In this document: positions 1-42,403 of the stretch, piece by piece | Layout: each line of letters starts with the position of its first letter | How positions within the stretch are numbered: the stretch's first letter is position 1 | Origin: an uncultured Clostridia bacterium | GTDB taxonomy: Bacteria > Bacillota > Clostridia > Christensenellales > Pumilibacteraceae | Length of the DNA: 42,403 nt | Assembly (NCBI GenBank): GCA_947175335.1 | Contig: CAMWMF010000002.1 | Location: forward strand, 111,969-154,371 | Direction of reading: 5' to 3' | The notes under the pieces: generated by a model | Told to the model about the DNA's origin: nothing | What the model saw: only the letters and a program-made list of their open reading frames with translations | Databases searched by the model: none | Program-made: the position numbers and the translations under genes

Positions 1-3000
1 AACGACATGTTTATGCCCTTGTCCACCGCCAAAAAATCAAAATCGTCGTCATCGGCGTCGATACGCGCCATGCACAGGCTTTCGGCGCGAACGGCGTTGC
101 AATCGTATATCTCGTTTTCCGCGTCGATAAAATTCTTGATAGCAAGCTCGGCAGCCTTGCCCAGTCCGTTGCGAGCGTTGCCCATAGTCGATATTTTGCG
201 GTCTATAACGAGCGCAAGATAGGAATGGACAAACAGATCGACAAACCTTTCGGGCCCAACCTCTACCCTGCCGTCCTCTATGGGCGTGAAAAACATATCA
301 AGCGGCAAAGCGTTTTTGCCATGAATAATATTGTCGTAGCCGAGCGCGGCGGCCGCCATCGATCTGTCCGTCGCTTGCGCTATTAATATCTTGCTGTTGT
401 CGGGCGTGACATGCCACGGCGCTGCGGCATAGGCGTTTACAAAATACTTGCCACCGAAGTCTTTCAGCTTGCTTACCGCCGTCGCCACGTTGGCGACAAG
501 CGTTTTTTCGCCCTGTAATACCGACACAAATTTTTCGGTCTTTTGCGCGTCGCAATTAAACTGCGGCGAATGGTAAATGCGAAGCAGCGCCGACAGCGAA
601 TGAACCTGCAATAACATGTTGGGCGCTTCCGCTATACCGCACCTACCGCACATTGCGGACAGCGCAACGTTCAGCTCGGACTGCGCGCGCACAAGCTCGA
701 CCGCCGACACAAAGCTGTCTATTACGTAATCGTCTGGCGTTTTTACAAAGCCTTTGGTATCGGCGATAATAGCGGCGGCGGTCTTGCATTCCGACACAAA
801 CTCGCGCATATCCACGCCGAGCGCCGCGCTATATTTTGCGACAGCGAGTATACATTCAGTTTGCTCGGCGGTCAATGCGTTAAGCCCGACAACGTGCGCA
901 AGCACGCCGCTGAGCCCGTCTATCCTGCCGTCGCATTCGGCTATACGGCTGTAAGATACTGCCGTAGCCGCCAATTCTTTTAAAGTAATATCGGTGCGTG
1001 AACACGCGGCGCGTAATTTCTTTTCCGCCGATTTCGCCTTAAAGTCAAACAGCCCGACGGAAGGCTTATCCCCACTCGCGTACGGCATTAGCGCGGCGCA
1101 TGCTTTTAACAGCTGCATATCGTTAAGCTTGGCTTTGTCGAACACAAAAAGCACTTCGGCGGCAAGCGTATCGCGCTCGGTTTTGAGCTCGTAAACGTTG
1201 TTTACCGTTTGAGTAAACTTTGCCGCCGCTTGATCGGTCATTCCGCCGACCAAAAACAACTCGCTGTTATTTGCCACCGTATTCACTACGGAAAGCTGTA
1301 AGCCACGCACCGTCTTTATATCTGACAGGCGCGTAAAGCAGTCGCTTACGGCGCTGCCCGTAAATATAAACTTATCGGCATCCGTCGCCGAAAGCTTGGC
1401 CTTTTCATAATTATCGGCAAGCATTGTCAGCAGCTCGCCGTCGCTCTTTTTAAGCCCTGTAACCGCCTTGACTATATCCTCGCCCGCAATAGCGTTCGGA
1501 AGCGCCGCGTCGTGCAAATCTCCGTACGTGCAGTCGCTCCACGAAATATCGGGATATTGCTTTTCCAGCCGTTCCGTTACTCCGTTTATTTCCGCCATAA
1601 CTGCGGCGACAGATTTTAGCGCGACAATAGCGCCCTCGATATCCGATTTGTCACTGACCCCGTACCACGGACTGAGCGACACCTTGCCGCCCTGCATCAG
1701 CCGCTCGTAGTATGCAGCGCACTCCTTTACGCCAAGCAAAAGCTTGTTGTAGTCCTCGCGGGAAATCGAAGCCGCAGCCCCGCCGTCGGTAAATTCTATC
1801 ACCGGCAAATCGGCGTCCTTGTAGTACGTATCGAGCGCGTCGTAGTACGAGCCCCACGCTACGTCGTCGCCGAATACCTCAGCTTGATAATCGCCCAGCG
1901 CTATCATAGCCTCGGCCTTGGCGCGGTCGGCACGGCTGTATTTTAGGTCGTACTTGCCGTCGTAAACGTATTCTTTTTTGTTCTTGATAAGCCGCTTAAA
2001 CTCGGCACGCACCTCGGCGGGATTGACAGCGGCGGCTTTTTGCTCCGTTTCGTAATCGAGCAGCATTACGAATTTACGCAAGCGTTCGGGCAGCTTTGCA
2101 TACACCTCGGCAAGCGCCGAAAGCTTTTCGGAAGCGACAAGCACGCTTTTGCCCTGCGCAAGCAAGGTGGAAAGCATGTTGGCTATGGTGAGCGTTTTTC
2201 CCGTCCCGGGCGGGCCCTTTATTATAAGCGACCGTCCCGCCGCAACCTTGCTTATAATCTTATCCTGCACGCTGTCGGTGGGAAGCACCGGGCGGGTAGC
2301 GACCTCGCCGTCGTCCTCGCGCGGAAGCGGTGCACCGCCTCCGAACACGCTCTGTACAAGCGGGTGCGCGTAAATCTTTTGCTTGTTGCGCCGCACGTCG
2401 TAGTACATGCAAATATCGCTGTGGTTGTACTGCGCAATCGTAAGTATATCCTTGTCAAACGACATACTGCCGCCGAGCGCCGAAACAAATTCGCTTACGC
2501 GTTCCATATATTCCGAGCCGTCGCCTAATTTTTCCAAATCTATGGCGTCGTCAAAGTTTTGGCCCACACCGTTGGGGTGCGGAAAGTTTGCACAAACACT
2601 TTCGGAAAGCTCGTCCCGCATACGCGCAATTAGGCACGGATTAAAGTACGCGTCATCATCCACAAACTCTATTTCCACATTGCTTGTGTTGGTGCCGCGC
2701 ACCAGGCGTATGGGGAAAATGAGCAGCGGCGAATTTACGTTGCGAACTCCGTCGCCGTGCGCCACCGACCACGACAAAAGGCCCACGCCCAAAAACAGCG
2801 GGTTGTTGCCCTTTAAGTCGAGCGCGTTGTATGCGGCGGTTATAAACTTATCAAGTGCGTCGGCTTTTTTTACGCCCGCCAAATCCGCCCAATCCCACTT
2901 TTCGGTGAGCGAGCCGCTGACGGTAGCCTTTAACAATGCGCTGTCACCGAGAACAGTCTTGTTGGACGGCTTGCCGCGGCGGGCGCGGATAACGTTAAGC

Positions 3001-3149
3001 ATAGAGGCGCTGTTATTTCCGCTATCGCAAAACAGGCGGTACGCCTTGTCCGATCCGCCCTCGCCCATCACGCCCACGTCGATCAGCCTGTTGCCGCGAA
3101 CGTCGTCGGTGTGAAGAAGTCCCTTGATAAATTCGTCCAAAAATTCCAT
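1..3149 (-). CDS. SF1 helicase with DUF4011-like N-terminus, partial (3' end beyond left edge)
   Basis: This open frame runs from an ATG at 3149 to the left edge without a stop; I spot-checked it at several places, and about 1049 residues are visible. The N-terminal 290 residues follow the pattern of DUF4011-type helicases: a stretch reading NPLFLGVGLLSW, then PLLIFPIRLVRG and a DDDAYFNPCL-like segment. A perfect Walker A, GPPGTGKT, follows at residues 312-319, preceded by a hydrophobic strand (SLIIK). The next 700 residues are mostly helical, and the DExx motif and helicase domain 2 must lie outside the window. The family is superfamily-1, UPF1/DNA2-like, and probably acts on nucleic acid using ATP. 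The start has only a weak AAGG site and lies 31 bp after the metallopeptidase gene, so it is the last visible member of the operon. Its exact role is unknown. Confidence 0.8.
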   Translation of the reverse strand, partial: MEFLDEFIKGLLHTDDVRGNRLIDVGVMGEGGSDKAYRLFCDSGNNSASMLNVIRARRGKPSNKTVLGDSALLKATVSGSLTEKWDWADLAGVKKADALDKFITAAYNALDLKGNNPLFLGVGLLSWSVAHGDGVRNVNSPLLIFPIRLVRGTNTSNVEIEFVDDDAYFNPCLIARMRDELSESVCANFPHPNGVGQNFDDAIDLEKLGDGSEYMERVSEFVSALGGSMSFDKDILTIAQYNHSDICMYYDVRRNKQKIYAHPLVQSVFGGGAPLPREDDGEVATRPVLPTDSVQDKIISKVAAGRSLIIKGPPGTGKTLTIANMLSTLLAQGKSVLVASEKLSALAEVYAKLPERLRKFVMLLDYETEQKAAAVNPAEVRAEFKRLIKNKKEYVYDGKYDLKYSRADRAKAEAMIALGDYQAEVFGDDVAWGSYYDALDTYYKDADLPVIEFTDGGAAASISREDYNKLLLGVKECAAYYERLMQGGKVSLSPWYGVSDKSDIEGAIVALKSVAAVMAEINGVTERLEKQYPDISWSDCTYGDLHDAALPNAIAGEDIVKAVTGLKKSDGELLTMLADNYEKAKLSATDADKFIFTGSAVSDCFTRLSDIKTVRGLQLSVVNTVANNSELFLVGGMTDQAAAKFTQTVNNVYELKTERDTLAAEVLFVFDKAKLNDMQLLKACAALMPYASGDKPSVGLFDFKAKSAEKKLRAACSRTDITLKELAATAVSYSRIAECDGRIDGLSGVLAHVVGLNALTAEQTECILAVAKYSAALGVDMREFVSECKTAAAIIADTKGFVKTPDDYVIDSFVSAVELVRAQSELNVALSAMCGRCGIAEAPNMLLQVHSLSALLRIYHSPQFNCDAQKTEKFVSVLQGEKTLVANVATAVSKLKDFGGKYFVNAYAAAPWHVTPDNSKILIAQATDRSMAAAALGYDNIIHGKNALPLDMFFTPIEDGRVEVGPERFVDLFVHSYLALVIDRKISTMGNARNGLGKAAELAIKNFIDAENEIYDCNAVRAESLCMARIDADDDDFDFLAVDKGINMS

Positions 3150-3180
3150 TACAATACCTTATGTTAATATATCACAAATC

Positions 3181-5079
3181 TTAAGTAAAGTCAATACCGT
3201 TCCAGTATTCCTCAAGACCTCTGCGACAGTCTATCTCGAATGCGTAAGCGTCGGCCTCGTAGATGTGCACCTTGTAAATATCCGAGCGGGTGTTGTGGTT
3301 GTAAGCCTTCTCTCGCGTTTCCCGCCACTTGCACGCCCTGCCGTACGTAATGCCCATATTATCGTAATACCACGGCGCCCAATGCCCGCTCATCAGCCGA
3401 GCCTGCAACGCGTGAAAGCTTTCGTGCACTATCGCGTCACGCATCCACGCCACGTCCTGCGCCGAGCTGTACTTGAACACAACGCGCTTGCCGCCGTCGT
3501 AGCACAGCCCGCCCGCCGTACTGTTTTCCGCTTCGTCCACTATTTCCACTAACGGGTCGATAGGCACGCCGAGTACGCGGTATACAAGCCTTACCGCAAA
3601 CGCCGCACGGCTTTGCATTTCCGCGCGGTCGAGCCTGCTCCAAACGGAATAATCGTCCGTGCCCGTGGTGCAATACCGCGCTATCATTCCGCACTTGCCG
3701 AATACGGTGGCGTTGCTTTCCGCAATCCTTTTTACGTTGTCTATATCTATCGCGGGAATACCGTCGTAGTCGAATTCACCCGCGTTAGAAGCGTTTTGCC
3801 CGCCGCCGCGGAAATCGCCCCAGCCGTCGTCAATAAACAGCATCGAGTCTTTGATACGCGCCAAATACTTTTTAGCGACGTCGGCGTTGCCCATTGAAAT
3901 CTTTTTGCCGCGCGTCATCCAGTTAGAGTGATGCTCGGGGCGAACTATTTCGTTAAGCCCGGCAAAGCCCAAAAACGGCATATCCCTGAGCGCCGCACGC
4001 GCCGTGGTGCCGTCCGCCATTTTCAGGGCGACCAGCTCGTCCGCCGCAGCGTCGAAGGACGGCATTGTTATGTATGATTCACTTATATCCAATGCGCTGA
4101 GCTCGTCGTACTGCACCGCCGCCGTCATTCCGTCGTCGTACAGCGCACCGCCCTGCACGTCCGATATAAATACGCGCGTGCCCGCCTTGCCGGCAAGCAT
4201 TGCCGCACGCAAAAGATACGTACGGTTGTCGTCGGGCATCATGTCGACGCCCGCTATAAACACAGCGCACTTTTTGTATTCGGCATAGCAAAATATTTTG
4301 TCTATGTTCTCCCGCGACCCGCCGTCGGCGTTCATGCCAAACTCGTAAATTTCCGTATCGCGCGGCACGGCGTTAGCTGCGTACAGCCGCGCTTCGTCAA
4401 CAAACGGCGTGTTAAGTATAAGCGCGTTGGCCTTGCCGCCCTCGTCGCACTCGGGCGTTGGGAAGTAGTCGCAGTCGCGTAAATTCAACGGCTTTGCGGC
4501 GACAGAGCGTTCCAGCGCTTTGGCGTACGCGCCGCACAAACCCGCCTTCCAGCTTTGCATACTATCCGCTATTTCGTCCGAAAGTGTGGGAAAAACCACG
4601 CCGTCCTCAAACGGCGAGGTTACGCCCGCGCTCATCAATTCATCTATAAGCTCGGTCGCGTTTTGAATAATTTTTTTACCGTTGCACGCAAGCGTATGCT
4701 CGCTACTTGCCTGCGCCGAAATTTCATTTTTGGCGGCTACGTACTTTGAAAACAGCGTTACAAACCTTAACGTGTTTTCCATTGCTGCCGCGCTCTTGTT
4801 GTAGCCTTTCTCTTTTGCTATCGGCAAATTTTGCTCGACGTAGGCGTTTAGCTTGTCTACCAACGAAAGCGAAAAATCGGGCTGTAATGCTTTGAGCCCG
4901 AAAATTTTGCACGCCAACCGCATGCCCAGCGCCTCGGCGTTTGCGCGGTTGCTATCGTTTAGCGCGGGATTTTGCAATAGCTCCTCTATTGCCGCAAGTG
5001 CGCCGTCCAGCGCCGTTATATCCGTCGAGTAAATGTACTCGGTGTTTGCGTCGGTAATAACCTGTTTAAAGCTCTTCAT
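3181..5079 (-). CDS. Putative zincin-type metallopeptidase, 632 aa, operon member
   Basis: The C-terminal 80 residues carry HESFH (552-556), which fits the HExxH zinc-binding and catalytic motif of zincins. It is followed about 50 residues later by EADAYAFE (608-615), which could supply the third ligand, as in gluzincin-like families. There is no signal peptide or membrane segment, so a cytoplasmic protease is expected. The first 130 residues are helical. The middle (about 220-400) alternates hydrophobic strands (CAVFIAGVD, TRVFISD) with helices, as in an alpha/beta domain I do not recognise. The ATG overlaps the stop codon of the coiled-coil gene upstream by 4 bp (ATGA), so translational coupling is likely and the start is well supported. 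The substrate is unknown; a regulatory cleavage of another operon product is conceivable but not shown. Confidence 0.75.
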   Translation of the reverse strand: MKSFKQVITDANTEYIYSTDITALDGALAAIEELLQNPALNDSNRANAEALGMRLACKIFGLKALQPDFSLSLVDKLNAYVEQNLPIAKEKGYNKSAAAMENTLRFVTLFSKYVAAKNEISAQASSEHTLACNGKKIIQNATELIDELMSAGVTSPFEDGVVFPTLSDEIADSMQSWKAGLCGAYAKALERSVAAKPLNLRDCDYFPTPECDEGGKANALILNTPFVDEARLYAANAVPRDTEIYEFGMNADGGSRENIDKIFCYAEYKKCAVFIAGVDMMPDDNRTYLLRAAMLAGKAGTRVFISDVQGGALYDDGMTAAVQYDELSALDISESYITMPSFDAAADELVALKMADGTTARAALRDMPFLGFAGLNEIVRPEHHSNWMTRGKKISMGNADVAKKYLARIKDSMLFIDDGWGDFRGGGQNASNAGEFDYDGIPAIDIDNVKRIAESNATVFGKCGMIARYCTTGTDDYSVWSRLDRAEMQSRAAFAVRLVYRVLGVPIDPLVEIVDEAENSTAGGLCYDGGKRVVFKYSSAQDVAWMRDAIVHESFHALQARLMSGHWAPWYYDNMGITYGRACKWRETREKAYNHNTRSDIYKVHIYEADAYAFEIDCRRGLEEYWNGIDFT

Positions 5080-6602
5080 CTATCGTCGTCCGAAAACAGC
5101 GTACTGCGCTTGACCTTGACCTCGGGCTTTACCTCCTCGGTTTTTTGCGGCTGCTGCTGTGCTTGCAAAATTGCCGCAAGCTCGGGCGAAAGCTCGGAAG
5201 ACACCTGCTCGCGGCTGTTACGCTCGCGCTCTATAATAGCCTGTCTGTCCGTTTCGGGTATAGCCGCACGGCGCCCGCGCACAAGCCCGTCCATTTTGAG
5301 CCTGTCGCCCGACACCGAAAGATTGGTTATACTGTCGTTAATGCCTGCGATAATGCTGTGAATGCTCTCTATGGCGATAGACTGATTTTTGTCGCTAAGC
5401 CTTCCGCCCATCATGTCTATAAGCGCGTTGAAGTCCACGCCGTAAATGATGTCGGACAAAAGCACAAGATCGTTTTTGAACTGACCGAGCACGCCGATAA
5501 CGCTTTCCAGCTCGTTGTATATCGCTTCGCGCTGTTCGAGGCTGGCCTTTAAGTAATCGGGTCCGTTGACCTCGCGCAGAGTGGATACAGTGTAAAGTAA
5601 GTCGTCCTCTTTGGGTTTGAGGCTCTTTATTTTGCGGTCGGCGGTTGCAAGGTCGAACTCGCCGTTTTGGAATGCCGCAACGATATCCGCCTTTTGCTTT
5701 TTAATATCGTCAAGGCCTTTTTCGCACTCGTCTATCTTGTCTTGACGGGCTTTGTCGCGCTCGTCTATCTGCTTACGTATTGCGGCAATGTCCGCCTGTT
5801 CGGTGGCCATCCTGTTCAAAAAGGTGTCCAGCATTTCCAGCGACGCCCTGCCCTCGACAACCGCCGCGAGTGCGTCGTTGCTTTTGAATGCGTGCTGTTC
5901 CTTTACACGCTCCTTGCGCGTTACGCCTACGTTGAGCGCACCCCACGCTTCCACCGCTTCCAGCGCTTTTTTAAGCTTGGCTATCGAGCCCGATTGAAGA
6001 TTGTTGCGCGAGCAGTCCTCTCGCCACACCTTGATTGCGGCAATAGCCTCGTCCGAACGGGCTTGCGCCGTGCGGCTGCTGGTATCGCCTATGTTGTCCA
6101 TAGCCGTCAGCATTTGCTCCAACAACGTGCGGCTTTGCTCCAACAGCTCGAACTGCCGCTCGTTTACGTTGAGTAGGCCCTGTCCGCTACTGCGCAGCTC
6201 GGTCATTGTGTTTACAGCGACAATGCTGGTGTTTATACATTCTTTAAGCGGCTCGGTAACGTTTATCACCGCCTTACGCGCCTGCAATTCCTTTTGAAGC
6301 AAGCCGTCCGCCTTGACCGAATATTTGGTGAGCTTGCCTATTTGCTCGTTACCCAGCTCGGTGAGCGCCACCACTATATCGGAAAGCCCGTCCAGCGCGC
6401 TTTTGCACGATCCGTCAAAGCCGTTGTTTATGCCGTGCACGCACATATCCCACATACCGTTTACTATGCGGTCGCCGAGCTCCTTGGGCCCGTCGAACAT
6501 GGAATGGCCTGTCAAATAGCTGTCAGTAAACTTTTTGTTTAACGACAAGCCGTTTTTGCGCGCTACGTCTTGGATGGATTTTACTTTTTCGATAGTGGTC
6601 AT
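5076..6602 (-). CDS. Coiled-coil protein of unknown function, 508 aa, operon member
   Basis: I do not recognise a family. The protein is soluble, with no signal peptide or membrane helix, and is almost entirely helical. Heptad-like, charged stretches are clearest around residues 255-330, where K, E, D and R alternate with I, L and A, and a Q/P-rich, disordered-looking tail ends in SDDDR. Parts of the architecture recall TelA-like or structural-scaffold proteins, but the similarity is too weak to name. The start ATG at 6602 has a good Shine-Dalgarno site (AGGAG, 5 bp spacing). Its 3' end overlaps the metallopeptidase gene by 4 bp, so the two products are probably made in a fixed ratio and may interact. 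It lies just after the 160-bp palindrome at 6616-6775, so its expression may be tuned separately from the upstream half of the operon. Confidence 0.75.
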   Translation of the reverse strand: MTTIEKVKSIQDVARKNGLSLNKKFTDSYLTGHSMFDGPKELGDRIVNGMWDMCVHGINNGFDGSCKSALDGLSDIVVALTELGNEQIGKLTKYSVKADGLLQKELQARKAVINVTEPLKECINTSIVAVNTMTELRSSGQGLLNVNERQFELLEQSRTLLEQMLTAMDNIGDTSSRTAQARSDEAIAAIKVWREDCSRNNLQSGSIAKLKKALEAVEAWGALNVGVTRKERVKEQHAFKSNDALAAVVEGRASLEMLDTFLNRMATEQADIAAIRKQIDERDKARQDKIDECEKGLDDIKKQKADIVAAFQNGEFDLATADRKIKSLKPKEDDLLYTVSTLREVNGPDYLKASLEQREAIYNELESVIGVLGQFKNDLVLLSDIIYGVDFNALIDMMGGRLSDKNQSIAIESIHSIIAGINDSITNLSVSGDRLKMDGLVRGRRAAIPETDRQAIIERERNSREQVSSELSPELAAILQAQQQPQKTEEVKPEVKVKRSTLFSDDDR

Positions 6603-6615
6603 GGTAACTCCTATT

Positions 6616-6775
6616 AGAGATGATGATTAAGTGACGCGAGTAAGATTGCGTTAGCGATTTGTGGGAGACGAACACAATAGGTTGCGCTCGTAGCAGCGCT
6701 ACGTGCGCGTTCTATTGTGGCACGTATCGCACAAATCGACAGCAAGATTACCGCACGAACATAATCAGCATCTCT
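6616..6775. repeat. 160-bp imperfect palindrome between two operon genes
   Basis: Left and right halves are inverted copies of each other along almost the whole length, centred near 6695 on a short dyad (GTAGC/GCTAC). Matching blocks include AGAGATG with CATCTCT at the outer ends, CGATTTGTG with CACAAATCG, CACAATAG with CTATTGTG, and GCGC pairs near the centre. The right end reaches the stop codon of the upstream gene, and the left end is about 13 bp from the start codon of the next. Transcribed, it would fold into one long hairpin. It could be a MITE-like insertion, an RNase III processing site, or an attenuator that lowers expression of the downstream genes. No long T-tract follows on the minus strand, so it is not a classic terminator. 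Confidence 0.8.
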
Positions 6776-7878
6776 TACTGTTTTGCTACTTTATTGATAA
6801 GATCGTCGGTAGCGTGAGCGAACGATTCCAACCGCGAGTTTTTGTACATAAGCACGTCGTCCTCGCTGAACACATAGTCCGTTTGAACGGCCGCCCCGCT
6901 CATGGCGTCGATAATGCGCTTTACGCCGCTGTACTCGCCGAAGCCGGTGTTTTTGCGCAAGGTCTTGCCTATGCGCTTGCACTTGCTTTCCGATATGCCG
7001 TGTTCGCCGCCGCCGTTAAAGAAGTACAGGTAGTAGGCGCTGTCCGGCTCGATGTCGCCCACGTCCTCCGCCGTCTTGATAGTGCGGAACTCACCGTTGT
7101 CGGCATCAAATAATACTATAAGCAATTTTCGCGCAAAAGTCAATAGTTTGCTCTCCCCGTTTTTTGCGCCGGTGCGAATTGCACTGAGCTCGGCGTAGTC
7201 GCCGCGCTCCAAACGCATAATGCCGAACAGCGGCGAACGCTCCTTGGTAAGGCACGACTGCAATACAGACAGCACGTGCAAGGCGCGGCTTTCGCCGACA
7301 ACGCGCTCGGCGCCGTCGTCGTCGGGTACTGTTAAACCCTTGGCGATTATCTTTTCGCGCTCGTCGTGGTAGTTAAGATCGCCCACTCGCCTAAACGATT
7401 CGGGAAGCTTTTTGAGTAGCTCCAAGTAATGCTTGGCGGCTGCGCAGCGCAGCTTGATACAGCTTTCGGCGTAGTCGCGGTCGGCAGGGCGCTCCTCCAT
7501 CTCCGGCATACTGCTCCACACCAGCTTGTAATATTCGTACGCTATGCGGAAGCTTTCCGTAACGTCGGCGGTGATATAGCCGTGCTCGTAGTAGAACCCC
7601 AGCCTAATAAGCGCCTTGGGATTGCCCATGCGCGCAGCCGTGCGGCAGTATTCTATAGCTACGGCAAGATTGCGCTCGTACTCCGATAAAGCCTGTTGGC
7701 TTTTAAGCGCACGCAAATAGCACAGCTCGGACAGCTTAAACGTTTCGTCGTTTTCCTTGTTTACCTTGACGGCTATAGACTTTATTCCCACAACCGTCTT
7801 GCACGACGGGCACGCCCAGTCGCCGTTGTACAGCTCGAGCGGCTTGACTATATTTCTGTTGCAATTGGTACAAATCAT
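6775..7878 (-). CDS. Zinc-ribbon and Sel1/TPR-like repeat protein, 367 aa, operon member
   Basis: The N-terminus is a compact zinc ribbon with two CxxC knuckles (C3/C6 and C23/C26). Around residues 60-115 there is a Sel1-like helical repeat: AIEYCRTAARMGNPKALIRL followed by GFYYEHG. Such repeats usually build protein-protein docking surfaces. The C-terminal part is mixed alpha/beta and unassigned. It has no signal peptide, so a cytoplasmic adaptor is the likeliest role. The ATG at 7878 has an excellent ribosome site (GGAGG, about 8 bp spacing) and starts 3 bp after the stop codon of the membrane-receptor gene, which ties the two together. Its stop codon touches the palindrome at 6616-6775. 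Similar zinc ribbons in two other operon proteins suggest shared assembly, but that is inference. Confidence 0.75.
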   Translation of the reverse strand: MICTNCNRNIVKPLELYNGDWACPSCKTVVGIKSIAVKVNKENDETFKLSELCYLRALKSQQALSEYERNLAVAIEYCRTAARMGNPKALIRLGFYYEHGYITADVTESFRIAYEYYKLVWSSMPEMEERPADRDYAESCIKLRCAAAKHYLELLKKLPESFRRVGDLNYHDEREKIIAKGLTVPDDDGAERVVGESRALHVLSVLQSCLTKERSPLFGIMRLERGDYAELSAIRTGAKNGESKLLTFARKLLIVLFDADNGEFRTIKTAEDVGDIEPDSAYYLYFFNGGGEHGISESKCKRIGKTLRKNTGFGEYSGVKRIIDAMSGAAVQTDYVFSEDDVLMYKNSRLESFAHATDDLINKVAKQ

Positions 7879-7881
7879 AAT

Positions 7882-10800
7882 CTATTCCTCCGTCGACTCG
7901 GCGGCTGCGGTAACGGTTAGCTTGCCGCTTTGCACGATATTCAGCGAATAGCTGGTGCTGTCCGATATGCTTAATGTGGCGGTTATTGTGTATTCGCCTA
8001 CCGGAATATTTCCGTTTGAGTCGGCAAGATAATTTACTTTCAAAGTTACCGTAACGTACTCGCCGTCGACAACGCCCGTAATACTGTACGTGTAGTTGGG
8101 TTTTTGACCGTATTCCACCGTAACGTTATCTATACTTATATTTAACACCTTTCGTTGTATCGTAAAGGTTCGCTTTGCGTCAGTAAGCGTGTAGTTGTTT
8201 TGTTTTGCGGTAAATTCCGCATTTGCGGTACCGTTGCCGATTTTAAGAGCGCCGGTTACGGTAAGCGGCAAATCTTCGCCGTTAACGCCTTTTGCGGTAG
8301 CCGAAGGAACCTGCCATTCGCCGTTGTACGTGAGCGTAGTATTACCCCATTGCGCGCGCACTTCCATAGGTAGGATATAAAACTGCCACTGCGCGGCGGT
8401 CAACGTGCTTTGTATTTCGTCATCCAGCGCAAATAACGGGCCGTCATATATTGTATAGTTGGGGTCGGCAACCGTAGCGGTAGCAATATACTGTCCCGCG
8501 TCTACCGCGCCCAACGGATGGTCCTCGATGATAACGGTTAATGGTACGTTCTGGTTTTTAGCGCCGGTAACCGTCGCGGTGGGTAATTGACTTTGACCGT
8601 TGTACGTGACCACGGAGTTTGCCCATTGGATATAAACAAGCACGTACGGCGAGATTGTAAATTCCGTGCTTGTCGTGGTCGGATCCAACGTATAGTTTTT
8701 GTTTGCCGAAGCCGCGGTGGCGGTGTAAGTGGTTGTCACATCGTCTTCACCAAACTTATTGGCGTTCGTTTGCTTGCCGCTTATGTCGAGATTGACCTTG
8801 ACGCCGCCCACGCCTAACGCGGTTGCCTCAGGCGCTTGGGGATCGCCGTTGTAGGTAAGCGTAGTGCGGCCCCACGTTACGCTAACCTGCGTGGGTGTAA
8901 TTTTAAAGCCCTTGCTTTTTACGCTCGACTCGTTAATGGTATAATCGGCGTTTGCCAATATAGCCGTTGCGGTATAGTTTTCGCCCGCGTCGGTTTGTCT
9001 GCCTGAATACAGAATTTCAAGCTCCTCGCCCGACAAATCCAACGCATGCGCAGTAGGGCCATGCACGTTGCCGTCGTACTCGAATTCGGTATCGTTGTCC
9101 CAAGTGAGCTGAACAGGATAAGGGTGGATTGTGTACGTATACGTTTCGCCCTCGGCTATATAATATTTTGCGGCAATGACGTTGTTAGTAAGCGTTGCCT
9201 TTTCGGTAAACGTGCCCGCGTGTCCTCCGGTATAACCCATTAAGAATATATAATCATTATTGACAACGTTTTGCGCCTTGGGTTGGATTCCCCTTTGATT
9301 GCCGTCGTACACACTTTCCGTGCCGTAGACTTGCGCTTCACCGCCCATTGTTTCAATGCTCTTATGTTCCCACGTTATCGTGAGCGGGCGTTTATTCACG
9401 TTCACCTTGATTTCCGCGGCATTGCCCGAGATACACGATGTAACTTCGGGCGCGCTAACCTTGACTATTGCGGTGTACGTATGCATGCCCGTCGATTCGG
9501 CATTGGCTTGCAAAATACGGTCATAGCCGATGCGTTGAGTGTCGTCGTACCATTCGTATTCTATTTGAACGTCGCCGATCGGGTGCGTAACGGCAGCGTC
9601 CAGTATAAAGTCGTCGCCGTAAATAATGTCGTCGGCGGCGGTTACGGACGTCAAAGTTACTTGCGGCTTTGTAAGCTCCCAGTCCGGCGCGATCGTCACC
9701 TGGCTGTACCCCTCGCGGAGCAGCGCCGAAAGCGAAGTAAATTCACGGGGTACATTGCCGTTGAACAACGTGTAATGCATAGTGCGGGTAAACGCTTCGC
9801 CTCGGTCGAAGGAATCTAACAGTTCGTCCGCTTTGTCCATTACCGTCAGCTTGTAATCTTGCTTGACGCCGTTTACGGTGGCGAACGGAAAATACTCGTC
9901 GGTTTTGTACTTAGTGTCGTTGCTTTCGCCCGCAAACACCTTGTAAATCTTTTGGAAGCTTACCGCAATTCCACGGCTTTGGTCTACCGTTATACCGTCC
10001 AACGCCTTGTCGCCGTCTTTCAGCTCGGACATCATATATCCGCCGCCGTTGCCTACGTGATTGTAGCAGTAGTACAAGTCGTCGTCCGAATCGGCGTCCG
10101 AATGTTCGGCGTAGTCCACGCCGTCGATATCGGACAGCCTGAACGTATCGCCCTTTTTGCCGAACCACGTCGGGATGATTTTTCCACGCGCGGTATCGTA
10201 CGCGTCGCGGTCGTAATTGAACGTTATGTACACCTCGTCGTTATCGAGGCCTATGGGCTGTACACGATTGCCCAGCTCATGCCGATAGCGGGAATAGTTG
10301 CCGCTGTCTCTTGTATACAGCTTTTGCTTTATCGTATCGACGTCTTTTTTGTCTACGTAGATATTTACGTTTGTGTTGAATGCCTCCGAGTGCATATCGG
10401 CGCAAAGCTCGACGTCGGGGTCGCAGTTGAGCGTTACGTTCTTAACGTAAGCATACGTAAAGATATTGGCGGATACCCCGGTCACCTTTCGTCCGTTGAA
10501 CTCGTACGGAATGACCACGCTGTCCCCCCTGCCGTAAACTATGTCCGTGACCGTGCACTCGTTGTTTTCGGTGTACGCATACACTAGCGGAAGGTTGCCG
10601 TGCCCCTGGCCGAAAAAGCCGTCGCTTATTACGAACACGCCGTAAGTTACTACGAAAGCGAGCAGCACGACCGCCGAAAAGATTATAGCAAAGACAAGCT
10701 GAATGTGCCGTCCCAAGCGCAAACGCCGCGACGCGTACAAGTACGATATTCCTACCGCCAGTATGCCTGCAACGTGCAGCAGTCCGCAATACGCTTCCAC

Positions 10801-11127
10801 GGTGTCGGTAAGTACTACCGCACTACCGTCGACAAATTTTACAAGCCAAACTATCAGCAATACTATTGTTACTGCTATATATACAAAAAACAACTTTTGC
10901 GCGTACTTAAACCGTTGGTTGGACAGTATAACACCGACTAAGTACAGTACGTCTACTGCTGTCATAAAAAACGGTAGCCACCAGTACGAGCTTGCCGCGC
11001 CGAACACCCACAGCGCAACGCACGCCGCAAAATCGGCTATCGGCAGTAGCGCCAATCCGATTATCAACCATATTTTATGCCTGCCCGAAAGCATTTCCGT
11101 TACGGGCGAATGTGAAACGTTTTTCAT
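7882..11127 (-). CDS. Five-helix membrane protein with extracellular Ig-like (MBG-type) repeats, 1081 aa
   Basis: Residues 1-170 hold about five hydrophobic helices (roughly 18-40, 48-66, 76-98, 112-130 and 142-166). They are followed by a short beta-rich segment resembling BspA-type repeats (CTVTDIVYGRGDSVVIPYEF, then GVSANIFTYAYVKNVTL). A unique region spans about 290-500. From about residue 510 to the end come six or more Ig-like modules with recurring Y-[ND]-G, ATA and NYT signatures, typical of MBG/YDG-type bacterial surface domains. The odd helix count and surface-type repeats suggest that the large C-terminal part is outside the cell. It is the only membrane protein among soluble helicase, Hsp70-like and zinc-ribbon genes, so a sensor or anchor role is attractive. 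The start ATG follows GGGAGG with long spacing; the gene begins 19 bp after its upstream neighbour. Confidence 0.8.
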   Translation of the reverse strand: MKNVSHSPVTEMLSGRHKIWLIIGLALLPIADFAACVALWVFGAASSYWWLPFFMTAVDVLYLVGVILSNQRFKYAQKLFFVYIAVTIVLLIVWLVKFVDGSAVVLTDTVEAYCGLLHVAGILAVGISYLYASRRLRLGRHIQLVFAIIFSAVVLLAFVVTYGVFVISDGFFGQGHGNLPLVYAYTENNECTVTDIVYGRGDSVVIPYEFNGRKVTGVSANIFTYAYVKNVTLNCDPDVELCADMHSEAFNTNVNIYVDKKDVDTIKQKLYTRDSGNYSRYRHELGNRVQPIGLDNDEVYITFNYDRDAYDTARGKIIPTWFGKKGDTFRLSDIDGVDYAEHSDADSDDDLYYCYNHVGNGGGYMMSELKDGDKALDGITVDQSRGIAVSFQKIYKVFAGESNDTKYKTDEYFPFATVNGVKQDYKLTVMDKADELLDSFDRGEAFTRTMHYTLFNGNVPREFTSLSALLREGYSQVTIAPDWELTKPQVTLTSVTAADDIIYGDDFILDAAVTHPIGDVQIEYEWYDDTQRIGYDRILQANAESTGMHTYTAIVKVSAPEVTSCISGNAAEIKVNVNKRPLTITWEHKSIETMGGEAQVYGTESVYDGNQRGIQPKAQNVVNNDYIFLMGYTGGHAGTFTEKATLTNNVIAAKYYIAEGETYTYTIHPYPVQLTWDNDTEFEYDGNVHGPTAHALDLSGEELEILYSGRQTDAGENYTATAILANADYTINESSVKSKGFKITPTQVSVTWGRTTLTYNGDPQAPEATALGVGGVKVNLDISGKQTNANKFGEDDVTTTYTATAASANKNYTLDPTTTSTEFTISPYVLVYIQWANSVVTYNGQSQLPTATVTGAKNQNVPLTVIIEDHPLGAVDAGQYIATATVADPNYTIYDGPLFALDDEIQSTLTAAQWQFYILPMEVRAQWGNTTLTYNGEWQVPSATAKGVNGEDLPLTVTGALKIGNGTANAEFTAKQNNYTLTDAKRTFTIQRKVLNISIDNVTVEYGQKPNYTYSITGVVDGEYVTVTLKVNYLADSNGNIPVGEYTITATLSISDSTSYSLNIVQSGKLTVTAAAESTEE

Positions 11128-11146
11128 TGCCGCTTTTTACCCTCCC

Positions 11147-12784
11147 TCACTTTACCTTTTTGGGCGGTCTGATATAGCCGTAATCGCGCGCGTCCAGCTT
11201 GTTGAACACAAATCTCTCGTTGCCCAGCTCGAAGATGATAATATTGCTGTCTTCCTTACAGCATTTTTTGTCCTTGATATGCTTGAACCTTGTATGCAGG
11301 GACAGCATTTTGCCGTACTTGCGGTACAGCTTTTTGCCCTCGTCGGTGACCTCGGTGTCGCCGCAAAGCCTGCAATAACCGTTTTTGCCGGTATGCTCGC
11401 CGTAAGTCCTGCCGCAGCACTTGCACTTTTTCACCTTGCCGTCGGTGAGCACAAACGCTTGCTCGTCCAGGTTGAGCGCCGAAGTCAAGCTGCCGCCGTC
11501 CGTGCCCGAAAATATATTGTAGTACACTACTTCGGGATAAGGACAGCCCTTGCACTTGCGGTAAACCTTGCCGTCGCCGTCCGTGTACTCCACGGCCTGG
11601 CTCGAACATATAAGCCGCGAGCAATCGCTGTTGCGCATATTGTCCTTGCACGCTATCTTAAACAAGTGCCGCGATAATAGCGCCGAATTCTTGATCATTG
11701 CTATATCCTCGTCGGCGAGGCCGAGATTGCGCTCCGAAAAATCCAGCTCGTAGCCGCCGTCAAACTCGTCTTGATCGAACAGCACGTTGTTGTTTTCCAC
11801 CAAAAGCACGCCGTCCTTACTGCAATTTGTGCAGTATAGGCTTATGCTGTTATTGAGCCCGACAACCAGCTTTAACACGTTTTTGCCGCCTACGCTTACC
11901 GCATAGGAAAAGTTTTGCCATTCCACGTGCGATATGCCAAGCACCGTTACGTGCGTACATTCCAGCTCCTTTTCCTCGCTTGTCGCAAGTAGCTTTAACA
12001 TTTTTTCTATCTTGGGCAAGTAAGCGGGATTGAACATTATGTAATCGGCGCATGCCGCGTCCTCGAAAAGACTGCCGGCACGGTTGAGTACCGAATTTAC
12101 AAGCTGACCGTCAACAAGCTCCCCGCCGTCGCTCTGTCCGTCGTCGGACGGCACCGCAGCGTTTATATAATCGTCTATGCCCTTGGCTTCTTCGCGTTTT
12201 ATAGGAACAAACTTGCCGTCGCGCCCTACTCGAAAGTACAGCTTGCCCAAGAGCGGCTCGGACTCGGCGCCGCCGTTTATTTCCAAACGCATCGATACGG
12301 CATAATAGTTTTCGGCCTCGGGCGTATACCTTTCGGACACGGCAAACGGCGCGTCGATAACACGCTTTAAAAACAAGTCCGAAAATTTTTTGATAACGCT
12401 TTCCACCGCGCCGCCGACGGCCGCCGCACGGCTGTCCGCGCTTTGGCGGAATTCTATAAGCGAGTAGTATTTGTGGTAGTCCGCGCCGACGTCTGCGATA
12501 AGCTGCTCCCAGTCCGCGCTGCTGCTGTCAAAGCTTTTGCCGCGAAGTCCCGCAAACCAGCTTGCGCCGTCCTTGTCGAACCTGAGCTCGTTTTCCTCGC
12601 CGCCCCTTGCGCCGTTTAAGCCGTGCTCGTCCTCGCAGTACACAAATACATTGGTCGCCGTTACTATTTCGGTATCGGTGACCCGCTTAATATTAACCTT
12701 GTCGGACAAAAATCCTTTTTTATACAGACTGCAAATGCTTTTGAATTCCTTTTCGTATTCGCAGCCTACGTTAATTCTTGCCAT
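11147..12784 (-). CDS. Cys-rich (zinc-ribbon) protein of unknown function, 545 aa
   Basis: No known family is recognised. The N-terminal 300 residues are an alpha/beta region without motifs. The C-terminal half carries several Cys pairs suited to zinc binding: C318/C321, C379/C388/C393, C411/C414, and C454/C457 with C471/C474 (CKCCGRTYGEH...CRLC). The last pair looks like a true zinc ribbon. It is soluble with no signal peptide. The ATG at 12784 has an AAGGAG site 6 bp upstream and begins 3 bp after the stop of the SNF2 helicase gene. The shared Cys-rich character of this protein and the tail of the helicase suggests that they bind the same partner or nucleic acid, but nothing in the sequence proves this. 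Confidence 0.75.
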   Translation of the reverse strand: MARINVGCEYEKEFKSICSLYKKGFLSDKVNIKRVTDTEIVTATNVFVYCEDEHGLNGARGGEENELRFDKDGASWFAGLRGKSFDSSSADWEQLIADVGADYHKYYSLIEFRQSADSRAAAVGGAVESVIKKFSDLFLKRVIDAPFAVSERYTPEAENYYAVSMRLEINGGAESEPLLGKLYFRVGRDGKFVPIKREEAKGIDDYINAAVPSDDGQSDGGELVDGQLVNSVLNRAGSLFEDAACADYIMFNPAYLPKIEKMLKLLATSEEKELECTHVTVLGISHVEWQNFSYAVSVGGKNVLKLVVGLNNSISLYCTNCSKDGVLLVENNNVLFDQDEFDGGYELDFSERNLGLADEDIAMIKNSALLSRHLFKIACKDNMRNSDCSRLICSSQAVEYTDGDGKVYRKCKGCPYPEVVYYNIFSGTDGGSLTSALNLDEQAFVLTDGKVKKCKCCGRTYGEHTGKNGYCRLCGDTEVTDEGKKLYRKYGKMLSLHTRFKHIKDKKCCKEDSNIIIFELGNERFVFNKLDARDYGYIRPPKKVK

Positions 12785-12787
12785 GGT

Positions 12788-15718
12788 CTACTCCTTTTCG
12801 CCGTCGTCGCGTTCGAGAATGCGTCTTACGTCGGTGACGATTTCCGCTTGCTCGCCGAGGTTTTGGCAAAATCCCTCGCCGCCGTCATGATCGAACTTCC
12901 ACAGCTCGGATATGAATGTGGCAAAGGTGCGCGCTACGACAGGCCTAAGCTTGCCGTGGTTGCGGCGGGTCGAACAGCCGGGCATCGGGCAGTCCGCCTC
13001 CCACTTGTCGTTAAACTCCAATGCGTACGGCTTGGGGCTGCATCCTGCGTAATCGCAGTCCGAGCACCGTCCGCCCTCGCCCGCTTCGCCGATAATTTGC
13101 TCCTTGGGCAAGCCTGCGATTTTACATTTGTCCCAGCAATCCTCGTTGTCGCACATTGCGCAAATGCGCATAAGCTCGACGTCCGACACGTTGCTGACGT
13201 CTTTGAAACGTTTAAGCGCCGGGCACTTGCCGTACATATGCCCGCCCTTGTTGAACCGCTTGCAGTGCGATATTGCGCAAATCTTGCGGCAGTATATCGA
13301 CCTGTCGCCCTTTTCGCCCGAATTGCACATCCTGCCGCGTTCGCCGTTTTCCACGTTGGAAAAACACATATATCCGTCGGACACCGAGCGCGTCAGCACC
13401 GTGCCGCAGCTGTCGCACTTAAAGTCGTATACTGTTATCTCGCACATTTCCGTGCCGTTGCCGTAGGCGTCTATGCACTGCGTTTCGGCGCGGCATACAA
13501 GCGCGTCCTTCTTTTTGCGCTTTTCGTCGTATGCCTCCTTGGACATCAAAACGACCCTGCCGCACGCGTTGCACCTTAGCGCCACCATTTGGTCGGAGTT
13601 GCTGCCCGCAAGTATTGTCGCGTCACCCGTGTTGCCCGAAAGCAAGCCTATCTCGGCAAAGTACGCAAGCGCAAAGCCTTCCAGCTTGCTCATGTCAGCA
13701 AGCGAGTACACCGTTACGTCGTTCTTTTGCCCGAGGCGGAATATACGGCCGATACGCTGATCCATAGCAAGCGGATCGTACGTTACTTGGTAGTTTATTA
13801 TTATGCTCGATTCTTGCAGGTTGGCGCCCTCGGTGTACTTGGCGTCCTTTACTATAAGTATGGCGTCCGACCGCTTTTCCGAATTGAATTCGCGTTCCAC
13901 CGCGTGCACGTCTGCGGCGTCGTCGCCCACTATTATCCTGTCTTTAAGCTCGGGGTCGCGCAACAGTGCATCGCACACCTCGTCGTATATGCGTTCTGAT
14001 TTTCCGAGGTTGTAATCGAAAAACACCAGTACGCGTTTGTCCTTGTGCTGCTTTAATATGCGCACCGCGGTTTGGAACTTGCTGTCCTTTACGCTTTCGC
14101 TTTGTAGCACTGGCAAAAAATACGTTTGCTTGGCGACCGCGCCGTGCGTGTTGCGTAGGCGGTCGGCATAGTACGTTATATAACCGCTTTTTGTGTGTAT
14201 GGATTTTGTTTGCGGGTCGCTTGCCGCCAGCTTGTTGAGTATACTGTTGAGCACGTGCGAATACGCCTGCTCCACCGAAAGATTGCCGCGCAGGTTCTTT
14301 ACGTAGTCTATAAGCGACAGCTCCTCCGACCCCACCTTGACAACCGGTTGCCCGCCTTCCGCCACGTGCGAAAAGTCGACAGTAACCTTCTTTTCGTTAA
14401 GTCCGGTTATGCTTACCGTTTCGGGTATGCTCGACATCGGATAGAAAAAGTAGTTATGTACCGATTTGCGTTTGGAAAGCTTGTTAGGCTGGCGTATCAT
14501 TATCGAGCGCAGCACGCCGTTGTGATAGGCGTCCGATATGCGCTTTAACACGTCGTCTTTAAGCGTGACGGTGAGTCCGGTAATTTTGTCCGTCGACACC
14601 TTTTTGCCGCCGTACTTTGCGGCGTTTAAAAAGTCGTCTATATACTGCGCCCTGTCGTACGGCGATTTGTCGTTAAAGTCACTCACCTTGCCCGTTTCGC
14701 GCAGGTATGAGCCAAGCTCGTCTAAGTACCGCTCCATAACCACCGAATACTTTACCCTGCGGATAAAGTCGGTAATATTGGTCGCGCCGTAGCACACCGT
14801 GTCCTTGTAATATTGCTTTTCCTCTATGTACTGCGTAGTGCGCTCGCTGTCGTCCTTTTCGTCGAAGTCGGACGGATTGCCGCCCTTGCAACGCACAAAG
14901 TACCACAAGCGAAACATGTTTTCGAGATTGCCCGAGTGCGGCGTTGCGGTAAGCAGCAGGCAGTACGTTGCGCCCGCACGCTTTTTGGTCTGCATCATCT
15001 CGGACAGCATGCGCATTGCGCCGGCATACTTGCCCGCGTCCTCGCTGAAATGGTGCGCCTCGTCAACTACAACCACGTCCACCAAAAAGTCGGGGCTGTA
15101 CCGCCACTGCGCAAATATGTCTACGTCCACAATTATGGGACGCTTGGGGCGAATAAACTTGCCCTGCTTGCTAACGCCGACAGCAGCCAGCACGTCTTGA
15201 AGCGTGGGATATTCTCCGTCGGACTTTTGCACCTTGTACAGGACGTCCTTGCCCATGCCGAACTTGTTTTCCAGCACGTCCACCCAACTGTTAAGCACTT
15301 GGTCGGGCGTGACGACAATAAGCGATTTCATTTTGCCGCGCACGGCCAGCTCGCTGAGTATTACGCCCGCTTCAAACGTTTTGCCACTGCCCACGACGTC
15401 GGCAAGCAAGCCGAACCCGCGCAGGTCGCGCAAAAACTTTTCAGCCGCCGATTGCTGGTGCGACAGTATTACGCTGCCGCCGGTGCCGTGTATATCCGCG
15501 TCCACGCCTATGCCGTACTCCGCCTTGCCCTTGCGCCTTTTGTAGTGAGAGCAGTCTATTAAAAGCTCGTGAAAATCGTCGTGGCTGTCCAACGCCTCCA
15601 CGCTTTGCTGGGCCTCCGCAACCTGCTTTGTAAACTTCTTTTTGTATTGCAGGTTGCTGCGCTGTATGTCGGCGGAAAACGCCGTGTCTGTAAATGTAAG
15701 CTTATAATTTTCGTCCAT
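12788..15718 (-). CDS. SNF2-family DEAH helicase/translocase with Cys-rich C-terminal tail, 976 aa
   Basis: This is a superfamily-2, SNF2/RapA-like ATPase. A Q-motif-like HQQSAAEKFLRD lies at 87-98. Walker A is DVVGSGKT (107-114), the Walker B box is VVDEAHHF with DEAH at 219-222, and motif III is LTATPHSGN (256-264). The second RecA domain has RVLVFFDYN (562-570), EGANLQ (630-635) and the arginine-finger motif QRIGRIFRLGQ (654-664). Such enzymes translocate on double-stranded DNA. Residues 716-920 are exceptional: about 25 Cys in CxxC-like pairs that could form several zinc ribbons. The start ATG has an AGGAG site about 8 bp away. The gene starts 28 bp after the Hsp70-like gene and ends 3 bp before the next one. 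Nucleosome remodelling is excluded in a bacterium; a role on nucleic acid or nucleoprotein in a conflict system is an inference. Confidence 0.88.
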   Translation of the reverse strand: MDENYKLTFTDTAFSADIQRSNLQYKKKFTKQVAEAQQSVEALDSHDDFHELLIDCSHYKRRKGKAEYGIGVDADIHGTGGSVILSHQQSAAEKFLRDLRGFGLLADVVGSGKTFEAGVILSELAVRGKMKSLIVVTPDQVLNSWVDVLENKFGMGKDVLYKVQKSDGEYPTLQDVLAAVGVSKQGKFIRPKRPIIVDVDIFAQWRYSPDFLVDVVVVDEAHHFSEDAGKYAGAMRMLSEMMQTKKRAGATYCLLLTATPHSGNLENMFRLWYFVRCKGGNPSDFDEKDDSERTTQYIEEKQYYKDTVCYGATNITDFIRRVKYSVVMERYLDELGSYLRETGKVSDFNDKSPYDRAQYIDDFLNAAKYGGKKVSTDKITGLTVTLKDDVLKRISDAYHNGVLRSIMIRQPNKLSKRKSVHNYFFYPMSSIPETVSITGLNEKKVTVDFSHVAEGGQPVVKVGSEELSLIDYVKNLRGNLSVEQAYSHVLNSILNKLAASDPQTKSIHTKSGYITYYADRLRNTHGAVAKQTYFLPVLQSESVKDSKFQTAVRILKQHKDKRVLVFFDYNLGKSERIYDEVCDALLRDPELKDRIIVGDDAADVHAVEREFNSEKRSDAILIVKDAKYTEGANLQESSIIINYQVTYDPLAMDQRIGRIFRLGQKNDVTVYSLADMSKLEGFALAYFAEIGLLSGNTGDATILAGSNSDQMVALRCNACGRVVLMSKEAYDEKRKKKDALVCRAETQCIDAYGNGTEMCEITVYDFKCDSCGTVLTRSVSDGYMCFSNVENGERGRMCNSGEKGDRSIYCRKICAISHCKRFNKGGHMYGKCPALKRFKDVSNVSDVELMRICAMCDNEDCWDKCKIAGLPKEQIIGEAGEGGRCSDCDYAGCSPKPYALEFNDKWEADCPMPGCSTRRNHGKLRPVVARTFATFISELWKFDHDGGEGFCQNLGEQAEIVTDVRRILERDDGEKE

Positions 15719-15746
15719 TTCTCACTCTCCTTATCCGCTTCTCTCA

Positions 15747-17747
15747 CTAAGTCAACTGCGTTTCTATGTTGAATGCAAAGTCGATTTCACGCTTTTGCAC
15801 CGTTTCGCGTCCGCTGTATTTGCTATCGCCCAGATACTCTATTACCGTAAACTCGCCGCCGTTGCGCTTTTTGTCGTTGCGTGCGTACGCTTTGGCGTAG
15901 CCGTCGCCGTCGATTTCCACGCCCAGCTGCAAATACACTTCTTTGATTATGCGCACCCGCTTGCCGTTGTAGTAGTATTTGGCACGGCTGCCGTTATTCA
16001 TATTGTCTATGCTGCCGTTAAGTACGCGCAAGCCTATTTCGCGTTGAAGCTTGTTAAGCATAGTCTTGTTATCGGTGTCCACAACCAACAGGTTTTCGCC
16101 GCCCGACCGTGCGTACGTTATAAGCGGCGCTTTGCGCGAATGCTCTATATCCTGCGCCGAGTAGAACGTGCTCATAATGTGCATTGCCGCCGACTGCTCG
16201 GAATCGTCGCCCGTCGTTATACCGCCCTTGTCGCCGTCCTTGGGTGTGTAGTACGTAGCGCCGCTTTGCGGGATCCTCGTGCCCTTGTTTACAAGCACGC
16301 GGAAAAACGGTATTACGTTATTGCCGTTGCCTACAACGCGGAACAGTCGCACGCCGTACGTAAGCGCGAGCACCATGTCGATAGTCATGCCGCACATCGA
16401 CGCTACCGCGCAACCGAGCGACGGCGCGTACAGCGCATCCTCATGCCCCAGAATGTTGAATCCGTCGTTCTTAACGCCAACGTATTCGCTGTCGTCCTTT
16501 TCAAATGTGCATACCTTTACGCCGAGCGGTTCTATAAACCTACGTATATACTTCATAAGACCGTACGTTTCCACCGGCCCGCCGGTAATGAAAATCCTTT
16601 TCACGTCGGTGTTTATAGGTCTTATAAGCTCGTCGGTTATGTAGTTGACTATCTTGCGCGCAACGCCGTTGTTGTCCGTAATGCCCACGCACTTTTCAAA
16701 CTGCTCGCGCGTTATCGTCCGCTGTATCAGCAAATCCCGCGACGCCGAAATGGGCACGCCGTAACGGAATGCACGACTGTCGTATATGGGCATGCCAAGC
16801 ACCATTTTTGCCGACTTGATGTCTTTGACAAACAAATACTGCTTGGTGTTCAGCGCCGATTCGGAAAGGTGTCCTTCCTGCCCGCTGGACGGTCTGCCCA
16901 TCGTTTCACGCCCCGACATTTGACCTTCTATGTACTGTGCCACCGCGTCATCTATGTCCTTGCCGCCTATGGGCGCGGGCTCATTGTGGCCGTCGACGCC
17001 GTCCACCGATATGCCGCTGCCCGAAAAGGTAACCTTAACAAGCGAAATGCGCTCCTCGCCGATATTGAATATTATCGACTTATCGTCCTTTGCCATTCGC
17101 CCCGAATACTTGGCGTACGCGCACAACGCCTTTGCCATACTCATTACCGATTGCGGCTTGGTGTCGAACGCAAGCGTTACCAGCCGTTTCAGCTCGTTTA
17201 TGTACGCGTTGTCCGAGAACATGGGATACACAAGGCTGGGCGTTATTTCCGCCGTAGCATTCGACTTTTTTAACAGCTTTTCCAGCCGATTTTCCACCAC
17301 GCCATGCACGTACTTGAAAAACATTTCGCATACCTCGGACGGAGTTTGCGGCGCGGTGAATGTTCTGTCCATGCGCACCGCCTCGTCCATATCGTCGGTC
17401 AAACGAACACGCTGCGGAAAGTAGAATTTGGGAAACCTGGTCTTTTTAAAGTAGTAATTGCGGTTGCTCTTTTGCGTTGCGGTGTTTGCCGCCGGCTGCA
17501 ACAACCGAAGCAAATCGCAAATTTTGACAACGGTAATAAACGGCTTGTCGCCGACCGAGTTCACCTCGTCGCCGAACAGCCACTTTTGTTCATCGACGTC
17601 GTAGTACGCCACCGACGGCACGGCAGTCATAGTAAGCGGGTCGCCCACTATCTTGCCCGTGTGTTCGTCGCCGTCGTTAAACGCATACGCGATTTTGATT
17701 GTGTCGCTCCCGAGATCGAGAGCTATGTGTACCGATTGTTTTGACAT
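15747..17747 (-). CDS. Hsp70/actin-superfamily ATPase (DnaK-like), 666 aa, first gene of the operon
   Basis: Phosphate-1 is IALDLGSDTIKIAYAF (8-23), phosphate-2 is SIIFNIGEERISL (224-236), the GGKDIDDAVAQYI segment (261-273) matches the Hsp70 lobe II GG-D-D motif, and the adenosine motif is IFITGGPV (385-392). VNKGTRIP (486-493) resembles the start of the Hsp70 substrate-binding beta domain. The last 150 residues look beta-rich and there is no DnaK-type EEVD-like tail. It is therefore a divergent stand-alone Hsp70 homologue, not the housekeeping dnaK, and no grpE or dnaJ is nearby. The usual Asp of phosphate-2 is Asn228 here, which could alter ATP hydrolysis. A perfect promoter lies about 40 bp upstream of the start. 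The ATG has only a distant AAGGGA site, so initiation may be modest. Its role is probably regulated binding of partner proteins in the operon. Confidence 0.88.
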   Translation of the reverse strand: MSKQSVHIALDLGSDTIKIAYAFNDGDEHTGKIVGDPLTMTAVPSVAYYDVDEQKWLFGDEVNSVGDKPFITVVKICDLLRLLQPAANTATQKSNRNYYFKKTRFPKFYFPQRVRLTDDMDEAVRMDRTFTAPQTPSEVCEMFFKYVHGVVENRLEKLLKKSNATAEITPSLVYPMFSDNAYINELKRLVTLAFDTKPQSVMSMAKALCAYAKYSGRMAKDDKSIIFNIGEERISLVKVTFSGSGISVDGVDGHNEPAPIGGKDIDDAVAQYIEGQMSGRETMGRPSSGQEGHLSESALNTKQYLFVKDIKSAKMVLGMPIYDSRAFRYGVPISASRDLLIQRTITREQFEKCVGITDNNGVARKIVNYITDELIRPINTDVKRIFITGGPVETYGLMKYIRRFIEPLGVKVCTFEKDDSEYVGVKNDGFNILGHEDALYAPSLGCAVASMCGMTIDMVLALTYGVRLFRVVGNGNNVIPFFRVLVNKGTRIPQSGATYYTPKDGDKGGITTGDDSEQSAAMHIMSTFYSAQDIEHSRKAPLITYARSGGENLLVVDTDNKTMLNKLQREIGLRVLNGSIDNMNNGSRAKYYYNGKRVRIIKEVYLQLGVEIDGDGYAKAYARNDKKRNGGEFTVIEYLGDSKYSGRETVQKREIDFAFNIETQLT

Positions 17748-17794
17748 TGCCGCTTATATTTCCCTTGTCGTCAGACTATAATACGTCTACTTAA

Positions 17795-17823
17795 ATTATA
17801 TCACCGCTATACTTGTATGTCAA
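17795..17823 (-). promoter_or_regulatory. Consensus sigma-A type promoter of the eight-gene operon
   Basis: On the minus strand, TTGACA (17818-17823) is followed after exactly 17 bp by TATAAT (17795-17800). Both boxes are perfect, so the basal promoter is predicted to be strong. Transcription should begin near 17788, giving a leader of about 40 nt. A small dyad, AGAC (17773-17776) and GTCT (17785-17788), covers the first 15 transcribed bases and could be an operator or a 5' hairpin. Confidence 0.8.
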
Positions 17824-18136
17824 TTTGAGAAAGATTAGATTTACATTAGAAAAGCTCACCGAAAATTCTAAGAATTGAAAAATAATTCGGAATTCGGAAT
17901 GCTGAATTCGGAATTATCGCGATAATTGCTTACAGTTTCTTACCGTATACAACCGTGAAAATAGATTACATAAACTTAAAAAGGATGAGACTCTTCGCGT
18001 TGCTCAGAGTGACAAGAAAAGCTTAGTCGAATACGCGACCAACACACCACTTTTGTCATTCTGAACGCAGTGAAGAATCTCATCCTTAATGCGGCGAAGC
18101 CGCCTAATTCTTAATTCTGCATTTTGAATTCTTAAT
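17824..18136. repeat. Intergenic repeat cluster: AATTCGGAATT unit and stem-forming repeat
   Basis: No gene is seen here. At 17879-17922 lie repeated AATTCGGAATTCGGAAT units, with a near-identical copy at 20792-20826. At 17982-18022 and 18051-18088 are two arms of an imperfect inverted repeat: GGATGAGACTCTTCGCG pairs with GAAGAATCTCATCC, and CAGAGTGACAAG pairs with TTGTCATTCTGA. The arms would form a stem of about 38 bp around a 28-nt loop. A related single arm recurs at 28386-28432. From 18090 the sequence is again made of TTAATTCTGCATT-type units that run into the next gene. Confidence 0.75.
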
Positions 18137-18502
18137 TTATTTCTCGTCCTTGTTTTCCGATTCTGCATTCTGCATTCTTAATTCTGCATTCGATTGCTCC
18201 GTTTTTTCGTCCTCGGGAGTATCTGCCTTTTCCTTTTCGGCTTCGGCTGCGGCAAGCTGCGCTTCGTTCTCCTTGCGGATTTTTTCCATTTCTATTTCGT
18301 TGTTAATTTGTGTAACGGAATAGCCCCTGCCGCTTATCTTGATGAGCATAAACAACGCCAATGCCACCGCGCCGCCGCCGATTGCGACGTACGTAAATAT
18401 ATTGCTATACACGCCCGCGAGCGACAACGTGAGCGATACCACAAACACCGCCATAAATACCAGCGCGATTATTGCTATTATCCTTGCCGTCTTATCTTTC
18501 AT
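18137..18502 (-). CDS. Small membrane protein with charged tail, 121 aa
   Basis: Two membrane helices (about residues 7-28 and 35-56) are followed by a cytoplasmic, Glu/Lys/Ala-rich coiled-coil tail. I recognise no family. I choose the ATG at 18502, not the in-frame start 21 bp upstream, because TATAAT at 18509-18514 ends only 6 bp before this ATG and would overlap the longer form. The mRNA would then be leaderless. The C-terminal 18 residues (AELRMQNAE region) are encoded by the AATTC/GCATTC-type repeat family that also fills the following spacer, so the repeat seems to have invaded and extended the 3' end. The gene stands alone between the pgk terminator and the repeat cluster. Confidence 0.65.
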   Translation of the reverse strand: MKDKTARIIAIIALVFMAVFVVSLTLSLAGVYSNIFTYVAIGGGAVALALFMLIKISGRGYSVTQINNEIEMEKIRKENEAQLAAAEAEKEKADTPEDEKTEQSNAELRMQNAESENKDEK

Positions 18503-18508
18503 AACTGT

Positions 18509-18537
18509 ATTATACATTACCACGCCGCAAAACGCAA
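18509..18537 (-). promoter_or_regulatory. Promoter of the small membrane protein gene (leaderless)
   Basis: On the minus strand, TTGCGT (18532-18537) and TATAAT (18509-18514) are 17 bp apart. The predicted transcription start, about 7 bp after the -10 box, falls on the A of the ATG at 18502, so no Shine-Dalgarno sequence could be transcribed. Confidence 0.65.
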
Positions 18538-18552
18538 GCGTATACGCGAATT

Positions 18553-18593
18553 AAAAAAGACCCTCATCGCTCACGCGGCAAAGGGTCTTTTAT
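18553..18593 (-). terminator. Intrinsic terminator after pgk
   Basis: In the minus-strand transcript, AAAAGACCC pairs with GGGTCTTTT across a loop of about 19 nt and is followed by a run of U. It lies 10 bp downstream of the pgk stop codon. Confidence 0.8.
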
Positions 18594-18602
18594 TATTAAT
18601 TC

Positions 18603-19907
18603 TTATTTGTCATTAAGGCAAGCAATGCCGGGAAGAACCTTGCCTTCCAGCAATTCGAGCGAAGCGCCGCCGCCCGTGCTGATGTGGCTCATCTTGTCGG
18701 CAAAGCCGAGCTGTTCAACCGCCGCCGCGCTGTCGCCGCCGCCGATAATCGTTGTGCATTTGCCGTAAACGTCGGCAAGCGCCTGTGCCACAGCGATAGT
18801 GCCCTTTGCGAGCGTCGGGTTTTCAAACACGCCCATAGGTCCGTTCCATACAACCGCTTTGGCGTTTGCTACCTTGCTGGCGTAAAGCGCGCGGGTCTTT
18901 TCGCCGATATCCATACCCATCATGTCGGCAGGGATAGCGTTGCTCGGTACGGTCTTGACTTCTATCGGTCCGTCGATAGGCTCGGGGAAATGCGTGGTTA
19001 CAACGGTGTCGATGGGCAGTACAAGCTCTTTGCCGAGCTTAGCCGCCTTGTCTATCATATCCTTGCAGTAACCGATTTTTTCCTCGTCGAGTAGCGAGGT
19101 GCCGACCTCGTAGCCCTTGGCTTTGAGGAAGGTGTAGGACATGCCGCCGCCGATGATGAGCGTGTCGCACTTGTCCAAAAGGTTGGAAATAACGTTGAGC
19201 TTGTCGGCTACCTTTGCGCCGCCGAGTATGGCTACGAACGGGTGCGGCGGGTTGTCGATAGTCGCGCCCATGACCGACAATTCTTTTTCGATAAGAGTGC
19301 CGCATACAGCTGTCTTGATAATGCCGTATTCTACGATAGCCGCAGTGGACGCGTGCGAGCGGTGCGCAGTGCCGAACGCGTCGTTTACGTACACTTCGGC
19401 GTCAAACGCGAGCGCTTTGCAGAACGCCTCGTCCTTGCCCTCTTCCTCCCAGTGGAAGCGAAGGTTTTCAAGAAGCACTGCCTCGCCGGGCTTTAACGCT
19501 TTGCGCTTGGCTTGGGCGTCGGGGCCGATTACGTCGGTCGCAAACGTCACTTTGCCGTCCAAGAGCTCGTTAAGCTTTTTGGCGACGGGCGCGAGCGTAA
19601 GCTTTTTAGGCTCGTCCTTTTTGGCTTTTTCTATAATGGCTTCGGCGGTGGTTTCGCCCGCTTCGACCTTCTTTTTGTCCTTTTTGTTAAGCTTGACTTC
19701 GGCGGAGAATATGGAGTGCGGCTTGCCCATGTGCGAGCAAAGCGTGACCATAGCGCCCTGACCGAGCAAGTACTTTATGGTGGGCAACGCGCCCATAATG
19801 CGCGTTTCGTCGGTTATTACGCCGTCCTTCATGGGTACGTTAAAGTCGCAACGCACAAGCACGCGCTTGCCTTTTACGTCAACGTCCCGAACAGTCTTTT
19901 TATTCAT
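18603..19907 (-). CDS. pgk: Phosphoglycerate kinase, 434 aa
   Basis: It catalyses the ATP-forming step of glycolysis, 1,3-bisphosphoglycerate plus ADP to 3-phosphoglycerate, in the cytosol. Family signatures are clear: [16 protein letters not shown] near the N-terminus, the substrate-binding [56 protein letters not shown], and the nucleotide-binding [11 protein letters not shown] with [14 protein letters not shown] at the C-terminus. At 434 residues it is longer than the usual 390-400. The extra length comes from a lysine-rich insertion of about 30 residues right after CSHMGKP (residues 64-100), containing a [11 protein letters not shown]-like stretch. The start has AAGGAG about 11 bp upstream. 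It follows the TIM-barrel gene by 49 bp and may be co-transcribed with it. No other glycolytic gene is adjacent. Confidence 0.97.
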
Positions 19908-19956
19908 GGTTATGTTATCTCCTTATTTGGATTATTAACAGCTTTATGTGTTTTTA

Positions 19957-20748
19957 CTACTGAACAGTACTTCTGTACTGTGCAATCAAAAATTCAAACG
20001 CGTCGCGCACCTGCAAAAAGTCGGTGTACGTATCGCTGCTTGCGGCAAGAAGCACGGGCGCGGTTATCTTGCGCCTGTCGAGGTCGGCAAACAGCTTGTC
20101 AAACCGATACTTACCCTTTCCGGGCAAGCACCACTCGGACTTGTTAAAGTCCTGCACGTCTATAAGGCTTACGCGCTGCGGCGGACACGAATCCAAAAAC
20201 TCGCGTATGTCATACCCCGCGTTTTCGGCCTGGCGAAGACTGAACGACGCGAAAAGCCTCGGGCAGCGCTCCATTATCTTTTTGAAAAACTCGGGCGTGG
20301 CCGCGTACGACCAACGCATATTTTTAAGCGAAAGACTGACGCCGTAGGTCGCCGCAATATCGGACAACTGGCTGAACCGCTGCGCCAAACGCTGATAGTC
20401 GAACTCCTTGGTGTCGGTCAGGTTAATCGGGCCGCGGAATGTGTAGAACTTGGCGCCGAACGCAAAGCACGCGTAACACACCTTGCGGAAAATAAGCTCC
20501 GCATCGGCACGCACGCGCAAATTCGGCGAAAACAACTGCGGCTCAAACTGCGTGGACAACGGCGAAACCGCCGCCACTTCTACCCCCATCCTAAGCTGAG
20601 CGAGCTTATCCACGTACGCTTTTTCATAATCGGAAAAGGTATGCAGACACATCTCGGCGGTGTCGACGCGCATCTTGCGCATTAGGTCGAACACATTCTC
20701 GGCCGGTGCGGTATTGAAAAATGTTGATGTGGATAAACCAATCTTCAT
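19957..20748 (-). CDS. TIM-barrel sugar phosphate isomerase/epimerase-like protein, 263 aa
   Basis: The protein opens with MKIGLSTSTFF, the first beta strand of xylose isomerase-like/AP endonuclease family-2 barrels. The alternating strand-helix pattern continues (RVDTAEMCLHTFSDYEK, LAQLRMGVEVAAVSPLSTQF, GVSLSLKNMRW, PQRVSLIDVQDF). The length of 263 residues is normal for the family. In most members conserved Glu, Asp and His residues bind a divalent metal. Here several are not obvious (E32 and D147/D208-like positions are only candidates), so the substrate and even the catalytic activity are uncertain. It is cytoplasmic. The start ATG at 20748 lies 9 bp after a TATAAT box, so the transcript is nearly leaderless. 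pgk follows 49 bp downstream. Confidence 0.75.
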   Translation of the reverse strand: MKIGLSTSTFFNTAPAENVFDLMRKMRVDTAEMCLHTFSDYEKAYVDKLAQLRMGVEVAAVSPLSTQFEPQLFSPNLRVRADAELIFRKVCYACFAFGAKFYTFRGPINLTDTKEFDYQRLAQRFSQLSDIAATYGVSLSLKNMRWSYAATPEFFKKIMERCPRLFASFSLRQAENAGYDIREFLDSCPPQRVSLIDVQDFNKSEWCLPGKGKYRFDKLFADLDRRKITAPVLLAASSDTYTDFLQVRDAFEFLIAQYRSTVQ

Positions 20749-20756
20749 ACGGTATA

Positions 20757-20785
20757 ATTATACCATATATGGTAAAAAAAGGCAA
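20757..20785 (-). promoter_or_regulatory. Promoter of the TIM-barrel gene (nearly leaderless)
   Basis: On the minus strand, TTGCCT (20780-20785) and TATAAT (20757-20762) are separated by 17 bp. Only 8 bp separate the -10 box from the ATG at 20748, so the mRNA leader is at most 1-2 nt. Overlapping ACCATATATGGT (20763-20774) is a perfect 12-bp palindrome in the spacer and could be an operator. Confidence 0.7.
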
Positions 20786-20789
20786 GCGT

Positions 20790-20925
20790 TTGTAATTCGG
20801 AATTCGGAATTATGAATTCGGAATTAAAAGATAAATTTTATTAAATTTTGCGGCTATCGCAGCACACATGTTGTGCAATTATTATTGATAATTCCGCATT
20901 CCGCATTCCTAATTCAATTTAAATT
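20790..20925. repeat. AATTCGGAATT/GCATTCC repeat cluster
   Basis: Units AATTCGGAATTCGGAATT and GAATTCGGAATTA occupy 20792-20826. Related TTCCGCATTCCGCATTCC units lie at 20890-20909 and run into the end of the following phosphatase-like gene, supplying its stop codon. The 60 bp between the two parts is AT-rich and shows no gene. Confidence 0.7.
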
Positions 20926-22072
20926 CCATTAATACGGGGTTATGGTCGCTGAACGCATAGTCGGTGTCGATAGTGTTTTCGCGCACAACGGTAATATTAT
21001 CGGATACAATAAACCCGTCCACAACCGTGCTGTAATTAATGCCCTTCGTATACGGCATTTCGGCGCCACGGCATGTGGCAACGTCGGCGCTTGCGGCAAT
21101 GGAAAATCCCTGCGCCAACTCGGCATTATGCAGCACAGAATTTTTGACCCAGTCGGGCGTTTTTTGATCGCTCGGGAAATGCTGCAACGCCACCTCGTCG
21201 CTGTCAAACTTGTCCGCTATCAAACAATGGTTAAAGTCCCCGCCCGCTACTACGTAATTGCCTTTTGCGTATTCCTCGGCAAGCACGCCGTTTAACATTT
21301 TAAGTTGCGCGGCGCGAATGGTGCCGCCCTCGTCGTAAGCCGACATGTGCAGGTTGATAAGCACCAGCTGTTTTTCACTGCCCTCGATAGGCAGATAATG
21401 CACGGCGAAGCACCGATCGAGGTCGAACAGCTTGTCTATAAGCGCCGTGGTAACGGGGAAAGACCGCCGCACCGCACTATCGATTTTGTAGTTGGAAAGC
21501 GTCAGTATACCCGCGTTTATCGTGCCGATAGGATCGTTAAACGGGTATTGCAAGTATGCCGTGTGAAAGTTTTCGGCATACGTCGAGCAATGCGACGGAA
21601 GCGCGCTCTGCATCGCTTTAATCATGTTAATGTCGTAGCTGCGATCGGCGCGCTCGTCCACCTCTTGCAACAAGCAGAAGTCGGGGTTATTGTCTTTAAG
21701 TAATTGCGCCTGACCGTCCACGTTCTTTTGCACGTCATTTTTGTTCAAGCCCTTGGCATACGTGCCGGTTATCTCCCTACCGTCGTTCATGACGCCGGTA
21801 TCCATAAAGAACGAATACTCGGGCGAATACGCGCCGAACCCGACGTTGTACGACAACACGGTGTAAGAGGTATCAAGCTGTACTTGCTCGGCTACACTCC
21901 CCGACACAGACAGCTTGTAGTTGTCCTCTATGCGGTAATACTGCGCTATTACGTAAATAACGTACCCGCCAATAAGCAGTATCATCACCGCGATAAGCGA
22001 CAGTATGGCGATTGCAAATATTTTCATCAGCCATACTTTTTTCGAATTAAATGTAAAATCTATGTTACTCAT
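20909..22072 (-). CDS. Membrane-anchored endonuclease/exonuclease/phosphatase-family protein, 387 aa
   Basis: A single membrane helix near residues 12-42 is followed by an EEP (DNase I-like) catalytic domain. Visible motifs are VLSYNVGF, CLLQEVDERAD (metal-binding Glu), LINLHMSAYDEGG, VAGGDFNHCL (D-x-N) and SDHNPVLMEF (catalytic His at the C-terminus), which together make the standard active-site set. It should act on the outer face of the membrane. The substrate could be a nucleic acid, a phospholipid or another phosphoester, and the family alone does not decide. I use the ATG at 22072. A TTG 18 bp further upstream is in frame but falls inside the promoter (TACAAT at 22082-22087), so the longer form cannot be made from that transcript. 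The stop codon lies within the AATTC-type repeat. Confidence 0.82.
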   Translation of the reverse strand: MSNIDFTFNSKKVWLMKIFAIAILSLIAVMILLIGGYVIYVIAQYYRIEDNYKLSVSGSVAEQVQLDTSYTVLSYNVGFGAYSPEYSFFMDTGVMNDGREITGTYAKGLNKNDVQKNVDGQAQLLKDNNPDFCLLQEVDERADRSYDINMIKAMQSALPSHCSTYAENFHTAYLQYPFNDPIGTINAGILTLSNYKIDSAVRRSFPVTTALIDKLFDLDRCFAVHYLPIEGSEKQLVLINLHMSAYDEGGTIRAAQLKMLNGVLAEEYAKGNYVVAGGDFNHCLIADKFDSDEVALQHFPSDQKTPDWVKNSVLHNAELAQGFSIAASADVATCRGAEMPYTKGINYSTVVDGFIVSDNITVVRENTIDTDYAFSDHNPVLMEFKLN

Positions 22073-22081
22073 AACACAACC

Positions 22082-22110
22082 ATTGTACAATATTATTTAA
22101 AGAATTTCAA
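22082..22110 (-). promoter_or_regulatory. Promoter of the EEP-domain gene (leaderless or nearly so)
   Basis: TTGAAA (22105-22110) and TACAAT (22082-22087) are 17 bp apart on the minus strand. The ATG at 22072 begins 9 bp after the -10 box, which leaves at most about 3 nt of leader. Confidence 0.65.
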
Positions 22111-22134
22111 TACCAGAGCGAAAAAATTTTTTGC

Positions 22135-22180
22135 AACAAAAAAGGCGTTCGGTAATTTTTGCTATTACCGCAACGCCTTT
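22135..22180 (-). terminator. Large hairpin terminator after the small membrane gene
   Basis: AAAGGCGTT (22141-22149) pairs with AACGCCTTT (22172-22180), and the stem continues as CGGTAAT with ATTACCG. Read on the minus strand, the stem is followed by six U residues. It lies about 100 bp downstream of the gene ending at 22277; the 22181-22276 stretch between them shows nothing else. Confidence 0.7.
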
Positions 22181-22276
22181 AAATGCCGTAATTTGCGTTG
22201 TACACGGAATTTTGCCCGCAATGCTTGTTTATACCGCCCTGCTAGCTTTACTCGCATACACACACTGTAAATGTAT

Positions 22277-22809
22277 TTATTCGGGCTTTAACAATATCAC
22301 TTCACGGAATCTGGACGAATACAAAATATCTATCTCTTTATCGCAAAATTTGCCCCAGCAATTATCGACGCTGCTTTTGTACTTATAGTGAACACCGTTA
22401 TACTTAAATCCAATGCTTATCCTATATTCCGGCGCATCACCGAATAACCTTTCGTATACGGCGGTATTTGTTTCTTTTATCTTAGTCGAGTACGCTGTTA
22501 TCATAACCGCGTCTTTCAGCCACATTTCCATTTCCTTTTTAATGCTAATGGATTTGCGCACCCATTTCACAAAGTAATACCATATAAGCGACAAGGCAAC
22601 ACATATTGCCAAAATGCCTATTGCACATATGCCCCAATTAACACTGCCGAGCGCGGTATATATCGCCAATAAGATAATGCCTATTACGCCGCCCACCGAA
22701 CAAAAGCAACCGCGACTATCGCCAAAGTCACCAACGACTTATACGAGTCTACTATAAGTCCGTATTTTAACGAACCGGCTATTCTTTTTTCATTGAAGTC
22801 TTTGTCCAT
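22277..22809 (-). pseudogene. Small membrane protein, apparently split by a frameshift near 22700
   Basis: An ATG at 22809 opens a 41-codon frame (22684-22809) starting MDKDFNEKRIAGSLKYGL. It stops just as a hydrophobic helix (SLVTLAIVAVAF) begins. A second, overlapping frame starts at a GTG at 22696 and continues with the same hydrophobic character (VGGVIGIILLAIYTALGSVNW, 139 aa). It then has a third helix near residues 28-47 and a soluble C-terminal part of about 90 residues. Joining the frames near 22700 would give one protein of about 175 residues with two or three membrane helices. The GTG has no Shine-Dalgarno site, which supports a frameshift or sequence error over a separate start. 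I recognise no family. It lies 29 bp after the DUF3795 gene and probably shares its promoter. Confidence 0.55.
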
Positions 22810-22838
22810 TTCTCGACGTTTCAACAATGCAAAAAATT

Positions 22839-23174
22839 TTAATTATTTTTTAGATTGTTAAGCGCTTGGGCGTTGTTGGATATAACCATGCCGACGGTTT
22901 GGCATTTTTCCATTTCCGCGCAAGAGCCGCAAGTTTCGTGCTTTTTGCCGAGCGCGCATTGTCTTATTGGGCACAAGCTATCGCAAAACGGTGTCTTTAC
23001 TCCGTCCATACGGCAGCCCTCGCAATTTATCATTTCGGGCGTGATTTCCACCCCGTTCATTTGTGACCAAAGCTTTGCGGTCTTTTTCCGCAGCTCGTCG
23101 TCGTTGTTGAGCGTTGCAATACGCGCGTCGCACGTTTCGCAATCCAATCCGCAGTATGCAATAAGTTTTTTCAT
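22839..23174 (-). CDS. DUF3795 Cys-rich protein, 111 aa
   Basis: The protein starts MKKLIAYCGLDCETCDA, the hallmark of the DUF3795 family of small Cys-rich proteins. It continues with paired Cys (NCEGC, CDSLCPIRQC, CGSCAEMEKC), for about 12 Cys in 111 residues. These could bind zinc or an iron-sulfur cluster; the family function is not known. I start at the ATG at 23174 because GGAGGAG (23185-23191) is ideally placed about 10 bp upstream. An in-frame extension of 13 codons upstream lies in the promoter leader. A TTGAAA/17/TACAAT promoter sits at 23202-23230. The small, possibly frameshifted membrane gene follows. Confidence 0.88.
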   Translation of the reverse strand: MKKLIAYCGLDCETCDARIATLNNDDELRKKTAKLWSQMNGVEITPEMINCEGCRMDGVKTPFCDSLCPIRQCALGKKHETCGSCAEMEKCQTVGMVISNNAQALNNLKNN

Positions 23175-23201
23175 ATGTATTGTTCTCCTCCTATTTTTAA
23201 G

Positions 23202-23230
23202 ATTGTACCACAATATAAAGCGCTTTTCAA
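23202..23230 (-). promoter_or_regulatory. Promoter of the DUF3795 gene
   Basis: TTGAAA (23225-23230) and TACAAT (23202-23207) are 17 bp apart on the minus strand. In contrast with the leaderless genes, a leader of about 20 nt with a full Shine-Dalgarno site follows. Confidence 0.7.
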
Positions 23231-23249
23231 GAGGTAATTACAATTAAAG

Positions 23250-23278
23250 TTGATTTTTGCCTAAGACTGTGATATAGT
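23250..23278 (+). promoter_or_regulatory. Promoter of the MATE transporter gene
   Basis: TTGATT (23250-23255) and TATAGT (23273-23278) are 17 bp apart, giving a leader of about 48 nt before the ATG at 23333. It is back to back with the DUF3795 promoter, only about 20 bp away. Confidence 0.6.
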
Positions 23279-23332
23279 CAAGCCGTACAAGATATGTTAT
23301 CGATATAAATTAAGATTGTACAAAGGAAAACT

Positions 23333-24676
23333 ATGAAAGAAAAGTTAGCACAATTGAAAAAGTTTAATTGGCGATTGTTTGCCGCATTATGCGCTTTGGC
23401 GCTCATTCCCGCGATTTACCAAACAGTCAAAACGTTTATCATTTCGGCAAACAATCAAAGCGCTGTATTTAACATTATCGGTCAAATGGAATGGTTTGAC
23501 CTAATCAACGAAACGTTGCAAGCATTTTTAATCATTCCGCTGTATTCCATACTTAATAAAATTTTTAAAAACGATAAAGAAAATTTTGCTAATCACACCT
23601 TTAAAACCGGATTACTGACATTTATTATCTATACTTTATTTTCGGTCGGCGTGCTTATTTACGGCGTTGTTCTAATAAAAGCAATGAATCCCAAAGAAAT
23701 CGACGTAGGCGCTGTAAACGCATACCTGCAACTTGAAACGGTTGCATTTATGATCGGTATAATCGTAAGCTTTGTAAACGTTGTGTTTGTCGTAATCGGA
23801 AAAGACAAAAACGTCTACATATTTTTGGCAATAAATACCGTACTTTCCGTAATTGCCGATTTTGCGCTTATACCGAACTTCGGCGTGTGCGGCATTGCTA
23901 TATCGAATATAATCGTAAATACCATCCTTGCAATATCCTGCTTTATGTTACTTTATCTTCAAAAGCACATTAAGTTTTGTTGGTTTCACAAAAGCGATTT
24001 GCCCATACTTAAAGAATGGTGCAAGGTCGGCGTTTTTTCGGGCGTACAACAATTTATCGACAATCTTATTTATGCCGTGATGATATGTAAAATGGTCAAC
24101 ATGGTCGCCGAGCAAGGCAATTACTGGATTGCAAACAATTTTATTTGGGGTTGGATGCTTATTCCTATATCCGCCCTATCGGAAGTTATACGACGAGATT
24201 GCAAGGACGGATACGCGCAGTTAAGCCAATTCAACTATTACTTTATTGCCACAGCAGTTATTGCAATTTGGGCAATAACTATTCCCTTGTGGACGCCGTT
24301 CTATCGATACGCTGAAAACTTGCAAAACGCAAACGAAATTTTTTCTATCACAATTAAGCTTGCACCGTTCTATATCGCATACACGGGCTGCGCAATAATA
24401 GACAATATATTTGTAGGTCTCGGTAAAACAATATACAATGCCATAAATTCACTGATAATCAATTTGGTTTATTACGGCATTTTCTATATTCTTTACATTA
24501 CAAACGCCATAACCTTCGATATGAATACTATTATTCTAATGTTCGGATTTGGCATGGTCGTGCACTTAGCTGTATCACTGATTGAAGAAAAATTATTCTT
24601 ACGTAGATTTGAAATAAAAAAGCAGTTAGCTGATAATTCCGAAACTGCTGAAATGAAATGTACCATAGATGATTAA
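23333..24676 (+). CDS. MATE-family (multidrug and toxin extrusion) transporter, 447 aa
   Basis: This is an integral membrane protein with about twelve hydrophobic helices spread over its full length, the normal size and layout of MATE exporters (Na+ or H+ antiport of cationic compounds). Family-like features are the repeated helix-loop organisation in two halves. The centre has FALIPNFGVCGIAISNII, like the usual D-x-x-L-I-x-x-F-x-x-G-V-x-G-A-A segment, and FSGVQQFIDNLIYAVMICKM starts the second half. The substrate cannot be told. The ATG has AAAGGA about 6 bp upstream. The gene is AT-rich compared with the left half of the window, and it ends 28 bp before a bidirectional terminator shared with the MACPF gene. 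Confidence 0.8.
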   Translation: MKEKLAQLKKFNWRLFAALCALALIPAIYQTVKTFIISANNQSAVFNIIGQMEWFDLINETLQAFLIIPLYSILNKIFKNDKENFANHTFKTGLLTFIIYTLFSVGVLIYGVVLIKAMNPKEIDVGAVNAYLQLETVAFMIGIIVSFVNVVFVVIGKDKNVYIFLAINTVLSVIADFALIPNFGVCGIAISNIIVNTILAISCFMLLYLQKHIKFCWFHKSDLPILKEWCKVGVFSGVQQFIDNLIYAVMICKMVNMVAEQGNYWIANNFIWGWMLIPISALSEVIRRDCKDGYAQLSQFNYYFIATAVIAIWAITIPLWTPFYRYAENLQNANEIFSITIKLAPFYIAYTGCAIIDNIFVGLGKTIYNAINSLIINLVYYGIFYILYITNAITFDMNTIILMFGFGMVVHLAVSLIEEKLFLRRFEIKKQLADNSETAEMKCTIDD

Positions 24677-24704
24677 AACTCTTCATTCTGCGAACAGTAA
24701 TATC

Positions 24705-24737
24705 AAAAGACGCTTAGATGATTCCAAGCGTCTTTTT
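24705..24737. terminator. Bidirectional intrinsic terminator between convergent genes
   Basis: AAAAGACGCTT (24705-24715) pairs with AAGCGTCTTTTT (24726-24737) across a 10-nt loop, with A and T runs on either side. It can end both the MATE transcript on the plus strand and the MACPF transcript on the minus strand. Confidence 0.85.
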
Positions 24738-24749
24738 GCTTACTATTTT

Positions 24750-26633
24750 TTAATATTCCGATTCGGGCAACTTGTCACTGTTTACACCGCCGCGCATATC
24801 CCCTACACCCGTAGGACAAATGCTGTTATAAGCGCCGTTATATCCGCTTACCTCAAGCTTTCCTTCATTTTTACAGCTCTTATATGAGCTCTCGTAGCTT
24901 TTAACCTCTTGACCTATCATTCCGCCGGCATAGCAATAGCCGCCGATATAATGGTAACCGTGCAAATTTCCGTGATTGTTGCAATCGCTAAACTTTACCT
25001 TGGCGCCTTCTCCTACCATTCCGCCCACGCTGGCGGCATATCTGCGACTGACAAGCGGAATATAATTTTCGCATTGATTGATTTTAGCGTCATACGCATA
25101 TCCCGCTATACCGCCGACATGCGCGTTGCCGTTGGTGTCGGTATCATAGCTAAACGTGCCCGACGATATTTTTACTTTTTCCACCGTGCCGTAGAGCGTT
25201 CCCGCAACGACGCCGAAATACACGCGCGTTTTGGAATTATTAACCTTCGGACCGTTGACCTTTACTTGTATATCCTTGAACTCGAGATTCTTTACCACAC
25301 CCTTGGCGCCTATGTAACCGAACAAACCGAAGTAAATCCTGCTGTCCTTTTCGGCAATTTCGGTGCGGCGCTTCATGTTCGTTATAGCATGTTTGTCGCC
25401 GTCAAGCTCACCGTTAAACGGCTTTTCGCGATAGTGTCCGCCTATTGCCTGCCAATCGGCATATGAGCTCAAATCGATATCGTTTTTCAATCTGAAATAG
25501 GCGTCCATATTAAGACTTATATTCGCCAAATGTTCTGCCTTCGATATAATAAACGGATCGTCCTTTGTTCCACTGCCGCTTTCATAATCAACCTTATTTG
25601 AAAATTGAAATAGTTCTATAATTCCTTTATACGCGTTTTCGTAATACTTGTTAAATGCGTTTTCCATTTCGCCTGCCATAGACGCATATTCTTGGGGCAG
25701 CATTTGCCACAGCGGAATAAGTCCGTCGTCGGAATAGCGTATAAGCGCGGCACTGCAATCCTTTTGATTAAACGAGTCCCACCACGTTTTGTAGTTTTCC
25801 TTAAAATTATCGATTGAGCTGGCGCCGAACGAATTGCCGCCATATGCAATTGCGGTAAAAGACATTTCAACATCCGTCGCCTCTTTACCGAGTACCGACT
25901 TGACGGTATTCATAGCGTCTACTCCGGCTTGTACGCCCTCTACGCCGAACTTAAGCTTTCTCGACAGCTCGGATACTTTTTCGGAGTTTATTGTGACCTT
26001 GTTTGTGACGGTGCTGAAATATGTGTTTAACCGCCCGCCAAAAATAGCCGAGCCTATTAAGTGAGTTCCGTAAGTACGGAAAAACTTAAAAAACTCTTGA
26101 TCATTCCGATTGTTGTATAAATGTTTAAGGCTATCTTTATATGTGCTTGACAGATAATCGATATATTGTCCGCTCTCGGCATAATCAACAAGCGACAGAC
26201 TGAATCGTTCTATATAATGGTCAAGCACGCTGTAATACTTTTCGGAATAATTCTTATATTCGAAGCTTACGCTCGAAGTCAACCCCAGCTCAATGCCCAT
26301 GCTCATGCCCGACGCTTCACCGCCGACATTAGTATTGACCTTATAAGCGAGCGACGAATTTGTCATTAAATCGGCGATGGAATTTGTGGAATACGTCTTG
26401 ACATAATTATATTGCCACATGTTAATGTCAAACATAGCTTTGCTGAGTTTGGATCTGTCCAAAACCGATACGCCCTTTTTGTAGTCGTTGTAATTATTTG
26501 CAAACACAACATCGACCGTTCGACCGACGCCCGTTTTCAAATATTCTTCGCTGAAATCATTTGTTATGTCCATGTCATTGCTGATTGGAATACAATAAAT
26601 ATCCTCATCAACAAGTTCTTTGAGTTCCATCAT
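24750..26633 (-). CDS. MACPF-domain protein with C-terminal GLUG-type repeats, 627 aa
   Basis: Residues 1-345 form a membrane-attack-complex/perforin domain. The signature Y-G-T-H is at 188-191 (FFRTYGTHLIGSAIFGG), preceded by a long helical stretch, and AIAYGGNS (261-268) and LIPLWQML (305-312) match later MACPF elements. Family members oligomerise and insert hairpins to form pores. After a linker (YESGSGTKDDPFIIS) come GLUG-type beta repeats: FRLKNDIDLSSYADWQAIGG, then NAHVGGIAGY, ASVGGMVGE and YCYAGGMIGQ with following C-N-x-G segments. No signal peptide is visible, so export would need lysis or another route. The start is MM with GGGAGG 5-8 bp upstream. A 10-bp inverted repeat flanks its promoter. 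Target and role (toxin, inter-bacterial weapon or host-directed factor) are unknown. Confidence 0.85.
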   Translation of the reverse strand: MMELKELVDEDIYCIPISNDMDITNDFSEEYLKTGVGRTVDVVFANNYNDYKKGVSVLDRSKLSKAMFDINMWQYNYVKTYSTNSIADLMTNSSLAYKVNTNVGGEASGMSMGIELGLTSSVSFEYKNYSEKYYSVLDHYIERFSLSLVDYAESGQYIDYLSSTYKDSLKHLYNNRNDQEFFKFFRTYGTHLIGSAIFGGRLNTYFSTVTNKVTINSEKVSELSRKLKFGVEGVQAGVDAMNTVKSVLGKEATDVEMSFTAIAYGGNSFGASSIDNFKENYKTWWDSFNQKDCSAALIRYSDDGLIPLWQMLPQEYASMAGEMENAFNKYYENAYKGIIELFQFSNKVDYESGSGTKDDPFIISKAEHLANISLNMDAYFRLKNDIDLSSYADWQAIGGHYREKPFNGELDGDKHAITNMKRRTEIAEKDSRIYFGLFGYIGAKGVVKNLEFKDIQVKVNGPKVNNSKTRVYFGVVAGTLYGTVEKVKISSGTFSYDTDTNGNAHVGGIAGYAYDAKINQCENYIPLVSRRYAASVGGMVGEGAKVKFSDCNNHGNLHGYHYIGGYCYAGGMIGQEVKSYESSYKSCKNEGKLEVSGYNGAYNSICPTGVGDMRGGVNSDKLPESEY

Positions 26634-26669
26634 CTTACCCTCCCAATATTGAATTTTTTTTCAGCCGTA

Positions 26670-26731
26670 TCGGAAAATCGACACGACTGATTACAAAATT
26701 ATTATACAATAAAATATACCTGATTTTCCGA
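26670..26731 (-). promoter_or_regulatory. MACPF gene control region: -10 box flanked by a 10-bp inverted repeat
   Basis: TCGGAAAATC (26670-26679) and GATTTTCCGA (26722-26731) are perfect inverted copies 42 bp apart. Between them, on the minus strand, TATAAT lies at 26701-26706; a good -35 box is not evident. The layout suits a repressor or activator site with DNA looping. The rest of the 26732-26870 stretch shows nothing recognisable. Confidence 0.55.
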
Positions 26732-26875
26732 ATTTGTCTGTTACGAAATTTAGCTATTTTGTCGGTAAAATGCAGCATTAAAAAGAATTATGTTGTTTTG
26801 ATTTTCGCCATACGGAAGTGAGCTATGATATTGTGAAATGTTGTTGATAAACTTAGTCACGTTTATACGAACAGC

Positions 26876-26904
26876 TTGCAAATCGGAGGAAATTGTACTA
26901 TAAT
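26876..26904 (+). promoter_or_regulatory. Promoter of the DUF3592 gene (leaderless)
   Basis: TTGCAA (26876-26881) and TATAAT (26899-26904) are exactly 17 bp apart. The ATG at 26914 starts 9 bp after the -10 box. A GGAGG at 26885-26889 lies in the promoter spacer and so would not be transcribed. Confidence 0.7.
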
Positions 26905-26913
26905 ATCTGCGAT

Positions 26914-27654
26914 ATGGGCAAGAAAAAGAAACGTATCCCAACGGAAAAAGAAACGCTCCTTCACGAAGAAGCTGTCCGCAAGAAGCAAGAAAAAGCCGAG
27001 GCGAAACGCATAAAGCGCATAAAGGAAGCTTGGTGGTTTATCGGCGTTGCGTGTATTATGGTTGCCGTTGCGCTGGGCTTTACCGTGTGGACAGTCGCAC
27101 GGATGTACGACTACGAAACAAGCTATGTAACCGTAAACGGCACCGTCAGCAGTTATAACGTTAATCACGGTTCTATAAGCTCGCGCAGCAGCAGAAATAC
27201 GTACAGTCTTGTTATCACTTACGTCTTTAACGACCATGAGTATAAGTTTTCGGACACGACTTCATACCACAAACGCCCGACGGACATGATAGGTACGACG
27301 ACTGAAATCTACGTTAATCCTAAAAATCCCGAAAATGCAAAAAAGGTAACGACGGCCGACGATCCCTCTATTGTAAGCGCAATAATCTTTCCGTTCGCTG
27401 CGATAGTTTTTACGCTAGGTATGCTTCTTCTGTTACAGGAAAAGGGCGGCTCCTTAATTAAACGTTTACTGCTAATCTGGCTACCCGTCTTTTTATTGTG
27501 CATAACAAATGTTTTGCTCTTTTGGATAGGACTACCGCACGACGGATTTAGCGCGGTGTTTGCTCGTGTGGAAGGTGCAATCGGTTACACCGTTGTCGGT
27601 GGCGTTGCGGTGTTTGCGGCTTTGATTGACGTGATTATAAGTAATAGGAAGTAG
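26914..27654 (+). CDS. DUF3592-type membrane protein, 246 aa
   Basis: A very basic N-terminus (MGKKKKRIPTEKETLLHEE) precedes one helix at about 46-66. A beta-rich extracytoplasmic domain with the DUF3592 pattern follows (YVTVNGTVSSYNV, then YSLVITYVFNDHEYKFSDTT, then TTEIYVNPKNPENAK), and three more helices fill the C-terminal third. Family function is not known. I use the ATG at 26914. A TTG at 26893 is in frame but overlaps the -10 promoter element, so that start is unlikely, and the mRNA appears leaderless. It is one of only two plus-strand genes here and ends at a hairpin terminator shared with the convergent gene. Confidence 0.78.
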   Translation: MGKKKKRIPTEKETLLHEEAVRKKQEKAEAKRIKRIKEAWWFIGVACIMVAVALGFTVWTVARMYDYETSYVTVNGTVSSYNVNHGSISSRSSRNTYSLVITYVFNDHEYKFSDTTSYHKRPTDMIGTTTEIYVNPKNPENAKKVTTADDPSIVSAIIFPFAAIVFTLGMLLLLQEKGGSLIKRLLLIWLPVFLLCITNVLLFWIGLPHDGFSAVFARVEGAIGYTVVGGVAVFAALIDVIISNRK

Positions 27655-27740
27655 ACGGTAGGCGCACTTAATAAACACTTATGACATTTTGTAACGTAAA
27701 TGATAAAAAGCGCTTAGAGTGATAAAAGAAAAATACACTG

Positions 27741-27772
27741 CGGAGGGAGCAATTTCCCACTCCGATTTTTTA
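27741..27772 (+). terminator. Intrinsic terminator after the DUF3592 gene
   Basis: CGGAGGGA pairs with TCCC and CTCCG (one bulged base), followed by ATTTTTT. It overlaps the stop codon of the convergent gene on the minus strand. Confidence 0.6.
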
Positions 27773-28294
27773 ACGATTGGTCTTATTATGAGATAGTCTA
27801 TCTTTTAATTTATCAGGCATTCCTACAATCGGCTGCTGCAAATATTGTGAAATGACCTCATACCGCTTTTTGCTAAATCCCACAAATATTATATCTTTTT
27901 CTTTATACCATTTACTCATTGGAATTGCACCCAATTCTTTTGTTTTCGAAAAAACCATTTGATTGGAAACAGCTGTATAAAACCGAGCTTCCGCCATATC
28001 ATCCCAAGATATATGTAATTTCCAAAATTTTCCCAAAAACGCCCTTGATATTCCGGTTTCATCTATATGAATTATAGACAATAGCGGTTTTGCCATCAAA
28101 ACCAATGTGGCAATAGTTAGTCCATAAGTAAAAATTATCCAACAAATAAACATAGGAATGTGCTCTACGAATGCCATTCGACTTGGTTCAAAAACAAGCA
28201 AAAAAACATTTAATGCTATCATAAAAACAACCAAACATAACACACAAACAGTTATAAATGGAAAGGCTAAACACCCTATTCTACGCTTTTCCAC
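27770..28294 (-). CDS. Small membrane protein with PH-like domain, 174 aa
   Basis: Two N-terminal membrane helices (about residues 8-35 and 47-70) precede a short beta-rich domain (IIHIDETGISRAFLGKFWKLHISWDDMAEARFY), a pattern seen in bacterial membrane-anchored PH-like proteins. No catalytic motif is visible and its function is unknown. I use the GTG at 28294. AAAGGAGG ends 6 bp before it, an ideal ribosome site, whereas in-frame codons further upstream lack one. It is AT-rich, monocistronic and lies between the DUF3592 gene and the repeat cluster that follows the rRNA unit. Confidence 0.65.
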   Translation of the reverse strand: MEKRRIGCLAFPFITVCVLCLVVFMIALNVFLLVFEPSRMAFVEHIPMFICWIIFTYGLTIATLVLMAKPLLSIIHIDETGISRAFLGKFWKLHISWDDMAEARFYTAVSNQMVFSKTKELGAIPMSKWYKEKDIIFVGFSKKRYEVISQYLQQPIVGMPDKLKDRLSHNKTNR

Positions 28295-28359
28295 GACTCG
28301 CCTCCTTTGTATTAGATGACATAAACATAATATCATATATTTCTTATAAGTTACTGTAA

Positions 28360-28616
28360 ATAAGATTAAAATTACATTAGAAAAGGTTTAGACTCTTCGG
28401 CGGGCAAAAAACGCTCAGAGTGACAAAAAATTATGCGGCTACGCCTAGATTTCTCCGCTACGCTTCGCTTCGGTCGAAATGATGTGAGTGTGTGCATTAC
28501 TATTCTTATAAGTACAGTACAGCTTTTACCCCATCACCCAGAGCAACGCCGAGGGGTCTAGGCGTTAGCCGCACAATTAATTAAATAAAATCTTTTCCAT
28601 AATTCCGAATTTTACA
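28360..28616. repeat. Intergenic repeat element downstream of the rRNA unit
   Basis: No gene is seen. The stretch starts with AAGATTAAAATTACATTAG, closely matching 17832-17850, then GACTCTTCGGCG with CTCAGAGTGACA, which matches the left arm of the stem-forming repeat at 17982-18022. GCGGCTACGCCTAGA (28435-28449) and TCTAGGCGTTAGCCGC (28557-28572) form an inverted repeat with a single indel, enclosing about 107 bp. The element may be a decayed MITE. It ends near a short AATTCCGAATT unit at about 28600. Confidence 0.65.
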
Positions 28617-28617
28617 C

Positions 28618-28651
28618 AAAAAAAAGAGACATTCGTTTAAATGTCTCTTTT
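28618..28651 (-). terminator. Intrinsic terminator of the rRNA unit
   Basis: In the minus-strand transcript AAAAGAGACATT pairs with AATGTCTCTTTT through a 6-nt loop and is followed by a run of eight U. It lies 9 bp after the 5S gene. Confidence 0.92.
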
Positions 28652-28659
28652 AATGAAAT

Positions 28660-28773
28660 GCGGCAGCTACCTACTCTCCCGGTCCGTCACCAGACAGGTA
28701 CTATCGGCTCCATAGGGCTTAACTTCTGTGTTCGGAATGTGAACAGGTGTGACCCCTACGATATGACCACCGC
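28660..28773 (-). rRNA. rrf: 5S ribosomal RNA
   Basis: The minus strand shows the conserved core CCGAACACAGAAGTTAAGCC, flanked by complementary ends (GCGGTGG at the 5' end, CTGCCGC at the 3' end). The length of about 114 nt is normal. The gene begins only 2 bp after the encoded CCA end of tRNA-Asn and is followed by a strong terminator. Ends are estimated from pairing. Confidence 0.93.
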
Positions 28774-28775
28774 AA

Positions 28776-28851
<76 letters not shown>

Positions 28852-28993
28852 TCATGCGCTCTTTTGCTTATGTGCTAATCGGCACAAGTTCTTTTGCGGA
28901 TTTCTATTAACTTGTTAGAATGTTCCGTCCTTAGTCCCGTCGAACAAAGGCAACTGCACATAACTTATTACTTTTTACGGGTTTAATCTTGTA

Positions 28994-29017
28994 ATCGCCT
29001 ATTTAGTTTTAGGCAAT
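28994..29017 (-). other. Stem-loop in the 23S-tRNA spacer
   Basis: ATTGCCTA pairs with TAGGCGAT (8 bp, one G-U) across an 8-nt loop, just after the 23S 3' end. It is a candidate processing site; the remaining spacer to the tRNA (28852-28993) is unremarkable. Confidence 0.5.
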
Positions 29018-29024
29018 CGGTTAT

Positions 29025-31949
<2,925 letters not shown>

Positions 31950-32216
31950 GTCCAATTCCTAAAAATAAGAAATTACAAGATATAAACTTTCAAAATTGTA
32001 CTGGTAATACATATCACCAATTATTTGATATTTGTATACTCGCTTTAAGTTATATGCAGTTGTCAATGTGCGACGCGGGCCATTTAGGTCAAAAAAAACA
32101 CAACAAACAACAACTTTGAACTTTCGTCCCATTATGTGTTATTGTTTATTATGTCCAGCGGTATGGCTTATATGCGATACTTGGATAACCCGTGTGCTGC
32201 CCTTTTGCGTGACAGC
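31950..32216 (-). other. rRNA leader (about 265 nt), no gene
   Basis: This is the transcribed leader of the 23S unit. Close to the 23S start, ATTGACAACTGCATATAAC on the minus strand resembles the conserved block often found in 16S-23S spacers of Bacillota, which suggests that the leader derives from such a spacer. No tRNA or 16S sequence is present. Confidence 0.55.
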
Positions 32217-32222
32217 TTTGTC

Positions 32223-32295
32223 ATAATAACACACCTTATATAGGGATGTCAAGCGTTTTTTACAAATTTTTTAAATTTTTTTTAAAAATTTTTTT
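32223..32295 (-). promoter_or_regulatory. Strong rRNA promoter with UP-like A/T tract
   Basis: On the minus strand TTGACA (32247-32252) is followed by TATTAT (32223-32228; 18-bp spacing, or TTATTA at 17). Upstream, 32256-32295 is almost purely A/T with phased A and T runs, typical of an UP element. A TGACA/TGTCA dyad at 32210-32223 covers the start region. The 32296-32382 remainder shows nothing. Confidence 0.8.
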
Positions 32296-32382
32296 CGAGA
32301 AAAACATTATCGGACAAAACACACAAAAACAAAATCGACGAAACGCCTGCCCCGCCGATTTACGTATACTCTATGTGTACTC

Positions 32383-33741
32383 TTATTGTATATCTTCTTT
32401 ATTATATACGGTAGTCACCGTACTGTTGAAGTCGCCGTTTACCGTTTTGTACACTACGAGCGAACCGCCCTGCTGCGTGAGCAGCAAGGTCAAACGGTCA
32501 AATTTCCCTCCCCCTGTGTAAAGCTGAAAGACAAGCTTTACGTCGAGCTTTTCGTACAACTCGTCCGCGTCGCCGTAATCTGCGAGTTCCGATTTTACGT
32601 CGTCGTCCGAATCTATCAAATCGATATATGGTAAAGCACCGAAGTGAACGTTTTTATCTATCATAACGTCTATTCCGTCGGTGTATTTGTAACCGTATTT
32701 AGCGCATACTCCGACGATTTGTGAGAACGTATAATCGAACTTCCACTCGAAAGTCGACGGTTTATACTTATTAGTTATATAGTGCGGTACGACAACGTAC
32801 ACCTCGTTGCCGCCTTTGTCCTCGCCTATGATATAGGATCCGCCATACGGTAGAATGTCGTTTTGTACGACGTTATTTTGAACTCTCGCATAATCTGCCC
32901 AAAGTATTTTTTCGCAACCGAAATCGGTACGTGCAATACGAGCAGCGTCTTCTATATCCGCGCGCTCGACGGTTGCCACCTCGACGATTCTTTCAATCTC
33001 GGTATTATCTTCAAGCCGAGTTTCTATTTTCTCATACAATACCAGCTTACCGCTTTCCTGCGTAATGTAGTAAGTATCGGCCTGCCCGTCTTCGCTCGAT
33101 TCGACGCTGTAACGAAAAACGAACTTAACGTCAAGCTCGTAGTACTTTTTGCCTGCGTCATCAAAATATTTTGTGAAATTTTCAGTGATATTACCACCGG
33201 CATTGATAAGATTATGATTGAAAAAACCGAACGAACCACTATAAAAATCCCAAATCTGCTTCTCGTATTCGCCCACATCTATTCCGTCGGCGTATTTGTA
33301 GCCGTGTTCAGCCGCGAAAGACGCTATTTCCGTAAACGAATACAAAAACGGCCATTGTATTAAACGCGGACTGTATTTTTTAGCGTTCCTCTTGGTAGAC
33401 TTTTGACTTGGTATTGCTATGAATAGTTCCCGCCCGTGTTTATCTAAACCTAATATGTAAGAGCCACATTCGGGATGATCGAAAGCAGATTCATGCGGCG
33501 TGATTGATTTATTTCCATAAGTATCGTACAAATACACGCTTGACACTTCATTTAGATAGGTGCCCCCCGCATGCCATAGTATCTTTTCACAGCCAAATTC
33601 TTTCGCTACACGTAAATCGTATACATACCAGACTTCATCACTTTCGCAACCGAAAGCAATAATTCCGAAGCATAATGCCATGATTATTGTAAATACGGCT
33701 GCGAATACGGTTTTAATACTTCTCGAAATTTTTTTAATCAT
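32383..33741 (-). CDS. Putative lipoprotein with two tandem homologous halves, 452 aa
   Basis: A signal peptide of type II (basic start, hydrophobic core, lipobox AFGC with Cys32) predicts lipid anchoring on the outer membrane leaflet. The mature part contains two copies of an unknown domain of about 190 residues. FGCEKILWHAGGTYL recurs as FGCEKILWADYARVQ. GSYILGLDKHGRELFIAIP recurs as GSYIIGEDKGGNEVYVVVP, and GYKYADGIDV recurs as GYKYTDGIDV. Each half ends in a beta strand (KLDVKLVFQLYTGG). No family is recognised. The start ATG at 33741 has a weak site (AGGG, long spacing); its promoter is TTGACA/18/TATACT. It is the first of three surface-protein genes. Confidence 0.8.
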   Translation of the reverse strand: MIKKISRSIKTVFAAVFTIIMALCFGIIAFGCESDEVWYVYDLRVAKEFGCEKILWHAGGTYLNEVSSVYLYDTYGNKSITPHESAFDHPECGSYILGLDKHGRELFIAIPSQKSTKRNAKKYSPRLIQWPFLYSFTEIASFAAEHGYKYADGIDVGEYEKQIWDFYSGSFGFFNHNLINAGGNITENFTKYFDDAGKKYYELDVKFVFRYSVESSEDGQADTYYITQESGKLVLYEKIETRLEDNTEIERIVEVATVERADIEDAARIARTDFGCEKILWADYARVQNNVVQNDILPYGGSYIIGEDKGGNEVYVVVPHYITNKYKPSTFEWKFDYTFSQIVGVCAKYGYKYTDGIDVMIDKNVHFGALPYIDLIDSDDDVKSELADYGDADELYEKLDVKLVFQLYTGGGKFDRLTLLLTQQGGSLVVYKTVNGDFNSTVTTVYNKEDIQ

Positions 33742-33800
33742 AATTTGCCCGACCCTAAAAGTGTTTAATAGAAATAATTTTACTTGTGTTATATGTTAAT

Positions 33801-33830
33801 AGTATACTATACGTCCTTTATGCTTGTCAA
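33801..33830 (-). promoter_or_regulatory. Promoter of the duplicated lipoprotein gene
   Basis: TTGACA (33825-33830) and TATACT (33801-33806) are 18 bp apart on the minus strand; the leader would be about 55 nt. Confidence 0.6.
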
Positions 33831-33865
33831 CATATCATTATAACATTATATTTGTATATAATTAT

Positions 33866-33889
33866 CGCCGCAAGATTAATCTTGCGGCG
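33866..33889. terminator. Perfect 24-bp palindrome after the Ig-like surface gene
   Basis: The 12-base arm CGCCGCAAGATT is repeated exactly in inverted form with no spacer. As RNA it forms a GC-rich hairpin 20 bp past the stop codon at 33909. The T-rich tract needed for a classic terminator is weak on the minus strand (ATAATTATAT), so termination efficiency is uncertain. Confidence 0.55.
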
Positions 33890-33908
33890 ACAGTGTTGTT
33901 GCTTTATT

Positions 33909-36900
33909 TTACTTTTTGCTGCGCTTATTGAGCGCGACGATGACAATAGCCATTATTGCCAAGCTTGCCGCGACTATAGCTACGGATACCCAAACCCATA
34001 CGAGTCCGTTATTGTTAAGCGTTATACCCGATCCGTTGCCGCCGGGCGCGGGCGTGGGAATAGGCGTCTCCTGCGTGACAAAGAGTATGGTATTAAGTTC
34101 GTTCGAGGTGAAGGTTGCATAATCGCCGTCCACGGTAAACCGAAGTTCGGTAGCCACTCCGTTGTGTAGATTGTAAATTTTGTAATCCTTGTCTTTAAGC
34201 TCGTCGGGAATAAGCACGTGAACGGTAATGTTACCGACAGGCGCAACGCCTACCGAGTTGTTGACAAACGATACGTTGAGCGCCGAGCTGATTTGACCGC
34301 TTACAAGATTGTCGTCCAAATCCTCCACCCATTCGACTTTCATTTCGGTGCCTTGCTCCAACCCGTTATCGCACGACACGCCCAAAATAACGTCGTCGTC
34401 TTCCTCGTAAGTAAAGTCGGATATATCGCCGAGATTGCCCGCGACGGTCACACCGAACGAATTGTTTGTGAACACATAGTCGGCGGAGTCGGCAAGCGAC
34501 AGCGTATACTCGCCCACTGTAACCAAGGACAGAATAGCATTGCCGCCCGCGTCCTTTATAATCATTCCCGCCGAAGTGCCGTCGACGCGCTGTTTGGTTC
34601 CGTCGTAGCCGTCGTACTCGGCGACTATCTTGTCGCGCGAGTCGGCGCCGCTGTATACCAGCTTTGCCTCGTTGTTCGTAGCAAGCACGCCGTTAAAATA
34701 CCACTTGACGGCAACCTGCTTTTTGGCGGCGTTCACAGACAATGAAAGCTGAGCGCTTTGCACGTCGTTTGGCGCGCTCGTATGCGTGTACGTGAACGTG
34801 ACGTTATTGGCGCCCACGTGAAGCGCAGTAGTAAGCGTGACCTTGGTATTTACAGTATTTTGCTTGACGTCATGGTTTTTGGTATGCTCTAGCGTAACCT
34901 TTACCGTTACTGTAAGCTCTCTATCGCCGACGGTCGCCGAGCCGACTATACCGGTAGCGACTGCGGACTTGAATTTGTAATAACCGTCCTCGACGTTTGC
35001 TTCGTTCACCGTCAAGGTAAACGTATTGTTTGTGAATTGATAGTCTGCTTTTGCCACAAGCGAAACGGTGTACACGCCCGCGCCGATAATCGAGTTAACG
35101 GTAACACCCTCGCTGTTCTTGACGATAATATCGCCCGACAAGCCGCCCACGGTTACCGTTTGACCGTTGAGCCCCGTGTACTTAGCAGAAATATCGCCCA
35201 AAACGTCAATACCGTTGCTTGTGTACTGCGCGCTGTTGTTTGAGGCAAGCGTGCCGTTAAAGTACCAGCTGACCGCCGCCGACTTTTTGCCGGCGGTTAC
35301 GTTTACGGTAACCTGCGCCGTTTGCGTGCCGCCCTTCTCGTCGGTATAAGTATAAGTAAACGTAACCTCGTTGTTGCCCGCTTTGAGTGCGGGGACGGTA
35401 ATCTGCTTGTTTTCGGTTGCCGTCGTTACGTCGTTGATATTGACCGTATTTTTAAGCGTGGCAGTAACCGTAACGTTAATACTTGTCGCGCCCGCCGTGT
35501 ATGTACCGTTGACTACGGCGGTTGCCGAACGCATGGTGTAGTAACCCTCGTCGACAGGCGCTTCCTTTACAGTCAAAGTGAGCATGCCGTTTGAAAACTC
35601 GTAAGTATTCGACGACGGCATAGTTATAGTATAAACGCCGACTTCCGTTATAGCGTTGACAGTAGTGCCGCCCTTTTTGACAGTCAAGCTTGCGCCGCTG
35701 ACCGTTACAGTTTGACCGTCGTAGCCCAAATAGCTCGCCGATATGCCGGAAAGAGCATTGGACCCGTCGTAAACACGCTCCGCAGTATTGCTACCTGTGG
35801 AGGTCGCGCCCGTGCAAGTCCAATTTACCGCCGCGTTCACTTTGTCCAAAGTTATAGAATACGTTACGGGCTTGGTAACGCCCTTATATACATAATTATA
35901 TGATATAGTATTGTTGCCCACCTGCAACGGAGTGGAAAGCGTAACCGTCTTAGTGTCCTGAATGGTTTTGGTCGAATTGTCGTCGTCATTTTTAAGCGAA
36001 ACTTCTATGTTCAAGCCGATGGAGGTGTCTCCTACCTTGGGCGTTCCCACATGGCTCTTGGCAGTAGCGGCAATCATTGTATAGTTGCCCACTACAACCT
36101 CGCCTTCGTAAACTGCAGCTTCCGTGCCCAAATCCTCGTCGTAGCTTATCGAATACCCGCTGTTGTCGCAGTTAAAGAACGTCGACGGATTTTGCGTGTT
36201 GCCGCTTTCCGTGTATCCGCTTGTAATAATGCCGGTTAAATGATCGGACGGCATGGTAAAGCCGATTTGCGAGCCCGCGCCGAGCGGACCTGTAATCTTG
36301 ATTTTACCGTCGTATAAAATGTTCCCTTCGTAATCTTTTACGGGAGTACCGTCTGAATTGACTTTGTAAAATACTTCTACGTTATTTGCTGTCAGAATAT
36401 CCCCGTTCTTTCTGATATTTCCGCTGATATTAACGTTTCCTTCCAGCGTAAACGTTCCGCCGTTTACATGAACGCCCGCGCCCTTATAGAACGCCTTTAA
36501 GGTTTCTTCGTCGTTATTTGCCTTGGCGCAATCTACTATATTATTTGTAATCGACCCGCCGTACATGTGAAAGACCGAGTCAACGCTGCTGGCATAAACG
36601 CCCGCGCCGCCGTAGCTCGAATTGTTAGTGTTATTCGTTATGATTCCGCCGTACATATTAAAAATGCCGCTGCTGCCGATAAATACGCCGCCGGTATCGG
36701 AGCCTATACCTTTGTTGTCCCGTACCGCGCCGCCGTACATATTAAACACGGCATTGCCACTGACCGATACGCCGTTATAACCGTCGGCGCCTTTAACAAT
36801 ACCGCCGTACAGATTGATTGTGGCGCTGTTATAAGCGTAAAGACCGCGACCGCTGTCTATCGCGCCCGTGCCGCCGCAATCATAAATATTAAGCACGGAC

Positions 36901-37325
36901 GAACCGCCGTACATCGCAAAAACACGGCCCTTGGAATATGTAAGCGAATGTCCGTGAAGACAGATATTGATAGTTAAGTTACCGGAAGAATCGGAATAAG
37001 TCCCCAACTCCGTTGTTAACACTTCATCTTTCGTCAGATGAAACGTACTCGATTTCCAAGAGTATTCGTCAGGCCATGAGTATTTGCCGGGCTCAATATG
37101 CACTATTTCTTCATCCGACAGCGAAAATGGTCTGGAATTGGCGTGGTTTGCGCCGAATACCTGATCGTGCGTGAGCTGCGTTTGAGCTTGCGGAGCAACC
37201 TCGTCGGCGTGCGCCGATTTTTTGCCCACAAAAGAAAGCGCCGACCACGACAACGCCACAGCGGCAATAATCGCAATCAACGCCAAGATACGGTTGAATA
37301 CAGTATTGAATTTACGGTAAACCAT
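33909..37325 (-). CDS. Cell-surface protein: beta-helix plus Ig-like repeats with C-terminal membrane anchor, 1138 aa
   Basis: A signal peptide (hydrophobic residues 13-33, cleavage likely after SAHA at 40) leads into a region of about 130-300. There YGG/NMYGG/NLYGG motifs recur every 25-35 residues, as in right-handed beta helices. From about 400 to 960 three long repeats of about 170 residues follow. Each has GYYTMRSA-like, TYTYT and ADYQFTNNTFTLTV-like segments, resembling bacterial Ig-like domains. A PTPAPGG linker precedes a C-terminal membrane helix (about 1108-1132) and the tail NKRSKK. No LPXTG sortase motif is seen, so membrane anchoring is expected. It has a perfect consensus promoter at 37382-37410. 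Function is probably adhesion or surface layer; no enzymatic motif is visible. Confidence 0.85.
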   Translation of the reverse strand: MVYRKFNTVFNRILALIAIIAAVALSWSALSFVGKKSAHADEVAPQAQTQLTHDQVFGANHANSRPFSLSDEEIVHIEPGKYSWPDEYSWKSSTFHLTKDEVLTTELGTYSDSSGNLTINICLHGHSLTYSKGRVFAMYGGSSVLNIYDCGGTGAIDSGRGLYAYNSATINLYGGIVKGADGYNGVSVSGNAVFNMYGGAVRDNKGIGSDTGGVFIGSSGIFNMYGGIITNNTNNSSYGGAGVYASSVDSVFHMYGGSITNNIVDCAKANNDEETLKAFYKGAGVHVNGGTFTLEGNVNISGNIRKNGDILTANNVEVFYKVNSDGTPVKDYEGNILYDGKIKITGPLGAGSQIGFTMPSDHLTGIITSGYTESGNTQNPSTFFNCDNSGYSISYDEDLGTEAAVYEGEVVVGNYTMIAATAKSHVGTPKVGDTSIGLNIEVSLKNDDDNSTKTIQDTKTVTLSTPLQVGNNTISYNYVYKGVTKPVTYSITLDKVNAAVNWTCTGATSTGSNTAERVYDGSNALSGISASYLGYDGQTVTVSGASLTVKKGGTTVNAITEVGVYTITMPSSNTYEFSNGMLTLTVKEAPVDEGYYTMRSATAVVNGTYTAGATSINVTVTATLKNTVNINDVTTATENKQITVPALKAGNNEVTFTYTYTDEKGGTQTAQVTVNVTAGKKSAAVSWYFNGTLASNNSAQYTSNGIDVLGDISAKYTGLNGQTVTVGGLSGDIIVKNSEGVTVNSIIGAGVYTVSLVAKADYQFTNNTFTLTVNEANVEDGYYKFKSAVATGIVGSATVGDRELTVTVKVTLEHTKNHDVKQNTVNTKVTLTTALHVGANNVTFTYTHTSAPNDVQSAQLSLSVNAAKKQVAVKWYFNGVLATNNEAKLVYSGADSRDKIVAEYDGYDGTKQRVDGTSAGMIIKDAGGNAILSLVTVGEYTLSLADSADYVFTNNSFGVTVAGNLGDISDFTYEEDDDVILGVSCDNGLEQGTEMKVEWVEDLDDNLVSGQISSALNVSFVNNSVGVAPVGNITVHVLIPDELKDKDYKIYNLHNGVATELRFTVDGDYATFTSNELNTILFVTQETPIPTPAPGGNGSGITLNNNGLVWVWVSVAIVAASLAIMAIVIVALNKRSKK

Positions 37326-37381
37326 ATATTCTCACCAATCCCCTATATGAATAACAATTTCGATTTTTCAATCGTACTATC

Positions 37382-37410
37382 ATTATAGAATATGTGAGAA
37401 AATTTGTCAA
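37382..37410 (-). promoter_or_regulatory. Consensus promoter of the Ig-like surface gene
   Basis: TTGACA (37405-37410) and TATAAT (37382-37387) are separated by exactly 17 bp, the second perfect consensus promoter in the window. The leader is about 50 nt with GGTGAG before the ATG at 37325. Confidence 0.75.
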
Positions 37411-37459
37411 TATTTTTTTAAATTATACACAAAAGCGTGTTGCTTACAATTTAGCAATA

Positions 37460-39970
37460 CTAATCGTTATCGCCTTCAACGTATCCCCATACGACGGGAA
37501 TACTACCGGTGGAGTTGCAGTAGTTCCAATTTTCATGCCAACCGTCTGGCTTACTTTGCGCCTCGCAATAAATCGTTAAATCAGACGAACCGCGGAATGC
37601 GCCGTAGGCAATTTCCGTAACACCGACGGGAATGATAATGCTCGACAAGGACGAGCAGTTGTACAATGCGTACTTGCCGATAACGTTTAGACTGTTTGGT
37701 AATTGTACGCTTGTTAAGCTTGTGCACATCACAAACGCCGCTTGCCTTATTTCCACTACGCTGTTGGGTAAAGTCACGTTTATCAGCTTTTTGCAAAACC
37801 CGAAAGTCATTGACTCGATAACCGTTACACCGTTAGGTATTACTATATCCGTCAACGCGTCGCAATAATAAAATGCGTATTCTCCGATACTGTTGACAGA
37901 ATTCGGTAGTTCGATACTCGTTAAACTATGACAGTTGTGAAATGCTCTATCTCCGATACTCGTTACCGAATTAGGTATTGTTACGTGCGCAAGCGCCGAG
38001 CAACCGCTAAACGTGCCTATTTCAATACTCGTAATACCGTATGGCAGAACGACGTCGGTCAAGCCAATGCAAGACTGAAATGCAAAGCGTCCTATGCTCG
38101 TAACACTGCCGGGTATAGTTACTTCCTTCAAACTTGTGCAATTAGCAAACGCGTTTCCACCGATATAGGTAACGCCGTTCGGTATAGTTACGCTCACAAG
38201 CGCCGAGCAACCGCTAAACGTGCTGTCCTCAATACGCGTAACGTCGTTCGGTATAACGATGTTCGTCAATCCTTTGCAATAGCCGAATGCGCCTTTTCCT
38301 ATGCTCGTTACCGAGTTCGGCAGAGTTACGCTTGTCAGCCCGTAGCCGTAAAACGCGTAGTCGCCGATGCTTGTAATGTCGTCGGGAATTACAAGCTCCC
38401 TTACAAGCTCGTCGTCTATATATAACTCTCGCGCACCGTTTGCCGGATTTGACCACGAACCGGTAAATTCGATCGCGCACCATTGCTCCATACTACCCGA
38501 ATAATACACGGTGTCCAAGTCGTCGCAATAGAGGAATGCCCTTTCCCCTATGCTCGTAACGCTGCTCGGTATCGTTATGCTCGTCAATGCGGCGCAGCTG
38601 TCGAAAGCATAAGCGCATATGCTAGTAACGCCTTCGGGCACCTCGATATCGGTCACCAGCTCGCCGCCGATATAGAGGTTGGTCGCATACGTCAGCGGAT
38701 TAGCGGAACGAGTATAGAAATCGATAGCGCACCATTGCGCTACGCTGCCAGAATAATACACTCCATCCAACTTAGTGCAACCGTAAAACGCGCAGTTGCC
38801 GACATAGATTACGCTGCTCGGTATTGTTATACTCGTTATTTCGCTACAACCGTTAAATGCGTTCTCGTCAATGCCGTTAACCGGTAAACCCTTGTGCATC
38901 GGCGGAATTACGATATCGGTGTCGGTAGAATTATCAATGCCGTCGGCCCAATAGCTAACTACAATCCCGCGGCTGTGTATCGCCACAAAATTCAAACCTC
39001 TCGTATACGGCGCGTCGTCCGAATAGCCGTAGCAATTCGCGCAAATATAATCGACAAAGTCATGCTCTGTCATCGTGTTCGCTTTTGTGCGAATATCGGT
39101 TGCCGTGCAATTTTCGCACGTCGCTGTTTCCGTTCCGTCTTTTGTGCATGTCTCGTCGTTGTTGTAGACGTACGTTTCAAACGAATGTCCCGTCTTTAAG
39201 TGCGCTTGACAAGTACGAGTATCGGTTGCCGTGCAATTTTTGCACATTGCGGTTTCCGTGCCGTCTTTTGTGCATGTCGCATTATTGTTATAAGTATACG
39301 TTTCGTACGTATGTACGCCCGTCTTTAAGTGCGCTTGACATACGCGAGTATCGGTCGCAGTGCAATTCTTACACTTTGCCGTTTCGGTGCCGTCGCTCCC
39401 GCAAGTGGCGTCATTGTTGTATGTATACGTTTCGAATAAATGCTCACCCTTTAAATGCTCTTGACATACGCGTGTGTCGGTAGCGTCGCAATATTTACAT
39501 GTCGCCGTTTCCGTACCGTCTTTTTCGCATGTGGCGTCGTCGTTGTAAGTGTAAACAAAGGTATGAATCCCCGTCTTTAAATGACTTTCGCTCGGGCGCA
39601 CAAACGGCGTTTTACACACTTCGCACAATGCGGTTTCGGTACCGTCGCTTACGCATGTCGCGTCGTTATTGTATTTGTATATTCCCAACGAATGCCCTGT
39701 CGCAGTGTTTGCCTTGGTGCGAGTAAACGGAATTTTGCACTCTTGGCATATCGCCGTTTCGGTGCCGTCCTTTTCGCAAGTGGCGTCGTTGTTGTAAATA
39801 TAGGTTATAAGCGTATGCGTGGTATGTTTGTCTTGTTCGACGTTGCCTGCGGGAACGTATTTATCGAAGTCTTTGTCGCAACCGACCAAAACGAGCATGC
39901 AAATACACGCCGCGATTGCAACGATAACGAGTAACGCTATTCGATATAAACTTTTTTTATAACCCGCCAT
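37460..39970 (-). CDS. Surface lipoprotein with Cys-rich tandem repeats and BspA-type leucine-rich repeats, 836 aa
   Basis: A type II signal peptide ends in the lipobox LVGC (Cys31). Residues 45-300 contain six tandem copies of a repeat of about 41 residues with the core YNNDATCEKDGTETA followed by C-x-x-C, and a degenerate seventh. Residues 330-810 are BspA-like leucine-rich repeats (LRR_5) with the cycle of about 23 residues GCSALVSVTIPNGVTYIGGN. Two copies are interrupted by a YYSGSVAQWCAIDF segment and a longer excursion with LYIGGELVTDIEVPEGV. These surface proteins usually bind host or matrix proteins. The start has AAGG about 10 bp upstream. It is the third of three consecutive surface genes on the minus strand. 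Confidence 0.88.
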   Translation of the reverse strand: MAGYKKSLYRIALLVIVAIAACICMLVLVGCDKDFDKYVPAGNVEQDKHTTHTLITYIYNNDATCEKDGTETAICQECKIPFTRTKANTATGHSLGIYKYNNDATCVSDGTETALCEVCKTPFVRPSESHLKTGIHTFVYTYNDDATCEKDGTETATCKYCDATDTRVCQEHLKGEHLFETYTYNNDATCGSDGTETAKCKNCTATDTRVCQAHLKTGVHTYETYTYNNNATCTKDGTETAMCKNCTATDTRTCQAHLKTGHSFETYVYNNDETCTKDGTETATCENCTATDIRTKANTMTEHDFVDYICANCYGYSDDAPYTRGLNFVAIHSRGIVVSYWADGIDNSTDTDIVIPPMHKGLPVNGIDENAFNGCSEITSITIPSSVIYVGNCAFYGCTKLDGVYYSGSVAQWCAIDFYTRSANPLTYATNLYIGGELVTDIEVPEGVTSICAYAFDSCAALTSITIPSSVTSIGERAFLYCDDLDTVYYSGSMEQWCAIEFTGSWSNPANGARELYIDDELVRELVIPDDITSIGDYAFYGYGLTSVTLPNSVTSIGKGAFGYCKGLTNIVIPNDVTRIEDSTFSGCSALVSVTIPNGVTYIGGNAFANCTSLKEVTIPGSVTSIGRFAFQSCIGLTDVVLPYGITSIEIGTFSGCSALAHVTIPNSVTSIGDRAFHNCHSLTSIELPNSVNSIGEYAFYYCDALTDIVIPNGVTVIESMTFGFCKKLINVTLPNSVVEIRQAAFVMCTSLTSVQLPNSLNVIGKYALYNCSSLSSIIIPVGVTEIAYGAFRGSSDLTIYCEAQSKPDGWHENWNYCNSTGSIPVVWGYVEGDND

Positions 39971-40097
39971 AATGCCGAAACCTTTATACGTAATCGCACG
40001 TATGATGTTGGATTATATATATTCTATCATGCAATTCTTAAAAGGTAATTGGAAAAATATTAGAATTTGATTAGAAAAAACAGAACGCCTACGCCGA

Positions 40098-42403
40098 CTA
40101 TTCCGTAACGGTCTGCGGCGCGACGGTATCGGTGTGTTCGCTCGATATAGCTTCCTCGCCCGCTCGGTCGGTCGGCGGCGTTTTGCCGTCCTTATTTTTG
40201 CGGCGTATAACCGTCTTTTTGAGCAACGGCCCGAGCAAATACAGCAGCGCAGGCAGCACGAACAGCACGCAAATTATGGATATAATCGTGCCGAAGCCGA
40301 GCGTCATGCCCATCGAAGCAATCAGCGGGTTGCTCGTCATAAGCCCGACCAAGAACGACGCGACCGTCATAATGGTACCCGAAGTGACTATCGTAGGGAA
40401 TGCCGCAGATATAGCGCCGATAACGGCGTCACGATTTGTCGTGCCGTCCTCTGCGTTCATATACCTGTTTGTCATAAGTATGGCGTAGTCAATCGTCGCG
40501 CCCATTTGTATGGCGCTTGCTATCAGATACACAAAGAAGAACAGGTTGTTGCCCAACATTACTGGTATCGTAAAGTTGATGAATATAGCGCCTTGGATTA
40601 CGGCTACAAGCACGATGGGAATGCCCCACGACCTGAACGTGACCGCGAGTATTATAAATATGAAAGCGATAGTGAGCAGCGTTATAAGCAAATTGTCCGT
40701 TTTGAACGAGCCGTTAAGGTCGTATGCGCTCATACTCGAGCCGGCGAAAATCGCGTCGGGCGCAGTCTTTTTGACCGAACCGTACAGTTTTTCTATAAAG
40801 TCGAACGTTTCCTTAGACTCCACCGACGACGATATGTTAAACACAAGCCTGTAATGCTTTTCCCCTACAAGCTGTGACTTGCCGAATTCAAGCAGCGACT
40901 TGTATTCAAGAATGTCGCCCGCGCCGGACGCCATTGCCAATATTTCTGGATTGTCAAACACGTACTCGACCAAGTCCCCTATTTGCACAGCGTAGTTTTG
41001 GAGCGTGCCCGCCTCGCCGTAGCCGCCGTGCGACATGGCGTACGCAAAAAACAGCATACGCGCCGTACCGTCCTCGATTTCTATAATATCGTTAAGCTCG
41101 GTATACTTAATCTCGTCGGTAAGATAATGCGGTTTTCCTCCATCGGTGCGCGACGGCAGCTCGATTGCCGCCCAGCCGAGCGCCGAAGTGACAAGCTGCT
41201 TATCGCCCACCACAGACAGTTCTTGCACGTCCGACATTACTTTGCGCTGCAATTCCGAGTCGGTGTCCTTGGGCAAAAGTATTACAAAGGTATTGCTCGC
41301 GCCGAAGGTCTTTTCCATTTCGCGCTGCGCTATAACGGTGTCGGTCGGGCGCGAAGTGTCTATGGAGTCTTGGCTGTAACAGTACGTTATGGTTTGGCTT
41401 AGCCATGCGCACACGCCGAACAGCGCGACAAACACCGCCACCAGCGCGTAGCGGATTTTGATAACGCCCACGCCGAGCAGTCGCACCTTGGGGACAAAGC
41501 TGCGGTGGCGAGTTTTGTCCATAGGCTTTGTAAGCCACAGCAGTATGCACGGCATTAAAAGGAACACGGTGAGCAGCGAGCAAATTATGCTTTTTGCAAG
41601 CACCATGCCGAGGTCGAAGCCCAAGCCGAGCTGCATAAACATCAACGCGACAAGCCCCGCCACGGTCGTGAGCGAGCTGGAAGCGATTTCGGGTATAGCC
41701 TTGCTGAGCGCCGTTATAAGCGCGCCTTTGGGATCGTCGGGCGTTTTGTCCTTTTCCTCGGTAAAGCGGTGGCACAAGATTATGGCGTAGTCTATCGCGA
41801 GCGCCAACTGCAAAATTATACACACTGTATTCGATATAAACGAAATCTTACCCAGCCAGTGGTTCGTGCCCATATTGAGCACCGCCGCCACCACGAACAC
41901 TACGGGGAACGCCAGCACCTCGGCAAAGCTTTTGGATGTAAACAGTAACACCGCCAAAATTACCGCCGCCGATATGGCGATAATGATTATCATTTCGCTC
42001 GCCAGCGTTTCGGCAAAGTTATTTACAAGCGGCGTAGGCACTCCGTAGCTGTATCCGCTTTTGTCGAGAATTTTTATCGTTTCGTTATACGCGTCGACAG
42101 CTTTTTTATCTCCGCTGTCCCCTATGTAAAAAATATTATAAAGCGCGTTGCCGTCCTTGTAGCTATCTTCCGTGCCGTCAAAGCTGACCGAAGTCACGCC
42201 GTCGACGTCGCCGATTTGTTTTGCCAAATCGTCCGCCGCCGCCTTGTCAATGCCATTTATCATAACGGTTGCCGAACCGAGCGAAGCGAACTCGTCGCTC
42301 ATTATTGCGAGCGCCTTTTTGGTGTCCGTGCCTTCGGGCAAATAGGTAGTAATGTCGTTCTCCACCTGTATTCGCGTAATGCCGAATATGCAGTAACCGA
42401 TTA
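40098..42403 (-). CDS. MMPL/RND-family membrane exporter, partial (5' end beyond right edge)
   Basis: The frame is open to the right edge: about 12 more in-frame residues (IGYCIFGITRIQ) precede a GTG at 42365 and end a first membrane helix, so the GTG is not the true start. The rest has the two-halves layout of MMPL proteins. An extracytoplasmic loop (QVENDITTYLPEG, TSVSFDGTEDSYKDGN) precedes a helix bundle with the family motif AIDYAIILCHRF. A second loop (SQDSIDTSRPTDTVI) precedes a second bundle with TIDYAILMTNRY. The Asp and Tyr in these DY motifs are used for proton coupling in the family. The tail (RRKNKDGKTPPTDRAGE) is cytoplasmic. Such exporters move lipids or hydrophobic compounds; the substrate is unknown. 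No terminator is evident after its stop codon. Confidence 0.9.
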   Translation of the reverse strand, partial: IGYCIFGITRIQVENDITTYLPEGTDTKKALAIMSDEFASLGSATVMINGIDKAAADDLAKQIGDVDGVTSVSFDGTEDSYKDGNALYNIFYIGDSGDKKAVDAYNETIKILDKSGYSYGVPTPLVNNFAETLASEMIIIIAISAAVILAVLLFTSKSFAEVLAFPVVFVVAAVLNMGTNHWLGKISFISNTVCIILQLALAIDYAIILCHRFTEEKDKTPDDPKGALITALSKAIPEIASSSLTTVAGLVALMFMQLGLGFDLGMVLAKSIICSLLTVFLLMPCILLWLTKPMDKTRHRSFVPKVRLLGVGVIKIRYALVAVFVALFGVCAWLSQTITYCYSQDSIDTSRPTDTVIAQREMEKTFGASNTFVILLPKDTDSELQRKVMSDVQELSVVGDKQLVTSALGWAAIELPSRTDGGKPHYLTDEIKYTELNDIIEIEDGTARMLFFAYAMSHGGYGEAGTLQNYAVQIGDLVEYVFDNPEILAMASGAGDILEYKSLLEFGKSQLVGEKHYRLVFNISSSVESKETFDFIEKLYGSVKKTAPDAIFAGSSMSAYDLNGSFKTDNLLITLLTIAFIFIILAVTFRSWGIPIVLVAVIQGAIFINFTIPVMLGNNLFFFVYLIASAIQMGATIDYAILMTNRYMNAEDGTTNRDAVIGAISAAFPTIVTSGTIMTVASFLVGLMTSNPLIASMGMTLGFGTIISIICVLFVLPALLYLLGPLLKKTVIRRKNKDGKTPPTDRAGEEAISSEHTDTVAPQTVTE

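Follow-up and report, generated by a model that had tools for sequence, protein, structure and literature searches.

The operon described here spans about 21 kb, running from a perfect promoter through ten genes to a terminator. Eight of these genes lie in the window, the whole stretch of 42,403 nucleotides analyzed from an uncultured Clostridia bacterium, and two lie beyond its left edge, where DNA of the same contig (L005) was used to complete gene H and to find genes I and J. The sigma-70-type promoter (17795..17823, minus strand) comprises TTGACA, a spacer of 17 bp and TATAAT, with a TG ahead of the -10 element; its exact pattern occurs twice in the window versus a mean of 0.00 in 100 shuffles. 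Among 12 regions compared, the promoter matches at 12/12 positions with a 17-base spacer in the window and in the genus relatives G015, G004, G019, G010 and G006, at 12/12 with a spacer of 16 in G014, and at 8 to 11 of 12 in the remaining five. All eight window ORFs are on the minus strand, with intergenic gaps, in transcription order, of 28, 3, 19, 3, 172, -4 and 31 bp. The ORF coordinates are those of the preliminary description and bear out its account of eight genes on one strand, separated by 3-31 bp or overlapping apart from one 172-bp gap; its perfect promoter was likewise recovered. The eight-gene operon it proposed is a real set whose number rises to ten, since genes I and J lie past the left edge. 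A terminator-like hairpin (L005:2601-2631) follows gene J, outside the window. The 172-bp gap (6603..6774, no strand assigned) does hold the palindrome described earlier. It matches nine places in this genome, itself included, and its equivalent measures 10 bp in G015, 9 bp in G004, 16 bp in G010 and 237 bp in the near-identical G012. Because the palindrome is an interspersed repeat, a role as regulator was ruled out and the gap is not part of the system.

The first gene, A (15747..17747, minus strand), encodes a 666-aa ATPase placed in the Hsp70 superfamily by predicted structure and alignment. Its AlphaFold2 model (pLDDT 85.4, pTM 0.84) gives it the Hsp70 nucleotide-binding fold, an actin-like domain, joined to a beta-rich C-terminal domain that ends in strands. 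Foldseek against the PDB returned BiP/GRP78 as best match (E 7.6e-23), and the best 50 of 683 matches (E up to 0.001) were all Hsp70/Hsp110-type proteins or complexes thereof. The adenosine GG motif (G389-G390) is invariant across 41 members. Usual Hsp70 proteins have a glycine-rich phosphate-2 loop and a helical lid; neither the lid nor a canonical form of this loop was found in the model and the member alignment, the loop reading G-E-E in most members.

Gene B (12788..15718, minus strand) encodes a 976-aa helicase-like ATPase of the SNF2/RapA/DrmD type with a cysteine-rich C-terminal region. It is one of the best-conserved core proteins and keeps its SNF2 motor motifs; motor motifs are also conserved in genes H and J. 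Its nearest defence models are DrmD/BrxH/DpdE, and in NCBIfam it scores 117 bits against DrmD (NF038317; cut-off 610) and 75.6 bits against the RapA model (cut-off 576). Gene C (11147..12784, minus strand) encodes a 545-aa Cys protein of no known family, in which eleven Cys/His residues, invariant in 39 aligned members, likely form zinc clusters. A match to this Cys protein in genome G553 (E 3.4e-7) is short and contains two in-frame stops.

In the MBG/Ig-like surface protein encoded by gene D (7882..11127, minus strand; 1081 aa), five hydrophobic segments precede a large ectodomain with MBG/Ig-like repeats, which is presumably extracellular. This core protein is the sole clearly exposed product of the operon and evolves fastest of the set. 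The rapid change extends over its whole length without singling out the ectodomain, which differs from the classic arms-race receptor pattern and speaks against a defence role. The product of gene E (6775..7878, minus strand; 367 aa) has a zinc ribbon (CxxC...CxxC) in its N-terminal part as well as a weak Sel1-like region. Gene F (5076..6602, minus strand; 508 aa) encodes a coiled-coil protein, whose C-terminus, in 6/52 relatives, has a motif similar to the one in protein I. Homology between F and I was considered and is not supported (profile comparison probability 10%), and TelA gave no match to gene F in 34 members. Profile matches of genes F and G in the PDB were mostly generic or designed helical proteins.

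Genes A-F, I and J are the eight core genes, whereas G and H are a detachable module. Gene G (3181..5079, minus strand; 632 aa) encodes a predicted zinc metallopeptidase, with an HExxH motif invariant in 19/19 aligned members, and is missing from many cassette copies. Gene H, a DUF4011/SF1 helicase, is cut by the window edge (1..3149, minus strand; ORF 3-3149, 1049 aa). The leftward extension suggested by the preliminary description completed it to 1,503 aa (L005:4607-9118, minus strand), ending about 1.4 kb past the left edge, and added the helical and AAA genes I and J. Against PADLOC, the full-length protein matched PDC-S37 in two stretches (370 bits, E 7.5e-111, best at residues 936-1500) and Hhe at 162 bits; the edge-cut form matched PDC-S37 at 94-502 and, against the NCBIfam equivalog cut-offs for DUF4011 helicases that act against phage as single genes, reached 133 of 1500 bits for ProA and 73 of 2000 bits for Hhe. 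By sequence comparison, gene H, and gene H only, is homologous to PDC-S37 along much of its length. The C-terminal end of the H protein is similar to the MTES_1575 nuclease fold but appears to lack the key residues, so that this end looks inactive.

Both remaining genes lie outside the window. Gene I (L005:3806-4570, minus strand; 254 aa) encodes a helical protein, modeled as three long helices with a pTM of 0.44. Its best Foldseek match has an E of 0.55; the top neighbors, all non-significant, are of the eisosome/BAR type, and Vipp1 ranks 24th. Since every E is above 0.5 and the pTM is this low, the fold resemblance is no evidence of homology. A C-terminal motif (IDDI-type tail) fits 16/17 I proteins, about nine of them non-redundant, the tail patterns of I and F having been picked after the tails had been inspected. 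Gene J (L005:2637-3788, minus strand; 383 aa) encodes a Cdc48-like ATPase of the classic AAA type, as is Cdc48/p97 itself, with p97/VCP as its best PDB matches (E 5.6e-66). It scores about equally against IetA in PADLOC (118 bits) and a general AAA model (116.7 bits), and a best match in PADLOC is biased because that collection contains defence families only. Membership of the J N-terminus in TelA was rejected (E 0.087 only). ESCRT-III proteins carry a conserved C-terminal motif for Vps4, and an ESCRT-III/Vps4 pair was considered for I and J, prompted by the gene order, in which the helical I precedes J, and by the conserved tail of I. Family and fold searches gave no support: Snf7 and MIT were absent among the families listed (25 of 28 for J; 25 of 27 for 18 I proteins), the Vps4_C match of J is weak (E 0.0018, under the cut-off) and I has no significant structural match. 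The likeness is therefore an analogy only.

The preliminary description proposed a search for the same set in other genomes, and a one-genome-per-species scan recovered it in near-identical order at 76 loci, mostly from metagenome-assembled genomes by record titles. The order Hsp70-SNF2-Cys-MBG-zinc ribbon-coiled coil is repeated with few exceptions. Per testable place, A precedes B in 73/75 cases, B precedes C in 73/73, C precedes D in 72/72, D precedes E in 58/59, E precedes F in 55/58 and I precedes J in 15/16, and all 492 of 492 assigned ORFs share one strand with the rest of their locus. After core genes A-F, the peptidase-SF1 pair follows in 28 of 47 testable loci and the helical protein-AAA pair follows directly in 17. 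Outside the genus clade, protein identity drops to 23-47%. The genes compared are under purifying selection, with dN/dS of 0.035-0.33 over five pairs (eight genes compared in two of them), dS nearing or exceeding 1 in G000-G010.

The cassette occurs in 22/297 species of the order (15 strong, 5 intermediate and 2 fragments) and in 11/125 genera, and its hosts are uncultured bacteria, often gut-living. Within the genus it is present in 10/20 species, beside pgk in eight and as a divergent copy elsewhere in two. The phosphoglycerate kinase gene pgk (18603..19907, minus strand) flanks the system without belonging to it and serves as marker of the insertion site for the genus. At this site, the 20 genus members carry the cassette in eight cases, an empty site of 454-653 bp in six, 921-1,249 bp in three and other inserts of 4-5 kb in two, one being not assessable. 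The block is patchy and all-or-none at one chromosomal site, and its genes enter and leave genomes together. In the two genus members with divergent cassettes, SNF2 is 45% identical, versus 49% for the copy in another family. Horizontal acquisition of a lineage-restricted cassette is the best explanation. Plasmids and phages gave no match to the Cys protein, plasmids gave no SNF2 match at 1e-20, and a scan of viral contigs yielded 9 SNF2 matches only, all weak and partial.

A location in defence islands, also raised by the preliminary description, has so far found no support. ORFs were called upstream in 53 of the 76 loci, and 101 of the resulting 201 ORFs, from 51 loci, formed the flank set. 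They were picked by hand, mostly the nearest two or three per locus, with omission of nearly identical copies from the genus, many of the shortest ORFs and a small number of very long ORFs (including L058:3413-7456 and L061:3607-7650). For the control set, 101 ORFs were taken out of 280 called on 17 stretches in nine genomes, those over 1,400 aa being omitted. Calling the longest ORFs, a simple method used for both sets, may have introduced spurious ones. In favor of such a location, flank ORFs matched 55 PADLOC families versus 12 for controls, counts of families and not of distinct proteins. Among the 25 of 55 flank families listed, none was matched by more than 2/101 ORFs, and no control family exceeded 3/101. 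Methyltransferase models with one member each made up 19 of these 25, and a motif count found two methyltransferase-like proteins in the flank set and none in the control. The Pfam families of the flanks (25 of 94 listed) are chiefly metabolic, transport, translation and surface families. On this coarse test, the neighbors look like ordinary chromosomal genes.

The best guess at function is a membrane-anchored, NTP-driven sensing and remodeling machine whose SNF2 motor would act on nucleic acid, and from the gene content we infer, as did the preliminary description, a signaling or defence role. In the proposed mechanism, D would sense something at the cell surface, while E, F and C would form a zinc-ribbon/coiled-coil scaffold beneath the membrane. 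Two ATPases, A of the Hsp70-like kind and J of the Cdc48-like AAA kind, could load this scaffold or pull it apart; J would dock on tails of the IDDI type in I and, in some cases, in F. Such remodeling might free or position the SNF2 motor B for translocation on nucleic acid. Where the G-H module is present, its metallopeptidase and SF1 helicase may join as effectors. It is tentatively proposed that the horizontally acquired, lineage-restricted ten-gene operon encodes one membrane-linked, NTP-driven machine, most probably directed against foreign DNA or phage and triggered at the envelope; the nearest alternative to such protection is a general envelope-stress response. The promoter-to-terminator unit, the gene order kept across families, the purifying selection, the patchy distribution, the insertion site, the motor motifs, the fold of A, the membrane anchor and ectodomain of D and the tails of I and F speak for this explanation, as do the links of J to IetA (118 bits), of H to PDC-S37 (370) and Hhe (162) and of B to DrmD (117). 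Against a defence role count that none of the enzymes in the operon was recognized as having an intact nuclease site and that the neighbors of the cassette, on the coarse test, are not clearly enriched in defence genes. A more specific version is doubtful: a new, nuclease-free immune or surveillance machine in which an Ig-like receptor anchored in the membrane would drive a Cdc48/Hsp70 remodeling switch, docked via the IDDI-type tail, and so release an SNF2 translocase, with an optional peptidase-SF1 pair, onto incoming nucleic acid. A 21-kb cassette whose gene order holds across families, while gain and loss occur inside one genus, is probably valuable as a unit, and five of its ten proteins have no Pfam match (A, C, F and G at E 0.1; I at E 1). 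If it serves defence, the type would be surface-linked and chaperone-switched, with no recognized nuclease; if not, uncultured bacteria would have a so far unknown machine for the envelope or for nucleic acid. Four of the proteins are ATPases and the cassette is clearly delimited, which makes the system directly testable.

The set has no name in Pfam, PADLOC, NCBIfam (in-window proteins only) or the open-licence PMC literature, in keeping with the preliminary description, whose domain calls (an Hsp70-like fold, on predicted structure, SNF2, DUF4011/SF1, HExxH, zinc-binding and MBG) were also mostly right. DISARM comprises the helicase drmA, drmB (DUF1998), drmC (PLD) and a methyltransferase, and the BREX core includes PglZ, BrxC/PglY and others. 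With DISARM, Dpd and BREX the operon shares a large SNF2-family motor (DrmD, DpdE, BrxH) with a C-terminal extension and a multi-gene layout, but gene B scores far under the curated cut-offs. Apart from helicase-type models matched by gene B, including BrxHI/BrxHII as the only BREX models, the matches listed for the ten proteins include no methyltransferase, DUF1998, PLD nuclease, PglZ or drmA, drmB or drmC. Hhe and PDC-S37 are single-gene systems and Mokosh is a one- or two-gene system; the DUF4011 helicase H is nearest to the PDC-S37, Hhe and Mko models, whereas here it is an optional member of a ten-gene operon with a nuclease-like end that looks inactive. In IetAS, the subtilase IetS stands beside an IetA-type AAA protein. 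Gene J matches IetA and the larger cassette likewise contains both a peptidase and an AAA ATPase, but G is an HExxH protein that is often absent, eight other genes are present and no subtilase is among the matches listed for the ten proteins. CoCoNuTs are described as multi-gene systems with Hsp70-like NBD/SBD units, coiled coils, PD-(D/E)xK folds in inactivated form and zinc ribbons (PMC11090510), features that this operon shares, whereas the matches listed for its ten proteins include no McrB-type GTPase, McrC, HEPN domain or TerY-P module. In NTP-dependent conflict systems, HSP70 family chaperones and peptidases serve as switch components (PMC7159879), but the vWA, TRAFAC-type GTPase and tubulin components are absent among the matches listed here. 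That the operon is a diverged member of DISARM, BREX, Dpd, Mokosh or CoCoNuT is improbable: the nearest models of B and H and the parts shared with CoCoNuTs suggest it, but B and the in-window H fall under all curated NCBIfam cut-offs and no other signature gene is among the matches listed.

An envelope machine, in which the operon makes and positions D as an MBG adhesin, Hsp70 and AAA proteins fold or assemble it and I shapes or binds the membrane, is unlikely. That D alone is clearly exposed and core, that I has three long helices with eisosome/BAR-type and Vipp1 neighbors, and that the genes listed beside the cassette are not defence islands all agree with it, but a well-conserved SNF2 motor and the SF1 helicase of the G-H module do not fit adhesin assembly, and the resemblance of I carries no homology value. 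It is quite unlikely that a RapA-like B remodels RNA polymerase or stalled complexes on an envelope signal from D, with an Hsp70/AAA switch, as a transcription or stress regulator. B does match RapA as well as DrmD/DpdE, and conservation of the consensus promoter within the genus points to steady expression, but B misses the RapA cut-off, and gain and loss of the unit with divergent replacements within the genus would be unusual for a core regulator. As relatives come mostly from metagenome-assembled genomes, chance adjacency or an assembly artefact was also weighed; it is next to impossible, because 76 loci drawn from many assemblies share the gene order, even where protein identity is as low as 23-47%.

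The unit is a promoter followed by ten genes, A to J, and a terminator, about 21 kb in all. The eight open reading frames (ORFs) of the preliminary description, on a single strand with tight spacing, a perfect promoter and an odd 172-bp gap, were all present in the window sequence (G000:C2:111969-154371; the genome comprises 1.96 Mb in 52 contigs). The eight genes are therefore real and it was the extent of the operon that had to be enlarged, as DNA to the left of the window added I and J. Extension in that direction, which had been recommended for completing the SF1 helicase and finding further genes, gave a full-length H of 1,503 aa, followed on the same strand by gene I (a helical protein of 254 aa, after a 36-bp gap) and gene J (an AAA ATPase of 383 aa, after a 17-bp gap). 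Downstream of J lies a terminator-like site (L005:2601-2631) consisting of a 14-pair hairpin and a T-rich tail, and the ORF beyond this hairpin has the opposite orientation. Window positions 6603-6774 are filled by a palindromic interspersed repeat with nine matching places in the genome, itself counted. It is very stable as RNA (z -7.6), and the corresponding gap is only 9-16 bp in the relatives G015, G004 and G010.

The suggested search for the same set in other genomes revealed that its order is kept, with few exceptions, across 76 loci. Of the window's genome and 60 relatives, 61 in all, 15 carried gene A, one of them (G057) as a fragment only (E 5e-4). Across 12 regions, namely the window's own and eleven fetched from relatives, A to E occurred in all 12 in identical order and F in 11; profiles matched G, H and I in eight regions each and J in nine, several contigs being cut short, and genome G006 was complete once further DNA had been fetched. 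Identity to the window's proteins (tblastn) ranged from about 41% to 96% within the main genus clade, and from 23% to 47% outside it. In genome G019, F is followed by I, with G and H absent; in G030, A-F are accompanied by an additional coiled coil and by genes for a short helical protein and an AAA protein; in G038 only A-E are present and, some distance on, there are genes identified by eye as hrcA, grpE and dnaK. In G041, the metallopeptidase gene G is found in two tandem, strongly diverged copies (L031:428-2359 and 2372-4252).

The 76 loci came from a scan of 84,980 species genomes (SNF2 alignment) that rested on two short SNF2 peptides, which very divergent cassettes would escape; some loci are mutually close relatives, 63 Cys proteins being left after a simple redundancy filter. 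They are mostly records titled uncultured Clostridia, with many titles pointing to animal guts and some not, and include Borkfalkia, Christensenella, Alloclostridium and Protoclostridium. Five are titled Bacilli, Acholeplasmatales or Erysipelotrichaceae; most relatives are metagenome-assembled, and a cassette on a short contig could sit in the wrong bin, which chiefly concerns these five. Family and genus labels of relatives are those of the analysis tool. Genes were called from the length of ORFs and from profiles built for the ten families, and each step of the order was counted only in loci long enough to test it: A was followed by B in 73/75, B by C in 73/73, C by D in 72/72, D by E in 58/59, E by F in 55/58 and I by J in 15/16, and all 492 assigned ORFs share one strand. 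Exceptions include L113, with F-I-J ahead of A, and L084, with an SF1 gene before A. The next gene after F was G in 28 loci, I in 17 and neither in two; from these counts, G-H is a detachable module, and A-F with I-J is the usual core.

The cassette is patchily distributed. Gene A was detected at E 1e-10 or better in 22 of 297 species drawn evenly from the order (15 strong, 5 intermediate, 2 fragments), and in 11 of 125 genera. A set of 391 species of the class gave just two matches, the window's genome and another member of its order, and 398 species of the phylum gave the window's own alone; the Cys protein C was found in the same two genomes of the class, plus a short weak match with stops in G553. 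Within the genus, the phosphoglycerate kinase gene (pgk) marks the insertion site; of 20 genomes, 19 yielded pgk and 19 the conserved gene that comes next. The cassette adjoins pgk in eight members; in six of these a single contig spans both flanking genes, and in two the cassette is at a contig end. In the remaining members the two flanking genes are 454-653 bp apart in six cases and 921-1,249 bp apart in three, and one was not assessable. The six short sites contain one small gene, membrane-protein-like by eye, that also lies beside pgk in the window. Since other inserts of 4-5 kb occupy the site in two members (L135 in G017, L136 in G001), it may be a small insertion hotspot. Genomes G014 and G018, without the cassette at pgk, carry one elsewhere, and their SNF2 proteins (45% identity) are no nearer to the window's than a copy from another family (49%), which argues for separate acquisitions. 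The cassette genes are under purifying selection: dN/dS was 0.035-0.33 across five pairs, with eight genes covered in two of them. D evolves fastest (0.26-0.33), and J is the slowest wherever a pair includes it.

Protein A has no Pfam match, and its link to Hsp70 by sequence is not significant (best E 0.19). Nevertheless, its predicted structure is good (pLDDT 85.4, pTM 0.84; 41 sequences), and the 50 PDB matches listed are all of Hsp70/Hsp110 type, with BiP first (E 7.6e-23). Chaperone-type hydrolysis is uncertain, because the phosphate-2 loop is altered in most members and the lid is absent. B is an SNF2 protein with a cysteine-rich end, nearest to the models DrmD, DpdE, BrxH and RapA, and its Walker A, DEAH and last-motif arginines are invariant in ten aligned members. 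C has eleven Cys/His invariant in 39/39 members, which gave the only hint of its identity. Among 12 of the 27 aligned D proteins, eleven show five hydrophobic segments and one, L096, shows four; the charged loops fit a putative N-in, C-out topology. MBG_2 was matched in 15/27 members and MBG_3 in 12/27; the window's own D matches MBG_3 only weakly. E has a zinc ribbon and a faint Sel1 match, F is a coiled coil, and G is a predicted metallopeptidase whose HExxH is invariant in 19/19 members; further downstream, most of the copies complete in that part also show E-x-[DE]-A.

SF1 motifs are present in the H members displayed in full, and the C-terminal end of H resembles MTES_1575 (E 0.0084). At the positions of the D and ExK of that fold, different residues stand in all seven cassette members that could be aligned. 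The predicted structure of I (pLDDT 70.9, pTM 0.44) has three long helices plus a disordered tail, and its best fold match is not significant (E 0.55). Of 17 tails, 16 agree with I-[DNST]-[DN]-I close to the end. F ends in a like motif, I-[DNT]-D-I, in six of 52 loci (L056, L060, L062, L069, L111, L113). As these are two distinct helical proteins of one operon, their likeness may hint at a common docking partner. J, an AAA protein with p97/VCP as best PDB matches and IetA-like in PADLOC, a library of defence-system models, is a natural candidate, because its gene lies next to that of I in 15 of 16 places. The shared tail is the best clue to the wiring of the machine.

That no named system has the full set, as initially supposed, agrees with the matches listed for the operon proteins, among which no complete named system appeared, and with the literature searched, which held no description of the set. 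Curated NCBIfam cut-offs were reached by neither B nor the in-window part of H. The papers on CoCoNuTs (PMC11090510) and on HSP70-bearing NTP-dependent conflict systems (PMC7159879) describe similar ingredients, but cores different from the cassette's. Since the whole set fits the definition of no named system considered, it is filed as a new kind of gene set.

The preferred reading of the set is a surface-anchored sensing and remodelling machine, of which the anchor, motor motifs, co-inheritance and conserved tail come directly from computation. A trigger would arrive at D, C, E and F may form a scaffold, J would dock on the tails of I and, in some loci, F, and B would act on nucleic acid, its presumed target. 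Protection from foreign DNA or phage is the favoured purpose: the cassette is gained and lost, it contains SNF2 and SF1 motors, and H and J match models in the library. Three points weaken this view: no active nuclease was recognised, the matching library is biased in holding defence families only, and the neighbours look ordinary on a coarse test. In that test, 101 of 201 upstream neighbour ORFs were compared with both PADLOC and Pfam, and a control set of 101 ORFs, taken from distant stretches of nine genomes, with PADLOC; among the families listed, none was matched by more than two neighbours or three controls. Neighbours matched 55 PADLOC families vs 12 for controls, counted as families, not distinct proteins, which counts against reading them as ordinary. 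Of the 25 listed among these 55, 19 are methyltransferase models, each matched by one member, whereas a methyltransferase-type motif occurs in only two neighbours; many of the family matches are thus probably due to one or two methyltransferases.

An ORF of about 1,348 aa lies directly upstream of gene A at L058:3413-7456 and L061:3607-7650, outside the flank scan. Elsewhere in the window, 23S rRNA, tRNA-Asn and 5S rRNA genes stand together at 28658-31949 (minus strand), with no 16S rRNA at the Rfam threshold within the window, although the sequence continues upstream of the 23S gene and has an ORF there (32383-33741). The explanation is either a 16S gene unlinked to 23S here or a break in the assembly. 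GC content is about 0.38-0.50 at window 22001-34000 vs 0.50-0.55 over the operon, and a second perfect (12/12) promoter is located at 37382-37410, upstream of a 1138-aa ORF (33909-37325, minus strand).
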